Source of the DNA: Oceanobacillus caeni | Lineage (GTDB): Bacteria > Bacillota > Bacilli > Bacillales > Amphibacillaceae | Length of the DNA: 64,000 bases | NCBI RefSeq assembly: GCF_019037185.1 | Contig: NZ_JAHHXM010000003.1 | Coordinates: 62,001-126,000, forward strand | Direction: 5' to 3' | Shown here: positions 1 through 64,000 of the stretch, piece by piece | Numbering within the stretch: the stretch's first letter is position 1 | How the letters are laid out: each line of letters starts with the position of its first letter | The notes under the pieces: generated by a model | Seen by the model: the letters and a program-made list of their open reading frames with translations, nothing else | Told to the model about the DNA's origin: nothing | Database searches by the model: none | Position numbers and translations under genes: made by a program

Positions 1-487
1 CCATATAATTATGTAAAGATGAATAGTTTGGCATCATTCCGAATACATAGTCGATGATATCATTATGTAAAACAAATATTGCTGCTACTGCGATATGCTT
101 TAACTTTATTGTATAAAATGGCGCATATAGCAATCCCTGAATGGCCATACCTAAATGGGAGATAATTAACATATAACCTGTCCAATGTAAATAACCCTCT
201 ATTACTAGGGTGAAAATATTCATCACTACTGCCCAAATGCCATATTTGAATAAAGTTGTAATTGCTAAAGCCTCAATATAGGGTAAATGTTTATGGAAGA
301 TAAAAGCAATTAAAAAAATGGTGAAAAATAAACTAGCTGTTGGACTATCTGGAACAAATGGTAAGAAAATTGGTGGGGTGATTGCTAATTGATCTTTGTA
401 CCAATAGTACCCATAAATAGTCCCTAATAAGTTTACGAAAAATAATCCAATTAGAAAACGTTTGTCAAGTAATATCATTTTTAACAT
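1..487 (-). CDS. ypjA: DUF1405 membrane protein, YpjA-like (3' end outside window)
   Basis: The reading frame opens at the ATG ending at 487 and runs off the left edge, giving about 162 residues. It is very hydrophobic, with several predicted membrane segments, and carries motifs typical of the DUF1405 family, such as a GYYWY stretch near residue 26 and FVPDSPTASLF near residue 44. In B. subtilis ypjA sits directly downstream of qcrC, exactly as here. An AAAGGA ribosome site lies 11 bases upstream of the start. Function is not known for the family. The terminator and repeat between it and qcrC suggest a separate transcript. Confidence 0.85.
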   Translation of the reverse strand, partial: MLKMILLDKRFLIGLFFVNLLGTIYGYYWYKDQLAITPPIFLPFVPDSPTASLFFTIFLIAFIFHKHLPYIEALAITTLFKYGIWAVVMNIFTLVIEGYLHWTGYMLIISHLGMAIQGLLYAPFYTIKLKHIAVAAIFVLHNDIIDYVFGMMPNYSSLHNYM

Positions 488-544
488 TTTCTCATCATTC
501 CTTTATTGATAAAGTGTTACTTTACTAAGTCCTATCGTTATGTT

Positions 545-632
545 TAGAAAACGTGGCATTCGCTATTACAGTTTAGTGATTGCATTAGTTGCACCTATAC
601 AGAGAGAAAGTTTCACACGTTCCTATTTACTA
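545..632 (+). repeat. Dispersed repeat family A, copy 1
   Basis: This intergenic copy begins with TAGAAAACGTGGCATTCGC, continues through TTAGTTGCAC and TATACAG, and ends in AT-rich DNA. The same order of words recurs at 12027, 15256, 24676, and inverted at 33801 and 37529. Here the first hairpin (GGCATTCGC with its complement) is degraded. It lies between the ypjA start and the qcrC terminator. Confidence 0.7.
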
Positions 633-635
633 AAT

Positions 636-670
636 AAGAAGCACCTTCCTACTCAGTGAAGGTGCTTCTT
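636..670 (-). terminator. Terminator of qcrABC
   Basis: A 13-bp perfect stem (AAGAAGCACCTTC and its complement) with a 9-base loop lies just past the qcrC stop. The T-rich stretch downstream on the minus strand is weak (ATTTAG), so termination efficiency is uncertain. Confidence 0.75.
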
Positions 671-683
671 ATTTATCGTTTAA

Positions 684-1460
684 TTATTCAGCTGATTCGT
701 TAACTGTAACAATGAAATCGGCTAATTGTTCTAACTCTTCATCTGAACCAGTAAATATTCCTGCAGGCATTGATCCAGTACCATTAACTGCGATATCGGC
801 AATTTCCTCTGCAGAATGTTCAGTACCAACTAGAGTCGGTGCTGCTGGTCCACCTTCTAATTCGCCACCATGACAAGTCATACAGCTGTTTTCATAAACA
901 GCATACCCAGGATGATCCGTGTCAATTGTGACAGAAGATTGAGGAACTGGTTTATTTGCTTCAGCTCTTGCTTCCCAATCTACGTGAGAAGCAGATGTGT
1001 ATGTTAACCAAATAGTTCCTATCAATGCTAGTATCATCATTCCCACTGCAATAGGACGTTGATGCGGCCTGCGTCCCGGCCCATTGTCCAAAAATGGAGC
1101 AAGTAATAATGACCCAAAAACAATACCAGGAATTCCAAGAATACCTAATAATACCCAATCTCCACTAGCAAATTCATATTTTAAAAGTTCATATAAGAAT
1201 AAGAAATACCAGTCTGGTAGCGGTATGTATGCAGCGTCAGTTGGATCTGCCATTCCTTCTAATGGTGATGGATGTGCTAATGTTAAACAAAGAAATCCTA
1301 CTAAGAATACTGCACCTACTAACCATTCTTTTAATAAAAAGTTGGGCCAAAATGCTTCGGTTCTACCAGGATATTCAGAATAATCTTTTGGTATCTGCGA
1401 TGTTTTTTCCGAGGAGATACGAGAGTCTCCAACAAATTTCATACCTTTACCCCTATGCAT
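684..1460 (-). CDS. qcrC: Menaquinol:cytochrome c reductase, cytochrome c subunit
   Basis: This 258-residue protein is the b/c fusion subunit of the Gram-positive bc complex, carrying electrons from menaquinol towards cytochrome c. Residues 1-160 correspond to the subunit IV-like part with about three membrane helices, including the HPSPLE and PLPDWYFLFLY motifs. The C-terminal part is an outward-facing cytochrome c domain with heme motif C193-MT-C196-H197 and the likely axial Met231. The start MHRGKGMKFVGD matches the family. It is last in qcrA-qcrB-qcrC, 16 bases after qcrB, and is followed by a hairpin terminator. Heme attachment would depend on the res genes at 38-44 kb. Confidence 0.97.
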   Translation of the reverse strand: MHRGKGMKFVGDSRISSEKTSQIPKDYSEYPGRTEAFWPNFLLKEWLVGAVFLVGFLCLTLAHPSPLEGMADPTDAAYIPLPDWYFLFLYELLKYEFASGDWVLLGILGIPGIVFGSLLLAPFLDNGPGRRPHQRPIAVGMMILALIGTIWLTYTSASHVDWEARAEANKPVPQSSVTIDTDHPGYAVYENSCMTCHGGELEGGPAAPTLVGTEHSAEEIADIAVNGTGSMPAGIFTGSDEELEQLADFIVTVNESAE

Positions 1461-1476
1461 GCTTTTCCCCTCCTTT

Positions 1477-2151
1477 TTATAGTGGTCCAGAAATACCTTG
1501 TCTACGGATTAAGATAAAGTGTGCAGCCAGAAGTCCGAATAATGCTGCTGGCAAGAAAAATACATGGATAGCAAAGAATCGAGTTAATGTCTGTGCCCCA
1601 ACAATAGATGCATCCCCTGCTAACAATGTTTTTAATTGTGTCCCGATTAATGGAACTTGTTCAGCAATTTCTAAACCTACTTGAGTTGCAAAATATGCTT
1701 TGTTATCCCATGGTAATAGGTATCCAGTAAATCCTAGGCCTAACATAACAAAGAATATTAAAACCCCAACAATCCAGTTTAATTCACGAGGTTTCTTATA
1801 CGCACCTTGGAAAAACACTCGCAACGTATGTAATAGTAACATTACAATAACAACACTTGCGCCCCAATGGTGCATTCCACGAACAATTTGGCCATGTGCT
1901 ACCTCTGTCTGTAAGTAGTATACAGATTTCCAAGCGTTTTCAATATCCGGAACATAATACATCGTTAAAAACATTCCAGATAGGATTTGAATAACGACTA
2001 CAAAAAATGTCAATCCGCCAAAACAATAAACAAATGCTGAAAAATGATGCGCTGGATTAACATGTTCAGGTACTTCGTGGTCAGCAATATCACGCCAAAT
2101 AGGCGTAATATCTATACGTTCATCGATCCAATCATACATTTTTTGAAGCAT
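1477..2151 (-). CDS. qcrB: Menaquinol:cytochrome c reductase, cytochrome b subunit
   Basis: This 224-residue b6-type cytochrome b has four predicted membrane helices and holds the hemes of the quinol-oxidising complex. Visible ligands are His95 (in the HH pair 94-95), His108, His196 and His211. Cys43, in the VYCFGG motif, corresponds to the cysteine that binds the extra covalent heme in b6-type and Bacillus proteins. It lies 6 bases after qcrA and 16 before qcrC, so the three are one operon. Length and motifs are those of intact family members. Confidence 0.97.
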   Translation of the reverse strand: MLQKMYDWIDERIDITPIWRDIADHEVPEHVNPAHHFSAFVYCFGGLTFFVVVIQILSGMFLTMYYVPDIENAWKSVYYLQTEVAHGQIVRGMHHWGASVVIVMLLLHTLRVFFQGAYKKPRELNWIVGVLIFFVMLGLGFTGYLLPWDNKAYFATQVGLEIAEQVPLIGTQLKTLLAGDASIVGAQTLTRFFAIHVFFLPAALFGLLAAHFILIRRQGISGPL

Positions 2152-2157
2152 AAACCA

Positions 2158-2670
2158 TTACGCCCCCTTTCTTGATATTGTGTTACCTAAAAATAAAATC
2201 CCATCTCTTATTTCTTGCTCATAAATAGCTAATGGTGCAGTTGGTGGTGTACCAGGTATGTTTGTCCCATCTTTTTCATATCGACCATCATGACATGGGC
2301 AATAGAATTGGTTTGGATATTGTTCACTACCTTCCCAAGAAACAACACAACCGAGATGAGTACAAATCGGGGATAAAGCCACTATATCTCCATTATCGTC
2401 TTTATATACCCACGCAGAACGACTAGGCTCAGATTCATACCAACCATCTACCTGTGTAATTGTCCAATCCACACGTTGTGGTTCGCTTGTAATGTCGTCA
2501 ACAGATATACCGACATTGACTAAGTCACCAGAAGTAGATTCCTTCAGCACAGGATCGATTGCCATTCGAAGCGGAGATACCAATAAACCTGCTGCCATAA
2601 ACCCCCCTACACCTGTAAGCGTATAATTTAGAAACTGTCTTCGGGATACTTGTTGTTTTTTGTCACTCAC
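2158..2670 (-). CDS. qcrA: Menaquinol:cytochrome c reductase, Rieske iron-sulfur subunit
   Basis: This 170-residue Rieske protein accepts the first electron from menaquinol. The 2Fe-2S ligands are plain: C103-T-H105-LG-C108 and C124-P-C126-H127. The N terminus has twin arginines (R10-R11) before a hydrophobic anchor at about 17-33, consistent with Tat-dependent membrane insertion. Translation starts at GTG (2668-2670) behind an AGAGGGGGGA ribosome site. It is the first gene of qcrABC, and a good sigma-A-type promoter lies about 70 bases upstream. Confidence 0.97.
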   Translation of the reverse strand: MSDKKQQVSRRQFLNYTLTGVGGFMAAGLLVSPLRMAIDPVLKESTSGDLVNVGISVDDITSEPQRVDWTITQVDGWYESEPSRSAWVYKDDNGDIVALSPICTHLGCVVSWEGSEQYPNQFYCPCHDGRYEKDGTNIPGTPPTAPLAIYEQEIRDGILFLGNTISRKGA

Positions 2671-2736
2671 GAATTTCCCCCCTCTTTTCCATTATCACAG
2701 ACTAAATTTAATAAACAGATTACTAGGACAATACCA

Positions 2737-2765
2737 ATGATAGCGCAATCTAATTATTCGGTCAA
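2737..2765 (-). promoter_or_regulatory. Probable sigma-A promoter of qcrABC
   Basis: Read on the minus strand, TTGACC (2760-2765) and TATCAT (2737-2742) are separated by exactly 17 bases, upstream of the qcrA GTG start. The rest of the 323-base gap between qcrA and ypiF is the repeat at 2841-2990. I do not see a clear additional operator. Confidence 0.6.
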
Positions 2766-2840
2766 TAAATAACCTAAAGTTATTACTTAATTTGTACTGA
2801 AAAGAACCTATTTTCAGGAATTTGCAATTTTTTTATTAGA

Positions 2841-2990
2841 GATAGTTCAAGAAAGGCGGTAAAAATGATACTTCGAATTTCTTACAAAAACTCTCATACT
2901 CCTATGTAGGGCAGCGTTGCAATGACGAATAATTGGAGTCCAAAGATGTTGTGTTTTTACCGACTCGATCCTTTTTGAACACACACTATT
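2841..2990 (+). repeat. Dispersed repeat family C, copy 1
   Basis: The copy is bounded by a left end GATAGTTCAAGAAAGGCGG and a right end CCTTTTTGAACACACACTA. These ends are roughly inverted (TTCAA-AAAG versus CTTTTTGAA). The interior contains CCTATGTAGG and GCAGCGT-like words shared with the copy at 49780. It separates ypiF from qcrA and has no coding potential. Confidence 0.75.
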
Positions 2991-2993
2991 CAT

Positions 2994-3455
2994 TTACCAA
3001 TACGAACGAATTAGTTCACTTATTTCTGAAACCTGCCCACGAACCATTTGTTGTACTTCCTTAGATATTAAGTCTGAAGTCGGAAACCCTGGTAACCATA
3101 TTAAAGTACCCTCTAAATCTTTTTCAACTTTTTTCCATTGCGAATCAAATGTAATGAAAAATATATGTTTAAAGGGCTGTTCCTGGACATTCGCCACCCA
3201 TAAATTCAAGCGGTCTTTTTCCAGTTCTAAATCACTTGCTTTTATATAGTGATAATTAGGAGTTAATAAAAGCCTACCTGAGAGTTCCTTTTCCATTTCT
3301 GTTAGAAAAAGAGCAAGAGCCTCATTTTGAAATGAATCTTTTGATAGTTCTTGATCCTTAGCCATTTGAAATGGAATTAATGGGATGATTACCGTATCTA
3401 TGTATTCTTTTGCTTCAACATATTGCTCCATGTCATTCTTTCTCCATTTCACCAT
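2994..3455 (-). CDS. ypiF: YpiF family protein (DUF2487)
   Basis: This 153-residue cytosolic protein occupies the ypiF position between qcrA and ypiB and resembles the DUF2487 family throughout. No catalytic motif is visible and the function is unknown. I chose the ATG ending at 3455 because AAAGGAGG lies just upstream; the frame stays open for eight more codons without a better ribosome site. The start begins MVKWRKNDMEQYVEAKEY. The gene is separated from ypiB by a terminator, so it may be transcribed alone. The left side is bounded by a family C repeat. Confidence 0.85.
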   Translation of the reverse strand: MVKWRKNDMEQYVEAKEYIDTVIIPLIPFQMAKDQELSKDSFQNEALALFLTEMEKELSGRLLLTPNYHYIKASDLELEKDRLNLWVANVQEQPFKHIFFITFDSQWKKVEKDLEGTLIWLPGFPTSDLISKEVQQMVRGQVSEISELIRSYW

Positions 3456-3522
3456 ACATCCTCCTTTCTGAACACGCATCTATTTGAAATTTCAATATAC
3501 ATCTTATCTTAAAACAAAAAAA

Positions 3523-3557
3523 AATCAACCTTATTGCTTTTGCAATCTGGGTTGATT
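3523..3557 (-). terminator. Terminator overlapping the ypiB stop
   Basis: AATCAACC and GGTTGATT form an outer stem and ATTGC/GCAAT an inner stem. On the minus strand a run of nine T follows. The ypiB stop codon (3531-3533) lies inside the hairpin. Confidence 0.8.
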
Positions 3558-4103
3558 AAACATTTTCTCTAATTCATTTAATTCCTTCGATAGTTTAATA
3601 AACTTCTCTTGATCCAATTCATCTAGAGCATTATCAATTTCTTGTTGAAGTATTTTCTTTTTATAATTAAAAACGGTTTTATCTAATAACTTTTTAGCCA
3701 ATAATCTATCTTTTTTTGTAACAAAATAATCATCTGGTACGAATGGATTCTCTTCTATGACAGAAGCATAGTAAGCATGCTGATGGGACTTACTAAAGTT
3801 TAGTTGAATATATAAATCCTCGTCTTGATTCATACGAATATCATGAAATGACTTTTCAGCATCTGTCGTAACTATGTGATCTTTATAAAATCGAAAAGGA
3901 ACCTCAGAAGAACATTGACTCGTTATCACTATACCTCTAGGACAAAACTTTACATCTCTAACAAAATGCACTTTGTTTAAGACTTGTTGATGGTTAAGAA
4001 TATAATTCAATATCCAAACGCTCTCTCTTTTCTTTAATTGATAATTTTTTAAAAACCACTGAATAAAACTTTTTTTGTCTTGGCGAGAGATAGGAGTATT
4101 CAT
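3531..4103 (-). CDS. ypiB: YpiB/ReoY family protein (UPF0302 plus IDEAL domain)
   Basis: This 190-residue protein has an N-terminal UPF0302 domain (about 5-115) and a C-terminal IDEAL-type segment (about 143-182, LQQEIDNALDELDQEKF). The Listeria homologue ReoY takes part in regulated ClpCP degradation of MurA, the first committed enzyme of peptidoglycan synthesis; a similar role here is inference from homology. It lies 21 bases downstream of ypiA and is probably cotranscribed with it. A ribosome site AGGAGG precedes the ATG. Length is normal for the family. Confidence 0.88.
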   Translation of the reverse strand: MNTPISRQDKKSFIQWFLKNYQLKKRESVWILNYILNHQQVLNKVHFVRDVKFCPRGIVITSQCSSEVPFRFYKDHIVTTDAEKSFHDIRMNQDEDLYIQLNFSKSHQHAYYASVIEENPFVPDDYFVTKKDRLLAKKLLDKTVFNYKKKILQQEIDNALDELDQEKFIKLSKELNELEKMFNQPRLQKQ

Positions 4104-4124
4104 TTAGTTCCCTCCTTTAATCCA

Positions 4125-5399
4125 TTATATATCGTCTTCACTTGTTTGTTTCAAACGATAAAGAAATTCTTCCATTTCAGCATCTAAAGGTACGATGGAA
4201 AGGTATGATTTTAATACTGGTATTGCTTGTTCTATCCTCCCTTCTTCCGTTAGAAAATAGCCATATTCTTTCAAGAAGTCACTATCTTGATTTAAACCAT
4301 TATATGCTTCATTATAGTGTTTTAATGCATTATCAAATGATTCTATTTCATTATTTGCTCGGGCTAATTCCCAGTCATACAAGGAATCCACTGCTCCAGT
4401 TCTTTTTATTTCATTAAGCAAATCAATAATTTTCTCATGTTCATCCAAGTTTTTGTAATGATCCACCAAGGATAATACGGCTTGTTTATAATCTGGATCT
4501 AACGCAATTGCCTCTCTTAAATATGTTTCCACTTCTTTTGTATTATTTAGTTTATTGGCAACCATTGCTGTTATAAAAAATAATTCTTTATTAAATTCAT
4601 CAAATTGCAGACCTTTTTGGGCCGTATGAACTGCTTCATCTAATCTCCCCTCATCTTCATACGCCTGTGCTAAATGTTGGTATACTGTGTGATAATACGG
4701 ATCAAGCTCAACGACTTTTTCCCAAGCCTTTATAGCAATATCCACTCTGTCTGCTTGATATGCAATAATTCCATAACGATAAAGATAATCAGGATCTTTT
4801 TGATCATTGTCCTGATAGTAGGTTAAAGCTTTTTCGTATTCGCCAATCGCCGCATTTGCTTCTCCCAATCGGCTTAAAAGAGAAATGTTTCCCACTTCCT
4901 CCACTTTTACTTTTTCGTAGTATAAAATCGCCTTTTTATACTCTCCGATTGAAAAGTATAATTCCCCTAATGCAAAGTCAATAATTTCCTCGTTAGGTTC
5001 TAATTGTTTTGCTTTTAATAACTTCTGCTCAGCTACCTCAAATAACCCTTGTGCTTGATATAAATCTGCTAATTGGATTAGAGCTTGGGTATAAGCAGTA
5101 TCCCCTTCGTTGACTTGATTCAGTAACTCCATAGCTTGTTCGTCTTCTTCTATTTCAATATAAATCTCTGCAAGTGTAATTAATATTTCACTTTCGGTAG
5201 GATATTTTTGCAGTAATTTATGTAAAATCGTGCTCGCTTCTTGTAAAAAACCTATTTGCATATACATTTGTGCAATCGTAAATTTTTCGTCATCACTTGC
5301 TTTTGACTCATACTGTTTTAATAATTGTATTGCTTTTTCGGCTTGATTATTCTCCAATAATTGATATGCTTCAAGTATGGTGTCCATTTGTACACTCAT
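4125..5399 (-). CDS. ypiA: TPR-repeat protein YpiA
   Basis: The 424-residue protein is built almost wholly of tetratricopeptide repeats. About ten helix pairs are visible with typical spacing, for example ALIQLADLYQAQGLFEVAEQ near 105 and VYQHLAQAYEDEGRLDEAVH near 240. It has no signal peptide or membrane segment, so it is probably a cytosolic scaffold. It sits in the conserved place between aroA and ypiB and most likely works with YpiB. No enzymatic motif is present. Confidence 0.9.
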   Translation of the reverse strand: MSVQMDTILEAYQLLENNQAEKAIQLLKQYESKASDDEKFTIAQMYMQIGFLQEASTILHKLLQKYPTESEILITLAEIYIEIEEDEQAMELLNQVNEGDTAYTQALIQLADLYQAQGLFEVAEQKLLKAKQLEPNEEIIDFALGELYFSIGEYKKAILYYEKVKVEEVGNISLLSRLGEANAAIGEYEKALTYYQDNDQKDPDYLYRYGIIAYQADRVDIAIKAWEKVVELDPYYHTVYQHLAQAYEDEGRLDEAVHTAQKGLQFDEFNKELFFITAMVANKLNNTKEVETYLREAIALDPDYKQAVLSLVDHYKNLDEHEKIIDLLNEIKRTGAVDSLYDWELARANNEIESFDNALKHYNEAYNGLNQDSDFLKEYGYFLTEEGRIEQAIPVLKSYLSIVPLDAEMEEFLYRLKQTSEDDI

Positions 5400-5516
5400 C
5401 CTTTCATTTGATTAAGTAAAACTTATAAGACGATCTATAGGTATATTATATTTTAATTAACACGCTTTGTCTCAGCTAGATTCTAACATAATATGAAAAT
5501 TTTATTCTAAAAGGAA

Positions 5517-5544
5517 AAAGAGCCTACAAAAAGGTAAGCTCTTT
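5517..5544 (-). terminator. Terminator of the aro operon
   Basis: AAAGAGC pairs with GCTCTTT with one mismatch before a three-pair inner stem. T-rich sequence follows on the minus strand. It lies between the aroA stop and ypiA. Confidence 0.7.
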
Positions 5545-5551
5545 TTTAATT

Positions 5552-6838
5552 CTATATTAAGGAATTCAAATGATCAAAGAAACTTGGGTATGAGATAGAT
5601 ATGGATGATGCATCATCTATTGTAACATGATCGTTTGCAACTAGTGAAGCGATTGCGCTCATCATAGCTATTCTATGGTCGTGATATGATAATACTTTTC
5701 CACCTTTTAATGGGGTTTTTCCTTTGATAATTATACCGTCTTCTGTTCCTTGAATGTTTGCGCCTAAAGTAGATAAAACATCAACTACTGCCGCAATTCT
5801 GTCTGTTTCCTTTACCCTTAATTCTTCCGCATCTTTAATGACTGTCTCCCCATTAGCTTGTGAAGCTAATAAGGCAATAATTGGAATCTCATCAATTAAT
5901 CTAGGAATAATCTCCCCGTCAATCGTTATTCCATTAAGTTCTGAATGGCGGATTGTAATATCCCCAATCCATTCCCCACTAACGAATCGTTTATTTTTAA
6001 TTTCAAGGTCTGCGCCCATTTTTAATAAAACATCAATAATCCCTGTTCTAGTTTCATTCAATCCTACATTTTTTAAGGTAATTTCGCTGCCTGGAACAAT
6101 GGCACCTGCTACAAGGAAAAAAGCTGCAGATGAAATATCGCCTGGCACTTGTACATCTGAAGCAATTAGTTCGTTATTACTCGTTACCGTTGTAGATAAA
6201 CCATTTCTAGTAATATCTGCTCCAAATGCTTCGAGCATATTTTCTGTATGATCTCTCGTTCCAATTTTTTCAATTACTTTCGTTTTACCCTCTGCGAATA
6301 AACCTGCTAATAATACAGCGGATTTTACTTGTGCGCTTTTTACAGGTAATGTATATTCGATTCCTCTAAGCTTTTTTCCCCGAATAGAAAGTGGTAAAAG
6401 CTTACCATCATTTCTTCCATCAATCGTTGCATCCATTTCGCGAAGTGGGTTTACAACCCGATCCATTGGGCGCTTTGTAAGAGACTCGTCTCCATAAATG
6501 GTAGTAAATAGGTTTAATCCTGATAGTATTCCAAGCATTAATCTTGTTGTTGTCCCTGAATTACCAAAATATAAAGGCTCTTTTGGTTCCTCTAACGCAG
6601 AAAAGCCTTTACCATGAATCGTAACAGTGGATCCCTCTTGCGTAATCGGAACACCCATAGATTGAAAAGCATGAATCGTACGCAAACAATCTTCGCCATC
6701 TAAAAAGTTAGTGATTTTAGTTACACCATTGGCTAAGGAACCTAAAATAATCGCACGATGTGAAATGGACTTGTCACCAGGTACTTTTATCTCTCCAGAT
6801 AAAGAATGATTACAAGGTGCTAGTGTTACTTCTACCAT
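5552..6838 (-). CDS. aroA: 3-phosphoshikimate 1-carboxyvinyltransferase (EPSP synthase)
   Basis: This enzyme joins shikimate 3-phosphate and phosphoenolpyruvate, the penultimate step to chorismate. Diagnostic motifs are PGDKSISHR near the start, GNSGTTTRLMLG near 95, and RVKETDRI and DHRIAMM towards the end. The B. subtilis name is aroE. The frame also has a GTG at 6850, but GGGAA sits directly against it, so I prefer the ATG ending at 6838 (428 residues), although its spacing is long. It is last in aroC-aroB-aroH-tyrA-aroA, only 20 bases past the tyrA stop. Confidence 0.95.
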   Translation of the reverse strand: MVEVTLAPCNHSLSGEIKVPGDKSISHRAIILGSLANGVTKITNFLDGEDCLRTIHAFQSMGVPITQEGSTVTIHGKGFSALEEPKEPLYFGNSGTTTRLMLGILSGLNLFTTIYGDESLTKRPMDRVVNPLREMDATIDGRNDGKLLPLSIRGKKLRGIEYTLPVKSAQVKSAVLLAGLFAEGKTKVIEKIGTRDHTENMLEAFGADITRNGLSTTVTSNNELIASDVQVPGDISSAAFFLVAGAIVPGSEITLKNVGLNETRTGIIDVLLKMGADLEIKNKRFVSGEWIGDITIRHSELNGITIDGEIIPRLIDEIPIIALLASQANGETVIKDAEELRVKETDRIAAVVDVLSTLGANIQGTEDGIIIKGKTPLKGGKVLSYHDHRIAMMSAIASLVANDHVTIDDASSISISYPSFFDHLNSLI

Positions 6839-6859
6839 GTTTCTTTTCACTTCCCTTAC

Positions 6860-7960
6860 TTATTCTTGAATCGTTGCTTCGTATCCATGATTCGCTAAAA
6901 TATTTAGGCTATTTTGTTGTGTTTCTTTTGTATAGAAGCTTAAACGTAATGCTCCAGTTATACCTTCCCTAATCTCTAAAATTTCAATGTTTTTAATACT
7001 TATCTTCATATTTGCTAACAGTAATACTATTGATGCAATAGCACCTGGTTTATCGGCAATATCAACATAAATATCATAAAAACCTGGAATCGCTCCCTTA
7101 TCCTTAACAGGCAATCCATCTCGATAATTTTTGGCATTCGTTAAATATGTAATCATTTCTTGTTTTTCATTATTTTCAACAAGAGATTTTATATCTGTCA
7201 TCTCTTGTATCCAGCCTTCTAATAATTTTAAAAGCTTCTTGCGATTATGATAAAAAATATCCTGCCATAACTCTGGATTACTGGAAGCAATCCTAGTAAT
7301 ATCACGGAATCCCCCCGCTGCAAGATTCGGTAAAAAAGAGTGAGTTTCTTGCCATTTTCTTGCTTGATGAACGAGTGATGAAGCAATTAAATGTGGAAAA
7401 TGAGAGACAACCCCAGTCATTTCGTCATGTTCGTCTGAATTAAGTACAACAAATTGACATTTTGTTTGTTTTAAAATTTCTTTCAGAGTCTTTACATGTG
7501 CTTCTTTACTGCGTATAGATGGAGTAAGAACATAAATTGCGTTTTCAAACAAATGTTCCTTCGCTGCTTCCACCCCTTTTTTATGAGAACCGGCCATAGG
7601 ATGCCCACCTATAAATACAACCTTCTCATTTTGTATTTGTTTCGCAGACTCTATGATAGATCCCTTAACGGATGATGTATCAGTCACAATTACTTCTTTC
7701 GTTAAAGAAATTGTATCTAGTTCCTTTAGTAATCTAATAGTTTCTGATATAGGAGCGGCAAGGATAATAATATCTGCATGTTGGGCTGCTTCACTGAAAT
7801 TTGTACTAGCCTCATGAATCATTCCATTATGTAATGCAAATTCTAAGCTATCCTCTTTTACATCAAATCCTATAACATGATTTTCGTTTGTTTTTGATAT
7901 ATTGATTGCAAGAGAGCCTCCAATTAGACCTAATCCCGCAATTAAAATTGTTTGATTCAA
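6860..7960 (-). CDS. tyrA: Prephenate dehydrogenase with C-terminal ACT domain
   Basis: The 366-residue enzyme oxidises and decarboxylates prephenate to 4-hydroxyphenylpyruvate in tyrosine synthesis. A Rossmann motif GLGLIGGS lies at 9-16, the catalytic-domain signature GGHPMAGSHKKG near 120, and an ACT regulatory domain occupies about 295-366 (YDIYVDIADKPGAIA). It starts 2 bases after the aroH stop. In B. subtilis the trp genes and hisC lie between aroH and tyrA; here they are directly adjacent. Confidence 0.95.
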   Translation of the reverse strand: MNQTILIAGLGLIGGSLAINISKTNENHVIGFDVKEDSLEFALHNGMIHEASTNFSEAAQHADIIILAAPISETIRLLKELDTISLTKEVIVTDTSSVKGSIIESAKQIQNEKVVFIGGHPMAGSHKKGVEAAKEHLFENAIYVLTPSIRSKEAHVKTLKEILKQTKCQFVVLNSDEHDEMTGVVSHFPHLIASSLVHQARKWQETHSFLPNLAAGGFRDITRIASSNPELWQDIFYHNRKKLLKLLEGWIQEMTDIKSLVENNEKQEMITYLTNAKNYRDGLPVKDKGAIPGFYDIYVDIADKPGAIASIVLLLANMKISIKNIEILEIREGITGALRLSFYTKETQQNSLNILANHGYEATIQE

Positions 7961-7962
7961 AC

Positions 7963-8331
7963 TTATTCACCCTTAATTAAATCTGGTCTTAGTTTTACTG
8001 CTTCATTATGATAAATATGATGGATTTCTTCCTGCGGTGTCGTTGTATTGGTTACCATCATGATCCGAATGCATCTTTCAAGACTGTTAGGTACATCGAT
8101 TTCTGCCATACACATGACCGGAACATATTTCCACCCTTCAATAGTCCTTAATACTTTTGCGGGGAAAGTAGCCGTTAAATCTTTAGTGACAGAAATAAAC
8201 ACATGGGATACATCATGTGCTTGTACCCTATTTTCCTCTATCATTTCTTCTAGTAAGTTTTTTGTGACATCTAAAATTTCCTTTTCATCATTAGCAAGCG
8301 CTGTAGTTGCCCCACGTATCCCCCGCGTCAT
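7963..8331 (-). CDS. aroH: Chorismate mutase, AroH type
   Basis: This 122-residue protein is the monofunctional AroH-fold chorismate mutase, which converts chorismate to prephenate. The start TRGIRGATTALAN is the family signature, with the arginine of the GIRGATT motif contributing to the active site, and FISVTKDLTATFPA follows. Its ATG overlaps the aroB stop as ATGA, which points to translational coupling. It directly precedes tyrA, so the two enzymes act in sequence. Confidence 0.96.
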   Translation of the reverse strand: MTRGIRGATTALANDEKEILDVTKNLLEEMIEENRVQAHDVSHVFISVTKDLTATFPAKVLRTIEGWKYVPVMCMAEIDVPNSLERCIRIMMVTNTTTPQEEIHHIYHNEAVKLRPDLIKGE

Positions 8332-9398
8332 CTTATCACCTTTTCCATAAACGATTGTAAGTATGAATCAATTACTTCATCATCAAAATCTTTCACAGTT
8401 GGTTTACCGACTTTCTCCAATAAGACCATTTGTATTTTTTTATTCGTAGCTTTTTTATCCGATTTCATTCGTTCGACTAATTTTTTACTGGTACATTCCC
8501 TTATATCAAGTGGATAATCATTGTTTTTAAACCAAGTAAGTAAGGATTCAAGAGGTAAATCAACCTCAAACTCTTTATTGCTTACATATAGTGCAAACAA
8601 CAAGCCTATTGCAACTGCTTCTCCATGAGTTAATTTTCCATAACTCAATTCTGCTTCAATTGCATGACCTAATGTATGACCTAAGTTTAAATATTTTCTC
8701 ACACCCGACTCATTTTCATCTTCTTCCACAATTTTCGCCTTTACTTTAATACCAAATGATAAATGTTTCTTTAATTCATCTTTTGAAATTTCGTTTAATC
8801 GTATATTCATTAATTGATTAAAAGTAGACTCGTTAGAAATTAGAGCTTCTTTAACTAATTCAGCATATCCGGAACGTATTTCTATATCACTTAGTGTTGA
8901 TAATGTTTCCACATCGTAAATAACAGCTACTGGGGAATTAAAGTTACCAATCATGTTCTTGCCGAGTTCATGATTAATAGCTACTTTTCCGCCCACACTA
9001 CTATCATGTGCTAGAATGGTAGTAGGAACTTGGATAAAATCTATACCACGCATATATGTAGCAGCCACAAATCCAGCTAAGTCTCCTACAACTCCCCCAC
9101 CTAAAGCAATTACAAGGGATTGACGATCTAATCCATATTGAATAGCATCCGTATGTAACTGATAAAAGACATCTATGTTCTTTGATTGTTCACCAGCCGG
9201 AATGATGGATACATAAACCTTCTCATTCGCTAGACTTTCTTTAACCGCATCAAGGTGTAATTTAGCTACCTTATCATCTGTGATAATTAAGATAGATGAA
9301 TATTTTTTTGTTAAATATTGATGAAGGGTATATCTAATACCCTCACCAATCATTATTTTATATTCATGTGTACTGGACTTAACTTCAAGCTTTTCCAT
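8328..9398 (-). CDS. aroB: 3-dehydroquinate synthase
   Basis: This enzyme cyclises DAHP to 3-dehydroquinate using NAD and a divalent metal. Motifs are ALGGGVVGDLAGFVAATYMRG near 100 and GHTLGHAIE near 240, whose histidines bind the metal. The longest frame begins with a GTG at 9407, but AAGGTG is correctly spaced for the ATG ending at 9398, which also overlaps the aroC stop as TAATG. With this start the protein has 356 residues. It is second in the aro operon and overlaps aroH by four bases. Confidence 0.95.
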   Translation of the reverse strand: MEKLEVKSSTHEYKIMIGEGIRYTLHQYLTKKYSSILIITDDKVAKLHLDAVKESLANEKVYVSIIPAGEQSKNIDVFYQLHTDAIQYGLDRQSLVIALGGGVVGDLAGFVAATYMRGIDFIQVPTTILAHDSSVGGKVAINHELGKNMIGNFNSPVAVIYDVETLSTLSDIEIRSGYAELVKEALISNESTFNQLMNIRLNEISKDELKKHLSFGIKVKAKIVEEDENESGVRKYLNLGHTLGHAIEAELSYGKLTHGEAVAIGLLFALYVSNKEFEVDLPLESLLTWFKNNDYPLDIRECTSKKLVERMKSDKKATNKKIQMVLLEKVGKPTVKDFDDEVIDSYLQSFMEKVIR

Positions 9399-10567
9399 TA
9401 AAAGCACCTTATTTCTTCACGATATTCATCTATAGCCTTTTTAAGTTTTGAGAATTGATCATTAGGAAATTGCTCCGTTATCGCTTTAGCAAGTTCAAAT
9501 GCCACAATATGTTCCATAACTACTGAAGCTGCCGGTACTGCACAAGCGTCCGATCTTTCAACAGTTGCTTTAAATGGTTCTTTCGTTTCAATATCAACAC
9601 TTTGTAGAGGTTTTAACATGAGAGTTGGGATAGGTTTCATCACTCCCCGAACTACAATCGGCATTCCAGAAGTCATGCCACCCTCAAAACCACCTAATCG
9701 ATTCGTTGTACGGTAGTAACCTTTGTCTTCACTCCAAGCAATTTCATCATGAACTTCACTACCATTTTTTCTTGCTGCTTCAAACCCAATTCCAAATTCA
9801 ACGCCTTTAAAAGCATTGATACTCATCACAGAACCAGCTATCCTTGCATCTAGTTTGCGATCGTAGTGTACATAGGAGCCTATTCCTGCAGGCATTCCTT
9901 CGACATAAACTTCACAGATGCCACCAATCGAATCTCCAATTTTTTTAGTTTCATCGATTTTATCCATCATTTCTTTTTCGACATCTTTATCAAGTACCAT
10001 TACTGGGGACTCCGAAGAAATAGATTTCCTCTCTTCAATCGATAAGGAATCCATATCTTTAGCACGAATTCCAGCTATTTCTTTGACATAGCCAACAACT
10101 TCAATTCCAAGTTGTTTAAGCAATGTTTTAGCAACAGCTCCAGCAGCAACACGAGCAGCCGTTTCTCTGGCAGAAGAACGTTCTAATACGTTTCGCATGT
10201 CACGATGCCCATATTTTAATGCACCGTTTAAATCAGCATGACCAGGTCTTGGTTTAGATACAATCCTTCTTACTTCTACATCATCAGAAATAGGATCTTC
10301 CCCCATAATATTCGTCCAATGTTTAAAATCATCATTACTAATAACAAGTGATATAGGGGAACCTAAAGTGTATCCATGACGAACCCCGCCAGTAATATTA
10401 ACTAAATCTTTTTCGATTTGTTGTCTTTTCCCTCTTCCATGACCACCTTGTCTACGTAGTAATGATTCATTAATAACCTCTTTTGTAATGGGCATTTGTG
10501 CCGGTAAACCTTCTATTATAGTTGTTAATTGTTTTCCATGAGACTCTCCTGCTGTTAAATAACGCAA
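9398..10567 (-). CDS. aroC: Chorismate synthase
   Basis: Chorismate synthase (B. subtilis aroF) makes chorismate from EPSP with reduced FMN. The sequence carries the family signatures GESHGKQL near the start, GGHGRGKR near 41, RPRPGHADL, and RSSARET. The frame extends to an ATG at 10591, but that ATG has no ribosome site. AAAGGAGA lies 7 bases before a TTG at 10565-10567, which gives the expected [11 protein letters not shown] terminus and 389 residues. It is first in the operon. Confidence 0.95.
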
Positions 10568-10620
10568 CTTACATTCTCCTTTTCCACGCATATTATTAGA
10601 ATGCTAAATATTTTCTAACT

Positions 10621-10651
10621 ACTATAGCATATATTCTATTATTTGTGATAA
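10621..10651 (-). promoter_or_regulatory. Possible promoter of the aro operon
   Basis: On the minus strand TATAGT (10621-10626) is preceded by TGC, an extended -10 element. A weak TTATCA lies 19 bases further upstream. It is about 54 bases from the aroC TTG start. Confidence 0.4.
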
Positions 10652-10704
10652 AAATTTTAGAAATAAATTAACTTTTAATAGCTGAAATGTTAAACTAACA
10701 AAAA

Positions 10705-11484
10705 TTAAATTTTCTGATAAAAGAACGTATCTATTAATTTAAAGTTATATTGGTCAGGATTAAAAATTTGTTCTGTACTTCCGACAAATAGAACTCCGTT
10801 TGGTTTAAGGCTTTTTCCAAAACCTTTATAAATCATATCCTTAGCTTCATCCGTAAAATATATCACAACGTTTCGGCAGACAATGAAATCCATATTTTTA
10901 GGATAGGGATCTGCTAATAGATTATGTTTTTTATATGTAATATCTTTTTTTAATGACGGATCAATATAAAACAGTTGATTTTTTTCTGTAAAATATTTTT
11001 TTACTAGTGGTTGAGGAAGGTCTTTTAAAGCCTGTTTTGGATAAATACCATCCTTTGCACGTTGTAATACATTCTCATCGATATCCGTTGCTAGAATTCT
11101 AACTCTTATATTAGGAAAATACTCGCGTAATAAAATAGCCAAACTATAGGCTTCTTCGCCTGTGGAACAAGCTGCACTCCAAATAGATAACGACTGATTA
11201 TTTTTTAATAATAGGGGAAATATTATATTTTTTAATACTTCCCATCTTTTTGGATTACGATAGAATTCTGAAACGTTTATTGTTAATCGATCAATAAATT
11301 CATTTAGTAATTCGCCATTTGTTATTAATTCATTATAATAACTTTTAAAACTAGTAAAACCACGTTTATTTCTTAGTGTTGTGATACGCCTTCTCATTTG
11401 CGCTTCTTTGTATAAATGAAGGTTAATCCCTAATTTGCTATGTATTTGATTTATAAATTGATAATAGTCTTCCTCTATCATCAA
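10705..11484 (-). CDS. cheR: Chemotaxis protein methyltransferase CheR
   Basis: This 259-residue enzyme methylates glutamates on chemoreceptors using S-adenosylmethionine. An N-terminal CheR-N helical domain (about 1-60) is followed by the methyltransferase fold with the SAM motif SAACSTGEEAYSLA near 103 and the YFRNPK-like motif FYRNPKRW. It stands alone between ndk and aroC as in B. subtilis. The terminator at 11517 separates it from ndk. Its presence implies that the cell is, or recently was, motile. Confidence 0.93.
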   Translation of the reverse strand: MMIEEDYYQFINQIHSKLGINLHLYKEAQMRRRITTLRNKRGFTSFKSYYNELITNGELLNEFIDRLTINVSEFYRNPKRWEVLKNIIFPLLLKNNQSLSIWSAACSTGEEAYSLAILLREYFPNIRVRILATDIDENVLQRAKDGIYPKQALKDLPQPLVKKYFTEKNQLFYIDPSLKKDITYKKHNLLADPYPKNMDFIVCRNVVIYFTDEAKDMIYKGFGKSLKPNGVLFVGSTEQIFNPDQYNFKLIDTFFYQKI

Positions 11485-11516
11485 TGAACCACTCCCTATA
11501 CTTTCCTACTAAAAAA

Positions 11517-11538
11517 CCTCCGTCACATCAAACGGAGG
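11517..11538 (-). terminator. Terminator of ndk
   Basis: CCTCCGT and ACGGAGG form a 7-bp stem with an 8-base loop. A run of six T follows on the minus strand. Confidence 0.85.
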
Positions 11539-11547
11539 TATACTAAA

Positions 11548-11994
11548 CTAATATATCCAAGAACTATCTTGTTTCTCATAAGATAGTATTTCATCTTGGT
11601 TGAAAAATAGGTTGATTTCACGTTCTGCACTTTCTGGTGAGTCAGAACCGTGTATCACATTTTTCCCAACAGTTAATCCATAATCTCCTCTTACTGTTCC
11701 AGGAGAAGCTTCAGAAGGATTTGTTTTCCCCATCATATTTCGAGCCGTACTTATTACATTTTCACCTTCCCAAACCATTGCGAACACCGGTCCGGAAATG
11801 ATGAATTCTACCAACTCTCCAAAGAAGGGCTTTTCTTTATGCTCTCCATAATGCTGTTCAGCTAGTTCTTGAGAAATAGACATCAATTTAGCACCCGCAA
11901 GTTTATAACCCTTTGATTCGAAACGGCTTACAATCTCTCCAATTAAGTTTCTCTGTACCCCATCTGGCTTAACCATTAAAAAAGTTTTCTCCAT
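11548..11994 (-). CDS. ndk: Nucleoside diphosphate kinase
   Basis: This 148-residue enzyme moves the gamma-phosphate from ATP to nucleoside diphosphates. The active-site histidine is His115 in NVIHGSDS, and the nucleotide-binding [10 protein letters not shown] motif is near the N terminus. Length is standard for bacterial Ndk. It is followed by its own terminator and preceded by two repeats that separate it from hepT. Confidence 0.97.
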
Positions 11995-12026
11995 AAATCT
12001 ACACCCCTATATGTATTATACTAGAC

Positions 12027-12130
12027 TTGATAAAAAAACTTGGCATTCGCTAAGGCGAATGCCTTAGTTGCACTTATACAGACGGGAAAGATTTTTCACT
12101 TTCCTACCTGCCTAGTAAATCTTATCAAAT
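12027..12130 (+). repeat. Dispersed repeat family A, copy 2 (best preserved)
   Basis: The copy is bounded by TTGATAA (12028) and TTATCAA (12122). Inside are a perfect hairpin GGCATTCGC-taag-GCGAATGCC, the linker TTAGTTGCACTTATACAG, and a second hairpin GGAAAG/CTTTCC. It lies between ndk and hepT next to a family B copy; together they fill the 310-base gap and I see no gene in it. Confidence 0.8.
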
Positions 12131-12151
12131 TTATTAGAAAATAACAACATA

Positions 12152-12309
12152 TTTTATCCCACCTAAACGGGCAGTAAGACTCCCACCTCAAACTTTTGGG
12201 GTGACAAAGAAGGTAGGTGGGAGATCAACTGTCCGTAAAGGTCCGATAAGTGCGACTAACCATCAATAGAAATGAAGGAAAACCCCCACTGATGGAAGTC
12301 TTCTTTATG
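12152..12309 (-). repeat. Dispersed repeat family B, copy 1
   Basis: Read on the minus strand it begins CATAAAGAAGACTTCCATCAG, passes through TTAGTCGCACTTATCGGACC and CTCCCACCTACCTTCTTTGT, and ends AGGTGGGATAAAA. The copy at 37004 follows the same order over its whole length. One edge overlaps the hepT stop codon (12305-12307), so it may also act as the 3' end of the hep transcript. Confidence 0.8.
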
Positions 12310-13276
12310 AGCGTCTCTTACCGATATATTTTGCTATATCTTCTAAAGTTTTTCTAGCCTTTTTATCTGGTAGACTTTTCAATGTATGAAGTGCCTTTTT
12401 TAAGTAAAGTTCACTTAATTCATAGGATTTTTCAATGGCGCCAACGGATTGTAATTTATTAATGATTTCATTCATTTCTTTTTTGGAGACATTTTCCGGA
12501 TTATGGAAAGTACGTTTCAATAACCTATTAAAATCTTCATTTTGCATACCATATAGAATTGGCAGTGTAATGTTTCCTTGCAATAAATCATTACCTGCAG
12601 GTTTCCCGAGAACCTTCGAGGTAGAGGTGAAATCTAATATATCATCAATAATTTGATACGACATTCCAATGTAATATCCATATTGAAACATTTTCCTGGA
12701 TTCTTTGTCTGATAGTCCCGAAACAACTCCACCTAGTTGACAACTAGTTGCTATTAATAAAGCAGTTTTTCTTTTGATTCTTCTTAGATAATTTTTCAAA
12801 TCTTGGTTCCAGTTGAATCGATCTTTCATTTGTTCAATTTCACCAATGCATACTTCAACAATTGTCTTAGATAAAATACGATGAACATTAGGATTTTTAA
12901 GGGAAGTAATTTCCTCTAATGCCCTTGCTAATATATAATCCCCAGTATACATAGCAACTCGATTTCCAAATCTTTTTTTTATGGTTGGTTTCCCACGTCT
13001 TAATTCCGCTTCATCAATCACATCATCATGAACTAGGGTTGCCATATGTATTAATTCTAATGAAACCGCAACTTTTTTTATTTTTTCAATATCAAATTCA
13101 CCTAATTGCCCCGATAAAAGTACAAACACTGGACGAATCCTTTTTCCTCCAGCATTTAATAATTCCGTTGAAGCATTACGTAAAATTGGATGATTAGCTT
13201 GAATTGTTTGGTGTAAAGATGTTTCAATAAAATCTAAATCTTTTTTTAAATATCCATATGTTTTTGGAAGTTTCAT
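12305..13276 (-). CDS. hepT: Heptaprenyl diphosphate synthase component II
   Basis: This is the catalytic subunit of the two-part enzyme that makes the C35 side chain of menaquinone-7. Both aspartate-rich motifs are present: LVHDDVIDEAELRRGKP and QIIDDILDFT. I chose the ATG ending at 13276 (323 residues) because AAAGGTG is 6 bases upstream; an in-frame GTG lies three codons earlier. It follows menG by 45 bases and works with HepS, two genes upstream. Confidence 0.95.
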   Translation of the reverse strand: MKLPKTYGYLKKDLDFIETSLHQTIQANHPILRNASTELLNAGGKRIRPVFVLLSGQLGEFDIEKIKKVAVSLELIHMATLVHDDVIDEAELRRGKPTIKKRFGNRVAMYTGDYILARALEEITSLKNPNVHRILSKTIVEVCIGEIEQMKDRFNWNQDLKNYLRRIKRKTALLIATSCQLGGVVSGLSDKESRKMFQYGYYIGMSYQIIDDILDFTSTSKVLGKPAGNDLLQGNITLPILYGMQNEDFNRLLKRTFHNPENVSKKEMNEIINKLQSVGAIEKSYELSELYLKKALHTLKSLPDKKARKTLEDIAKYIGKRRS

Positions 13277-13321
13277 GTGCTTCACCTTTATAATTACACA
13301 TCTAATGTGTACAGATTGTTT

Positions 13322-14029
13322 CTATTTTTTAAACCCCATATGCATCGCGGCGACTCCAAACGTATAACTTTTTACCTTTACTTTGGAGAATCCAGCTTCT
13401 TTAAACATTTGTTTTAATTTTTCTTTATTTGGAAAAGACCTTGTTGATTCATTTAACCAAGCGTATTCATCGTAGCTTTTGGCAAAAAGTCTACCAAACA
13501 AAGGCATAATAAAACGAAAATAGAAAAAGTATAATTGTTTAATACCGATTGTGGTAGGTTGTGACGTCTCTAAGCATACCACTTTTCCACCGGGTTTAAC
13601 TACACGATACATTTCTTTTAAAACCGTCATATAATCAGGAACGTTTCTAAGACCAAACCCAATTGTTACATAATCAAATGAATTATCTTCAAAAGGCAAT
13701 TCCATCGCGTTCCCATGTATTAGCTTAAGATGTTTCAAATTTTTCTCTTCTTTTTTCTTTTCCGCAATAGATAACATATTTTTACTGAAATCCAAACCAA
13801 CAACAGATCCATTCTTGCCAACTGCCTTAGCTAAAGAAATAGACCAATCTCCAGTACCGCAACAAACATCTAAAGCACTGGATTTATTTTTAACCTTCAT
13901 TCTTTTCATAACATCTTTTCTCCATGCTTTATGACGTTGAAAAGAAATAATCGAGTTCATCGAGTCATAATTTTTATAAATTTTTTCAAATACGTGATGA
14001 ACACGTTCTTCTTTAGATTGTTCTTCCAT
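13322..14029 (-). CDS. menG: Demethylmenaquinone methyltransferase
   Basis: This 235-residue enzyme does the last step of menaquinone synthesis, methylating the naphthoquinone ring (older Bacillus name menH; ubiE family). The SAM-binding motif is [10 protein letters not shown] near 54, and the ubiE/menG signature [17 protein letters not shown] is near 20. It lies between the two heptaprenyl synthase subunits, 2 bases after hepS, so chain synthesis and ring methylation are cotranscribed. Confidence 0.95.
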
Positions 14030-14031
14030 AT

Positions 14032-14829
14032 TTATCCCTCTTCCACAATGGAGGTTTTATAGTTTAACAACTTTGAGTTTATTTGTTTATCTATATAAGT
14101 CACTATTTCCTTATCATGAAGATTATCTCTGAAGTCCACTGATAACTGCTGCTTAAGAGTTAAGATTTTTTCCTCAATCAATAATTTCAGTTGATGGAGG
14201 AATGAAGGATTACTATCTACAAATTTGCTGATAAAGACAGAATGTTCATTATTATTAAACATATTTCTTTCATGAATTAATCTTTTAATTAGTAACCATT
14301 CATTAGCTAAATCATTTAAAGATGAGTCATTAAAATACTTAGCAACGTAAGAAAGCAGTAGAGTATCTATTTTTTTTATAATCGAAACACTTTTTTCTAA
14401 AAGGTTATCATCTAGATAATATAGGTTCATCTTGTTCTCATTGATTTCTTTAATGGCAATAGATAAGGTCTGAATAAAATCAAACTGGTCTATTTGTGCA
14501 AGTAAATAATAATACTGACCACTATAAAAATCACCAGCTAGGACACGTAATTGATTAGCCTCTTTTTCTTCTTGGTTCATATCATGATGAAAAGCTACTG
14601 GAACATGTTCATGGGTATCTAACGCAATCTGAACTAACATAGTAGTTATAATGAATTGTGTCTTTTCGATAAAGGATAGGGTTGATTGCCTATTGATAAG
14701 TGTTGAGATAAACATCAATTTATCTTCATCAATAGTGGGGTTCCCTATTATCTGTTTTATGTATGAATGATTTAATTTATCTTTTAATTGTTTCTTTATA
14801 AATTCAATATCTATGCCAGATGTAGTCAA
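14032..14829 (-). CDS. hepS: Heptaprenyl diphosphate synthase component I
   Basis: HepS is the small, poorly conserved partner that HepT needs for chain elongation. The sequence matches the family ([28 protein letters not shown]), though it lacks aspartate-rich motifs, as expected. The longest frame starts at a GTG at 14838, but AGGTGA is correctly spaced for the TTG ending at 14829, giving 265 residues; the start is uncertain. It follows mtrB by about 107 bases. mtrA, which sits upstream of mtrB in B. subtilis, is absent. Confidence 0.9.
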
Positions 14830-14936
14830 AAAAATCACCTAAAGCCTTTCTAGCCACTCTTTAACTGCTCTAGTCATTATAGCATAATTCTTATATGAAC
14901 CAAATGGTTGTTTTTCTATAATGTAAATTGACAAAC

Positions 14937-15164
14937 TTATTCAGATTCCATTTCACCATTACTAGTTTGGATTAGCGCTTTCCCTCTAACTTTTACAGCT
15001 GATGTATGTTCCGTAAACTGAGCAATCATCACTTCACCTTTATCTAGTTTTTCGGAATGGTGAAAGCGAGTATCTGTTCCTCTAGTTAATCCAATTACAT
15101 TCACGCCATCTTCCAATGCTTTTATGACAAAAAAGTCGGAATTATATTTCGTATTATTATCCAT
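14937..15164 (-). CDS. mtrB: Tryptophan RNA-binding attenuation protein (TRAP)
   Basis: TRAP forms an 11-subunit ring that, when loaded with tryptophan, binds (G/U)AG repeats in trp leader RNA and promotes attenuation. All 75 residues align with the family. The RNA-contacting residues equivalent to Lys37, Lys56 and Arg58 of B. subtilis are present as Lys39, Lys58 and Arg60. AGGAGG precedes the ATG. Neither mtrA (GTP cyclohydrolase) nor any trp gene lies in this window, so its targets are elsewhere. Confidence 0.97.
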
Positions 15165-15219
15165 AGGAATCCTCCTAAATCTTTATTTATTCTACCATTT
15201 TATATTGAAACCATCCTTA

Positions 15220-15229
15220 ATTATAACAA
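15220..15229 (-). promoter_or_regulatory. Possible extended -10 promoter for mtrB-hepS
   Basis: On the minus strand TTGTTATAAT reads as an extended -10 (TG-T-TATAAT) about 56 bases before the mtrB ATG. I see no convincing -35. Confidence 0.35.
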
Positions 15230-15255
15230 AAACTTATTATGTAATAGGTTACCAA

Positions 15256-15314
15256 ACTTGCAAGATTCCATAGGTACAGTAAGAAGGTTTTATACTTTTA
15301 TACTTTCTTACTCA
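15256..15314 (+). repeat. Probable degenerate copy of repeat family A
   Basis: AACTTG, GTACAG and the AGTAAGA/TCTTACT stem occur in the same order as in the second half of family A. The first hairpin is missing. I assign it by word order only. Confidence 0.4.
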
Positions 15315-15317
15315 AAG

Positions 15318-15349
15318 AAAAAGGATACGTTAAATAACGTATCCTTTTT
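15318..15349 (-). terminator. Terminator of hbs
   Basis: A perfect 14-bp stem (AAAAAGGATACGTT and complement) with a 4-base loop lies just past the hbs stop. The stem itself supplies the T run on either strand. Confidence 0.85.
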
Positions 15350-15366
15350 ATCTTGCCCGTATGTAT

Positions 15367-15639
15367 TTATTTAACTACATCTTTTAGGGCTTTACCTGGT
15401 TTAAATGCCGGAACCTTGCTTGCAGGGATTTCGATTTCTTCACCAGTTTGTGGATTACGACCTTTACGTGCAGAACGTTCACGTACTTCAAAATTTCCAA
15501 ATCCAATTAATTGAACTTTTTCACCATTTTTAAGTGAATCCATGACCGCTTCAAAAACCGCATCTACAGCTTTAGTTGCATCTTTTTTAGAAAGCTCGCT
15601 TTTTTCAGCAACTGCATTAATTAAGTCTGTTTTATTCAT
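15367..15639 (-). CDS. hbs: DNA-binding protein HU
   Basis: HU is the main histone-like protein; a homodimer bends DNA through two beta arms. The 90-residue protein begins [20 protein letters not shown] and carries the signature [21 protein letters not shown] with arm residues around 55-75. The frame stays open for 40 codons upstream, but GGGAGGAGG is ideally placed for this ATG and the length fits the family. Two candidate promoters lie further upstream. Confidence 0.97.
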
Positions 15640-15764
15640 GACATTCACCTCCTCCCAAAAACTTACAAATAAAATCAGAACAAAATAACTATTTAAAATC
15701 ATTTGTTCACTATTTTGTCCATTTTTATACGTCTGATCATCAAAGAGAATTGATGACAAGGCTT

Positions 15765-15793
15765 ATAATAACTGAGATTACCATAAAATTCAA
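15765..15793 (-). promoter_or_regulatory. Probable proximal hbs promoter
   Basis: On the minus strand TTGAAT (15788-15793) and TATTAT (15765-15770) are 17 bases apart, about 126 bases before the hbs ATG. B. subtilis hbs also has more than one promoter and a long leader. Confidence 0.5.
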
Positions 15794-15894
15794 CAATTAG
15801 TGCCTATTTCCTTAAATATTTTTTATCAGGAATCCTTTTTTCAATGAAAGAACTAACCATTTTGAATTTAAACCGATTGATCATCTCAAGTATT

Positions 15895-15923
15895 ATTATA
15901 AGCAAATCTTACTAATGATACAA
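15895..15923 (-). promoter_or_regulatory. Probable distal hbs promoter
   Basis: On the minus strand TTGTAT (15918-15923) and a consensus TATAAT (15895-15900) are 17 bases apart. The 360-base gap between hbs and spoIVA otherwise shows only the spoIVA terminator; I see no gene in it. Confidence 0.5.
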
Positions 15924-15981
15924 ATACGACATCTATATAGGAATTCCTTTTAAATTTTTGAAAAATTTTTAAAAAGTAAAA

Positions 15982-16003
15982 AGCAGCTTTTAATAAAGCT
16001 GCT
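15982..16003 (-). terminator. Terminator overlapping the spoIVA stop
   Basis: AGCAGCTTT pairs with its complement around a short loop, and TTTTTACTTTTT follows on the minus strand. The spoIVA TAG stop (16002-16004) lies in the stem. Confidence 0.8.
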
Positions 16004-17480
16004 ATAAAATAATCGCTATTAAACTACCTGTTCCTTCGTTAATAATTCTTTCCAATGTATCTTTTAATTTATACCTTGCATTTTCTGGCATTAATGAGAT
16101 CTTTCCTTGTATTCCTTCCCTTACTATGGAACTTAGTGATCTTCCAAAAATATCAGACTCCCAGATCGATAATGGATCTTCTTCAAAGTCTTGCATTAAA
16201 TACCTAACCAGTTCCTCGCTCTGTTTCTCTGTTCCAATAATTGGGGCAAATTCTGATTCCACTTCCACTTTAATCATATGGATAGATGGTGCTACTGCCT
16301 TTAATCTAACACCAAATCTTGACCCTTGCCTTATGATTTCAGGTTCATCTAATATCATATCTTCCAAACTTGGTGCAGCAATTCCATAGCCTGTTTGTTT
16401 TACCATTTGTAAAGCACCTGCTACTTGATCATATTCCCTTTTCGCATGTGCAAAATCCTGCATTAATTCTAATAAATGATCTTTTCCTCTAATCTCTTCC
16501 CCTACAATTTCTTTCAGCACTTCATCATATAAGTGATCTGGAGCATGAAGATCAATTTCAGCTACCCCTTCTCCCATTTCCATACCAGCTAAACTAGCTT
16601 TTTCAATATAATCATACTCATCAAAGTTTCCAACGATGAAATCCACATCTCTTAATCTCTTAATATCTTTTACTGTATTTTGAATTGCTTCTTGATAATT
16701 TTCTCTTAGCCAATGATTTTCTTTAAGAACCATTACCCAACTAGGTAAGTTTACGTTTACCTCTAATACAGGAAACTCAAACAATGCTTCACGCAATATA
16801 CTATTTACATCATGTTCGGACATGGATTCCACGTTTATAGCTAAAACAGGGATATCATATTCCTCTGTTAGTTGATTACGAAGAAGTTCCGTTTCTTGGC
16901 TAGATGGTCTTGCAGAGTTAATAACTAAAATAAATGGTTTACCCACTTCTTTCAATTCTTCTACGATTCTAGCTTCGGCATCTATATAATCAGCACGTGG
17001 AATTTCACCAATCGTTCCATCTGTCGTTACAACTACACCAATCGTAGAATGTTCTTGAATTACTTTACGTGTTCCAATTTCTGCAGCATCATGAAAAGGA
17101 ATTGGCTCTTCATACCATGGTGTGTTGATCATTCTAGGACCATCTTCATCCTCAAATCCTTTGGCACTTTCCACCGCATATCCAACACAGTCTACCAAAC
17201 GAATATTTACGTCCAATCCTTCATCCACATTGACTGAAACCGCCTGATTTGGAATGAATTTTGGCTCTGTCGTCATAATAGTTTTCCCTGCAGCACTTTG
17301 TGGTAATTCGTCGTGTGCTCTTTCTCTCTCTCCTTCATCCTCAATATTCGGTAAAACAACTAATTCCATAAATCGCTTTATAAAAGTTGATTTACCAGTT
17401 CGAACTGCCCCAACTATACCTAAATAAATATCCCCATTTGTCCGTTTTGAAATATCTTTAAAAATATCAATCTTTTCCAA
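16002..17480 (-). CDS. spoIVA: Stage IV sporulation protein A, spore coat basement-layer ATPase
   Basis: SpoIVA polymerises on the forespore surface, using ATP hydrolysis, to anchor the coat. The Walker A motif GAVRTGKST has Lys30, the residue known to matter in B. subtilis. The frame extends 45 codons upstream, but GGGAGGGG precedes a TTG ending at 17480, which gives exactly 492 residues, the B. subtilis length. A sigma-E-like promoter lies upstream. The gene is monocistronic, bounded by terminators on both sides. Confidence 0.97.
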   Translation of the reverse strand: MEKIDIFKDISKRTNGDIYLGIVGAVRTGKSTFIKRFMELVVLPNIEDEGERERAHDELPQSAAGKTIMTTEPKFIPNQAVSVNVDEGLDVNIRLVDCVGYAVESAKGFEDEDGPRMINTPWYEEPIPFHDAAEIGTRKVIQEHSTIGVVVTTDGTIGEIPRADYIDAEARIVEELKEVGKPFILVINSARPSSQETELLRNQLTEEYDIPVLAINVESMSEHDVNSILREALFEFPVLEVNVNLPSWVMVLKENHWLRENYQEAIQNTVKDIKRLRDVDFIVGNFDEYDYIEKASLAGMEMGEGVAEIDLHAPDHLYDEVLKEIVGEEIRGKDHLLELMQDFAHAKREYDQVAGALQMVKQTGYGIAAPSLEDMILDEPEIIRQGSRFGVRLKAVAPSIHMIKVEVESEFAPIIGTEKQSEELVRYLMQDFEEDPLSIWESDIFGRSLSSIVREGIQGKISLMPENARYKLKDTLERIINEGTGSLIAIIL

Positions 17481-17541
17481 AAGATCCCCTCCCGATCTTG
17501 TATCCTTGAATTTCAGATAAACTACGAATAATGACATTAAA

Positions 17542-17572
17542 AGTCTATGATGTTGTCCTATCAAAATATGAC
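17542..17572 (-). promoter_or_regulatory. Candidate sigma-E promoter of spoIVA
   Basis: On the minus strand a GTCATATT -35-like element (17565-17572) and CATAGACT (17542-17549) are separated by 15 bases. This fits the mother-cell sigma-E pattern (ATA...CATACAAT) expected for spoIVA. Confidence 0.5.
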
Positions 17573-17620
17573 TTAACTTATTAATAAAGGAGAAAAAATA
17601 ATATATTAAAAACAAATAAA

Positions 17621-17647
17621 CCCTTGCAACAATATATGTTACAAGGG
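17621..17647 (-). terminator. Terminator of yphE-yphF
   Basis: CCCTTG-AAC and GTT-CAAGGG form the stem, with one mismatch, followed by a T-rich tail on the minus strand. It lies 18 bases beyond the yphF stop. Confidence 0.8.
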
Positions 17648-17664
17648 AAAAAATATGTTAAATA

Positions 17665-18387
17665 TTAATTAATTAAAAATACGGGTTCATCATTTTTAAT
17701 AGTATACGGTAATGAATACGCTGGGAGAAATGGTGTATTTTCCGCTAATATATAACGGATATCGTCCCCTTCTTTATAATTATGCTCGTACTTTTGTAAT
17801 GCATGATTTAAATCTATACGATAATCCACATATAACTTTCCATTTACATCCATTACAATTGGTAGTTGTTCCTTTGAATATGGACTTTCCACAGTTGGTG
17901 TGGATTCTAGGCCAATTTTTTTATAATCTATAGAATAAACATCACCAGCTATTACTTCCCCAAATGGAGGATAAAGATGTTCATCACGATATGTATTGAT
18001 TCGGATATTGATGGAACGGATTGTTTCTGTCATTGTTAGATCAATTAATTTCACCCTTGGTTGATCATCCGGTGTAATCAGGGCATATTGATATTTCCCG
18101 CCATTTTCAAATGCATTACCAGGAATTTCTGAAATAAAACCTCTTTCTTTTAATAGATTAAAATCAATCAAGTATTTTTGGAAAATCGGGGTATCGCTTT
18201 CTTTTGTTCGTATTGGTACTAAACCATCCGTTGCTTCACGGTAATCATCTACTGCTTGTTGGATACGTTCCAATTGATCCTCATAGGCTTCCTGATTTTT
18301 AGACTTTTCACTTTCCGGATAGAGACAGCCACTTAAAATAGAAATAGAAATTAACAAAACAAACATTAGTTTAAAGGTGTATTTCAA
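17665..18387 (-). CDS. yphF: YphF-like lipoprotein of unknown function
   Basis: The 240-residue product has a typical lipoprotein signal peptide: KYTFK, a hydrophobic core, and lipobox LSGC with the cysteine at 21. It should be anchored on the outer face of the membrane. The mature part is soluble, with a helical region at 30-55 and no motif I recognise. Its place between spoIVA and yphE matches yphF. It follows yphE by 23 bases, so the two are likely cotranscribed. Function is unknown. Confidence 0.75.
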   Translation of the reverse strand: MKYTFKLMFVLLISISILSGCLYPESEKSKNQEAYEDQLERIQQAVDDYREATDGLVPIRTKESDTPIFQKYLIDFNLLKERGFISEIPGNAFENGGKYQYALITPDDQPRVKLIDLTMTETIRSINIRINTYRDEHLYPPFGEVIAGDVYSIDYKKIGLESTPTVESPYSKEQLPIVMDVNGKLYVDYRIDLNHALQKYEHNYKEGDDIRYILAENTPFLPAYSLPYTIKNDEPVFLIN

Positions 18388-18410
18388 TTATACCTCCTCC
18401 TTCTCCACGA

Positions 18411-18608
18411 CTATGCGGTCGGACCACTTAAAACAATATAAATGATAATAAAGGCGCCTAAAATTAAACTGATATAAGCAAATAATGATACGATTCTAGC
18501 TATCCAACCTTTTAATTTGTATCGGCTAAGAAAAATAAGTCCCATAGCCAAAAATAATAAAAGCATCCCAACAAAGGATATATACATTTTAAGCATCGAA
18601 ATCGACAA
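18411..18608 (-). CDS. yphE: Small membrane protein, DUF2768 (YphE-like)
   Basis: The product is a 65-residue protein with two predicted membrane helices, around 7-27 and 38-60. A longer frame exists, but GGGAGTG is 6 bases before a TTG ending at 18608, which gives an N terminus (SISMLKMYISFVG) like YphE. The upstream codons of the longer frame overlap a good -10 element, which argues against that start. Function unknown; position between spoVIF and yphF is conserved. Confidence 0.7.
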   Translation of the reverse strand: MSISMLKMYISFVGMLLLFLAMGLIFLSRYKLKGWIARIVSLFAYISLILGAFIIIYIVLSGPTA

Positions 18609-18642
18609 TTTTTTCACTCCCAAAAATTTATATGCAAATCGT

Positions 18643-18651
18643 ATTATACCA
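18643..18651 (-). promoter_or_regulatory. Extended -10 promoter for yphE-yphF
   Basis: On the minus strand TGGTATAAT forms an extended -10, about 35 bases from the TTG start of yphE. The -35 is weak. Confidence 0.45.
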
Positions 18652-18696
18652 TACGTGTTCAATTTCTAAGTATTAAAAAAGCAATTTTAACGAAGC

Positions 18697-18730
18697 GAAA
18701 CTTATTCAGTGGGCATTTACTTCCACTTTC
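18697..18730 (+). repeat. Truncated copy of repeat family D (left end)
   Basis: GAAACTTATTCAGTGG followed by ACTTCCACTTTC matches the copy at 26151 and the left part of the full copy at 43690. The rest of the element is absent. Confidence 0.5.
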
Positions 18731-18771
18731 TCCTATAGAATGTTCATTCTTTATGAAAAAAAACAATAAAA

Positions 18772-18803
18772 ACCGAGATGAAGGGGGCTTTCTTCACCTC
18801 GGT
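18772..18803 (-). terminator. Terminator of spoVIF
   Basis: ACCGAG/CTCGGT extended by TGAA/TTCA with one mismatch forms the stem. TTTTTATTGTTTTTTTT follows on the minus strand. Confidence 0.85.
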
Positions 18804-18903
18804 GTTGACTAAATAAATTCCATGCAAGCTCTATCTTTGAATGCTTGTGCGGTTTATTTTATGCATGTAAACGAATTAATGTATCCTCACTTGCCCAGTA
18901 TTG

Positions 18904-19164
18904 TTACTTTTTAAATAAATTATTTAAAGATTGTGCGTCTTTGGGTATTTTATTGTTAGTGATAGCTTGAACAATATGGTCTTCTTTCTCCTTTGATAAT
19001 GGTTTATTAGCCATTTTCGCTAGATGACGTACCAGATTACGTACCGTTTTCTCGTCTTGAAAATTTGCATTTTTTACAGAGTCTGCTACCTTTAAAATAT
19101 CTTGTGGATTTATATTTGAGTTTTGCTGTATTTTGTCAAACATTCCTTTTTGGAAATTATTCAC
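18904..19164 (-). CDS. spoVIF: Stage VI sporulation protein F
   Basis: The 86-residue protein matches the SpoVIF family over its whole length (NNFQKGMFDKIQQ at the start, KTVRNLVRHLAKMANKP near 40). In B. subtilis SpoVIF is needed for proper coat assembly and spore resistance and is made late in the mother cell. It lies 60 bases downstream of gpsA, with its own GGAGG site and terminator. I see no clear sigma-K promoter. Confidence 0.85.
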   Translation of the reverse strand: MNNFQKGMFDKIQQNSNINPQDILKVADSVKNANFQDEKTVRNLVRHLAKMANKPLSKEKEDHIVQAITNNKIPKDAQSLNNLFKK

Positions 19165-19224
19165 AATTCCTTCCTCCTTGCATTTTTAGTTCAAAATAGT
19201 ATATGCAAGGAGTTTCATTACGTG

Positions 19225-20262
19225 TTATTTTGAATAACGTTCGTATAATAAATGAGCAATATCATCCATTTCTTCTCGTTTAGAACGAGTCATTAATTGC
19301 TCCACTATTTCTTTAGGTTCTTTATGATTATAGAGAACATCATATATTCCTGTTGTAATCGGCATTTCAACATTCTCTTCCTTAGCAAATCGATACGCAG
19401 CCTTTACTGTTCTAACACCTTCTACAACCATACCCATTTGCTCGAGGACGTCATTTAAAGGTTGTCCCTTCCCTAATAAATTACCTGCACGCCAATTCCT
19501 ACTATGTACGCTTGTACACGTTACAATTAAATCTCCTACACCAGAAAGTCCTAGAAAACTTAATGGATTTGCACCTAGTTTTGTTCCCAGTCTTGCTATT
19601 TCAGCTAAACCTCTTGTAATTAAGGCAGCTTTAGCATTGTCACCATAACCTAACCCATCTGAAATTCCTGCACCTAATGCAATAATATTTTTCAATGATC
19701 CCCCTAGTTCAACACCTAAAACATCTGTACTTGTGTAAACTCTGAAAGCATCATTGGTAAAAATATCTTGCGCAATTTTTGCATATTCTTCGTTCAAGGA
19801 TGCTACGGTTACAGTTGTAGGATGTCTTAAAGCCACGTCTTCCGCATGGCTCGGACCGGATAATACCACGATATCGTCGTAGTTATAATGTTCTAACTCT
19901 TCATCAATCATCTGTGATACTCTTTTTAGACTACCTGGTTCAATCCCTTTAGAAGCATGAATAATTGGCACTGGTCGATTGAGAATTTTATTAAGCTCTT
20001 TCGAAACTTCTCTTATCGCTTTTGTTGGAACAACTATTACTATTGCCTTTACATCCTCGACAGCCTTTTCTATACTTGAAAACGCAACAATATTTTCTGG
20101 AAGGGGTACATGAAGATAACGTTCATTTTTATGATGCTTATTAATTTCTTCCATTTGTTCTTTTTTATAAGTCCATAAATTTACATGATAATTATTATCT
20201 GATAGTACAATGCTTAAAGCTGTACCCCAACTTCCAGCACCTAGAACTGCAATTTTATCCAA
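19225..20262 (-). CDS. gpsA: Glycerol-3-phosphate dehydrogenase [NAD(P)+]
   Basis: This 345-residue enzyme reduces dihydroxyacetone phosphate to sn-glycerol 3-phosphate, the backbone for phospholipids. The nucleotide motif GAGSWGTAL is at 7-15, and VGVELGGSLKNIIALGAG and GLSGVGDLIVTCTS carry the substrate site. Translation starts at TTG (20260-20262) behind AGGGGGAAG. It is 11 bases after der, as in B. subtilis. Confidence 0.96.
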   Translation of the reverse strand: MDKIAVLGAGSWGTALSIVLSDNNYHVNLWTYKKEQMEEINKHHKNERYLHVPLPENIVAFSSIEKAVEDVKAIVIVVPTKAIREVSKELNKILNRPVPIIHASKGIEPGSLKRVSQMIDEELEHYNYDDIVVLSGPSHAEDVALRHPTTVTVASLNEEYAKIAQDIFTNDAFRVYTSTDVLGVELGGSLKNIIALGAGISDGLGYGDNAKAALITRGLAEIARLGTKLGANPLSFLGLSGVGDLIVTCTSVHSRNWRAGNLLGKGQPLNDVLEQMGMVVEGVRTVKAAYRFAKEENVEMPITTGIYDVLYNHKEPKEIVEQLMTRSKREEMDDIAHLLYERYSK

Positions 20263-20273
20263 TTGTCTTCCCC

Positions 20274-21584
20274 CTAACCACGTCTACGCGCAAAAATCTT
20301 TATAGGAGTGCCTTCAAATCCAAATGCATCCCTAATTTTATTTTCCAAAAATCTTTTATATGAAAAGTGCATTAATTCAGGATCGTTTACAAATATAACA
20401 AAACTTGGCGGTTTAACAGCTACTTGAGTAGCATATAAAACTTTTAACCTTCTTCCTTTAACTGTCGGAGTAGGATTCATAGCTAATGCATCCATAATAA
20501 CATCATTTAATACGTTTGTTGGAATACGTTTGGAATGGTTTTCACTTACTAATTGAATCATTGGCATTAACGTGTGCAATCGTTTTTTTGTTTTTGCAGA
20601 TAAAAAGACGATTGGGGCATAATCCAAGAATTGAAAATGTGCCCTTATTTTTATTTCAAATTCTTTCATTGCCTTTTCATTAGATTCAATCGTATCCCAT
20701 TTGTTTACGACAATTACAATTGCTCTGCCAGCTTCATGGGCATAACCAGCAATCTTTTTATCTTGCTCCCTTATTCCTGTCTCCGCGTCAATTAATACTA
20801 AAACGACATCTGAGCGATCTATCGCTTTCAAAGCTCTTAATACGCTATATTTTTCAGTGGATTCATATACTTTACCACGTTTTCTCATCCCAGCTGTATC
20901 CGTTATAACATAGTTTTGACCATCTCTTTGTAGATGTGTATCTATTGCATCCCTGGTCGTACCTTCTATATCACTAACGATCACTCGATTTTCATTTAAA
21001 ATGGCATTAACAAGAGAAGATTTACCAACATTTGGCCTTCCAATTAAACTGAAGTAAATCGTATCTTCTTCTTTTTCATCCTCTTCCGTTTTAGGAAAAT
21101 GACTAACAACTTCATCTAATAAATCTCCTAAACCTAACCCGTGAGCACCGGAAATCGGATATGGTTCTCCAAAACCAAGTGAATAATATTCATACACCGT
21201 TGCTCGCATTTCCGGATTATCCATTTTATTAACACCTAACACAATAGGTTTATTAGATTTAAACAGCATTTTTGCTACTTCTTCATCAGCAGCAGTTATC
21301 CCCTCTTTTCCATTCACTATAAAAATAATAACATCCGCTTCATCGATTGCTATTTCAGCCTGCTGTCGCATCTGTATCAGTAATGGTTCATCTCCAATTT
21401 CGATACCACCAGTATCAATTAAATTGAATTTTTGGTTTAGCCATTCTGCTTCAGAGTATATTCGATCCCTTGTAACTCCGGGCGTATCCTCTACGATAGA
21501 AATTCTTTCTCCAACCAGTCTATTAAAAATAGTTGATTTCCCAACGTTTGGTCTTCCTACTATTGCTACTACAGATTTCCTCAT
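20274..21584 (-). CDS. der: GTPase Der (EngA), ribosome assembly
   Basis: Der is an essential tandem-GTPase used in 50S subunit assembly. Two G domains are visible: GRPNVGKST with DTPGVTRD and NKMD in the first, and GRPNVGKSS with [15 protein letters not shown] and NKWD in the second, followed by a KH-like domain ending FARRRG. The frame is open 26 codons further upstream, but AAAGGA and the 436-residue family length support the ATG ending at 21584. It is followed by gpsA. Confidence 0.97.
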
Positions 21585-21621
21585 AAAAAGAGTTCCTTTC
21601 TCTTTTACATTCTTAAAACAA

Positions 21622-21647
21622 AAGGCTCTCGCTTGTTGCGAAGCCTT
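21622..21647 (-). terminator. Terminator of the yphA-yphB cluster
   Basis: AAGGCT-CGC and GCG-AGCCTT form the stem, with TTTTGTTTT following on the minus strand. It separates the YIEGIA cluster from der. Confidence 0.75.
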
Positions 21648-21704
21648 AATATATTCTAGCAAAAATAGAATTTATTAACAATTATAATATGGTAATATCG
21701 TTAA

Positions 21705-21890
21705 TTAATGTTTAACAACAATATATAATTCATCACTTAATCCGTGAACGATACCATCTGTAATTGCTTCAATATTGGCCGCAACATTTTCTAACTCATC
21801 TTTCGTTTTACATATAAAAATGGGTGCCCCACCAGATACCTTAGATGGATCTAATGTAATGATAGCTAATATTGCTTTTTCAATCATCAT
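21705..21890 (-). CDS. Small partner protein of YIEGIA (capping complex subunit)
   Basis: This 61-residue soluble protein follows the YIEGIA protein and overlaps it by 11 bases, with AGGAGG inside the end of that gene. Sequence (AILAIITLDPSKVSGGAPIF, ETDELENVAANIEAIT-like) resembles the small proteins annotated as capping complex subunit for YIEGIA in spore formers. The translational coupling implies a complex. The biochemical role is not established. Start may be either of two adjacent ATG codons. Confidence 0.8.
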   Translation of the reverse strand: MMIEKAILAIITLDPSKVSGGAPIFICKTKDELENVAANIEAITDGIVHGLSDELYIVVKH

Positions 21891-22782
21891 TTGCAGGAAC
21901 CTCCTTATTATGAGCTTTTGAATTAGAAGGCATTCTTATAGCATTTTCTAAAACAGGGACCTTTCCGATAATTTCGATGGCCTTATCAACATCTCTAACT
22001 TGAGGTAGTAGAAAGACACCCAATCTACCATCATCTAAATCCCGTTTAATGATTGGTGTAAGTGCTGGCGTTCCTGAATCACGAAATACACCTAAAGCAA
22101 TGGACACATCATGTAAAATAGCTTGTCTTTGTCCTAAATTGGATATCGTAGTAATGGTGTTCATGTTTTTAGGGGTTAACACAAATCCCATGCCATATTT
22201 CATTATTTCTTCTTGTCTTTCCGGTAAACCAATATTCATAACATAAATATTATCTACATATAAGCCGGCCCCATCAAAATGCAGATCCTTATATTCAATA
22301 TCTACAACTTCTTTTAAGACACTTCCACTCATTAAAATTTTGGCTAGAATGTAACATATGATAGCGGCTATTATAGCAATGATTAGATTTGTCAATATAT
22401 ATACAAAAGTCGCTATAAATGAGGTAATCATAACAAGATAATTTCTACTTTCAAAAGATATAGCAATTCCTTCAATATACGTCTTTCCTCTTGATACTAA
22501 TTCAAATTCGTCTACCTCATTTAATGTATTTCTTTCCATGTTACGTACTTCTCTAAATTGTGTTGCCGCAACAGTTAAAATGGTAACCGCAGTATAGTCT
22601 TTTGATAGAAGAGCTGGTATAATTAATGATCCCAATGCCGCTGCGATAAATCCTAAAGATATATGAATCGTTTTACCATGAAGATAGGTTGGATATTGTC
22701 TATAATCTGTCCTTAGCATTATTATTCTTAGTAAAGTACCTATTAAAATCCCAAATAGTATAGGATAAGTAAATTCGCTCAT
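21880..22782 (-). CDS. yphB: YIEGIA family membrane protein (YphB-like)
   Basis: The 300-residue protein has about four N-terminal membrane helices (up to about 155) and a soluble C-terminal domain. The eponymous YIEGIA motif is near residue 95 (RGKTYIEGIAISFE). The family is confined largely to spore formers, but its molecular function is not defined. It overlaps yphA by four bases (ATGA) and its small partner by 11, so the three genes form a tightly coupled operon upstream of der. Confidence 0.82.
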   Translation of the reverse strand: MSEFTYPILFGILIGTLLRIIMLRTDYRQYPTYLHGKTIHISLGFIAAALGSLIIPALLSKDYTAVTILTVAATQFREVRNMERNTLNEVDEFELVSRGKTYIEGIAISFESRNYLVMITSFIATFVYILTNLIIAIIAAIICYILAKILMSGSVLKEVVDIEYKDLHFDGAGLYVDNIYVMNIGLPERQEEIMKYGMGFVLTPKNMNTITTISNLGQRQAILHDVSIALGVFRDSGTPALTPIIKRDLDDGRLGVFLLPQVRDVDKAIEIIGKVPVLENAIRMPSNSKAHNKEVPANDD

Positions 22783-23381
22783 TTTGCCACCTCTAACTTT
22801 GTTAATAATTTTGTAATGAGTGTTGTAACTTTAACTTTCCCTTTATGTAGTATGTCTAAAACAGACAATATTAAAAGGGTACATATTAAAGTATCTAAAA
22901 ATGCCTTTTCTCCTACTACTTCCTGAAACCCGTAACTGGATAAAATAAAACTATAAATCATTTCTCCAGTAAGCATTCCGAATAGGCAAATACTTATCCG
23001 ACCTACAAAGTTATGACAAAGTACATATACAAAACAACTAATGATAATAGAAATTAGAATTTCTCTAGGTAAAATAACCCAAATTGGTGAAATCTTTTCC
23101 CAAAGCAGTAATGCGGAATAACAGATGGTTATTGTAAATGCTGAAAGTAAATGGTAGAATGTTTTTGTTTGTTTGGACATTAATATAATACTTCCAATAA
23201 AAAGTGTAAAAATAGCTAACGAAAACATAAAAGGACCAATATGGAAATATAAAGAAGAACTTATAATCGTCAATAAAATCCAATAAGCTAAAATGGTACG
23301 TCTGGATGATTTTTTCATAAGAAATGTAACAATGATCCAAAGTAACCAACTAGCCCAAAAAAATAAAATACCTTCTTCCAC
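22779..23381 (-). CDS. yphA: YphA family membrane protein
   Basis: The product is a 200-residue protein with about six hydrophobic helices and almost no soluble domain. It lies where yphA lies in B. subtilis and overlaps yphB by four bases. A cluster of basic residues (MKKSSRR) follows the first helix, fitting positive-inside topology. No motif suggests an enzyme. Function unknown; context suggests a role with the YIEGIA proteins, perhaps in sporulation. Confidence 0.75.
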   Translation of the reverse strand: MEEGILFFWASWLLWIIVTFLMKKSSRRTILAYWILLTIISSSLYFHIGPFMFSLAIFTLFIGSIILMSKQTKTFYHLLSAFTITICYSALLLWEKISPIWVILPREILISIIISCFVYVLCHNFVGRISICLFGMLTGEMIYSFILSSYGFQEVVGEKAFLDTLICTLLILSVLDILHKGKVKVTTLITKLLTKLEVAK

Positions 23382-23482
23382 TTTTTACCTTTCACCTCCT
23401 ATTATTACGCATTATTACTGGATTACGTTAAATTTATACAATTTCAAAAATTGTTTTTCTGTCCCCCCTAAATAAAAATAAT

Positions 23483-23518
23483 GAAAAAGGCTTTTTCCTA
23501 GTGGAAAAAGCCTTTTTC
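23483..23518 (-). terminator. Terminator of the S1-domain gene
   Basis: A perfect 16-bp stem (GAAAAAGGCTTTTTCC and complement) with a TAGT loop lies 3 bases past the stop. T-rich sequence flanks it on the minus strand. Confidence 0.9.
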
Positions 23519-23520
23519 AT

Positions 23521-24654
23521 TTACTTCTTATACTTATTCAGTTTATCGCCAATTAAATCACCGAGATGAATACCGAATTCTTCTTCTTCTTTTTCATATT
23601 GTTTGTACTCTTGTTCTGCTTGCTCCTGTTCAAGTTCTTTAATACTTAATGAAATACGTTTTTCACTTTCATTAATGTCAAGAACTTTTACGTTAACTTT
23701 TTGGCCAACTTCTAGAACCTCTTGGGGAGTACCAATGTGACGATTAGCAATTTGAGAAATATGAACCAGACCTTCTACACCTGGTAAAACTTCTACAAAA
23801 GCTCCGAAGTTTACAAGCCTTTTTACTGTTCCTTCTAAAGTGTCTCCACTTGAAATACGTTCTTCAATATTCGTCCATGGTCCAGGTAATGTATTTTTAT
23901 GGGAAAGTGAAATACGTTCGTTATCACGGTCAATAGATAAAATTTCAACTTTAATTTTATCTCCTTCCGAAACAATGTCAGAAGCTTTTTCAACATGCTC
24001 ATGAGCAAGCTGAGAAATGTGTACTAATCCATCAATACCGCCAAGATCAACAAAAACACCAAAGTTAGTGATTCTTTGAACCGTTCCTTCTACTACTTGT
24101 CCAGGTTCAAGGGATTGAAGTAATACAACCTTTTTCTCATTTTCTTCAGCTTCCACAACAGCTCGGTGAGATAAAATAATACGACTCTTTTCTTTATCTA
24201 AATCTACAATTTTTACTGTTAATTTTTTACCTTTATAATCCGTGAAATCGTCAACATAGAAAGTTTCTACAAGTGAAGCGGGAATAAATCCACGAACTCC
24301 TACATCTGCTACTAGGCCGCCTTTTACAACCTCTTTTACTTCTGTTTCGAATACTTCACCTTTTTCGTATTTCTCAACTAAATCATTCCAAGCAAGCTCT
24401 GAGTCTACAGCTCTTTTAGATAGGATTACCTCATCATCTTCCACTTTTTTAACTTTAAGTGTTAGCTCATCTCCTTCTTTAACAACATCATTAGTTGACT
24501 CTACATGAAGATTAGATAACTCACTTATTGGAAGGATGCCTTCAGTCTTGTAACCAATATCTACAAGAACTTGTTTCTCTTCTAATCTAACTACCTTACC
24601 TGTAATGGTGTCATCTACATGCAATTCTAGTAATTCTTTATTTTCTTCACCCAT
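23521..24654 (-). CDS. ypfD: S1-domain RNA-binding protein (RpsA homologue)
   Basis: The 377-residue protein has four S1 domains at about 10-85, 100-165, 185-255 and 270-340, marked by repeated GVFVDLGGIDGLVHIS-type motifs. It is the low-GC Gram-positive counterpart of ribosomal protein S1, but shorter (four domains, not six). The frame starts two codons earlier, yet AGGAGG is better spaced for the ATG ending at 24654. It keeps the conserved place downstream of cmk-plsC, with a family A repeat between. Confidence 0.92.
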   Translation of the reverse strand: MGEENKELLELHVDDTITGKVVRLEEKQVLVDIGYKTEGILPISELSNLHVESTNDVVKEGDELTLKVKKVEDDEVILSKRAVDSELAWNDLVEKYEKGEVFETEVKEVVKGGLVADVGVRGFIPASLVETFYVDDFTDYKGKKLTVKIVDLDKEKSRIILSHRAVVEAEENEKKVVLLQSLEPGQVVEGTVQRITNFGVFVDLGGIDGLVHISQLAHEHVEKASDIVSEGDKIKVEILSIDRDNERISLSHKNTLPGPWTNIEERISSGDTLEGTVKRLVNFGAFVEVLPGVEGLVHISQIANRHIGTPQEVLEVGQKVNVKVLDINESEKRISLSIKELEQEQAEQEYKQYEKEEEEFGIHLGDLIGDKLNKYKK

Positions 24655-24675
24655 ATCCATAACCTCCTATTGCAA

Positions 24676-24760
24676 TTAGAAAACTTGGCAATTGCCTAAG
24701 TTGCATTAATGCAGGCGGGAAAAGATTTTTATACTCTCCCACCTATTAATAAATCTAATT
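24676..24760 (+). repeat. Dispersed repeat family A, copy 4
   Basis: The copy is bounded by ATTAGA and TCTAAT. It contains AAAACTTGGCAATTGCCTAAG (shortened first hairpin), TTGCATTAATGCAGGCGGGA, and ACTCTCCCACCT, which pairs with GCGGGA. It lies between plsC and ypfD. Confidence 0.7.
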
Positions 24761-24798
24761 AAAACCTTTTCTTTCTATATAACTTCTAATAATTGTAA

Positions 24799-25401
24799 TT
24801 ATTTGTCAAGTGAAGATACTTGATTTTCATGATTTTCTTTTAACTTTCTTATTTCATCCATAATCGCTTCTGCTACTTCTTTTGCAGATTTTTTATTTGT
24901 TCGATAATATTCCATATCCATAGGTTCTCCGTATATTACTGTTAATTTTTGAAACTTCTTATAAGGGCCGATAATTGCACATGGTATAACTTGTGCGTCA
25001 GATCTTAAAGCAAAGAAACCTACACCGGCTAATGGTTTGCCAATTTCTCCAGTCTTACTACGTGTACCCTCAGGAAATAATCCAACTGAATTGCCATCTT
25101 TTAATAATTCTAGACCTTTTCTTAACGCATTTCTATCAGCTAAACCACGTTTTACAGGAAATGCATTAATACCAGTTAACAATTTCCCAAACAAGAAATT
25201 CTCAAATAATTCTCCTTTTGCCATAAAATGAATTTTTCTTGGAGACGTGATTCCGACAACTGGGGGATCTAAATTCGATATATGGTTTGAGCAAATAATT
25301 ACGGGGCCTGTTGATGGAATATTTTCTTTACCAATAATTTTAATACGGTATAAAGGAAATAAGATCATTGCCACTATTTTTTTAGCAATTGTATAAAGCA
25401 T
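24799..25401 (-). CDS. plsC: 1-acyl-sn-glycerol-3-phosphate acyltransferase
   Basis: The 200-residue membrane-associated enzyme adds the second acyl chain to lysophosphatidic acid. The catalytic H-X4-D motif is His40-ISNL-Asp45, and the substrate motif FPEGTRSKTG is at 109-118. It begins with a hydrophobic helix. It lies 21 bases after cmk, a common arrangement in Bacillaceae. Confidence 0.95.
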   Translation of the reverse strand: MLYTIAKKIVAMILFPLYRIKIIGKENIPSTGPVIICSNHISNLDPPVVGITSPRKIHFMAKGELFENFLFGKLLTGINAFPVKRGLADRNALRKGLELLKDGNSVGLFPEGTRSKTGEIGKPLAGVGFFALRSDAQVIPCAIIGPYKKFQKLTVIYGEPMDMEYYRTNKKSAKEVAEAIMDEIRKLKENHENQVSSLDK

Positions 25402-25422
25402 ATATTCTCTCCCTTTACTAAA

Positions 25423-26106
25423 CTAAACTTCTTTCAAATAGCTAGAAACTACATTTAATATTTCTTGTACAACTTCATCGATTGTTAAAGAAGTCGTATC
25501 AACTTCCACTGCATCATCTGCCTTAATTAAAGGAGATACTTCACGATTCATATCCATTTCATCGCGTTTTTTAATATCTTCTTTAAGTTCTTCCAAATCA
25601 GTAAAAATTCCACGACGTTTATTTTCTTCATACCTGCGCATTGCTCTTTCTTCTACGCTTGCAATTAAAAATATTTTTACTTCTGCATCTGGTAAGACGT
25701 GAGTACCTATATCTCTTCCATCCATCACTACACCACGATTTTCAGCAAGTTTCTGTTGTCTAAGAACCATTTGCTCGCGAACCGTGGGGATTTTAGCAAT
25801 ATAAGAAACATAATTTGTTACTTCTTGGTTGCGAATTTCTTCTGTTACATCCTCCCCATCAAGTAGAACGATTTGTCTATTTTCTTTTTGGTTTAATTCA
25901 ATAATCGTATGTAATAAAAGTTCTTCTATTTTTGATTCATTTTTTAAATCTAATTGTTGTTTTAAAGCTTTTAAAGTTAATGCACGATACATGGCACCAG
26001 TATCAATATAGATATAGGATAGCTTTTCAGCAACTATTTTTGCCACTGTACTTTTCCCAGCAGCTGCGGGGCCATCTATTGCGACAGCAATTCTTTTTTC
26101 AATCAT
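25423..26106 (-). CDS. cmk: Cytidylate kinase
   Basis: This 227-residue enzyme phosphorylates CMP and dCMP. The P-loop is GPAAAGKST near 13-21, followed by [12 protein letters not shown], which binds the nucleotide, and [12 protein letters not shown]. Length is standard. It heads the cmk-plsC-ypfD group. Upstream, where B. subtilis has ypfA, only repeats and a short coding relic remain. Confidence 0.96.
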
Positions 26107-26150
26107 GTTATTTTTTATTCATTCCTCTCATTCCATCCTGGTAAATATTT

Positions 26151-26205
26151 GAAACTTATTCAGTGGTAGTTGAATTGACTTCCACCTTCCACTGATTGCA
26201 AGTTG
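26151..26205 (+). repeat. Truncated copy of repeat family D (left end)
   Basis: GAAACTTATTCAGTGG, then ACTTCCACCTTCCACTGA, matches the left arm of the full copy at 43690. It lies in a 363-base gap between cmk and ypeB that holds this repeat, the ypfA relic, a terminator and a second repeat fragment. Confidence 0.55.
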
Positions 26206-26283
26206 AACTTGCAGTTTATGATTAACATTCCTAACTAGAATAATAACATACATTGAAAAAAATGGTCTATTTATTAAAAGATA

Positions 26284-26394
26284 TTATTGCATTTCTTTTT
26301 TATCTGGAAATGGTACAACTAAAGCTGGTATTTTGGCTTCTTTTACTTCAGGGAGTATGTAAGAGGTATGTAAGAGCCTATCTTTATGTAGATA
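26284..26394 (-). pseudogene. ypfA: Probable relic of ypfA (PilZ-type flagellar brake)
   Basis: A 36-codon open stretch without a start encodes PEVKEAKIPALVVPFPDKK before a stop at 26284. This resembles the middle of YpfA/MotI, just before its IQRRQYVR motif (in B. subtilis the matching part contains KVKDKLQMICLEMPP, from memory). It is on the right strand and in the exact ypfA position between ypeB and cmk. The first codons may be unrelated. The assignment is an inference from a short match. Confidence 0.45.
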
Positions 26395-26399
26395 TTAAA

Positions 26400-26426
26400 A
26401 AGGGAAAGGTTTTAAACCTATCCCTT
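26400..26426 (-). terminator. Terminator of sleB-ypeB
   Basis: AAGGGA-AGG and CCT-TCCCTT form the stem, with TTTTTAATA following on the minus strand. It lies 44 bases beyond the ypeB stop. Confidence 0.8.
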
Positions 26427-26469
26427 AGTTAATCACGTCTTAACTGACTGTAAGCCCACTGAGTGGATT
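26427..26469 (-). repeat. Internally deleted copy of repeat family D
   Basis: CACGTCTTAACTG and GTAAGCCC match the inverted right end of the copy at 43690. They are followed directly by CCACTGAGTGGATTTC, resembling the inverted left end. The interior of the element is missing, leaving the two ends joined next to the ypeB stop. Confidence 0.5.
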
Positions 26470-27813
26470 TCAATTTATAGCATAATTCATTTCACTTCCA
26501 CCAAGTTTTTCAACTTTTTCTTCTTTTCCATCTAAAGCATTGATAAATATTCGATACGTATCATCACCGTTTACACCTAAAAATTCATAAGCTAAAACTT
26601 CTTCTCCCAAATCATTGTCGATAATAGCCAAAAATTCCTCTTGTATATTTACATTTGGATTCACCATTTCTTTTGCTTCTGTATTTGATATTTTCGGCTT
26701 AGGTATTTTTCTCTCTCTATGGTTTTTCATATAATTTTGTGAAGTTAATCCTAATATTTCACCATTATCTAATGCTACTTTAACTTCAATAGTATCAGAA
26801 TAAACTCTTACACCGTCCTGACTATATAAGTAAGTAAATGATCCTATATTATCATATTGACTACTTTGAAATAAAACCATATCTTCAAAGCCTAATTGCT
26901 TCATATACTTTGTAGCATTTTCCATACCCTCATTTAAACTTATTTTCTTTTTATCAACTGGTCTATTTTTTAATAAGGTGATTGGATTACCGCCTTGTTT
27001 AGTAATGTCTACAAAACCACGTTGGTCTCCGTTAACATAAGTAGCCGTATATACCGGTACATCTGCTCCTTTTCCAGTTTCAGATAGGTTAATTTTCGAT
27101 GGATCTTTAACTTTTAGAATATCCTTACTAATTTTTAACGCTTCATTCTCGCTTATTTTCTTACTTCCTTCTAAATATTTATACTCATGATCCTTTGTTG
27201 AAGTTCCCATAATAGACGGCTCCGCATTTGCCTCTGAAAATCCTTCAACTTTTTTTTCTACCGTTTTTAAGCCGTCTATTACGGTATTATCCCCTTTGTC
27301 TCCCTCGGTTGCTAACGCTACTTGGACGTCCATCCAACGTAAGTTTTCCTCTAATGCTATGTGCTGAACTTTTCTTAATTCCTGTTCTATTTCTGCAGAT
27401 TGGTTATATAACTGTTTTAACTTTTCTGTTTCCTCATCTGTTAAGGGAGAATCATCTAAGTTTCTTACTGCTGTTTGATAAGTAAAGTCACCTACTTGTG
27501 ATAGGAATTCCTCTGTTTTATTAAAAGGTAATAGCGCTAAAGGGAGTTGACCCACATCCGAGGAAGCTTCAGATGTTATTCTCCAAATGTCTACCATTTG
27601 TGGGGATAATCGCTTATCTGAATTCATCGCAAGTGCTGTACCAATCTGATCATGTAATAAATCAATATGGTAAGCGAGATTATGGAAGGCCCTCTGATAG
27701 TTATTTTCCGCTTGGATCAGAATAGCATTCTTCTCTTGGTGTTCCTGATAACCCCAAAAAGCTGTACCTAAAACAACTACGGCCAATAAGGCTATCAATA
27801 TCCATCTTTTCAT
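26470..27813 (-). CDS. ypeB: Germination protein YpeB
   Basis: The 447-residue protein is needed to stabilise and localise the cortex-lytic enzyme SleB in the dormant spore. An N-terminal membrane anchor (5-22) precedes a helical domain and C-terminal PepSY-type repeats from about 235. It begins 14 bases after sleB, and such pairing is nearly universal in Bacillus. Length matches the family (about 450). Confidence 0.95.
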   Translation of the reverse strand: MKRWILIALLAVVVLGTAFWGYQEHQEKNAILIQAENNYQRAFHNLAYHIDLLHDQIGTALAMNSDKRLSPQMVDIWRITSEASSDVGQLPLALLPFNKTEEFLSQVGDFTYQTAVRNLDDSPLTDEETEKLKQLYNQSAEIEQELRKVQHIALEENLRWMDVQVALATEGDKGDNTVIDGLKTVEKKVEGFSEANAEPSIMGTSTKDHEYKYLEGSKKISENEALKISKDILKVKDPSKINLSETGKGADVPVYTATYVNGDQRGFVDITKQGGNPITLLKNRPVDKKKISLNEGMENATKYMKQLGFEDMVLFQSSQYDNIGSFTYLYSQDGVRVYSDTIEVKVALDNGEILGLTSQNYMKNHRERKIPKPKISNTEAKEMVNPNVNIQEEFLAIIDNDLGEEVLAYEFLGVNGDDTYRIFINALDGKEEKVEKLGGSEMNYAIN

Positions 27814-27827
27814 TAATATTCACCATC

Positions 27828-28694
27828 CTATTTACAGAATATATGTTTTCCAATTTGTTTAATTTGCGGTCTAGACCAAATCCAAGCTGATGTAGCTGTG
27901 TCAGGATTAAAATAATAAATAGCATTACCAGTTGGATCCCATCCATTAATAGCATCCAAAACTGCCTTCCTTGCTGTTTCATTAGGTGTAAGCCATATTT
28001 GACCATCTGCGACTGCAGTAAATGCTCTTGGTTCAAAAATAACGCCAGCTATTGTATTAGGGAAAGTTGGACTATCCAAGCGATTTAAAATAACGGAAGC
28101 CACCGCCACTTGTCCTTCATACGGTTCTCCCCTCGCTTCTCCATACACCGCATTCGCCATTAATTGAATATCATTTTGTGAAAATCCTTGGGGCACATTT
28201 ACAGCAGTCACATTTGCCCCCCCACCTGTAGTTTGTCCTTGTTGATTATTACTCGGTGCTTGTTGCTTTGCCCCACCCTGATTATTGGATTTTGGTGGAC
28301 TTGATTGTTTATTTTTGCCTGTACCACCATAATGAGTAAATTTATTTCCGCTCTCTATTTGTTGTTTGACATATGCCTTATCATATTCCGTAACCTGCGC
28401 CAGTTTATTTTTTGTTGTTTGTCCGGCTAGGCCATCTATTTTCATACCAAATTCATATTGGAAATTTCTTAATGCCCAGTATGTTCTCCAACCAAAGACC
28501 CCATCAATTTTGCCATTGTAAAACCCTATATATTGTAATCTTGCTTGTAATTCAATAACATCATCACCGACAGCCCCTTGTTGTATAACCTGTGAACTAA
28601 ACGCGTGTACTGTTTTTGATTCATTCGATGCTTCAACTACTACAAACAAGGTGCATATAACTATAAATAATAGACTTGTTCGCTTATAAATCAT
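27828..28694 (-). CDS. sleB: Spore cortex-lytic enzyme SleB
   Basis: SleB is a lytic transglycosylase that degrades spore cortex during germination. A signal peptide ends near residue 31, a peptidoglycan-binding domain spans about 40-100, a Gln/Asn/Gly-rich linker about 125-165, and the hydrolase domain about 170-288, with the likely catalytic Glu186 in YGEARGE. It is the first gene of sleB-ypeB. A forespore promoter is expected, but I could not identify a convincing sigma-G site. Confidence 0.95.
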   Translation of the reverse strand: MIYKRTSLLFIVICTLFVVVEASNESKTVHAFSSQVIQQGAVGDDVIELQARLQYIGFYNGKIDGVFGWRTYWALRNFQYEFGMKIDGLAGQTTKNKLAQVTEYDKAYVKQQIESGNKFTHYGGTGKNKQSSPPKSNNQGGAKQQAPSNNQQGQTTGGGANVTAVNVPQGFSQNDIQLMANAVYGEARGEPYEGQVAVASVILNRLDSPTFPNTIAGVIFEPRAFTAVADGQIWLTPNETARKAVLDAINGWDPTGNAIYYFNPDTATSAWIWSRPQIKQIGKHIFCK

Positions 28695-28806
28695 TGCTTT
28701 GCCTCCTGATACGAAGTTTTGTACAACTATTTTTTGATAAACCCTCTATTTTATACACCAATAGTAAATTCTCTAATTATGATGACTTCCTAAACAACAA
28801 AAAGAA

Positions 28807-28828
28807 CCTGATGTATAAAAACATCAGG
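28807..28828 (-). terminator. Terminator of prsW
   Basis: CCTGATGT and ACATCAGG form an 8-bp stem, followed by TTCTTTTTGTTG on the minus strand. Confidence 0.8.
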
Positions 28829-28844
28829 CTCCTTTTGTTGTTTT

Positions 28845-29492
28845 TTATAGAAATGTTACTTGATTTGCTACTTTGATGCGGTGTAAAGCAATTAACCAAA
28901 GAATAATCATAAACGGAATAAGATAATAAGTCCAATGGCTTGATATACCAATTAAGATGTAATTGTATACACCGTGCAGTAAAAAAGGAAATAGAAATGC
29001 AAAAATACGGTTCCAATTAGTATGACAATCTATTACTTTTGCCTTACCAAAATAGTAACCCATTATCACGCCAAAAAGAGCATGTGATGACACAGGGAAG
29101 AAGGCTCTCAAAAAGGCATATTCTATCCCATTCGTTAGCAAATAAAGAATATTCTCTAATGAAGCAAAACCCAAACTGATAGCCACTGCATATACAATCC
29201 CATCATAATGGTCGTCGAATTCTTCATGATGATAAATCATATATATAAATAAGAACCATTTGGAAAATTCCTCTAATAATGCAACAAAGAAAAAAGACTG
29301 TATAAAGTGACTATTTGTCAAATTTTCCGCATTTAATGCATATTGAATAAACATAATCGGAAAAACTAATAATGCCCCAGAAATAAACATTTTAATAATT
29401 AGTGAAATTGGTTCAGTAAACCGATCTTTTAAATATATAAATGACATTATCGCAAAGGCTGGAGCTAGACCAGCCGATAATAACCCAACCAT
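28845..29492 (-). CDS. prsW: Intramembrane protease PrsW
   Basis: PrsW makes the first cut in anti-sigma factor RsiW, releasing sigma-W under envelope stress. The 215-residue polytopic protein has the family residues Glu74-Glu75 (EEFSKW), Glu113 (FASLEN) and His137 (SHALFG). It lies between ypdA and sleB, as in B. subtilis. The rsiW/sigW pair is not in this window. Confidence 0.93.
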   Translation of the reverse strand: MVGLLSAGLAPAFAIMSFIYLKDRFTEPISLIIKMFISGALLVFPIMFIQYALNAENLTNSHFIQSFFFVALLEEFSKWFLFIYMIYHHEEFDDHYDGIVYAVAISLGFASLENILYLLTNGIEYAFLRAFFPVSSHALFGVIMGYYFGKAKVIDCHTNWNRIFAFLFPFLLHGVYNYILIGISSHWTYYLIPFMIILWLIALHRIKVANQVTFL

Positions 29493-29604
29493 TTATCTAA
29501 ACCTCTTTTCGATTCACTACTATTATCCTACCATGAGGCTTCTTTTAAGGAAATACTAAATATAAAAATCGTTCGAAGTAATCATTTGTGATCCCAGCAC
29601 CAAT

Positions 29605-29638
29605 AAAAAATAGCAGGAAAAAATTCCTGCTATTTTTT
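29605..29638 (-). terminator. Terminator overlapping the ypdA stop
   Basis: A perfect 15-bp stem (AAAAAATAGCAGGAA and complement) with a 4-base loop. The ypdA TAG stop (29630-29632) lies in the stem. Confidence 0.85.
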
Positions 29639-30610
29639 ATTAATGATGGATTCAGCAATACCTTGTCCATGAAAGCGTCCATTTTCAATAAATATTTCAT
29701 TGTTGTTAAAACCACTTGCTACAACTCCCGCAATATATACCCCTGGCACATTTGTTTCATAGGTTATTTCATTATAATCTGGTTTTCCAGTATTCTTGTC
29801 TACATGCACTCCTATATTTTCTAGAAAAGAAACATTAGGTTGGTAACCTGTCATAGCGAAAACAAAATCATTTTTAATGGTATGCTCTTGACCATTCACA
29901 GAATAGGAAACTGCATCATTTGTTATTTCCGTTACTTGAGAGTTAAATACCATCTTAACATGTCCATTACGTACCAATGAGTCAAATTCAGGTAAAATCC
30001 ATGGTTTTACACTTGTTGAATATTCACTTCCTCGATAGATCACCGTTACCCTTGCACCAGCTTTATGTAACTCTAACGTGGCATCAACGGCAGAGTTTTT
30101 GCCACCAATTACAACTATATCTTTATCAAAATAAGGATGTGCTTCTTTAAAATAATGCATTACTTTAGGGAGATTCTCCCCAGGAACATGCATATAATTA
30201 GGTTGATCATAATACCCAGTAGCAACCACTACATGATTGGCTTTATAAATTCTTTCTTCTCCATCCATTGTCTCCGTTTCAACTACAAACGAATGATTTC
30301 CATTTCGTGTGATTTTCTGGACATTTTCAAATGAATGAATTCTCAAGTTTTTTCTTAGCGCAACTTCTCTATAGTATGCTAGAGCTTGATTTCTAACTGG
30401 TTTTTTATTCTCTGTAATAAATGGGACGCCACCAATTTCTAACTTTTCACTTGAACTAAAGAAAGTTTGGTGAGTTGGAAATTGATAAATTGTATTTACA
30501 ATATTTTCTTTTTCGATAATAAGTGGATTCATACCCGCATTTTGTAATTCAATCGCACATGACATACCACAGGGTCCTCCACCTACTATAATGACCTCCT
30601 CGTGATGCAA
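29630..30610 (-). CDS. ypdA: Bacillithiol disulfide reductase YpdA (Bdr)
   Basis: The 326-residue flavoprotein reduces oxidised bacillithiol with NADPH. The FAD motif GGGPCG is near residue 10 and the NADPH motif VIGGKNSAVDA near 167. It lacks the CxxC redox pair of thioredoxin reductase, as the family does. The start is TTG (30608-30610) behind AAGGAAGTG; the AGGAGG inside the first codons is part of the coding sequence, not the ribosome site. Confidence 0.93.
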   Translation of the reverse strand: MHHEEVIIVGGGPCGMSCAIELQNAGMNPLIIEKENIVNTIYQFPTHQTFFSSSEKLEIGGVPFITENKKPVRNQALAYYREVALRKNLRIHSFENVQKITRNGNHSFVVETETMDGEERIYKANHVVVATGYYDQPNYMHVPGENLPKVMHYFKEAHPYFDKDIVVIGGKNSAVDATLELHKAGARVTVIYRGSEYSTSVKPWILPEFDSLVRNGHVKMVFNSQVTEITNDAVSYSVNGQEHTIKNDFVFAMTGYQPNVSFLENIGVHVDKNTGKPDYNEITYETNVPGVYIAGVVASGFNNNEIFIENGRFHGQGIAESIINKK

Positions 30611-30636
30611 TTACTTCACTTCCTTTGTAAAAATTA

Positions 30637-30672
30637 AAAAACTCTTACCCTATTATATATGATAAGAGTTTT
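30637..30672 (-). terminator. Terminator of gudB
   Basis: AAAACTCTTA and TAAGAGTTTT form a 10-bp stem with a longer AT-rich loop. TTTAATTTTTAC follows on the minus strand. Confidence 0.75.
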
Positions 30673-30690
30673 TTCGTCTTTATTCTTGGA

Positions 30691-31968
30691 TTATACCCAG
30701 CCTCTAAATCTAGATGCTTCAGCCATTTTTCTAACACCGACCATATACGCTGATAAACGCATATCTACTCTTCTTGTTTTAGCTGTATTATAAATCGTAT
30801 TGAATGATTTTATCATAATTTCATTAAGTTTTTGATCAATTTCTTGTTCGGACCAATAATAGCCTTGGTTATTTTGAACCCATTCAAAATAAGATACGGT
30901 GACACCGCCGGCCGATGCTAGCACATCAGGCACGAGTAAAATTCCTCTGTCCGTTAAAATCTTTGTCGCTTCCATTGTTGTTGGTCCATTTGCTGCTTCT
31001 ACAACAATACTTGCTTTAATATTATTAGCATTTTCTTTTGTAATTTGATTTTCAACTGCTGCAGGTACTAGAATATCACATTCTTGCTCTAATAATTCTT
31101 TGTTTGTAATCGTATTATTAAATAACTTTGTAACTGTACCAAAACTATCTCGTCTATCAAGCAAATAATCGATATCTAGACCTTTTGGATCATAAAGCGC
31201 CCCATAGGCATCTGATATACCAACAACTTTTGCCCCGGAGTCATGTAGAAACTTAGAAAGATAACTACCTGCATTACCAAAACCCTGAACAATTACTCTA
31301 GCGTCTTTAACATTTAACCCTTTTTTATTAGCTGCTTCCTTAAGAACGATTGTGACTCCTTTTGCAGTTGCCGTCTCTCTTCCGTGAGATCCACCCAAAA
31401 CAATAGGTTTTCCAGTTATGAATCCAGGGCTATTAAACTCATCAATACGACTATATTCATCCATCATCCACGCCATAATTTGTGAGTTCGTAAATACATC
31501 CGGAGCAGGAATATCCTTCGTAGGTCCGACAATTTGACTAACCGCTCGTACATATCCACGACTAAGTCCTTCTAATTCGCGGAAAGACATTTCTCTTGGA
31601 TCACAAACAATTCCACCTTTAGCCCCACCATATGGAAGATCAACAATTCCAGCTTTTAAACTCATCCATATAGCAAGTGCCTTAATTTCATTTTCCGTTA
31701 CTTTTGGATGAAACCTTATTCCACCTTTTGTTGGTCCTACAGCATCATTATGTTGAGCCCGATAACCAGTAAAAACTTTGACATTTCCATCATCCATCCT
31801 AACTGGTATTCGAACAGTCATCATCCTTAATGGCTCTTTGAGTAGCGAATAAACTTCCTCCGGGTAACCTAATTTTTCTAATGCAGTTTTGATCACCGTA
31901 CGTGTAGACGATAAAACATCCATGTTTTCTTGATTTGAATTAGAGTCTGCTGGTTGTTCGGCTACCAT
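30691..31968 (-). CDS. gudB: NAD-specific glutamate dehydrogenase
   Basis: This enzyme deaminates glutamate to 2-oxoglutarate. Visible motifs are GGAKGGI with the catalytic lysine, the FNSPGFITGKP substrate segment, and the Rossmann motif GFGNAG. I chose the ATG ending at 31968 (425 residues) because GGAGG precedes it. The upstream extension has no ribosome site. No in-frame short duplication, like that inactivating gudB in B. subtilis 168, is seen, so it should be active. Confidence 0.95.
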   Translation of the reverse strand: MVAEQPADSNSNQENMDVLSSTRTVIKTALEKLGYPEEVYSLLKEPLRMMTVRIPVRMDDGNVKVFTGYRAQHNDAVGPTKGGIRFHPKVTENEIKALAIWMSLKAGIVDLPYGGAKGGIVCDPREMSFRELEGLSRGYVRAVSQIVGPTKDIPAPDVFTNSQIMAWMMDEYSRIDEFNSPGFITGKPIVLGGSHGRETATAKGVTIVLKEAANKKGLNVKDARVIVQGFGNAGSYLSKFLHDSGAKVVGISDAYGALYDPKGLDIDYLLDRRDSFGTVTKLFNNTITNKELLEQECDILVPAAVENQITKENANNIKASIVVEAANGPTTMEATKILTDRGILLVPDVLASAGGVTVSYFEWVQNNQGYYWSEQEIDQKLNEIMIKSFNTIYNTAKTRRVDMRLSAYMVGVRKMAEASRFRGWV

Positions 31969-32025
31969 GCATTTACCTCCTACATTATGCACCATAGTAA
32001 TTTGCAAACATTCTATTTAATGACT

Positions 32026-32053
32026 AGTATACACGTTCACCATAAATATGCAA
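32026..32053 (-). promoter_or_regulatory. Probable gudB promoter
   Basis: On the minus strand TTGCAT (32048-32053) and TATACT (32026-32031) are 16 bases apart. A family C repeat begins just upstream of the -35. Confidence 0.5.
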
Positions 32054-32059
32054 TTAAAG

Positions 32060-32229
32060 AAGTTGTTCAAAAAGTCCGGTAAAAATAACATGCCACTAAA
32101 AGGAGGAAGCGTGCTTTTAGTCTGCCTTCCTTTAAAGAAGTTCGTTAGCGATGGCGGGACTTCTACTAAGGGACGCCCACGTCTATGGGCAACGTAGAAG
32201 TCCTTTTCATCCTCCTTTTTGAACATACA
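32060..32229 (+). repeat. Dispersed repeat family C, copy 2
   Basis: The left end is AGTTGTTCAAAAAGTCCGG and the right end CTTTTCATCCTCCTTTTTG followed by AACATAC. Internal inverted segments (AGGAAGCG/TGCCTTCC, GGGACTTCTAC/GTAGAAGTCC) give it strong secondary structure. A short open frame across it is an artefact. Confidence 0.8.
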
Positions 32230-32241
32230 ATTAAAGTAAAA

Positions 32242-33165
32242 TTATATGGATAACTTAACAAATTGCTCAACCATATCTTCATACGATATACCGACCGCTT
32301 TTGCCGAATCAGGGAAAAGACTTGTTGGAGTCATTCCAGGTAATGTATTTACCTCTAAAATAACTGGTACATTCTTTTCGGATAAAATAAAGTCAACTCT
32401 TGAATATGTTTCACAACCTAGTGCTTGATGAGCCCTGACAGCAAATGCTTGAATTTGCTTCGTTAATTGTTCATCTATTTTTGCAGGTACAATATGTTCA
32501 CTGCCACCATGTGCATACTTCGATTCATAATCATAATAAGAATTTTTAGGAATAATTTCAATAATAGGAAGTGCTTTTTCATTACCTGGGGAACCCATCA
32601 CGGGAACTGTTAATTCTTTTCCTTTAATGAAATCTTCTACTAAAATGGTATTATCACTATTAAATGCCTTATTAACAGCATCATAAATTTCCTTTTCATC
32701 ATTGATGATGGATAATCCTAAGGTTGAACCTTCTTGATTTGGTTTTATTACAAATGGTATCTGAAAGGTCTCCTTGATATTAGTAACTATACTATCCGTA
32801 CCTTGTTTATCTAATAACGTATATGTTTCACTTTTTGCAACTGGAATTTGGTTCATATCGAAAATCTGTTTAGCTTTTGCTTTATCCATCGCTAGAGCCG
32901 AAGCTAAGACTCCTGAACCAACGTATGGAATTTTTAACATTTCTAATAAACTTTGAATTCTACCGTCTTCTCCAAGTTTCCCATGTAAACCTATAAAGAC
33001 TAAGTCAACTTTTAATTGAATGATTTCCTCCAGATGTTCCGGGTCAAAATCAATTCCAATTACTTCATGACCTTTTGCTTTTAATGCATTGATAATCCCT
33101 TTCCCGGATGAGAGAGAAACTTCCCTTTCCCCAGAAATCCCGCCGTAAAGAACAGCAATTTTCAT
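32242..33165 (-). CDS. ddl: D-alanine--D-alanine ligase
   Basis: This ATP-grasp enzyme makes D-Ala-D-Ala for peptidoglycan. Family motifs are LYGGISGEREVSLSSG at the start, FIGLHGKLGEDGR near 60, and the C-terminal metal site VILEVNTLPGMT. I chose the ATG ending at 33165 (307 residues), since AGAGGAG is 8 bases upstream; an in-frame GTG is three codons earlier. It lies between the mecB-like gene and gudB; in B. subtilis ddl is elsewhere. Confidence 0.95.
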   Translation of the reverse strand: MKIAVLYGGISGEREVSLSSGKGIINALKAKGHEVIGIDFDPEHLEEIIQLKVDLVFIGLHGKLGEDGRIQSLLEMLKIPYVGSGVLASALAMDKAKAKQIFDMNQIPVAKSETYTLLDKQGTDSIVTNIKETFQIPFVIKPNQEGSTLGLSIINDEKEIYDAVNKAFNSDNTILVEDFIKGKELTVPVMGSPGNEKALPIIEIIPKNSYYDYESKYAHGGSEHIVPAKIDEQLTKQIQAFAVRAHQALGCETYSRVDFILSEKNVPVILEVNTLPGMTPTSLFPDSAKAVGISYEDMVEQFVKLSI

Positions 33166-33203
33166 ACTACGCACTCCTCTAACTACACGCTTTCAAACTA
33201 TTA

Positions 33204-33782
33204 TTAATAAAATACATCTAAAATTTGTTGAACAGCATTATTTTTATATATTTTTTTACCGTATTCATTTAATCTATAGGAAGTTACAATACTTGGAGCT
33301 GCATACTCAGATAATATTGCAATGATATCTTCCCTTGTCTCCAATGATACATCATCTTCCGTAAAGAGCATATAATAACGATCGTTCATATAATAAACCT
33401 GGCCACCAGTAATAGATTTAAAGGATAAATAAGAAGCTGATCGTATTATATCTTCAAATTCGGAAAAGGAAAATATAATTTCATTACTTTCATCTAAAGT
33501 AACCTTCATTTCAATATAATCATCATCCCAATCCATCTCTTCTATTTCCTGTGTTACGATAACATGCATACCTTGAGCTTGCATTAAATGAACTTGTACA
33601 AGCAGCATTCCTTCTAATTCAAATCCAATCTCTGAACTAGCCTCGTACATTACATCACTGAATAAACTTCGGACACTTGATGCATCTTTCCATAAATCTT
33701 TTGTCGTAAAACCTCGTTCCACTAGATCATCGAAATGTAGGAATATAGAAAATTGATCATCAGACAAACGTTCCACCCGCAT
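33204..33782 (-). CDS. mecB: MecA-family adaptor protein (YpbH/MecB)
   Basis: MecA-type adaptors deliver proteins to the ClpCP protease. The N-terminal domain begins MRVERLSDDQFSIFLHFDDL, followed by an acidic linker and the C-terminal ClpC-binding domain (about 95-192). The neighbourhood (gudB, ypbE/recQ) marks this as the YpbH paralogue rather than MecA. AAAGGAGG precedes the ATG ending at 33782, giving 192 residues; upstream codons are repeat DNA. Confidence 0.9.
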   Translation of the reverse strand: MRVERLSDDQFSIFLHFDDLVERGFTTKDLWKDASSVRSLFSDVMYEASSEIGFELEGMLLVQVHLMQAQGMHVIVTQEIEEMDWDDDYIEMKVTLDESNEIIFSFSEFEDIIRSASYLSFKSITGGQVYYMNDRYYMLFTEDDVSLETREDIIAILSEYAAPSIVTSYRLNEYGKKIYKNNAVQQILDVFY

Positions 33783-33800
33783 ACCAGTATCCTCCTTTTT

Positions 33801-33903
33801 TAGGCAGATAAGAAAGTATAAAAATCCAATCTTTCCATTCTGCATAGGTGCAACTAAGGCCATTCACCAGCCTAATAGCAATACCAAGTTTTCTAATAAA
33901 TCC
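33801..33903 (-). repeat. Dispersed repeat family A, copy 5 (inverted)
   Basis: Read on the minus strand it has TTAGAAAACTTGG, CCTTAGTTGCACCTATGCAG, GGAAAGATTGG and ACTTTCTTATCTGCC, in the family order. The first hairpin is partly mutated. It ends within a few bases of the mecB ribosome site. Confidence 0.7.
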
Positions 33904-33995
33904 ATTATTTACATTATTATATGCATATTGATTTATAATTGAACTTTTTCCAAGTAAGATTTCTTTCTCATTTTAGAGCTCCTTCCGATTCCAGG

Positions 33996-34070
33996 CAATA
34001 AAGAAGACTTCCATCAGTGGGGATTTACTACCCTTTCACCAAATCTTAGATGGACTAATCTGCCAGCTAG
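33996..34070 (+). repeat. Partial copy of repeat family B
   Basis: AATAAAGAAGACTTCCATC followed by AGTGGGG is nearly identical to the outer arm of the copies at 12152 and 37004. The downstream part has diverged or is missing. Confidence 0.6.
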
Positions 34071-34325
34071 TTAACCTATGATAAAATAATACACAGCAAC
34101 TATAATGGTCGCAAATATAATGACAGTAATAAACCTAATAAATGGCTTATCAAATTTAAAATGGGTTCTACCTTTATTCGTATGTATTTCCTTTCTAGGC
34201 GGTAAATTTAATACATCTATTTTCGCTTTTTGAGGGTCTTCTTCTTTTGATTCTTTTTCATTTTCTATACCATCTAGTAAATTTCTAAGCTCTGATGCTT
34301 GATCTTCTTTTATTTTCACACTCAT
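34071..34325 (-). CDS. Small single-pass membrane protein at the ypbE position
   Basis: The 84-residue product has a charged, probably disordered N-terminal part (residues 1-60, rich in Lys and Glu) and one C-terminal membrane helix (about 62-82, FITVIIFATIIVAVYYF). In B. subtilis this position holds ypbE, a longer membrane protein with a LysM domain. Here the frame stops straight after the helix, so no LysM domain is present. It may be a shortened relative. AGGTG is 8 bases before the chosen ATG at 34325. Confidence 0.55.
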   Translation of the reverse strand: MSVKIKEDQASELRNLLDGIENEKESKEEDPQKAKIDVLNLPPRKEIHTNKGRTHFKFDKPFIRFITVIIFATIIVAVYYFIIG

Positions 34326-34382
34326 GTACACTACACCTCACCATTAAAGCGATTCATAATGAAAATTGGTTAACTTTTTCCG

Positions 34383-35912
34383 CTATATATCTAGTAACAG
34401 AAGTTTTTTTAGTTTATTCTCCCAGTTTAACCCCAAATTACTTTCGATTTCCTGTTGTTCTGGGGTCCATTCTGACCATGTAAATCCGCAGTTACTGCAA
34501 CATTGAAACTCGGCTCCACTATGTGTCGGTTGAAAACCTTGATATAAAGTATCTCTTAAACACCTATCTTCGTGAATCCATTTTATGATTTCAGTAAGTT
34601 TACTTATCTTTAGTTTAACACGGCTGTTTATAACATGGAATATAGATTGATAAATGTCTTCCCAAGTTTTATTATAATCCATAATTTTGTTGTCATGGAT
34701 CAAATGATGCTTCTCTAACTGATATCGCAAAAATCTCCATTGAGTTTCGTTAAGGTTGAAAAGGTTTTGGATTTGTACATCATCTTTTGGTAAATCCATA
34801 TCTTGTAAAGTTAGATCACGCAAATATCCGAATACATTGGATAAATCTTTTGCATCGGGTAATTCACTTTTTATCAAATGATTAGGTAGTAACATATCAC
34901 TTTTAGAAAAAAGTAATAAGCTAACACTTGATTTTCCATCCCGCCCGGCTCTTCCAACTTCCTGAATAAATGATTCGAGTTGCAACGGTATATGGTAATG
35001 AATGATTAGTCTAATATTACCTTTATTTATTCCCATGCCAAAAGCACTTGTACAACAAACGATATCTAATTGATTATTCATAAATTGTTGCTGGATCATA
35101 ACTCGATCCATTGGTTCCATCCCGGCATGGTAAAAGCCAACCCGCCTGCCTTGTAACTTCTCAGAAAGGAATCTTGTAAAACTTTCTGCTGTTAATCTAC
35201 TTGAAAAATATATTAACGTAGGTATATTATACTTTTTTAATAGTTGGATAATCATGTCATTTTTTTCTTGATCATTTTCCACTTCTTCTATACAAAAAGC
35301 AATATTGGGCTTGTCCATAGGATATATATGTTTTATCATTTCCGGCTTATTCAAAGAAGTCATAATATCCGCTTGAACCTCAGGTGTGGCTGTACCACTT
35401 AATGCTAACGTGGGTGGGTTTCCTAATTTTTCAATAATGGAATTTAACTTTAAATAATCAGGTCTAAATTCATACCCCCACTGTGAAATGCAATGGGCTT
35501 CATCAATCACAAAGAGAGAAACTTTTACACGTTGTAATAAATGGATTATAAAATCTTGACTTAGAAGTTCTGGTGAAATAAAAAGAAGTTTATAGGTATG
35601 GATATTTCTATAAATTTCTCTTCTTTCTTCAAAATTCATGAAACTATTGATTGCAATTACTTTTTTGAAATGATTTGCTTTCATTTCTTTTACCTGATCC
35701 ATCATTAAAGAAATTAAAGGAGAAACAACAATCGTTAATCCGTCCATCATGATGGCTGGAAGCTGATAACATATCGATTTTCCTGAACCAGTAGGTAAAA
35801 TTCCTAGCACATCATTCCCGTTAAGAACATCTTGGATAATTTCCTTTTGTCCAGTTCGAAAAGTAGAAAAGCGGAAATGTTTTTGTAATTCTCGTTCCAA
35901 TTCTAGTTCCAA
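34383..35912 (-). CDS. recQ: ATP-dependent DNA helicase RecQ (short form)
   Basis: This 509-residue RecQ has the helicase core: LPTGSGKSICYQLPA (Walker A), DEAHCISQWGYEFRPDY (motif II and aromatic-rich loop), SGTATP, and QEVGRAGRDG (motif VI). A zinc-site-like CLRD...CCSNCGFTW segment is near 455-485, and there is no HRDC domain, so it is the shorter RecQ-like paralogue paired with ypbB. Its ATG is immediately adjacent to the ypbB stop, implying coupling. Confidence 0.93.
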   Translation of the reverse strand: MELELERELQKHFRFSTFRTGQKEIIQDVLNGNDVLGILPTGSGKSICYQLPAIMMDGLTIVVSPLISLMMDQVKEMKANHFKKVIAINSFMNFEERREIYRNIHTYKLLFISPELLSQDFIIHLLQRVKVSLFVIDEAHCISQWGYEFRPDYLKLNSIIEKLGNPPTLALSGTATPEVQADIMTSLNKPEMIKHIYPMDKPNIAFCIEEVENDQEKNDMIIQLLKKYNIPTLIYFSSRLTAESFTRFLSEKLQGRRVGFYHAGMEPMDRVMIQQQFMNNQLDIVCCTSAFGMGINKGNIRLIIHYHIPLQLESFIQEVGRAGRDGKSSVSLLLFSKSDMLLPNHLIKSELPDAKDLSNVFGYLRDLTLQDMDLPKDDVQIQNLFNLNETQWRFLRYQLEKHHLIHDNKIMDYNKTWEDIYQSIFHVINSRVKLKISKLTEIIKWIHEDRCLRDTLYQGFQPTHSGAEFQCCSNCGFTWSEWTPEQQEIESNLGLNWENKLKKLLLLDI

Positions 35913-36974
35913 TTAATTTCCTCCTTGTCTATTATGTTTGTTCTGTATAGCCAAAACTAACCGGATTTGAAAATAGTTAATATGATCATCAACTAATTTT
36001 TTAATATCTTTTAAGCGATGAGAATTCGCTTTTTTTAATGCAGAGAGGATTTCATTTTGTTCATTTTTATTTACATATCGATCAATTGAAAACTGATGAT
36101 CATACAAAGCAATCTCTACTAAATGATCTTGGATTGTATTTAGTTTTAAATGTCTTACATTTGCAATTTGCTCGATGGTTAAACCTTTTAAAAAATATTT
36201 ATATGTTTCACTAGCCGAATTCGTAATTTGGGATAAAGATGATTTCTTATCAACCATAGTTGAGAGAATTGGGAATTTCGTAGAATCGACTTCCAAATCA
36301 CCTAATATACGATGAATAATACTAATAAGGATTAGGTGTATATCATCCACCGTCATGTTATATTCCTTTGACAATTGAAATAAACTCATCCCATAAGACT
36401 GATAACCTGTCAGTCGATCAACAAAAATATTCGCTTCCTTTTCCAAAAGTTGGGATAAACAAAGTTTTAATTCACTGTATATCTTGTATAATATCACTGA
36501 TTCAGAACCTTTCACCCGTCTGTATGCATGTTTTACCCATAATTCTATTTCCGGATTATTCACGACCGGAATAAAGGAGTAGAAATTCATCTTACTATTC
36601 GTTAAGGTTTGGATGAGCAACAATAGTCGTCCCATAAAAATATCTGCTTTATCAAAATATAATAATCCTTTAAAAGACAAGGGAAAGGCTTGATTGTTTT
36701 TCCATTCTAAACCTTTATGAGAAATATGATATAATGCTTCCTGTTCGTCTACCATTTCTAATAAATCATCTTTCACTAATTCATGAATTTTCTTATCATA
36801 ATACCCTTTTGAAATACTTTTATAGACGCCATAATATGAACCTAATGAATATAAATGCGCATCCTGTACTGTTTGAATCGATCTTTTTCCTTTTAATAAG
36901 TGATATATACTAGAAGAGCTACGTTCGGCTTTGATGTTTTGAAAACAATGTAGTATTATCTGCTCAAATATCAA
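35913..36974 (-). CDS. ypbB: YpbB helix-turn-helix protein
   Basis: The 353-residue protein always accompanies the short recQ and likely works with it in DNA repair or recombination, though its biochemistry is unknown. A C-terminal winged-helix/HTH_40-type region (about 245-310, EIYKYFLKGLTIEQIANVRHL-like) is visible. Frame continues upstream into repeat DNA, so I take the TTG at 36972-36974 behind AAAGGAG as the start. Confidence 0.82.
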   Translation of the reverse strand: MIFEQIILHCFQNIKAERSSSSIYHLLKGKRSIQTVQDAHLYSLGSYYGVYKSISKGYYDKKIHELVKDDLLEMVDEQEALYHISHKGLEWKNNQAFPLSFKGLLYFDKADIFMGRLLLLIQTLTNSKMNFYSFIPVVNNPEIELWVKHAYRRVKGSESVILYKIYSELKLCLSQLLEKEANIFVDRLTGYQSYGMSLFQLSKEYNMTVDDIHLILISIIHRILGDLEVDSTKFPILSTMVDKKSSLSQITNSASETYKYFLKGLTIEQIANVRHLKLNTIQDHLVEIALYDHQFSIDRYVNKNEQNEILSALKKANSHRLKDIKKLVDDHINYFQIRLVLAIQNKHNRQGGN

Positions 36975-37003
36975 CCTGAGAAACTCCTTTCCCTTAATAT
37001 GTT

Positions 37004-37130
37004 CATAAAGAAGACTTCTATCAGGGGGCCTTCCCCCGCTGATAGTTAGTCGCACTTATCGCACCTTTATGGGCAGTTAATCTCCCACCTATCTTCTTTG
37101 TTTCTCCAGTGGCTTAAGGTGGGATAAAAA
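37004..37130 (+). repeat. Dispersed repeat family B, copy 2
   Basis: From CATAAAGAAGACTTCTATC through TTAGTCGCACTTATCGCACC, ATGGGCAGTTAATCTCCCACC, and TTAAGGTGGGATAAAA it parallels the copy at 12152 in opposite orientation. CTATCAG/CTGATAG and CCCACCT/AGGTGGG form stems. It fills the gap between the divergent ypbB and fer genes. Confidence 0.8.
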
Positions 37131-37136
37131 GTATGA

Positions 37137-37165
37137 TTGAATAATATGTTATTTAATTTTACAAT
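37137..37165 (+). promoter_or_regulatory. Probable fer promoter
   Basis: TTGAAT (37137-37142) and TACAAT (37160-37165) are 17 bases apart and 36 bases before the ferredoxin ATG. It abuts the family B repeat. Confidence 0.55.
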
Positions 37166-37173
37166 AAAATTAG

Positions 37174-37452
<279 letters not shown>

Positions 37453-37487
37453 ATAAATACATCTTTATTATATGATAATCCAATGAA

Positions 37488-37519
37488 AATACCAGCTTGA
37501 AATCAAGTTGGTATTTTTT
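37488..37519 (+). terminator. Terminator of fer
   Basis: AATACCA-CTTGA and TCAAG-TGGTATT form the stem, followed by seven T on the plus strand. Confidence 0.88.
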
Positions 37520-37528
37520 TCAGGTAAT

Positions 37529-37590
37529 AAAGATTTGCATAAGTGCAACTAAGGCATTCGCTAAAGCCTAGCGAATGCCAAGTTTTCTAA
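37529..37590 (-). repeat. Dispersed repeat family A, copy 6 (inverted, truncated)
   Basis: On the minus strand TTAGAAAACTTGGCATTCGC, AGCGAATGCC, and TTAGTTGCACTTATGCA are the first half of family A with an intact first hairpin. The second hairpin is missing. Confidence 0.75.
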
Positions 37591-37595
37591 AACAT

Positions 37596-38009
37596 TTATT
37601 TCACTTCATGTAGATCAAAAATAATTTTATCGCCAGATTGTACGTTATATTCTGCTGGCTGAACAGTAAGTGGTTCATTATTTACCATAATAACCCATAG
37701 CAAATTTTCTTCCTCATTTGCTTTTTGTCTTTCGATGGAAGTGACTTGACCGTTTACTTGCTCTGTGAAAAAATTATTTTGCATCAACTCAAGTAAATTT
37801 TCGCCACCTTTAATAGGAATTTCTTCTTCGGTTATGTGTTCTTTCCCATTATTTTTAGAAATTGTAATTCGTACTAAATCATCAGCGACTTCTTCAGAAT
37901 GTGTACTATTTGAAGTTTTGGTTGTCACATTATTTTCATTATTCTCTGAACATCCTGCAAAGATAATTAAAATAAAAAAGGTAGCTAGTACGAGAGTATG
38001 TTTCCCCAC
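37596..38009 (-). CDS. DUF4430 domain lipoprotein
   Basis: The 137-residue product begins with a lipoprotein signal peptide, lipobox IFAGC, followed by a Ser/Thr/Asn-rich linker. The rest (about 45-137) is a DUF4430 domain, a beta-rich fold also found in cobalamin carriers: GGENLLELMQNNF and LLWVIMVNNEPLTVQPAEYNVQSGDKI. Ligand unknown. The GTG ending at 38009 behind AAGGAAG is preferred to earlier starts. Family A and C repeats flank it, so it is probably monocistronic. Confidence 0.7.
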   Translation of the reverse strand: MGKHTLVLATFFILIIFAGCSENNENNVTTKTSNSTHSEEVADDLVRITISKNNGKEHITEEEIPIKGGENLLELMQNNFFTEQVNGQVTSIERQKANEEENLLWVIMVNNEPLTVQPAEYNVQSGDKIIFDLHEVK

Positions 38010-38040
38010 TTTTGTCACTTCCTTCAAGATTATTGATTTA

Positions 38041-38139
38041 AGTGCATGTTCAATAATGTATTTCTTTTCAAGGAGCAAGGAGTCTTGCCGACTTGTAACA
38101 TCAAAGGGTCATTTTCACGGGACTTTTTGAACAACCCTT
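38041..38139 (-). repeat. Dispersed repeat family C, copy 3 (inverted)
   Basis: On the minus strand it begins AGGGTTGTTCAAAAAGTCC and CGTGAAAATGA and ends ATTGAACATGCACT. It lies right against the resE stop codon. Confidence 0.7.
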
Positions 38140-39912
38140 TTAAATGAAGAATTGCTTATCCCTTGGAATATTAAATGTAAATGTTGTACCTTGATGTAGT
38201 TTACTTTTAACACTTATGGACCCATTATGCGCATTAACAATGTTCTTAGCAATTGCCAATCCAAGCCCCGTTCCTTTTTTCTGTTTGTTTCTAGTTCTTG
38301 ATTTATCAGCTTTGTAGAACCTTTCGAAAACAAATGGTAAATCTTCTTCAGGTATTCCACTACCATTGTCTTCAATCGATACAACCAGTTCATTTTCATT
38401 ATTTTTTACGGATACCTTCACAAAACCATTTTCATCTGTATGGCGAATCGCATTATCAATTAGATTCGTGAAAATCTGTTCTACGCGGTCGGGATCTAAT
38501 ATGGCAGTATTACTCTTAATATGATTTTCAAATAGTAACTCTACTTGGTTATCCGCTGCAATTCCTTGGAATTTCTTTAAGATTCGTTCAACGAATGCTT
38601 GAATTTCTACTTCTTCTTTATTTAATTGGATATGTCCAGCTTCCATACGTGCTAAATCAAGTAATTCGTTTACTAATCTACCCATTCTTAACGATTCATC
38701 TTGAATAATCTTAGCGAGTTCATTTTTCTCTTCTTTACTTTCCGCGATATCATCTACAATCGCTTCACTATATCCTTGAAGCATAGATATAGGTGTTCTT
38801 AATTCATGAGATACATTCGCAATAAAGTCTTTTCGTAACTTGTCCAAACGTCTTTCTTCGGTCATATCACGAATAACTGCCACAGCTCCACGTACCTGTG
38901 ATCCATCATATAGAGGTGTCATAAGCATCACATAGTTTCTACCTTGAATAACAATTTCACGTAGTACCTTATCCTCCCCACCAATAACCTCTTCCAAAAC
39001 TTCTTTTAATTCAACAGGAAGCGGTTTATTAGAAAGATTTGTACTTACATTATGTTCAAAGTACCAGTTCTCTAAAAATTTCTCTGCTGGAGGATTAATA
39101 ACAATCATGTCTCCATTTCGATTTAAAGTTACGACACCATCGGCCATAGATGTTACAATACTTGAAAACTGTTCTTTTTCTTGCCTGAGCGCATTTATAT
39201 GAAACTTAAGTTGTCTACCCATACGATTGAATTCAATGGCTAGGTCACCAATTTCATCATGTGTCAAAATCGGTACTTTCGTATTAAACTCACCTCGGGT
39301 TAGTTCATGTGCTGCTTCTCGCATCTTAATTAACGGTGACGTGATACGCGTAGAAAGAAAGACAGCGAAAAATGTAGTTAAGACAAGTGCGATACCGGCG
39401 GCTAAATAAATAATTTTTCTAGTTTCTAATTTTGTTTGCTCTACTGCCTGTAAAGATTGATAAACAAAAACACCACCATTATTTAAGACAGGTTTTCCGA
39501 CAATAATGGCATCCATATCACTATTTGGTAATGTAATTTGTTTCTTTAATTCCTTTGATTCCGTCATCACTTCCACTAATTCAGGATCATTCTTAATCCA
39601 ATCTTCCTCTAATTTAAAAAGATGATTATCATTACTTTCCGAAACCCAAAAATCACCGTCCGGAAAAATAATAGCAACCCGATTAGTAGGGTCTTTTATT
39701 AAATCGACAGTCTCTTGAATTACACTATGATCTTCTTGTTCATCTACCAAATAAGAAATTTTAGTTGCTGTTTTCATCATACTTGTTTCAGCTTCATCCA
39801 AGTGGAAGTTCTCAAAAAACTGTAATAAAAAAATTGATAATATAAATAACACAAAGCAAACTAACAGTAAAATGGTTATTGCTAGTTTGCCTACTACACT
39901 ACGCCAAAACAT
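38140..39912 (-). CDS. resE: Sensor histidine kinase ResE
   Basis: ResE senses low oxygen/nitric oxide signals and phosphorylates ResD. Domains in the 590 residues: membrane helix 8-31, extracytoplasmic domain 32-165, second helix 166-187, HAMP 190-242, PAS 247-350, HisKA with the phosphorylated His369 in ANVSHELRTP, and an ATPase domain from about 470 with N, G1 (EDNGSGIPEED) and G2 boxes. Its ATG overlaps the resD stop (TAATG). Confidence 0.95.
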   Translation of the reverse strand: MFWRSVVGKLAITILLLVCFVLFILSIFLLQFFENFHLDEAETSMMKTATKISYLVDEQEDHSVIQETVDLIKDPTNRVAIIFPDGDFWVSESNDNHLFKLEEDWIKNDPELVEVMTESKELKKQITLPNSDMDAIIVGKPVLNNGGVFVYQSLQAVEQTKLETRKIIYLAAGIALVLTTFFAVFLSTRITSPLIKMREAAHELTRGEFNTKVPILTHDEIGDLAIEFNRMGRQLKFHINALRQEKEQFSSIVTSMADGVVTLNRNGDMIVINPPAEKFLENWYFEHNVSTNLSNKPLPVELKEVLEEVIGGEDKVLREIVIQGRNYVMLMTPLYDGSQVRGAVAVIRDMTEERRLDKLRKDFIANVSHELRTPISMLQGYSEAIVDDIAESKEEKNELAKIIQDESLRMGRLVNELLDLARMEAGHIQLNKEEVEIQAFVERILKKFQGIAADNQVELLFENHIKSNTAILDPDRVEQIFTNLIDNAIRHTDENGFVKVSVKNNENELVVSIEDNGSGIPEEDLPFVFERFYKADKSRTRNKQKKGTGLGLAIAKNIVNAHNGSISVKSKLHQGTTFTFNIPRDKQFFI

Positions 39913-40628
39913 TATTTATCATCAACCTCAAACTTGTAACCGACACCCCATACCGTTACAATCATTTTTGCTGCTTCTTTAGAAACCTTACTCAATTTTT
40001 CCCTTAAACGCTTCACATGAGTATCCACAGTTCTCAAATCTCCAAAAAATTCATACTGCCAAACTTCTTTAAGCAAAACTTCACGATTGAAAACTTTATC
40101 AGGAGATTTAGCTAAAAAGCATAGTAATTCATATTCCTTCGGTGTTAAACTAACTTCCTGCCCTTCTGCAGTTACACGGTGTGCATCGTAGTCAATTGTA
40201 ATATGAGGAAATACTAATAAATCCTTCGAAACGACATCTTGTTCATTAAAAGAAGATACGTTTACTCTTCGTAATAATGCTTTAACACGTAGGACTGCTT
40301 CACGTGGACTAAATGGTTTTACAATATAATCATCTGCACCTACTTCAAAACCTTGAACTCGGTTCGCCTCTTCCCCTTTAGCAGTTAACATGATTACCGG
40401 TGTAGATTTTTCTTTTCTTAATTTTTGACAAACCTCTATTCCATCCATTTCTGGCATCATGATATCTAAAATAATAACATGGTAGTTATTTTCTAATGCC
40501 ATTTCGAGAGCATCTTTACCATTATCAGCTTCTTCGATTATATAATCCTCCCGCTCCAAATACATTCTAATTAATCTTCTAATTCTATCTTCATCATCAG
40601 CAATTAAAATTTTTGTTTCTTGTGACAT
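39912..40628 (-). CDS. resD: Response regulator ResD
   Basis: The 238-residue OmpR-type regulator activates genes for anaerobic respiration and cytochrome biogenesis, including resABC and in B. subtilis the qcr and cta genes. The receiver has Asp11-Asp12, phosphoacceptor Asp55 in ILDIMMPEMDG, and Lys104; the winged-helix DNA-binding domain is about 135-235. It is coupled to resE. A short family C remnant separates it from resC, so resDE may be transcribed independently. Confidence 0.96.
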   Translation of the reverse strand: MSQETKILIADDEDRIRRLIRMYLEREDYIIEEADNGKDALEMALENNYHVIILDIMMPEMDGIEVCQKLRKEKSTPVIMLTAKGEEANRVQGFEVGADDYIVKPFSPREAVLRVKALLRRVNVSSFNEQDVVSKDLLVFPHITIDYDAHRVTAEGQEVSLTPKEYELLCFLAKSPDKVFNREVLLKEVWQYEFFGDLRTVDTHVKRLREKLSKVSKEAAKMIVTVWGVGYKFEVDDK

Positions 40629-40685
40629 AAATATCCCCCTAAAGCTCTATTATACTAATTATAAACGAAAGCAAGTAAAATGTAT

Positions 40686-40735
40686 AAGAGGTTGTTCAAA
40701 AAGTCCTTTTCATCCTCTTTTTGAAAACACACTAT
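40686..40735 (+). repeat. Minimal, internally deleted copy of repeat family C
   Basis: The left end GAGGTTGTTCAAAAAGTCC is joined directly to a right end TTTTCATCCTCTTTTTGAA plus ACACACTAT. The roughly 100-base interior seen in the other copies is gone, leaving a 50-base near-palindrome. Confidence 0.75.
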
Positions 40736-40743
40736 AAAGAAAC

Positions 40744-40768
40744 AGACGAGGTTAGAAGTACCTCGTCT
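40744..40768 (-). terminator. Terminator of resABC
   Basis: AGACGAGGT and ACCTCGTCT form a 9-bp stem with a 7-base loop. A modest T-rich tail (TGTTTCTTTA) follows on the minus strand. Confidence 0.7.
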
Positions 40769-40777
40769 TGTACACTT

Positions 40778-41968
40778 TTAAGCATAAGAATGTAATCCAG
40801 CTAACACTAAGTTAACAACAATTAGGTTAAACATAATAATTCCGAAACCTACCAAAGCAAGCCAAGCGGATTTTTTACCATGCCAACCTCTTGATAGTCG
40901 CAAATGCAAATATGCTGCGAAAAATAACCATGTAACTAACGCCCATACCTCTTTAGGGTCCCAGCCCCAAAATCTTCCCCAAGCAATTTCAGCCCAAATC
41001 GAAGCAAATATTAAACCGCCCAAGGTAAAAACTGGAAATCCTATTGCAACAGAACGATACTCTATCTCATCTAATAAATCTGCTTTCATATTTTTTAATA
41101 AAGGTTGAATAGTTGCACCAACGCGTTTTCTTAAGATCAATCTAGTAATCAAATAAATGACAGTTCCTGTGATAACAGACCAAATTAATGTATTAAATTT
41201 ACGTCCCGCATCTTCACCTTGGAACCAAGCAGGTGTTTCAAACCATGGTTTCATGACATCTTCCGTTACTAATGTACCACCGTTAGGAGCCGCAATAGCA
41301 GGTAAATGATAATCGGTGGTGGCAGCGCTACTTCCTTGGCCATACTCAAAAGTAGCATTATAGTTCATAAAATTAAATGAAGTTGTAATAACAATGAAAC
41401 CAATGAATACAAATAAAATATACATGACTATTTCCAACCATGTTGTTTCTTTACTTCTTACAGTTTGATCAACCTCTTTAATCAAGTACATTAAACCAAC
41501 TACAAAGCTTATCCCAAGAATACCCTGACCTAATGCGACCGTTGTCACGTGTATATATAACCAGTGACTTTGCAACGAAGGCACTAATGGTGATATTTCA
41601 GTTGGAAACATACTTGCATAAGCGATAATGATCATGGCAATAGGAAGAGCGAATAAGCCTAAGAAACTGAGTTTATAATATGCATATAGAATAATAAAGC
41701 CAAGTACTAAAGCCATTCCTAGAAATGTTAGAAACTCAAACATATTACTTACTGGAGCATGTCCACTTGAAATCCATCTTGTTATAAAGTAAACAAGCTG
41801 TGCTAGGAATCCAATAATCGTAAGTGTGATGGCAATCTTTCCTGAAAATCCTTTTTTCTTATTATCTGTTTGTTTATCTTTAATAGTAGCACCAAAGAAA
41901 AATGTGGCAATTAAATACAAGATGAAAGCTGTATATAATGCCGTACTACTAATACTTAATAGATCCAT
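40778..41968 (-). CDS. resC: Cytochrome c biogenesis protein ResC (CcsA)
   Basis: ResC, with ResB, forms the system II machine that handles heme and attaches it to apocytochromes c. The 396-residue polytopic protein has the tryptophan-rich heme motif [18 protein letters not shown] near 335-352 and conserved histidines in flanking loops ([14 protein letters not shown]). AAGGAGG precedes the ATG ending at 41968. It lies 32 bases after resB. Confidence 0.94.
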
Positions 41969-42000
41969 AAAAAATTCCTCCTTGATCACTGCGAGAAAGA

Positions 42001-43650
42001 TTAATTATCTTTTTCGCCAAGTTCTTGCTGATCTTCAACCATTTTAATATTTGTATTTTCGGTTACAGTTTCTATATCTTTCTTTAAGCCAAACCAATTT
42101 TTATTTGTATGGGCTGCCATTACCAATGAACCATCTTTTCTCTTATGGATCCATATTCTTCTATGTTGCCAATACATACCTTGAATGACACCAATCATAA
42201 AAATAACTGCACCAATACCAAAAAACGGTAAGGATCGATCGTACTTGAATGTTAGACCACTAACATCGTGCATCTCAAAATCCTCGATACCTAGCTTATA
42301 TTTATTTTCCCCTGTTCCATCTATATTTCTTCCAATTCCAACAAAACTTACCTCAGGTTTTTCACTATCCTCACTGTAAACGGAAAATACAAAAGCAGGA
42401 TTTCGTGGAAAATTGGTTTCAGAAGCTGGTATCCCATTATCATCTAAATAATAGTCTGGATAAAATTGATCCAAAACAACTTTAAAGCCATTACCAAGAT
42501 CAAATTCAGGTTGAGGATTTCTTAAATCAACTGTAAAAGACCCTAATGATTTCTCGTCTGCATCCGATGTTTCATGTATTTTAAATGTCATCGAAGAAAA
42601 TTCATTTAGTTGATACCCTGATTGAATTAAATCATATCCGTCGAAACTCAAAGGTTTATTCATTTGAATGGAATCCTCTACGACTGGCTCTAGTTCTGGT
42701 TCTTCACCGGGAATAGATCGATTTGCTTTATACACGACTACATCTGTTTGATAATTGCTAGCAACCATTCCTTCTTTACTTAAAGCGTCCTTAAATCTTT
42801 CATCATTTTCATCATGTGTCTCAAAAATAAAGTCTTTATTTTCAACATAATACTCTCCATTTGTACCAGGTAAAACCTCTGTTTCCCCTTCACGTACCCA
42901 AACATATTCATTCATAAAAAATAATGGGGTCGAACGTAAAATAGCTGCTATAAGGATAATGATTAAGCCAATATGGTTGACATATGGCCCCCACCTAGAG
43001 AATCGCCCTTTTTCTGCTAAAAGATAACCATCTTTCTCTTTAATATTATAACGACGTTTCTTTAATTGTTTTTTTACCGTTTCCAATTCTTCATCAGTGG
43101 CTGATTCAGTTTCGCTATATAACCGTTGTCTACTTAAAAAAGATTGATGTTTTTTTGGATTTTGATGTCTTAATGCTCTAAAAAGTGGTACAAATCTATC
43201 TAAACTACAAATAACTAATGATACCCCAATTAAAGCAATAAGTAACAAATACCACCACGATGAGTATAAATTATGTAAGCCTAGTTGATAGTATATAAGA
43301 CCCAACACACCGTATTGACTTTCGTAGAATACAGCTGGATCACGATTTGGTGTATTTGCAGGTATGTACATTTCTTGCGGGAAAATGGTACCAATCATAG
43401 AAGCAATTAAAGCTAAGACAATTAACCATACCCCTACTTTAACAGAAGAAAAGAAACTCCAAATTCGATCCACAACGGATTTAGTATACGTTTTGGATCG
43501 CCTTGCTGTTCCATCATAACGCATATTTAATAGTTTTTTTCCTTCATTACCATCAATATGTTGGTTTTCCTCTATAGGCTTTCCACAGGATTCACAAAGT
43601 ACGGTACCTAATGGATTAACATGACCACAATCACATTTAATTTGTTTCAT
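42001..43650 (-). CDS. resB: Cytochrome c biogenesis protein ResB (Ccs1)
   Basis: ResB is the partner of ResC in heme ligation. The 549-residue protein begins with a zinc-ribbon-like [17 protein letters not shown] motif, then has three membrane helices in the first 220 residues, a large extracytoplasmic domain, and a last helix near 490 ([16 protein letters not shown]). The start ATG ending at 43650 follows a GAGGGA site. A family D repeat lies between it and resA, widening the gap to 164 bases. Confidence 0.93.
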
Positions 43651-43689
43651 TATTGATCCCTCACGTTTTATCGATAATGTAAAGTTCAA

Positions 43690-43812
43690 CATATTCAGTA
43701 GAGTTTTCTTCCATCTTAATATGAATTGAACTAATCAGGGCTCTTCTGGCTATCCACCGCCACTTATAATTCTAGTTTTAAATAGGTGGTTACGACCAGT
43801 TAAGACGTGGTA
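43690..43812 (+). repeat. Dispersed repeat family D, most complete copy
   Basis: It runs from CATATTCAGTAGAG through CTTCCATCTTAATATG, CTAATCAGGGCTCTTCTGGC and TAGGTGGTTACGACCAG to TTAAGACGTGG. Fragments of the two ends recur at 18697, 26151 and 26427. It lies between resA and resB, inside what is a single operon in B. subtilis. Confidence 0.65.
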
Positions 43813-43814
43813 AT

Positions 43815-44387
43815 TTATTCTGGTAAAATATTTTGCAATGATCGCTCTAACTTTTCTAATGTTAGTGCTCCATTTACAACTTCTTTAATTTTGCCATCTG
43901 GACCAATAAAAAATGTACTTGGAATCGGTCCAACTTTGTATAGATCTCTAATTTCACCAGTTGTATCGTGTAATACTGGGAACGTTAAATCATGTTTATC
44001 AATAAAGCGGTTAATTACCAATTCCGTATTATCTAAACTAACCGCGAGAATCTCGATTCCTTTATCATGATACTCCGGGTATAAAGTTTCCATATAAGGC
44101 ATTTCAGCTTCACATGGCTTACACCAAGTTCCCCAAAAGTTCAGCATTACCCCTTTTCCCTTTAAATCACTTAATTGAACGCTTTCTAAATTATTATTAT
44201 GACTTACCTGTTTCAATTGGAAGTCTGGAGCGGTATCCCCAGCACGATAAATAGAATTATCTGCTTTAGAATTAGAAACAATAGCAAAAATAGTGGCTCC
44301 AATTAAGACTACTAAAATGATAGATCGAAAAATTAATCGATTTCTTTTTTTAGTTTTCTTTGACTCTTTTTTATTTTCCAAACTCAA
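43815..44387 (-). CDS. resA: Thiol-disulfide oxidoreductase ResA
   Basis: ResA reduces the CxxCH cysteines of apocytochrome c before heme attachment. An N-terminal membrane anchor (about 20-40) precedes an extracytoplasmic thioredoxin fold with the redox pair Cys89-KP-Cys92 (TWCKPCEAEMP). Two in-frame TTG codons could start it; AAGGAGTGA is better spaced for the one ending at 44387 (190 residues). It heads the res cluster after rluB. Confidence 0.93.
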   Translation of the reverse strand: MSLENKKESKKTKKRNRLIFRSIILVVLIGATIFAIVSNSKADNSIYRAGDTAPDFQLKQVSHNNNLESVQLSDLKGKGVMLNFWGTWCKPCEAEMPYMETLYPEYHDKGIEILAVSLDNTELVINRFIDKHDLTFPVLHDTTGEIRDLYKVGPIPSTFFIGPDGKIKEVVNGALTLEKLERSLQNILPE

Positions 44388-44454
44388 TTTCAATCACTCC
44401 TTATGCGAGTATAACATTTTTTAAGAAGATGAAATTTGTCAATAATTCAACATT

Positions 44455-45192
44455 TTAATTTTGATTTGCCAAGTTATACATTTGTTTAACCTCTTTAGGA
44501 GTTAATGGACGGTATTCACCACGTTTTAAACCATCTAAATTTAAAAAACCATATCTTTCTCTCTTTAATTTAACTACAGGGAAACCTAACCCTTCCATCA
44601 TTCTTCTTACATGCCTATTTTTCCCTTCATGAAGCGTTAGTTCAATAACCGTAGTTTCTGCCTTTTTATCTGTTGATACAATTCTATAATCTACAGCCTT
44701 AAGTAAATCTTTTTCGGATTTTACCCCTTTTTTAAGTTGCATTAAATCAGCTTTTTTAAGTATTCCTTTTACTTTAGCTACATATACCTTATCAATTTGA
44801 TGTCTTGGATGCATAAGTAAGTTAGCAAAATCACCATCGTTTGTCAGTAAGATAATTCCCGAAGTATCATAATCTAGCCTTCCTATTGGAAATACACGTT
44901 CCTCTACTTCTTCACTAAGTAAATCTGTAATTACCTTTCTTCCTTTATCATCTTTAACACTAGAGATAACTCCACGTGGTTTATACATAAGAAAATAAAC
45001 TGGCAACTCTTTTTCGAGCGGAATCCCTTCCACTTCTACCTTGTCATGGTTAGACACTTTCGTACCTAAAACTGTTACCACTTCTCCGTTTACTTTTACC
45101 TTTCCGTCTAAAATTAATTGTTCTGCTTTTCTTCTAGAAGTTACTCCACTTTGAGCTATAACTTTTTGAAGTCTTTCCAAGTTGTTTGTCAT
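44455..45192 (-). CDS. rluB: 23S rRNA pseudouridine synthase RluB
   Basis: This 245-residue enzyme modifies 23S rRNA (E. coli position 2605). An S4 RNA-binding domain (1-60, ERLQKVIAQSGVTSRRKAEQL) precedes the catalytic domain with GRLDYDTSGIILLTNDG, whose aspartate is the nucleophile, and HEGKNRHVRRMME. Length and order are typical. It sits between spmB and resA as in B. subtilis. Confidence 0.95.
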   Translation of the reverse strand: MTNNLERLQKVIAQSGVTSRRKAEQLILDGKVKVNGEVVTVLGTKVSNHDKVEVEGIPLEKELPVYFLMYKPRGVISSVKDDKGRKVITDLLSEEVEERVFPIGRLDYDTSGIILLTNDGDFANLLMHPRHQIDKVYVAKVKGILKKADLMQLKKGVKSEKDLLKAVDYRIVSTDKKAETTVIELTLHEGKNRHVRRMMEGLGFPVVKLKRERYGFLNLDGLKRGEYRPLTPKEVKQMYNLANQN

Positions 45193-45233
45193 TATATCAC
45201 CATTCTTATTATTATTATTTTCATAAATAATAA

Positions 45234-45258
45234 TAGCGTTAACATCATGTTAACGCTA
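45234..45258 (-). terminator. Terminator of the dacB-spmAB operon
   Basis: TAGCGTTAAC and GTTAACGCTA form a perfect 10-bp stem with a 5-base loop. The tail on the minus strand is AT-rich but short of T runs. Confidence 0.75.
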
Positions 45259-45268
45259 CTTTTTAGCA

Positions 45269-45802
45269 TTACCCAAATATAAGGGTAACAATTATGATTG
45301 ATGCAATTATACCAACTAAATCCGCTAAGAGTCCAACTTTTACAGCATATCTCATCTTTTTAATCCCTACCGCACCAAAATATACAGTTAATATGTACAA
45401 AGTGGTGTCTGTACTTCCTTGCATAGTTGACGCAAGTCTGCCGATAAAAGAATCAGGTCCATGTGTTGCAATTAATTCGGAAGTAACCCCCAAGGCTGCA
45501 TTTCCGGAAATGGGTCTAACAAGTGCTAATGGGACAATATCCGGGGGAATTCCTATTGCAGTTAGTATGGGAGCAATTAAACCAATAGATGCATCCAAGG
45601 CCCCGGAACTCCTTAAAATAGAGATGGCGACCAACATTCCAACTAAAAAAGGAAGTAAAGAAAATGCTAATTGAACACCTTCCTTTCCTCCTTCAACGAA
45701 TAATTCGTATGATGGAAGCTTTTTCCACTGTGCAACTCCTAGGACTAATAATAAAAAGCAAGGAATAAGCCAAGTGCTTATAGTAGTGACAATTCCCATC
45801 AT
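45269..45802 (-). CDS. spmB: Spore maturation protein B
   Basis: SpmB is a 177-residue membrane protein of the nucleoside-recognition (Gate) family, with about five helices and the motif LVRPISGNAALGV near 90. With SpmA it is needed for full spore core dehydration and heat resistance in B. subtilis; the transported molecule is unknown. Its start overlaps spmA by four bases (ATGA), implying stoichiometric synthesis. It ends the dacB-spmA-spmB operon. Confidence 0.93.
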   Translation of the reverse strand: MMGIVTTISTWLIPCFLLLVLGVAQWKKLPSYELFVEGGKEGVQLAFSLLPFLVGMLVAISILRSSGALDASIGLIAPILTAIGIPPDIVPLALVRPISGNAALGVTSELIATHGPDSFIGRLASTMQGSTDTTLYILTVYFGAVGIKKMRYAVKVGLLADLVGIIASIIIVTLIFG

Positions 45803-46386
45803 TCCTTCCTCCTAAGGCTTCTGTAATAAAAGAAACGGTCCAATAATAATGCACTAGTTAATGCAGCGGCGGAAGCAATAATAGTAGTACCAACAATTTC
45901 AGTAGGTGAGCTGGAGTTGTATTGCATCCGAATGGCGATTACTGTTGATGGGATTAAAGTTAAGCCTGCAGTGTTTATAGCTAAAAATGTGATCATGGAA
46001 CGAGATGCAGTATCTGTTCCGCTTAACTTTTTCATCTCTTCCATCGCTTTTATTCCAAGTGGTGTGGCTGCATTTCCTAGACCAAATATATTCGCTGTAA
46101 AATTGGATAAAATGTACCCCATTGCTGGATGATCTTTCGGAATCTCTGGAAATATTTTTACTACAATCGGACGTAACAGTTTTGCAAGCACTCTTAATAT
46201 ACCTGCTTCCTCTGCTATTTTCATAATCCCTAACCAAAACACTAGAATACTAATTAACCCAATAGATAGTTTTACAGCTTCATCCGCGCTTTCAAATAGA
46301 GCTTTGTTGACTTCTTCCATCGTTCCATTAAACATCGCATAAATAATACCAACTATTGCCATAAATGCCCATATTAAATTAACCAT
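45799..46386 (-). CDS. spmA: Spore maturation protein A
   Basis: SpmA is the paired membrane protein (195 residues, nucleoside-recognition family) with motif NIFGLGNAATPLGIKAMEE near 95. It is 6 bases after dacB and overlaps spmB by four bases. Acting with DacB and SpmB in the developing spore, it affects core water content. No truncation is seen. Confidence 0.93.
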   Translation of the reverse strand: MVNLIWAFMAIVGIIYAMFNGTMEEVNKALFESADEAVKLSIGLISILVFWLGIMKIAEEAGILRVLAKLLRPIVVKIFPEIPKDHPAMGYILSNFTANIFGLGNAATPLGIKAMEEMKKLSGTDTASRSMITFLAINTAGLTLIPSTVIAIRMQYNSSSPTEIVGTTIIASAAALTSALLLDRFFYYRSLRRKE

Positions 46387-46392
46387 ATATAT

Positions 46393-47520
46393 CTACATCC
46401 CTGTTACTTTTTTATAAAATGAGAGGATTTCTGACATGAATGATTTCTTATTTGCATCTGATGAAACAGAGTCTTCAACCGCATATATTGGTGTTTCTGT
46501 AATTTCTTTATCATTTAAGTAGAATACTTTTTTTCCGATTATGTTATCTCCTGATGATGTATCAACATCTTTTAAAATATAATTCTTAAATGTTACGATA
46601 TCCTCTTCATCGTCGGATAACGGATAATGAATTTTATCTCGTAAAAATCCTATTTGACTTTTATTTAAGTCTATTAAATTAAATTTTACTTCTCCTTTGT
46701 CTGTTAATGTTTTCATATCAAAGTTTTCAAAACCCCATTCATATAAGGACATATGATCTTTCCAGTCATCAGGTGCATTTAACGTGACGGCAATTAAATC
46801 CATACCGTCTTTACTAGCTGTTGAAACAAGCGTCCTTCCCGTTTTCTTTGTAAAACCGGTTTTTCCACCTGTACAATATTCATAATACTGAGTTAACAAT
46901 TTATTTTTGTTTATCCAACTGTATGTTCTTCCATCTGATTTATAAGAAGTAGTGCCTGATATTTCTCTATACTTCTCATTATTCATCGCATATTGCGTTA
47001 ATATCGCCATATCATATGCACTAGAATAATGATTATCTGAATCAAGACCATGTGGGTTATCGAAATGAGTATTTTCCATTCCTAACCATTTTGCCTTTTC
47101 ATTCATGAGGTAGACAAATCCATCTAAACTACCTCCAACATGCTCGGCAATTGCCACCGCGGCATCATTACCAGACCGAAGCATTAACCCATAAACTAAA
47201 TCCTCTAGCGTCATTTTTTCACCTTGTTCTAAATAAATAGAGGACCCCTCTGTATAAATTGCTTCTCTACTTACAGTCACTTTTTCTTTCATTTTTCCCG
47301 ATTCAATTGCAATAATTGCCGTCATAATTTTAGTAATACTGGCGATGGATTCTTGGGAATGTGCATCTTTTTCGAATAATACTCGTCCAGTTGATTGTTC
47401 TATTAATACAGCATTATTTGCTGATACACCCGGTGCGGCAGAAGCTGCTTGTCCATTTGTAGAGATTAGCAAATTAGCAGCAAAGAATATTACGGTTAGT
47501 AATAAAATCTTTATTTTCAT
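46393..47520 (-). CDS. dacB: D-alanyl-D-alanine carboxypeptidase DacB (PBP5*)
   Basis: DacB trims peptide side chains in the spore cortex and so controls crosslinking. A signal peptide ends near residue 28; the active-site SITK, the SGN motif (RSGNDAAVA) and KTG (GGKTGFTKKTG) are present. GGGAGG precedes the ATG ending at 47520 (375 residues). It heads the dacB-spmA-spmB operon. A sigma-E-like promoter lies about 40 bases upstream. Confidence 0.94.
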   Translation of the reverse strand: MKIKILLLTVIFFAANLLISTNGQAASAAPGVSANNAVLIEQSTGRVLFEKDAHSQESIASITKIMTAIIAIESGKMKEKVTVSREAIYTEGSSIYLEQGEKMTLEDLVYGLMLRSGNDAAVAIAEHVGGSLDGFVYLMNEKAKWLGMENTHFDNPHGLDSDNHYSSAYDMAILTQYAMNNEKYREISGTTSYKSDGRTYSWINKNKLLTQYYEYCTGGKTGFTKKTGRTLVSTASKDGMDLIAVTLNAPDDWKDHMSLYEWGFENFDMKTLTDKGEVKFNLIDLNKSQIGFLRDKIHYPLSDDEEDIVTFKNYILKDVDTSSGDNIIGKKVFYLNDKEITETPIYAVEDSVSSDANKKSFMSEILSFYKKVTGM

Positions 47521-47555
47521 TTTTGGTTGTCCTCCCACGTGTATGGTATCCATAC

Positions 47556-47583
47556 ATTTTATGCATCAAATGAAGTGATATGA
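47556..47583 (-). promoter_or_regulatory. Candidate sigma-E promoter of dacB
   Basis: On the minus strand TCATATC (47577-47583) and CATAAAAT (47556-47563) are 13 bases apart. This fits the sigma-E pattern, and dacB is sigma-E controlled in B. subtilis. Confidence 0.5.
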
Positions 47584-47630
47584 GCAATTTTCTTATTTAA
47601 TGTTAATGTGATAAATCCTACCTACCAAAA

Positions 47631-47661
47631 AATCCATACATTAAAATTTAATGTATGGATT
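47631..47661 (-). terminator. Terminator of scpAB
   Basis: AATCCATACATTAAA pairs perfectly with TTTAATGTATGGATT, followed by a T run on the minus strand. Confidence 0.9.
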
Positions 47662-47663
47662 CA

Positions 47664-48257
47664 TCATTCATTCTTATTCAGTTCTTCATTAAAATGTTCA
47701 AAAAATAAATCCGCTTCTTGATTCACTTCACTCGAATCGGAAACTTCATCCGGAAGAGAGGGTAACTCCTCTAGTGAAGTTAAACCGAAATAAGTAAGGA
47801 AATCTTTACTTGTTCCATACAAGATAGGTCTACCAACACTATCTTTTCTTCCGATTTCTTCAATTAACGATTTCGCTACAAGGGATTGAAGCGGACGATC
47901 ACTCTTAACTCCACGTAATTCTTCAATTTCAGCTTTTGTAATTGGTTGTCTATAGGCAATGATTGCTAAAGTTTCAAGTGCTGCTTGAGACATTCGATTG
48001 GAATTTGGTGTTTCCAACAACTTTTTATAAAATTCACTATGCTCAGGTTTCGTGGTAAGATGAAGTACACCCTTTGATTCCATCATCATGATACCTCGAT
48101 CTATTCGTTCATAATCGTATTTCAATTCTTCAATTAAGTGGGCAATCATTTCATCCGTGATATTTAAAATATTCTTCAATTGTTTGACTGTTATTCCGTC
48201 ATCACCACTTGCAAAAATTAAACCTTCAACAACAGCCTTCCATTCTGTAACTTCCAA
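47664..48257 (-). CDS. scpB: Segregation and condensation protein B
   Basis: ScpB is the winged-helix kite subunit of the SMC-ScpAB condensin that compacts and separates chromosomes. The 197-residue protein has the family motif ETLAIIAYRQPITKAEIEELRGV near 105-127 and an acidic C-terminal tail. It follows scpA by 2 bases. Confidence 0.95.
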   Translation of the reverse strand: MEVTEWKAVVEGLIFASGDDGITVKQLKNILNITDEMIAHLIEELKYDYERIDRGIMMMESKGVLHLTTKPEHSEFYKKLLETPNSNRMSQAALETLAIIAYRQPITKAEIEELRGVKSDRPLQSLVAKSLIEEIGRKDSVGRPILYGTSKDFLTYFGLTSLEELPSLPDEVSDSSEVNQEADLFFEHFNEELNKNE

Positions 48258-48259
48258 AA

Positions 48260-49000
48260 TTATTCCTCCATAGAAAATACATATAACGTATCAAAATGTT
48301 GTTTTTGTTTACAATAAACCTCATGAACTTTCATTAATTCTAATATAGCAATGAAAGTAATAACAATGTGCGTTTTAGAAGGATATGGAAATAATTGATC
48401 AAAAGCAACACCATGATGAGATTTTTTAACCATTTTTAATACATCCTTCATTCGCTTTTCAATTGGAATCTCCGCTCTACTAACCTTCGTATCAAGTGGT
48501 TGATCCCATTTCTTTCTTTGAAACATTTTACCTAACGCATTGATCATGTCATATACCGATACATTCCCTTTAGAAACTGTTGTTTTATCCTGTATTAGTT
48601 CGTCAAATACAACAGGTGGCCTTGTATACGTATGAATGGCTTCTTCTTCTCTTTCTTTTAATTTTTCCGCTGCTTGTTTATATTTCCGATATTCAATTAA
48701 CCGATTCATTAATTCTTCTCTCGGGTCTTCTACGTATTCATCCGTTTCATCAACTATTTCCTGTTTTGGTAATAACATTTGACTTTTAATTGCAACAAGA
48801 GTCGAGGCCATCACTAAATACTCACTTGCAATATTTAACTCTAAATATTTCATCGTATGTATATAATCCAAATATTGTTTTGTGATTTCAGCCATCGGGA
48901 TGTCATAGATATCTATCTCATATTTATTTATTAAATGTAGCAATAAATCTAGTGGTCCTTCAAAGACATCTAACTTTACTTCGTAGGCTTGGTTCACCAT
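48260..49000 (-). CDS. scpA: Segregation and condensation protein A
   Basis: ScpA is the kleisin that bridges the SMC heads. The N-terminal signature FEGPLDLLLHLI is at 13-24 and the C-terminal winged-helix region (VITFIAILELMKVHEV) near 212-227. Length 246 is normal. It heads scpA-scpB. The ribT neighbourhood on the other side is shared with B. subtilis. Confidence 0.95.
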   Translation of the reverse strand: MVNQAYEVKLDVFEGPLDLLLHLINKYEIDIYDIPMAEITKQYLDYIHTMKYLELNIASEYLVMASTLVAIKSQMLLPKQEIVDETDEYVEDPREELMNRLIEYRKYKQAAEKLKEREEEAIHTYTRPPVVFDELIQDKTTVSKGNVSVYDMINALGKMFQRKKWDQPLDTKVSRAEIPIEKRMKDVLKMVKKSHHGVAFDQLFPYPSKTHIVITFIAILELMKVHEVYCKQKQHFDTLYVFSMEE

Positions 49001-49050
49001 ATTTCTTACCTCTCTTTAGTTGCAATTTTAAGTTTTCGTGCTATTCGCCC

Positions 49051-49080
49051 ATACAACATGGTAAATACCAACATAAGTTA
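49051..49080 (+). promoter_or_regulatory. Candidate sigma-K promoter of the YjcZ-type gene
   Basis: AC (49053-49054), a 17-base spacer and CATAAGTTA (49072-49080) fit the late mother-cell pattern AC-N16/17-CATAnnnTA. It is about 60 bases upstream of the ATG. Confidence 0.4.
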
Positions 49081-49090
49081 TTAATGTAAG

Positions 49091-49113
49091 ACAAATGTTT
49101 ATAAAACATTTGT
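49091..49113 (+). repeat. Inverted repeat in the YjcZ leader
   Basis: ACAAATGTTT-ATA-AAACATTTGT is a perfect 10-bp inverted repeat ending 15 bases before the GGAGG site. In the leader RNA it would form a hairpin just upstream of the ribosome site, which could stabilise the message. Confidence 0.6.
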
Positions 49114-49141
49114 TGAAGAAGAAAAAAGGAGGAATTTGTTT

Positions 49142-49225
49142 ATGAGTCATGGATATAGCGGAGGATTCGCGTTAATCGTTGTATTGTTTATTCTTCTAAT
49201 CATTGTTGGTGCCGCTTGGTTCTAA
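49142..49225 (+). CDS. YjcZ-type sporulation peptide, 27 residues
   Basis: The peptide reads MSHGYSGGF, then a single hydrophobic helix (ALIVVLFILLIIVGAAWF). This is the YjcZ family of tiny sporulation membrane proteins, which usually start with Tyr/Gly/Cys and end with an LFILLIIVG helix. AAAAAGGAGG lies 8 bases upstream. It is divergent from scpA with a sigma-K-like promoter. Function is unknown in the family. It is far shorter than ordinary gene-finding limits. Confidence 0.85.
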   Translation: MSHGYSGGFALIVVLFILLIIVGAAWF

Positions 49226-49234
49226 AATATATTA

Positions 49235-49310
49235 AGAAAAGCGTAAGCGCCCGTTTAGCAAAGTACGGTGAAGGAAGTCTCGCTAGTCGCTGGGTGCTGG
49301 AGCTAGACAT
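49235..49310 (+). repeat. Dispersed repeat family E
   Basis: AGAAAAGCGTAAGCGCCCGTT through GCTGGGTGCTGGAGCTAGACA matches from memory a repeat widespread in Bacillaceae genomes. Only one copy is seen here. It lies in the 3' untranslated region of the YjcZ gene, before the terminator. Confidence 0.6.
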
Positions 49311-49350
49311 TAAGCAGAAATATTTATATTATTCTATCCGCCAAGTTTTA

Positions 49351-49376
49351 AGCCAGCCCTCAGTGATGGGCTGGCT
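49351..49376 (+). terminator. Terminator of the YjcZ-type gene
   Basis: AGCCAGCCC and GGGCTGGCT form a perfect 9-bp stem, followed by TTTATTG on the plus strand. It lies between the convergent YjcZ gene and ribT and could serve both. Confidence 0.85.
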
Positions 49377-49377
49377 T

Positions 49378-49752
49378 TTATTGTTCTTCATTTTGAATAT
49401 GATTATCTTTACATTTAAGATAGAACTCTTGGACGTCATCACTAGGTAAAACTTTATGTTCTCCGTCATAAAGTTTAATTAGTTCATTTATCATTTTCTT
49501 CCCTATCCCTAGATTCCGATGGGACGGATTAACGGAAACATGTTGGATAATAATGCAATTATTTTCTAACCGAACACCAGCTGCACCTAAGACATCATCG
49601 TCCTCTTTCCATAAATAAAGATTCCAATCAGGATTGGACTCATATTCTTTAATTGTATTCTGTAATTTTTTCACATCATTTTTTACATCTGGCATAAATG
49701 ACAATAATCCCATGGCAATTTTTTCCATATTCTTTTTAAAACGAATTAACAT
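49378..49752 (-). CDS. ribT: GNAT-fold acetyltransferase RibT
   Basis: The 124-residue protein is a GNAT-type acyltransferase. The acetyl-CoA motif is VSVNPSHRNLGIGKKMINEL (about 73-92), and the N terminus (LIRFKKNMEKIAMGLLSFMPD) is typical of RibT. In B. subtilis ribT is the last gene of ribDEAHT. Here no other rib gene and no FMN riboswitch is nearby; a family C repeat lies directly upstream. Its substrate is not established. Confidence 0.88.
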   Translation of the reverse strand: MLIRFKKNMEKIAMGLLSFMPDVKNDVKKLQNTIKEYESNPDWNLYLWKEDDDVLGAAGVRLENNCIIIQHVSVNPSHRNLGIGKKMINELIKLYDGEHKVLPSDDVQEFYLKCKDNHIQNEEQ

Positions 49753-49779
49753 AAAGACCCCTCTTAATAAAGACTAATA

Positions 49780-49940
49780 AAGGTTGTTCAAAAAGATCGG
49801 TGAGAAAGATACTGCGACGTACAGACAACCTTTGCAGCTAACGTCGGTATCCCCCCTATGTAGGAGAAGCGTAGTAATAGGACGTTGCGCATTTAGCTGA
49901 CCTCGGTCCTTTCCATCCTCCTGTTGAACACGCACTAATA
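49780..49940 (+). repeat. Dispersed repeat family C, copy 5
   Basis: Left end AGGTTGTTCAAAAAGATCGG, right end CCATCCTCCTGTTGAACACG plus CACTAATAG. Internal words CCTATGTAGGAGAAGCGT recur in the copy at 2841. A further inverted end-like piece (TTTTGAACATCCTC) follows at 49945-49966. Beyond it, up to 50077, I see only AT-rich DNA. A frame across it is not a gene. Confidence 0.78.
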
Positions 49941-50077
49941 GAGCGTTTTGAACATCCTCTAATAGAGTTATTTTTCTTAAAGCCATAATTGACTATTGAA
50001 AAGTATATATATATTTATTGCATTAAATATGCATTTTGTCAAATGAACCTAAGAAGTAAAAAAGAATTAGTATCTAT

Positions 50078-50536
50078 CTATTTTTGCCCTTCAGATATTA
50101 ATTTATACACAATATACCCATCTGTGTACTTATTATTCATGTGTATCGGGATTATATTCATAGTAAACAACCAAATATTAAACCAAAAGCTTAACTCTAT
50201 GTATAAATTTACTTCATAACTCAAATAAAAATATAATAATAACGCAATAATCCCATTTGAAAGTGGACCCAATAATGAAATGTAAATTAATTCCCTCTTT
50301 TTATAGTATGGATATCGTTTACTTATTGTGTGCCCACCTATAAAAAAGAGAGAATGGATTTCGATGTTTAAATCCAGTAGTGTTATTGCTACTAATCTTT
50401 TCCCTTTACCCATTTTTAACGTAATCTCATTAGCTTTGAGCGTTCTTGCCGCAATAGCATGGCCAAATTCATGAAAAAACGTACTTAAAGGTGCAATAAT
50501 TAATACTAAAATGAATATTATCTGGATTAAATTCAT
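50078..50536 (-). CDS. Small M50-like (site-2 protease type) membrane protein
   Basis: The 152-residue protein has a HEFGHA zinc motif (about residues 22-27, inside the first helix region) and a second motif NIIPIHMNNKYTDGY near 128-142, with the NxxP...DG pattern of M50 proteases. Three or four helices are predicted. It follows ppiB by about nine bases without a strong ribosome site, so it may be translationally coupled; start is ATG 50536 or the GTG just before it. I do not know a B. subtilis counterpart here. Confidence 0.75.
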   Translation of the reverse strand: MNLIQIIFILVLIIAPLSTFFHEFGHAIAARTLKANEITLKMGKGKRLVAITLLDLNIEIHSLFFIGGHTISKRYPYYKKRELIYISLLGPLSNGIIALLLYFYLSYEVNLYIELSFWFNIWLFTMNIIPIHMNNKYTDGYIVYKLISEGQK

Positions 50537-50545
50537 CACAATAAC

Positions 50546-50983
50546 TTACTCAGAATAAACTTTAACTTCTTTCATGACATCTCCATTTTTCATTGCTTTA
50601 GCGTGTTCGATTCCAGAAGTAACTTTTCCAAATACAGTATGAACGCCATCTAAATGTGGTTGGGGTTCGTGTACTATAAAGAATTGGCAACTTCCAGTGT
50701 CTCTTCCCGCATGCGCCATCGATAGTGAACCTTCTTCGTGTTTATGGGGGTTATTATCTGTCTCACATTTAATTGTATAGCCAGCATTTCCAGTTCCATT
50801 ACCAATTGGACAACCACCTTGACTTACGAAACCAGGAATGACACGGTGGAAAGTTAAACCATCATAAAAGTTTTCGTTAGCAAGTTTTTCAAAGTTCGCT
50901 ACTGTTCCAGGTGCCTCTTCTGGAAATAAATCGAATTCAATTTTATTTCCGTTTTCCATTAAAATATATCCTTTTTTAGCCAT
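50546..50983 (-). CDS. ppiB: Peptidyl-prolyl cis-trans isomerase B (cyclophilin)
   Basis: PpiB speeds proline isomerisation during protein folding in the cytosol. The 145-residue protein shows cyclophilin motifs: [13 protein letters not shown] with the catalytic arginine, [18 protein letters not shown], and [10 protein letters not shown]. It has no signal peptide. It lies between lysA and the small M50-like gene. Confidence 0.95.
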
Positions 50984-51050
50984 TTTACAATCTCCTTTTT
51001 CTGTTAATCATGTCTATTCTATCACTAATATAATTGATAGTCATCCCACG

Positions 51051-52358
51051 TTATAGGTAGGATAAATCATTTCTCACAACATCTTCCATCGTTTCGCGTT
51101 TTACTACCAATTTATCTACGCCATTCTCTACGAAGACGACTGCTGCATTAGGAATTCTATTATAATGACTTGCCATCGAGTAGTTATATGCACCTGTTGA
51201 AAAAACAGCTAATATATCACCATGTTCTACATTAGGTACAGATAGGTCCCAAATTAACATATCCCCCGATTCACAAGCTTTACCGGCGATAGACACTTCT
51301 TCTGTTACCGGTTGATTTGCTTTATTAGCAATTACTGCATCATATTTTGCTTGGTATAATGCGGGTCTAATATTATCTGTCATCCCACCGTTAACTGATA
51401 CATATTTACGAATATCAGGAATATTTTTCATAGAACCAATTGTATATAATGTAATACCAGTATTCCCAACGATTGCTCTACCAGGTTCAATCCAAATCTC
51501 TGGCATTGATATATTCAATAAATTTACTTGGTTTCTAACTGACTTGATTAACTCTTCAACATAAATATTATAGGGTAAAGGCTGATCTTCCTTCGTGTAT
51601 CTAATCCCAAACCCCCCACCTAAATTTAAAACTTCAGGTGTATAGTTATAACGCTCTTTCCACTTACCTAGTTCTTCAAATAATAGATCTACTGCAACCT
51701 TAAATCCATCTGTTTCGAATATTTGAGAACCTATATGACAATGAAGTCCTCTAAAATGAATGGTTTCGTGATTTAATAATTTTTGGAAAGCTTCTTCTGC
51801 TTGACCATTTTGTAAGTCAAATCCAAACTTTGAATCTTCATTACCTGTCATGATGTATTCATGCGTATGAGATTCAACCCCTGGTGTAACTCGGATTAAT
51901 ACATTAACTTTTTTACCGTATACTTTTGTTACTTGTTCAATTAATTCTATATCATAGAAATTATCGATTACAATACAGCCGATATCATGTTTGATCGCCA
52001 TCGTAATTTCGTCTAAGCTTTTATTATTTCCGTGCAAATGTATTTTCTCTACTGGAAAATCAGCTAGTAAAGCTGTGTAAAGTTCTCCCTCTGAAACTAC
52101 ATCAAGACATAGGTTTTCTTGCTTTGCTACTTGCAGCATTGCTATAGAAGAAAATGCCTTACTTGCATATGCAACTTTCGCTTGTACTCCTAGTCTTTCG
52201 AAGGTTTCCACAAATGATCTTGCATTTTTTCTTATCATGGAGACATCGTAAACATAAAGGGGTGTTCCATATTTTTCTGCTAATTCGACTGTATCCATAC
52301 CACCTATTTCAAGGTGACCATTTTTATTTATAGGAAAAGGATGGTACTCCGTAATCAT
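51051..52358 (-). CDS. lysA: Diaminopimelate decarboxylase
   Basis: The last enzyme of lysine synthesis, a PLP protein of 435 residues. The PLP lysine is Lys67 (VAYASKAFSS). GGGFGIRYT, EPGRAIVGN and the subunit-interface GKACESGDML motifs follow. Its location after spoVAF is as in B. subtilis. The 83-base upstream gap contains the spoVAF terminator but no lysine riboswitch. Confidence 0.96.
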   Translation of the reverse strand: MITEYHPFPINKNGHLEIGGMDTVELAEKYGTPLYVYDVSMIRKNARSFVETFERLGVQAKVAYASKAFSSIAMLQVAKQENLCLDVVSEGELYTALLADFPVEKIHLHGNNKSLDEITMAIKHDIGCIVIDNFYDIELIEQVTKVYGKKVNVLIRVTPGVESHTHEYIMTGNEDSKFGFDLQNGQAEEAFQKLLNHETIHFRGLHCHIGSQIFETDGFKVAVDLLFEELGKWKERYNYTPEVLNLGGGFGIRYTKEDQPLPYNIYVEELIKSVRNQVNLLNISMPEIWIEPGRAIVGNTGITLYTIGSMKNIPDIRKYVSVNGGMTDNIRPALYQAKYDAVIANKANQPVTEEVSIAGKACESGDMLIWDLSVPNVEHGDILAVFSTGAYNYSMASHYNRIPNAAVVFVENGVDKLVVKRETMEDVVRNDLSYL

Positions 52359-52423
52359 AATTTTTATTCCCCCGATTATACGTAAAAATATAAAAATACT
52401 TTAACACACATAGACAAAAAACG

Positions 52424-52451
52424 AAAGAGCTAACGACATGGTTAGCCCTTT
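52424..52451 (-). terminator. Terminator overlapping the spoVAF stop
   Basis: AAAGAGCTAAC and GTTAGC-CTTT form the stem, with CGTTTTTTG on the minus strand. The spoVAF TAA (52442-52444) is in the stem. Confidence 0.85.
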
Positions 52452-53923
52452 TTCATTGGTTGTCTATAAGTATTCTTCGGATGTACAATTCTTGGTCTCT
52501 TATTAGAATAAGGAACCGGAATCCTAAAGATAATATTAAACATTGCCTTTGCATTGAAAGGAAGGAAAGGCCATAGGTAAGGTGTTTTTAGTGATTGCAA
52601 GTTTATCAAATACATTATATGAATCAAGAATGCAATAACAAAACCTTTCACACCAAAGAAACCTGCTCCTAAAATTAAAAATAAACCTGCCAGCTTATTC
52701 GCAATACTAAGCTCATAGCTAGATGTAACATAAGTACCTATCGCACTTATTGACACGTAAAGAATAACTTCTGCGCTGAGCATTCCTACATCTATTGCGA
52801 TTTGACCAATTAATACTGCCGCAATTAACCCCATAGAAGTTGCTAATGGTGTTGGCGTATGAATCGCAGCCATTCTTAAAAATTCGATTCCTAATTCTGC
52901 TAAAATGATTTGTACTAATATTGGAATATTACCTTCTTCATTTGGTCCAATATACGACAGCTCTTTAGGCAATAAAGTAGGGTCTAAAACAAACAGCAAC
53001 CATAATGGTAAAAGATACAATGACATAAACACAGCTAAATAACGTATAAGACGTATAAACGTACCAACAGAGGGGGTCTGCCTATATTCTTCGGCATGCT
53101 GCATATGATGGAAAAAAGTTGTTGGTATGATAATGACACTTGGGGATGTGTCTACCATAACAATAACATGTCCTTCAAGCAAATGGCTTACAGCTACATC
53201 AGGTCTTTCTGTATATCTTACTAATGGATAAGGGTTCCATTTTTTATCACTAAAAAATTCATCAACTGCCTTATCTGCCATTGCAATTCCATCAACTTCA
53301 ATAGACTCCACTTTTTCTTTAATTAAATCAACTAAATCGTCATCCGCTATATCTTGGACATAGCTAATACATACATCAGTTTTTGAACGTTCTCCAACCT
53401 TTAGCATTTCATTACGTAATCGTTCATCCCGTATTCTTCTACGTGTTAAAGCAGTATTTTCGATAATATTTTCGGTATAACCGTCCCTCGATCCGCGAAT
53501 CACTTTCTCAGTGTCTGGTTCTTCTGGTGTCCTTCCCGGATACGTTCTAACATCAACGATAAAAGCTTGCTTTTCACCATCTACAAAAAAAGCAACCAAT
53601 CCCGATAAAACTTGGTCAACTACCTCATCCATCGTATTTACCGCTTCTACTTGCTGATGGATTAAACGATTCTCGATGATTTCAGGTAACTTTTTCTTAT
53701 TACTTTCAACATCATTAATTCCAATCATAATTTCCAAAAGTTCTTGTATTGTTGATGTATCACACAATCCATTTACATAATAAAGTTGAACTTTCTTTTT
53801 TAATATAATAAATTCTCGAAAACCTACGTCGAAAGAGACATTTATACCTATTCTTTTTTCCATGTATTCTTGGTTGCGAATTATATTAGCCGACACGGGC
53901 ATTTTATCATTTTTCTTCTTCAT
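52442..53923 (-). CDS. spoVAF: Spore germination protein SpoVAF (GerA family)
   Basis: The 493-residue inner-membrane protein resembles the A subunits of germinant receptors. A soluble N-terminal part (1-290) precedes about five to six membrane helices. In B. subtilis it helps amplify germination. GTGGAG precedes the ATG. Here it follows spoVAB directly by 21 bases; spoVAC, spoVAD and the two spoVAE genes that stand between them in B. subtilis are absent. Confidence 0.92.
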   Translation of the reverse strand: MKKKNDKMPVSANIIRNQEYMEKRIGINVSFDVGFREFIILKKKVQLYYVNGLCDTSTIQELLEIMIGINDVESNKKKLPEIIENRLIHQQVEAVNTMDEVVDQVLSGLVAFFVDGEKQAFIVDVRTYPGRTPEEPDTEKVIRGSRDGYTENIIENTALTRRRIRDERLRNEMLKVGERSKTDVCISYVQDIADDDLVDLIKEKVESIEVDGIAMADKAVDEFFSDKKWNPYPLVRYTERPDVAVSHLLEGHVIVMVDTSPSVIIIPTTFFHHMQHAEEYRQTPSVGTFIRLIRYLAVFMSLYLLPLWLLFVLDPTLLPKELSYIGPNEEGNIPILVQIILAELGIEFLRMAAIHTPTPLATSMGLIAAVLIGQIAIDVGMLSAEVILYVSISAIGTYVTSSYELSIANKLAGLFLILGAGFFGVKGFVIAFLIHIMYLINLQSLKTPYLWPFLPFNAKAMFNIIFRIPVPYSNKRPRIVHPKNTYRQPMKKG

Positions 53924-53944
53924 CGTTTAAACACTCCACTCTCA

Positions 53945-54376
53945 TTACAACCTAACCAAAATAGTCCATTGAAATAACGAACCAACTATCTTACCAAACA
54001 TAATAGCCATGAGTAGAATAAGCAGACTATTTTCTAGGCGTATTCTTCTTGTTATAACTGGAAAAACATTTAATACCTCTGTCAGTGCAGCGGCGAGCAT
54101 TCCATTGAAGATCCCATGAAATAATCCCCAAACCACTAAAATGAGTACGGGTTGATTTAGATTAACATTGGCAAAAGATAAGTATGATCCCATAATTAAA
54201 CCAAGAACCACACAAGCGGTGTAAAATTTGATTAGCTTATAAGATTTTGTTAGTTGTAATAACCTTGGGATAATTTTTAATACCGTTATAAAAGCAACAA
54301 ATCCACCACCTACAGCAAGACCTCCACTAAAACCAATAAGGACTTGAATAAAATTAATTAGAAGGTTCTCTAACAT
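53945..54376 (-). CDS. spoVAB: Stage V sporulation protein AB
   Basis: The 143-residue hydrophobic protein has about five helices and the family motifs GGLAVGGGFVAFITVLKIIPRL near 20 and AALTEVLNVFPV near 105. It belongs to the operon for dipicolinic acid movement in and out of the spore. Its ATG lies inside the end of spoVAA, overlapping by 23 bases and lacking a strong ribosome site, so it probably depends on spoVAA translation. Confidence 0.93.
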   Translation of the reverse strand: MLENLLINFIQVLIGFSGGLAVGGGFVAFITVLKIIPRLLQLTKSYKLIKFYTACVVLGLIMGSYLSFANVNLNQPVLILVVWGLFHGIFNGMLAAALTEVLNVFPVITRRIRLENSLLILLMAIMFGKIVGSLFQWTILVRL

Positions 54377-54980
54377 TTAAACTATTTTCTTTATGACTCA
54401 AATAATTATCAAGGTCTTGTTGATAGTTAAAAATTTCAACTTCTAGTGGACTTGGTTCTTCATTAAAGCGTTTATTAAACCAGTGATTAAAAAAAAGGAT
54501 TGTTCCTAAGCCTAATCCTATGGAATAAGGTATTTGAATCCATAATGGAAATTCGTTTTCTTCACCAGTTAATAATAGATGAAGCTTTTGTTGCACTTCC
54601 TGCATACTAACATCATAATGAAAGTTCATAATTGTCATCGCAGTACCAATAAACAATACAAGCCACACGCATGCTACAAGGAAGACAGAATTGGTTTTTT
54701 TACTCGAAATTACTCTAACAATGCTCTGATTTGGTCCTACAAGTTGAATCTCTACATCTTCATAACTTTTAGTTAAATGTTCTATTAATAAAAAACTATC
54801 GATTACTACTAAATTTTTATCCTTTTTCGTTAGGCGATAAATTGGTGTATTTTCTAATTTCTTCTTTAATGAAGTGTCAGCTGTTGAAACATAAGCAATG
54901 TCTTTTAAAAAAATTTCACATAAGTTAGGGAAGTTGGCATTTTTTTTCATCCGTAAATATACAATGTTCGTCAAGGTCAT
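54354..54980 (-). CDS. spoVAA: Stage V sporulation protein AA
   Basis: The 208-residue protein has a soluble N-terminal domain (1-95) and two membrane helices at about 100-120 and 148-168, as in SpoVAA. AAGGATGGG precedes the ATG. It is the first gene of the shortened operon spoVAA-AB-AF. It lies 115 bases after sigF, separated by a terminator. A sigma-G promoter is expected but I found no clear match. Confidence 0.92.
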   Translation of the reverse strand: MTLTNIVYLRMKKNANFPNLCEIFLKDIAYVSTADTSLKKKLENTPIYRLTKKDKNLVVIDSFLLIEHLTKSYEDVEIQLVGPNQSIVRVISSKKTNSVFLVACVWLVLFIGTAMTIMNFHYDVSMQEVQQKLHLLLTGEENEFPLWIQIPYSIGLGLGTILFFNHWFNKRFNEEPSPLEVEIFNYQQDLDNYLSHKENSLNVREPSN

Positions 54981-55054
54981 CCCATCCTTAAATAAATGAA
55001 CTGTACGTTTAGTATTACCAAGTAAAGACTTTTTATCAGTACAATTTCAAACAG

Positions 55055-55086
55055 AAAAAACCACCACATTAATGTGATGGCTTTTT
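55055..55086 (-). terminator. Terminator of the spoIIA operon
   Basis: AAAAACCACCACATT pairs, with G-T pairs, with AATGTGATGGCTTTTT. Six T follow on the minus strand. Confidence 0.85.
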
Positions 55087-55095
55087 CGAACTCCT

Positions 55096-55857
55096 CTACA
55101 AATCCATATTACCTTTCATTTCTTTTAATATTTTCTTCTCAAGTCTAGATACTTGTACTTGAGAAATACCTAATCTATCTGCAACTTCGGTTTGGGTTTG
55201 ATCTTTATAATATCGTAAGTAAATAATAAGTCGTTCCCTTTCATTTAAATTCTTAATTGCTTCTTGCAATGTTAATTTATCAAACCATTTTGTATCAGTG
55301 TCTGCTATTTGGTCTAATAATGTAATAGGATCCCCATCATTTTCAAATACAGTTTCATGAATGGAATGCGGAGATTTAGATGCTTCTTGTGCATGAACGA
55401 CATCTTCTGGTGTTATTTCTAAAGCCTCCGCAATTTCATTAACTGTTGGTGATCGTCCTAATTGTTTCGTTAATTCATCTTTTTTTCTTCTTATTTTATT
55501 TCCAATTTCCTTTAAAGAGCGACTAACCTTTATACTTCCATCATCCCTAATAAAACGTTGAATTTCTCCAATAATCATCGGTACCGCATAAGTAGAAAAT
55601 TTAACGTCAAAGGAAAGGTCAAATTTATCAATCGACTTTATTAGTCCGATACTCCCTATTTGAAATAGATCATCTGGATCATAACCCCTATTAATAAAAC
55701 GCTGAACAACTGACCAAACAAGCCGGATATTCTTTTCTACTAATATATCTCTTGCTTCTTTATTCCCTTGTTGGCTCTGTAAAATATAATCTTTTACTTG
55801 TTCATCCGTTAAGGTTTCTTCACCCTTTGTCTTTTTTACATTTACATTCATAGGCAC
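55096..55857 (-). CDS. sigF: RNA polymerase sigma-F factor
   Basis: Sigma-F is the first forespore-specific sigma factor. The 253-residue protein has region 2 (DPDDLFQIGSIGLIKSIDKFD), region 3 and region 4 with a helix-turn-helix (TQTEVADRLGISQVQVSRLEKK). It is the last gene of spoIIAA-spoIIAB-sigF, 5 bases after spoIIAB. It is held inactive by SpoIIAB. Confidence 0.97.
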   Translation of the reverse strand: MPMNVNVKKTKGEETLTDEQVKDYILQSQQGNKEARDILVEKNIRLVWSVVQRFINRGYDPDDLFQIGSIGLIKSIDKFDLSFDVKFSTYAVPMIIGEIQRFIRDDGSIKVSRSLKEIGNKIRRKKDELTKQLGRSPTVNEIAEALEITPEDVVHAQEASKSPHSIHETVFENDGDPITLLDQIADTDTKWFDKLTLQEAIKNLNERERLIIYLRYYKDQTQTEVADRLGISQVQVSRLEKKILKEMKGNMDL

Positions 55858-55862
55858 ATATC

Positions 55863-56303
55863 CTAATTATAAACCGTCTTTGATTTTACTAGTTGCTTTC
55901 TCATGTAGAGCGTAGTTCCATCGGATTTTGAAGAAGTGACCTTAACAGAGTCCATAAAGTTCTCGATAATAGTAAAGCCCATTCCAGACCTTTCTAGTTC
56001 AGGTTTTGAAGTATATAAAGGTTGTCTCGCTTGATCAATATCACCAATTCCGATTCCAAAATCTTTCACCGTTATTTCAATTTCATCATTTTCAATGACA
56101 CACTTAATCATCACTTTATGATCAGGTTCGTTGTTATATCCGTGTATGATGGCATTCGTTACCGCTTCTGAGACCACTGTTTTAATTTCTGTTAACTCGT
56201 CCATCGTAGGATCTAACTGAGAAATAAACGCGCCAACCGTAACCCTTGCAAATGCCTCATTTTCACTTTTACTAGAAAATTCTACAACCATTTCATTTCT
56301 CAT
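55863..56303 (-). CDS. spoIIAB: Anti-sigma-F factor and serine kinase SpoIIAB
   Basis: The 146-residue GHKL kinase binds and inhibits sigma-F and phosphorylates SpoIIAA. The N box ([13 protein letters not shown] near 46) and G boxes ([23 protein letters not shown]) are intact. Its start overlaps the end of spoIIAA by four bases (ATGA). Confidence 0.96.
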
Positions 56304-56653
56304 GAAGCCACCCCCAAAGTTTCTAACGCAAATGCTTCATTTTCTTCTAAGCGAATAATCTTAAATAATCCAGACATTTCAAACAAACGTTTGACCGTTG
56401 GAGAAATGGAACATACGACCATCTCTCCACCTAATTGTAAAACCTCTTTATATCGGCCAAGAATAACTCCTAGACCCGAACTGTCCATAAAAGAAACATT
56501 TTCTAAATTTAAAATGACATGCTTAATTGGATTTTTATACATCATGTCCTTCCACTTATCCCGTAAGCTTTCTGCTTCATGGTGGTCTAATTCACCTGAC
56601 AGTCTAACGATTAATACATCTTCTTTTACATCAAAAACTGAATGCAGCCCCAT
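56300..56653 (-). CDS. spoIIAA: Anti-anti-sigma factor SpoIIAA
   Basis: The 117-residue STAS-domain protein frees sigma-F from SpoIIAB when dephosphorylated by SpoIIE. The phosphorylated serine is Ser58 in FMDSSGLGV. It heads the spoIIA operon, and AAGGAGG precedes the ATG. A sigma-H-like promoter lies in the gap after dacF. Confidence 0.96.
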
Positions 56654-56691
56654 CCTAAAAAATCTCCTCCTTACATTCTTCTGTATTTCTT

Positions 56692-56717
56692 CTTCTTGAT
56701 GACAAGGGCTAATTCCT
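56692..56717 (-). promoter_or_regulatory. Candidate sigma-H promoter of spoIIA
   Basis: On the minus strand AGGAATT (56711-56717) matches the sigma-H -35 and is followed about 13 bases later by AAGAAG, near the expected GAAT. spoIIA is sigma-H dependent in B. subtilis; the -10 is imperfect. Confidence 0.4.
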
Positions 56718-56764
56718 GCTTTATGACAAAAGAAGTCCTTATTCGTCTAAATTAGAAGATATTA

Positions 56765-57943
56765 TTAATTTTTCGCCATTTCTTGCAGTGTTCGTTTTAA
56801 CAAAGTGAAATAGGATGCTTGGGTGACATCATTATTTACCGTTAGTGGAATTTCTGAAATAATTTCATTTCCATTTTTAACGGTTAATGTACCTACTTCA
56901 TCTCCTCTATTTATAGGTAAAGTAAACTTTTCTTTCAATTTCATTTCTGTTGTTACCTCTTCAGTAGACTCTCCTTTTTTATGTAATGTACTAACAGATT
57001 CAGGAACAATTATTTCAATATTGTCTTCTTCCGCTTTAATTAATTTTAAGTTTGAAACAACCTGATCCTTTTCAAATAATTGTTGTGTTTCAAATTGATT
57101 AAACGCAAAGTCAAGCATACTAGAAATGGTTGCATTTCTTTCCTTTGTAGTATTTGCACCCATTACAACGGCGATGACACGCATATCATTCTTTTCTGCC
57201 GTAGCAGTTAAGCAATATTTTGCTTCATTTGTGTAACCTGTTTTTAATCCGTCTACTCCTGGATAGAATTTCACTAATTTATTCGTATTCACGAGCCAAA
57301 ATTCATTTTCTTTTCCTTTTCTTAAATAATCCTCATAAATCGATGTATAATTTGTAATATCCTCATATTTTAATAATTCTTTTGCAATCATTGCCATATC
57401 ATATGAAGTGCTGTAATGATCATCACTTGGTAAACCAGTCGTATTTTGGAACTTCGTATTTTTCAAACCAAGTTCTTTCACTTTTTCATTCATTCTTTTC
57501 ACAAAGGCTTCTTCACTTCCTGCAAGTCGTTCAGCTATTGCAACGCTAGCATCATTTCCAGAAGCAACAGCTATTCCTTTTAATAAATCATCTACGGACA
57601 TTTCTTCCCCCGCTTCAAGGAATATTTGGGAACCTCCCATTGATGCGGCCCGCTCACTTACTCGAATCATTTCATTTTTCTTTAAGTCCCCGTGATCTAT
57701 TGCCTCCATAATAAGTAGTAGTGTCATTAATTTTGTCATACTAGCTGGCGGAAGTACTTCATGGGCATTTTTGTCGAATAAAATAGTTCCGGTATCTCTT
57801 TCTATCAAGATAGCCGATTTTGCATCAGGAGCTAGATTTAAGGATTCGCTTTTTTCATCTTCCGGCTTTTCTTCCGCAAAGACTGGCAATCCTAATACAA
57901 ATAATGAAAAAATCATGCTGATAATGAGAATACACTTTTTCAT
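56765..57943 (-). CDS. dacF: D-alanyl-D-alanine carboxypeptidase DacF
   Basis: DacF trims spore cortex peptides from the forespore side. A signal peptide (cleaved near 24) precedes the penicillin-binding fold with Ser68-MT-Lys71, SGN at 128-130 (VASGNDASVA) and KTG (DGLKTGYTNEA), then the PBP5-type C-terminal domain. It lies upstream of spoIIAA and, as in B. subtilis, could be read through into it. The purine nucleoside phosphorylase gene between dacF and deoB is absent. Confidence 0.94.
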   Translation of the reverse strand: MKKCILIISMIFSLFVLGLPVFAEEKPEDEKSESLNLAPDAKSAILIERDTGTILFDKNAHEVLPPASMTKLMTLLLIMEAIDHGDLKKNEMIRVSERAASMGGSQIFLEAGEEMSVDDLLKGIAVASGNDASVAIAERLAGSEEAFVKRMNEKVKELGLKNTKFQNTTGLPSDDHYSTSYDMAMIAKELLKYEDITNYTSIYEDYLRKGKENEFWLVNTNKLVKFYPGVDGLKTGYTNEAKYCLTATAEKNDMRVIAVVMGANTTKERNATISSMLDFAFNQFETQQLFEKDQVVSNLKLIKAEEDNIEIIVPESVSTLHKKGESTEEVTTEMKLKEKFTLPINRGDEVGTLTVKNGNEIISEIPLTVNNDVTQASYFTLLKRTLQEMAKN

Positions 57944-58008
57944 AGTTTTACCTCCAAACTCAATATAACTTTATTTTTTCCATCTTTATATCGAAATATA
58001 CAAATAAA

Positions 58009-58034
58009 AAAGAGCACTACCTCTAGTGCTCTTT
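58009..58034 (-). terminator. Terminator of deoB
   Basis: AAAGAGCACTA and TAGTGCTCTTT form an 11-bp stem with a CCTC loop. TTTTATTTG follows on the minus strand. Confidence 0.88.
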
Positions 58035-58041
58035 CCGTTTC

Positions 58042-59223
58042 TTATTCGATAATCTCATGCAAAAAACTATTTCCGTGTTCTGGCAATTTCACTTGAAAGT
58101 TATCTGCCACCGTTGCGCCTACATCTGCAAATGTTTTCCGAATAGGCAACGCTTTACCTTGCTTCATATTTTTATGGTGAATAAGTAATGGAACAAATTC
58201 TCTCGTATGGTCTGTGCCATGATGAACAGGATCATTCCCATGGTCAGCTGTAATAATAAGTAAATCATCTTCATTCAATAAAGCTAAGACTTCGGGTAAG
58301 CGTTTATCATACTCCTCTAAAGCCTTGCCATACCCTATTGGGTCACGCCTATGGCCATATTTAGCATCGAAATCAACTAAATTAAGAAAACTTAGTCCAT
58401 TGAAATCCTTTTTCATGGAATCTATGAGTTTTGTCATTCCATCGTCATTATCTGTAGTTCGAATAGCCTCTGTAACTCCTTCTCCATCGTAAATATCAGA
58501 AATTTTCCCAAGAGCAATAACATCAAGGCCATTATCTTGTAATTCATTCATTACAGTTCTACCAAACGGTTTAAGAGCATAATCATGACGGTTGGCCGTA
58601 CGTTCAAATGCTCCAGGTTTCCCAATAAAAGGACGGGCAATAACTCGTCCAACCATATATTTTTCATCTAGAGTCAGTTCTCGTGCAATTTCACAAATTC
58701 GGTACAATTCATCAACTGGAATAATTTCCTCATGTGCAGCAATTTGCAATACAGAATCTGCAGAAGTATAAACAATTAAGGAACCCGTTTTCATATGCTC
58801 CTCGCCAAGTTCTTCTATAATTTTTGTACCAGAAGCCGGCTTATTTCCAATAACTTTTCTTCCTGTTTTACCTTCTAATAATTGAACAAGTTCGGTTGGA
58901 AATCCTTCAGGAAATGTTTTAAAAGGTTGTTTAATATTTAATCCCATAATTTCCCAATGGCCTGTCATTGTATCTTTACCATTTGAAGCTTCTTGCATTT
59001 TTGTATAGTGAGCTTTAGGTTTTACTGCTTTTTCTATTCCTTTTATCTCACAAATATTACTTAATCCCAATTCACCCATGTTCGGCATATGAAGTCCATT
59101 CATTTCATCTGCAATATGACCTAAAGTATCCGCACCTTTGTCATTATATTTTTCCGCATCAGGGGCTTCACCAATACCTACTGAATCCAAAACAATAAGA
59201 AAAATTCGTTTGAAATTAGTCAT
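58042..59223 (-). CDS. deoB: Phosphopentomutase
   Basis: The enzyme interconverts (deoxy)ribose 1- and 5-phosphates for nucleoside use (drm in B. subtilis). Alkaline-phosphatase-fold metal motifs are [12 protein letters not shown] at the start, ADHGNDP and HTREFVPLL near the end. GGGAGG precedes the ATG ending at 59223 (393 residues). In B. subtilis punA follows it; here a terminator follows instead. Confidence 0.95.
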
Positions 59224-59318
59224 TAAAAAACCTCCCAATACTATATTCCCGATTTCTAACATATATATGTAAATGCATGCGTAAATTTTCTTTACCTTAT
59301 ACTTCCGTTACATGTTAA

Positions 59319-60209
59319 TTACGCTCTTGGATGGTAGGTTTTATACATATCTTTTAATCTAGTTTTTGATACATGTGTATAGATTTGTGTTGTTGAAATA
59401 TCTTCATGCCCCAACATCTCTTGAACGATACGTAAGTCCGCCCCATTTTCTAATAAATGAGTAGCAAAGGAATGTCTTAATGTATGTGGAGTTATTTCTT
59501 TACTTATACCAACTTCTAAAGCAATCTTTTTTAAAATTTTCCAGAATCCCTGTCTCGTTAACGGCCTCCCATGCTGGTTTAAAAACAGTGTTGGATTAGT
59601 ATTATGTTTTAGCAATTTCCCTCTTCCATGTTGTAAATATTGCTCTATTGCATGTATGGCAACCTCTCCGATAGGTACAATTCTTTCTTTTGAGCCTTTT
59701 CCAAAGCATTGAACAAAACCCATTGTTAAGTGTAAATCACTTACTTTTAAAGTAACCAATTCAGTTACCCTAAGTCCGGTTGCATACATTAGTTCCAACA
59801 TTGCTTTATTACGATATGCCAAAGGAGATTTCGTTTCAATGGAAAGAAGTTGTTCTACCTCTGTTTGGGATAGAACGTCTGGAAGTTTTCTTTCTTTTTT
59901 CGGTGTTTCAATATGTAAGCTCACATCCTGGTTAACTACCTTTTCTCTTACTAAAAATTGATGAAAAGAACGAATCGATGATATATGTCTGGAAATGGTA
60001 GAAGTCGACTTACCCCCATCTTTTAAAGCATATAGAAAATGAATAATTTCAATTCTAGTAACGGAATTCCAGGATTTCACCTCTAACTTCTTCACTAAAA
60101 AATTAGTATAATCTTTTAAATCACGTCTATAAGACTTTAGTGTATTCTCAGAAAGCCCTCTTTCAATCTGTAAAAAATGAAAATAATCCTCTAGTGCATC
60201 ATTTAGCAT
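59319..60209 (-). CDS. xerD: Site-specific tyrosine recombinase XerD
   Basis: XerD (B. subtilis ripX) resolves chromosome dimers at dif with XerC/CodV. All catalytic residues are present in the 296 residues: Arg147 (GLRVTEL), Lys171, His242 and Arg245 (HTLRH), His268 (LGHED) and Tyr277. The N-terminal core-binding domain covers about 1-90. It lies 4 bases after yqzK. No mobile element signatures surround it, so it is the housekeeping enzyme. Confidence 0.95.
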
Positions 60210-60213
60210 ATTT

Positions 60214-60420
60214 TTATTCCCCTAATCTAAAAAATAGATTCATTCTATCCATAATCTCTTCATTTGAATTAAAAACCTTTACAGAAGGTCCTTCAGGTTG
60301 ATCATATTTATGATAATTTTCATATTCAGCATGCATCATCTTTAATCCAAAATAGAATAGACAAGTACATATAGTAAAGATTACGAAAACTTTCAATGTA
60401 TCCCATATCAATTGTTTCAT
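60214..60420 (-). CDS. yqzK: YqzK-like small membrane protein (DUF4227)
   Basis: The 68-residue product has one N-terminal membrane helix (about 6-28) and a polar tail. It matches the DUF4227 family and the yqzK position between fur and xerD. AGGAGA precedes the ATG. Function is unknown. It is almost certainly cotranscribed with xerD (4-base gap). Confidence 0.8.
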
Positions 60421-60593
60421 ATGGCATATCTCCTTTTTAAAGTTACTTCCTTCTTAAAAGATATGCCAATTTCAAATCATAATATACATATAGATAGTTA
60501 AATTTTTAAATAGTACTTAATTTTAATGTACTCTCTTTTTTTACGTATGTAAAAAAAGAAAGCACAAACCTTTATCATTCTTATCCATAATAA

Positions 60594-60623
60594 AAGCCTT
60601 CTTTCCCATAGAAAAAAAGGCTT
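60594..60623 (-). terminator. Terminator of fur
   Basis: AAGCCTT and AAGGCTT with an inner CTTTC/GAAAG-type stem lie just past the fur stop. TTTTATTATGG follows on the minus strand. Confidence 0.8.
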
Positions 60624-60631
60624 AATTCTTC

Positions 60632-61090
60632 TTATTGTGTTGCTTTAACTGCTGATTTTTGACATTGTTTACATATACCATGAAATGTTAAACGATGGTC
60701 TTGAACTTGAAATCCCCAATCTCTTTGTACAATTTTCTCTACGTCTTCTAATAAGTCATTTTCAATTTCTTCTACTGACCCACATTCGACGCAAACGAGA
60801 TGATGATGAAAATGTTTAGCTCCTTCTTTTCTTAAATCGTATCGGGAGACCCCATCACCAAAATTAATCTTATCAACAATCTTCAATTCAGATAGTAGCT
60901 CTAACGTACGATAAACAGTTGCTAAGCCAATTTCAGGTGCTTTTTCTTTAACTAATAAATAAACATCTTCTGCACTTAGATGGTCTTCTTCACGCTCAAG
61001 TAAAACTCGGACAGTTGCTTCTCTTTGTGGAGTTAATTTATAACTTTGAGAATGCAGCTGTTTTTTTATTCGTTCAATCCGATGTTCCAT
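60632..61090 (-). CDS. fur: Ferric uptake regulator Fur
   Basis: Fur represses iron-uptake genes when loaded with Fe2+. The winged-helix DNA-binding half (1-85, LTPQREATVRVLLE and GLATVYRTLELL) precedes the dimerisation domain with the metal-binding HFHHHLVC and two CxxC pairs (CVECG, CKQC). The ATG ending at 61090 is preceded by AGGGGAG, giving 152 residues. A perfect sigma-A consensus promoter and a palindrome lie upstream. Confidence 0.96.
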   Translation of the reverse strand: MEHRIERIKKQLHSQSYKLTPQREATVRVLLEREEDHLSAEDVYLLVKEKAPEIGLATVYRTLELLSELKIVDKINFGDGVSRYDLRKEGAKHFHHHLVCVECGSVEEIENDLLEDVEKIVQRDWGFQVQDHRLTFHGICKQCQKSAVKATQ

Positions 61091-61121
61091 AACTCGTCGC
61101 TCCCCTCTTACCATCTATTTT

Positions 61122-61150
61122 ATTATATGCACTCTGAAAAGGCGTGTCAA
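61122..61150 (-). promoter_or_regulatory. Consensus sigma-A promoter of fur
   Basis: On the minus strand TTGACA (61145-61150) and TATAAT (61122-61127) are exactly 17 bases apart, a perfect match to the vegetative consensus. It ends 31 bases before the fur ATG. Confidence 0.85.
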
Positions 61151-61154
61151 AAAT

Positions 61155-61193
61155 ATTATTACATTATATTTAAAATAATTATAATGTAATAAT
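61155..61193. promoter_or_regulatory. Palindrome upstream of fur (operator and/or spoIIM terminator)
   Basis: ATTATTACATTATA and TATAATGTAATAAT are perfect 14-bp inverted arms around an 11-base centre, immediately upstream of the fur -35. Each arm has TTATAAT-like words of PerR/Fur boxes, and TAATAAT-T-ATTATTC (61187-61201) is a 7-1-7 near match to a Fur box. As RNA it could also terminate spoIIM, since ATTTTTG follows. Confidence 0.55.
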
Positions 61194-61195
61194 TA

Positions 61196-61834
61196 TTATT
61201 CATAAAAAGATTTAATAAATGCTTCCATAGATCCATTCGCCACATAGGCCTCTACTCCTGAAGCAATTATAGCGGCTACCAATAAAAATCCAAACGATAA
61301 TAAATACTTGCCAAACGGCTGAAATGCTGGTCCAGTCGACCTTTTTGAAAATAGTTTATTTAATAATTTTAACGAAAAGATCATCGACAGTGTACCAGCA
61401 ATAATATATACAGGAATGACAATTAAATTTTGTGGAGCAATGGACAATGAAGCCAAGATTAATCCCTTAACGCCAATTTGATTCACTAAAAAACCAACAG
61501 AAAAACCAACAACAAGACCTTTAACATACAATAGAACCCACACGATAGGAAGTCCAATTACAGATAAACCTAGTAAAAATAAAATAACTAAATATTTAAT
61601 ATGATAAAAAAAGCTTTCTTTTAATATAAGTGTCTTTTCTATTGATTGACCCTCTACTATTTGAAGGAAAAATCGTTCTAAGTAAAAAAACAAATCTTGC
61701 TTTTGAACAAAGTTCATGCTGTTTACTATAATAGCACCAAAAATAATACCAGTTAAAAATAAAATCACCATAAACAAATATATTGTCGCATACTCTCTCA
61801 TGTGTTGAATAAAAACAGCTCTATTATTATTCAT
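61196..61834 (-). CDS. spoIIM: Stage II sporulation protein M
   Basis: SpoIIM joins SpoIID and SpoIIP in the complex that dissolves septal peptidoglycan and drives engulfment. The 212-residue protein has five predicted membrane helices. The ATG ending at 61834 has TGGAGG 6 bases upstream; six further upstream codons lack a better site. It lies between fur and the endonuclease Q-like gene, as in B. subtilis. Confidence 0.94.
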   Translation of the reverse strand: MNNNRAVFIQHMREYATIYLFMVILFLTGIIFGAIIVNSMNFVQKQDLFFYLERFFLQIVEGQSIEKTLILKESFFYHIKYLVILFLLGLSVIGLPIVWVLLYVKGLVVGFSVGFLVNQIGVKGLILASLSIAPQNLIVIPVYIIAGTLSMIFSLKLLNKLFSKRSTGPAFQPFGKYLLSFGFLLVAAIIASGVEAYVANGSMEAFIKSFYE

Positions 61835-61932
61835 CGGAATCCTCCATTTCAAAGATGGTTCTTATATTAAAAACTATGAAGAATTCCGATTAAAAATACC
61901 AAAATCTCTTTTTTATTCATAAATTCTATATT

Positions 61933-63102
61933 TTAATTATTCGAGACAGTTCCATATTTCCCGCCACCACCAGCTTTAACATGAAGTTTACCTTCTCTCA
62001 TGGAAATGATAGATTGTGCTATAGGATTGGGCACTACCTCTAGTAAGTCTTCCAAGCTTGCGTAATGAATAACATTCATTTCTGTGCCAAACCGGTCTAA
62101 TAATTTTTTAAACGTTTTTGGACCTAACTTTGGAAGATATTCAAGAGGCACTTGATATAAATATGGTGGTCGTTCTCTATTAGATTTTTCAACATTTGTT
62201 AATTCTTGAATTCTGTCAGAAACCCCTTTAATAATTTTCTTTGACTGACAATTCGGGCATATGGTACTATCGGGGGTTAGCTCTGTAAAACAATTATTAC
62301 AAACTGTCATATGGTATTTACCAAGTCTTGGATTCATCCCGAAATTTCGTTGGATTTTCCGACCATTCACTTCATGCAACGCCCAATAAAACTCTTTAAA
62401 AGTAGCATTTTCCATTACGATTTCTTGGTATTCTCTAGCTATTTTCGGAAGAGAATGAGCATCTGAGTTTGTTACAAACGTATAGGAATGAAGCTCTTCT
62501 ATATGATCCGCCATATAAGTATCCGAACTTAATCCTAACTCAATTCCATCAATTAAATCCGGATCGAATACCTCTGTTAAAGATTGATTTACCCCTTTCC
62601 CATAAAGACTCTTAAAAGGGGTAAAGACATGTGCTGGAATAAATATCCCTTCTAGTTCTTTTACTTTATATTGAAGTTCTTTAGCCGTTCCATAATATCT
62701 TTGAGAACTTAACGTGATGTTTTTCATCTTAGTTGTTAGCCACTCAGAGAAAATAGAGATATTTTCTAAATTCGGGAAAAAACATAATACATGAATGGGT
62801 CCCTTACAGTTTTCATCATAAATTTCAATCTCAGATCCCATTAATAAGGTTACTTCTTCAAAACGGATTCCACCGTCTTCAAGTTCTCTTGCTTTTCCTT
62901 CATTAATCAATCCTTTAATTTCCTGCTGTACATTAGGGGCATGACAATCAATTACCCCAACAAGATCTATCCCTTTATTTCTACTAGATTCTTCCAAAAT
63001 ATTACTCAAGGTTAAGCTTTTTGCCCCTGTAATTTTTACCGGTTTATTGTACATATCCCTTCCAATATGAATATGCAAATCTGCAAAATAGGAATTCAAC
63101 AT
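61933..63102 (-). CDS. Endonuclease Q family protein (PHP domain; YqxK-like)
   Basis: The 389-residue protein has an N-terminal PHP metal-dependent domain (HIH motif in ADLHIHIG, NSDAHS near 215), a zinc ribbon with two CxxC pairs (CNNC, CPNC; about 270-290), and a helix-hairpin-helix-like C-terminal part (LPKLGPKTFKKLLDRFG). Members of this family cut DNA at deaminated bases, so a DNA-repair role is likely. It follows nudF by about one base, forming an operon aimed at damaged nucleotides. Confidence 0.88.
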   Translation of the reverse strand: MLNSYFADLHIHIGRDMYNKPVKITGAKSLTLSNILEESSRNKGIDLVGVIDCHAPNVQQEIKGLINEGKARELEDGGIRFEEVTLLMGSEIEIYDENCKGPIHVLCFFPNLENISIFSEWLTTKMKNITLSSQRYYGTAKELQYKVKELEGIFIPAHVFTPFKSLYGKGVNQSLTEVFDPDLIDGIELGLSSDTYMADHIEELHSYTFVTNSDAHSLPKIAREYQEIVMENATFKEFYWALHEVNGRKIQRNFGMNPRLGKYHMTVCNNCFTELTPDSTICPNCQSKKIIKGVSDRIQELTNVEKSNRERPPYLYQVPLEYLPKLGPKTFKKLLDRFGTEMNVIHYASLEDLLEVVPNPIAQSIISMREGKLHVKAGGGGKYGTVSNN

Positions 63103-63103
63103 G

Positions 63104-63649
63104 TTACCTTCTTTCTAATGCATGTAAATATAAAACTGCATATGCTGTTTTGGCATCGTGAATTTTCTCTTCTTCCACATATTGTTTCGCTTCGTCTAAA
63201 GTTAATTCCACTAACTCTACGAATTCATCTTCATCAGCTGCTCTTGGGTTTTCAATTTTTTCAATATCATTTGTAATATAGATGTGAAGTAATTCATCAG
63301 CAAATCCTGGTGAGGAGTAAAAGGAAGTTACAAAGGATAAACTATTGGTAGAGTAACCAGTCTCTTCTTCTAATTCTCTGATTGCCGCAATCATTGGATT
63401 CTCACCAGGTTCCAATTTACCTGCTGGAATTTCTATAAGGGACCTTTCAAGTGGTTTGCGATATTGTTCCACAAACACTATCTTATTTTCTTTCGTGATA
63501 GCAATTACCGCAACCGCTCCAGGATGTTTAACTATTTCACGCTGAGATGTTTTACCATTTGGTAATTGAACTTCATCTACTTGTAATTGAACTATCTTTC
63601 CATCAAAAATCTTTTCTGACCTTATTGTTTTCTCTTCAAACTTTTTCAT
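63104..63649 (-). CDS. nudF: ADP-ribose pyrophosphatase
   Basis: This 181-residue Nudix hydrolase splits ADP-ribose to AMP and ribose 5-phosphate. The Nudix box is complete: Gly77, Glu83, Arg91-Glu92 and Glu95-Glu96 in the GX5EX7REUXEEXGU pattern. A preceding SLIEIPAGK is typical of NudF. It precedes the endonuclease Q-like gene and starts next to the divergent yqkF-like gene. Confidence 0.94.
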   Translation of the reverse strand: MKKFEEKTIRSEKIFDGKIVQLQVDEVQLPNGKTSQREIVKHPGAVAVIAITKENKIVFVEQYRKPLERSLIEIPAGKLEPGENPMIAAIRELEEETGYSTNSLSFVTSFYSSPGFADELLHIYITNDIEKIENPRAADEDEFVELVELTLDEAKQYVEEEKIHDAKTAYAVLYLHALERR

Positions 63650-63681
63650 ACGTTTTCTCCTATCAATTCATCTTTTCTTCT

Positions 63682-63710
63682 ATTTTAGCATACCCACTCC
63701 TTATACTAAA
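63682..63710 (-). promoter_or_regulatory. Possible nudF promoter
   Basis: On the minus strand TTTAGT and TAAAAT are 17 bases apart, with TGC before the -10 as an extended element. It is about 35 bases from the nudF ATG. Confidence 0.4.
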
Positions 63711-63798
63711 TTTTATTATCTGACCTAATTTCAATTTCCTTTCTTCCTTTAACTAAATATATTAAGATAAGATTAGTTGGTTACTTTGGAGGGATTAG

Positions 63799-64000
63799 AT
63801 GAAGAAGAGTCAATTAGGTAAATCAGATTTATTTATTTCAGAATTAACCCTAGGTGGTATGTCACTTGGAACAGATATAAACGAAGCAAAACAAATCATT
63901 GATTTGGCTATTGATAAAGGAATTAACCACATCGATACAGCTGATTTATACGACTTCGGATTAAACGAAGAAATAATTGGTGAAATTATTCATGATAAAA
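63799..64000 (+). CDS. yqkF: Aldo/keto reductase, YqkF-like (3' end outside window)
   Basis: The first 67 codons are present. They encode the start of an aldo/keto reductase barrel: LGKSDLFISELTLGGMSLG and DTADLYDFGLNEEIIGE, with the catalytic pair Asp46 and Tyr51. TTTGGAGGG precedes the ATG. It is divergent from nudF, where yqkF is found in B. subtilis. Substrate unknown. Confidence 0.88.
   Translation, partial: MKKSQLGKSDLFISELTLGGMSLGTDINEAKQIIDLAIDKGINHIDTADLYDFGLNEEIIGEIIHDK

Follow-up and report, generated by a model that had tools for sequence, protein, structure and literature searches.

The five repeats that we followed up in this stretch of DNA (the window, 64,000 nucleotides of Oceanobacillus caeni) belong to a family that we interpret, with a probability of about 90%, as non-autonomous DNA transposons (MITEs), which insert at AT-rich TWWWA sites and diversify their interiors via deletion and modules. 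A MITE-type family had been proposed in a sequence-only reading, and this proposal is supported by inverted repeats, small size, high copy number, target-site duplications and empty sites. One of the inserted modules is Rfam family RF01690, the Bacillaceae-1 RNA. For much of its range in this genome, this family, listed since 2010 as a likely RNA of unknown function, is a module plugged into a mobile element, and this mobile context alters how covariation, copy number and positions of Bacillaceae-1 should be read.

The five copies of the window

Five copies, one of them inverted, had been described before. All of them are real, and inspection of the ends and the flanking 5-mers moved their boundaries by a few bases. 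The features of the window are as follows:

2839-2986, plus strand: copy A, 148 bp, with the CCTATGTAGG motif and a left end that has diverged, flanks TATTA/TATTC, ends placed by eye
3457-3480, plus strand: isolated remnant of a right end with 3 mismatches relative to the 24-mer, located where a minus-strand ORF (2994-3479) has its 5' end
32059-32230, plus strand: copy B, 172 bp, flanks TTAAA/TTAAA, between gdhA-like and ddl-like genes
32156-32214, minus strand: degenerate Bacillaceae-1-type module in copy B, 24.4 bits, E 0.001 with our own model, undetected by Rfam
38042-38138, minus strand (inverted): copy C, 97 bp, flanks TTTAA/TTTAA
40688-40732, plus strand: copy D, 45 bp, flanks TATAA/TATAA, between response-regulator and ccsB-like genes
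49780-49935, plus strand: copy E, 156 bp, flanks TAATA/TAATA
49868-49898, plus strand: weak module fragment (one hairpin) in copy E, 18.3 bits, E 0.022

The element runs from GAGGTTGTTCAAAAAG to CTTTTTGAACACGCAC and is bordered by 5-bp direct repeats with the consensus TWWWA, which are exact in four of the five window copies. The ends of copy A are diverged (GAGATAGTTCAAGAAA) and this copy stands outside the 79 copies of this genome that were paired by script. Copy C lies immediately after the stop codon of an ORF for a WalK/PnpS-like histidine kinase, and copy D is hardly more than both ends joined. The ends were said to be inverted to one another and we did find terminal inverted repeats, but they are imperfect: the left end starts with GAGG and the right end, read inwards, with GTGC. 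With up to one mismatch, TTGTTCAAAAAG occurs six times in the window (100 shuffles: mean 1.38, maximum 5). In the CACACTA-type right end reported previously, CAC forms the last bases of the element, and the letters after it are the start of the duplicated target. CCTATGTAGG, which had been taken for a conserved interior motif, is present but confined to a minority: with up to one mismatch it was detected in 7 of the 79 paired copies of this genome and in none of 162 at other loci, in addition to copy A, where it was seen by eye.

Abundance, insertion sites and empty sites

The sequence-only reading had asked for shared ends in other genomic copies, and these are abundant. The 18-mer of the left end (up to 3 mismatches) was found 103 times in the genome compared with 12 times for the control, an exact 12-mer 53 times compared with 3 for its reversed control, and the 24-mer of the right end 51 times compared with 0; 12 left ends lack a right end nearby. 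Among 159 genomes of the taxonomic family of the host, 73 contain these repeats. We also inspected 239 other loci. Most of these were chosen for having a left end, and the genome of the window itself contributed at least one of them (L159); copies less than 15 bases from a locus edge were left out of the comparison of ends. Paired copies measure 38-307 bp. The longest closed ORF in any element has 114 aa and lies in a 552-nt composite, all others have at most 90 aa; judged by this length, the elements contain no transposase gene. In BLAST searches against plasmids, a core copy had a single, diverged relative, located on a Paenibacillus replicon, and the left end matched one Paenibacillus replicon at six places, one of which was inspected. 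Against phages, the core copy gave one short match at chance level, and a scan of viral contigs for the element found none.

The suggested check for target-site duplications identified a 5-bp duplication of the TWWWA type, which is exact in 40 of the 79 paired copies of this genome and within one mismatch in 62 of them, while 2000 shuffles gave a mean of 3.6 exact duplications and a maximum of 11. These numbers are a recount after merging two double readings (previously 42 of 81). An exact duplication is absent in 39 of the 79 copies, and in 17 the repeats differ by more than one base. At the other loci, 101 of 162 copies carry an exact duplication and 136 of 162 one within a single mismatch (shuffles: mean 11.0, maximum 22). 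Lack of empty-site alleles in relatives had been named as a possible refutation; we found two clean empty sites, one at lower identity and three ambiguous ones.

These data bear on the idea that we are dealing with fixed extragenic palindromes or terminators which spread by descent and not by transposition. As this idea would predict, the unit is a fold-back structure and almost all copies are intergenic: of 243 readings, the two double ones included, 6 lie within ORFs of 100 aa or more. However, the 5-bp duplications and the empty sites contradict spread by descent only, and between co-directional genes the copies exhibit no clear strand preference (68 vs. 81). We therefore consider this explanation extremely improbable.

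Order in the interior

Strong differences between the interiors had been noticed before, and their cause can be named: internal DNA has been lost from copies, and hairpin modules occupy a small number of preferred positions in the two arms. Thus, the seemingly random interior of this MITE has an order, which consists of a core, deletions and modules. The full-length unit is a quasi-palindromic core of about 155 nt that can fold end to end, and internal deletions shrink copies to as little as 38 bp. Element lengths cluster, with 56, 35 and 17 of 162 copies at 153-157, 212-221 and 272-283 bp, respectively, and 60 of the 108 inserts of at least 30 nt measure 55-62 nt. In the core, 16 of 38 pairs exhibit changes on both sides, 95.1% of the cells are paired and the covariation amounts to 0.228 compared with 0.092 after shuffling. 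The corresponding data for the Bacillaceae-1 module, for which 48 of 50 listed sequences were aligned, are 13 of 16 pairs, 98.0% and 0.479 compared with 0.146. The shuffles behind these pair counts treat the sequences as unrelated and ignore their kinship.

Near-palindromic DNA is corrected towards perfect pairing. The compensatory changes may accordingly result from template switching between the quasi-palindrome arms during replication and not from selection on structure, which we regard as a possible explanation with the odds somewhat against it. The unit is a near-palindrome and belongs to this DNA class, and its members lie on either strand relative to genes. Against this explanation, in 54 module sequences the two loops stay constant (AGGAC/AGGAT) while the stems are free to vary, but these sequences were chosen by loop pattern and the loop constancy is therefore partly due to construction.

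An Rfam family as arm module

In an excerpt of Weinberg 2010 (PMC2864571), Bacillaceae-1 is listed as a likely RNA that is not cis-regulatory. The arm module described here belongs to this family (RF01690). In contrast to that description, most of the family resides in a mobile element as far as this genome is concerned, and both orientations occur. Among the hits listed for ten chosen loci, 17 of 19 reached the gathering score. In this genome 21 of 31 hits did so, and 16 of these 21 sit inside elements. Scanning of 100 of 116 loci placed 57 of 78 hits inside elements, a share that is biased upwards since all searched loci were chosen for the left end. In the outer arms, the modules have mirror-image polarity. 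The module is also present well beyond the element and is therefore not a defining part of it. The copies of the window stay below the gathering score: an Rfam search of the whole window (E 1) returned three sub-threshold microRNA matches and no RF01690, because the module of these copies is too degenerate. A literature search found no publication that ties Bacillaceae-1 to a mobile element.

Possible binding of CsrA

The reverse complement of RF01690 has been proposed as CsrA-binding RNA in a passage of Gardner and Eldai 2014 (PMC4333381). The AGGA strand of the module indeed carries GGA in hairpin loops and conserved pairing, which are predicted features of such RNAs. Since copies with and without module coexist and csrA-less relatives constitute natural controls, this printed idea becomes testable. 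Our evidence for a CsrA-binding role is mixed. In eight genomes that lack csrA and are at least 90% complete, RF01690 hits are fewer than in csrA-bearing congeners (p 0.00018, permutation within genera) and the mean count is lower in five of five genera; G002, G025, G029, G116 and G142 (<90% completeness) were excluded and genomes without a listed match were set to zero. Counts per genome in the csrA comparison refer to at most 29 scored candidates (this genome has 20 there and 31 in another scan). When all genomes were compared, a hit with E <= 1e-9 was present in 2 of 8 csrA-less genomes vs. 97 of 146 (Fisher p 0.025), but the counts differed only marginally (medians 3 vs. 8.5, one-sided p 0.057). 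Moreover, a single genus accounts for four of the eight csrA-less genomes, which may go back to one common loss, RF01690 hits are also absent from two csrA-bearing species of genus g30, and G043 and G057 retain strong modules despite being csrA-less. Eight rRNA/tRNA loci picked by hand contain 11 hits, and in every one of these the strand that runs with the stable RNA is the opposite of the AGGA strand. Beside protein genes we counted 38 sense and 36 antisense modules, a ratio that is pulled toward equality by elements with a module in each arm. Genomes G043, G047, G048 and G057, all of them without csrA, are rich in MITE ends. Taken together, we doubt that the elements are kept because their modules act as RNA in the form of CsrA decoys.

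A broader scenario, which we offer as speculation with little probability, is that Bacillaceae-1, instead of being an RNA gene in its own right, is a structured module that moves between several repeat backbones of Bacilli, with CsrA-dependent upkeep. Transposition would then seed Csr-type decoys, and after loss of csrA the modules would decay while the MITE persists. Two short patterns of a second repeat backbone were searched for in the window and none was found.

Candidate mobilizers and related repeats

Returning to the MITE interpretation, the elements insert at AT-rich TWWWA sites with duplication of 5 bp and lose internal DNA, down to 38 bp, and hairpin modules are mostly of 55-62 nt. 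Our data show the ends, the duplications, the copy number, the empty sites, the modular lengths, the compensatory changes and the identity of the module, whereas mobilization in trans and the route by which modules are gained are inferred. A transposase gene with matching ends had been suggested as a search target, and none was found in the loci examined. Since no such gene bounded by the ends was found, movement would proceed in trans, presumably driven by a DDE-type transposase that recognizes both ends. For PF01609, 30 of the matches listed in ten genomes were inspected and none had matching ends on both sides, and pairing of end positions in G043 and G057 gave no long pair among the matches listed. 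By eye, a 2.7-kb stretch between two facing left ends (L257) contains no transposase; one of its ORFs (348 aa) resembles a beta-propeller lactonase and another (450 aa) is transporter-like. Tn3 is not supported as mobilizer: PF01526 was present in four of ten high-copy genomes and in none of G000, G043, G057, G081, G082 and G086.

PF13751 transposases, which we take to be those of IS1182-like insertion sequences, came nearest. The ends of one such locus (L225, GGGGCTGTCCAAAAAGTCGG) share 16 of 20 bases by eye with GAGGTTGTTCAAAAAGTCCG, the closest transposase-locus ends seen, and L201 has GAGGCTGTCTAAAAAGTC on one side. These terminal bases are similar but not the same, L225 lacks the 5-bp duplication (ATCAA/TAGTT), and the 30 loci inspected among the matches listed have, as far as seen, no interior sequence in common with the element. 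In addition, PF13751 was undetected in 7 of 30 end-carrying genomes, including G317 with its 48 ends. It is thus unlikely that an IS1182-like insertion sequence is the mobilizer and the MITE its deletion derivative.

Like the bacterial MITEs described in part of PMC10969869, the element is short, intergenic and present in many copies, has inverted repeats and duplications and carries no transposase gene. In contrast to them, its interior consists of a structured core and exchangeable modules, one of which is an Rfam RNA family. BOX repeats of Streptococcus pneumoniae are built of modules. The BOX, RUP and SPRITE repeats of this species insert into one another, as here, a likeness drawn from the description in part of PMC10969869; they have other sequences and another host. 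The bcr1 repeat, by its description in portions of PMC6542083 and PMC3446304, to which this comparison is confined, is specific for the Bacillus cereus group. As here, it is a small, intergenic, MITE-like repeat of Bacilli, with an AT-rich TTTAT motif at the site.

Element copies and evidence for mobility

The sequence-only reading had proposed five copies of one element family in the window, and all five were recovered:

2839–2986, copy A (ends positioned by eye; divergence too great for the pairing script)
32059–32230, copy B (with a degenerate Bacillaceae-1 module, own model)
38042–38138, copy C
40688–40732, copy D
49780–49935, copy E (with a weak module fragment, own model)

The 5-bp direct repeats flanking these copies are identical at four of them and agree in 4 of 5 bases at the fifth. 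When the whole genome (3.57 Mb in 87 contigs) was searched allowing up to 3 mismatches, the left end (18-mer) occurred 103 times vs 12 for the reversed pattern, and the right end (24-mer) 51 times vs 0 in the control. Using the window plus 130 loci of this genome, a script joined left ends to their right partners; once double readings had been merged, 79 element copies were counted. Twelve left ends lacked a partner, and several of these adjoin genes. Lone ends lie directly upstream of gene starts at 3457–3480 of the window and at 1497 of locus L005, where, judged by eye, their AAGGAGG- or GGGGG-like bases may act as ribosome-binding sites.

Target-site duplication and empty sites in relatives, which had been suggested as checks, were both found. 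The 5-bp flanks matched exactly in 40 of the 79 copies and with at most 1 mismatch in 62, while shuffling the right flanks 2000 times gave a mean of 3.6 exact matches (maximum 11). In the same register, duplications of other lengths gave no signal in this genome. The duplicated 5-mer begins with T in 71/79 and ends with A in 72/79 copies, and thus the target reads TWWWA. Among 239 other loci (1.30 Mb, mostly picked for presence of the left end), we found 162 end pairs, with exact flanks in 101 and at most 1 mismatch in 136 (shuffled mean 11.0). For the empty sites, the joined flanks of 241 readings were aligned against all collected loci. Here, we obtained two clean cases (L296 vs L321, one TAATA; L146 vs L378, one TGGTA), a third in which the copy at L038 of this genome was compared with an Oceanobacillus rekensis contig (L307; 109/140 positions), and three ambiguous alignments. 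The assignment as a MITE-like element was right.

A transposase with matching ends on both sides was found neither at 30 PF01609 and 6 Tn3 loci of ten high-copy genomes nor, among the matches listed, at 30 PF13751 loci. The nearest ends were those of the PF13751 locus L225 (16/20 bases by eye), where a 5-bp duplication was looked for and was absent. As mobiliser, an IS1182-like insertion sequence is no more than a lead.

Distribution

Within the family, 73 of the 159 genomes (25/46 genera) contain the left end (22-mer), as do 42 of 397 genomes of an order-wide draw (21/135 genera). Scanning of named genomes yielded at least 116 stretches with an element end; according to record titles, the matches listed include Oceanobacillus, Lentibacillus, Virgibacillus, Gracilibacillus, Lederbergia and Fredinandcohnia. 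Copies on two Paenibacillus replicons have diverged interiors and are flanked on both sides by TTATA or TATAA.

Organization of the interior

The 162 copies from other loci fall into length classes of 153–157 bp (56 copies), 212–221 bp (35) and 272–283 bp (17). Alignment to a 156-nt core consensus covered at least 140 core positions in 136 of them, and these 136 hold 108 inserts that are 30 nt or longer. Of the inserts, 60 measure 55–62 nt, and their positions cluster near core positions 34–44, 66, 94 and 121. Interiors in this genome are more decayed (38–307 bp, median 151; at most 70 bp in 13/79). The consensus fold of the core (25 copies) spans it end to end with 38 pairs. In this fold, 95.1% of cells are paired, 16/38 pairs are altered on both sides, and the covariation score is 0.228, compared with 0.092 after shuffling and no more than 0.075 when partners were slid. 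Because two-sided changes are seen near the apex and near the ends alike, this covariation cannot stem from co-evolution of two transposase sites alone; template switching between the arms could have produced the paired changes.

Inserts at core positions of about 66 and 94 form a second module of about 60 nt, a CTTGGAAAAGAAA...CTTTTCC hairpin, for which the ten loci scanned gave no Rfam match. In the L270 element, an insert of 177 nt at core position 120 resembles tandem module copies.

Bacillaceae-1 modules

The inserts of the left and right arms are one module in opposite orientations. It consists of two hairpins with AGGAC or AGGAT loops and free stems, the second hairpin lying within a third stem. 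Across 48 module sequences, pairing is kept in 98.0% of cells, both sides have changed in 13 of the 16 pairs, and the covariation score is 0.479 vs 0.146 when shuffled. An Rfam search identified the module as Bacillaceae-1 RNA (RF01690), the Rfam strand being the complement of the AGGA strand; 17 of the 19 matches listed for ten chosen loci reached the gathering score. This genome has 31 matches, 21 above cut-off, and 16 of these 21 lie between both ends of an element. The other five lie in tRNA clusters (L404, L416) or other repeat contexts (L411, L413, L419). With our own model, 57/78 matches fell within elements (100 loci, a biased sample). Module polarity follows the dyad of the element: 24 left-half modules run opposite to the element direction, and right-half modules run parallel in 24 cases and opposite in 9. 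At L406–L410, where RF01690 matches run about 99–103 nt, a GGGACGAGTAATCGGAGTCCC-like hairpin of about 33 nt is inserted in the second hairpin of some modules, giving modules within modules.

RF01690 was present in 121/159 family genomes, per-genome numbers often being lower bounds. When we viewed the context of the best matches of 29 genomes (L386 was left unplaced), both element ends were clear around one only, L370; the remainder lay in other repeats or adjoined rRNA/tRNA genes. Since most best matches sit outside the element, the MITE is one of several vehicles for the module.

Bacillaceae-1-like modules with altered loops also occur in this genome on a second backbone, a repeat with GCGCTTGCGC / GGAGCTGGACGTGG words:

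L419, L421–L425, L427–L429, near 1501, second-backbone modules, mostly under the RF01690 cut-off

Strong matches on the rRNA strand occupy the 16S-23S rRNA spacer of L377, L380 and L388 (1501–1567), and in this genome the modules at L404, L416 and L426 are flanked on both sides by tRNA genes. The stronger match of L426 is a module within a MITE copy, at the same place as L402.

Searches of an open-licence library yielded no description of the element family or of its link to Bacillaceae-1. The bcr1 repeat is alike in kind. The new findings are the order within the interior and the presence of an RNA family of unknown function as one of its parts.

Possible relation to CsrA

In an excerpt of Gardner and Eldai (PMC4333381), the reverse complement of Bacillaceae-1 is said to match a CsrA-binding motif. 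Our results on the modules as CsrA-binding RNA cut both ways. We detected csrA in 149/159 genomes and compared eight csrA-less genomes (at least 90% complete) with 146 others. The csrA-less genomes tended to be poorer in RF01690: the median among the matches listed was 3 vs 8.5 (one-sided p 0.057), matches with E <=1e-9 occurred in 2/8 vs 97/146 (Fisher p 0.025), and within-genus permutation gave p 0.00018, with a lower mean in 5/5 genera. Four of the eight belong to one genus and may share a single loss; two csrA-bearing species of genus g30 likewise are without RF01690. However, in eight hand-picked stable-RNA loci all 11 RF01690 matches have the non-AGGA strand in the rRNA/tRNA direction (one further such locus has the opposite arrangement), strand bias near protein genes is absent (38 sense, 36 antisense), and strong modules persist in G043 and G057 despite csrA absence. 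The numbers of MITE ends do not parallel those of RF01690: G043, G047, G048 and G057, in none of which csrA is detectable, hold 25–84 of them (54, 25, 64 and 84, respectively).
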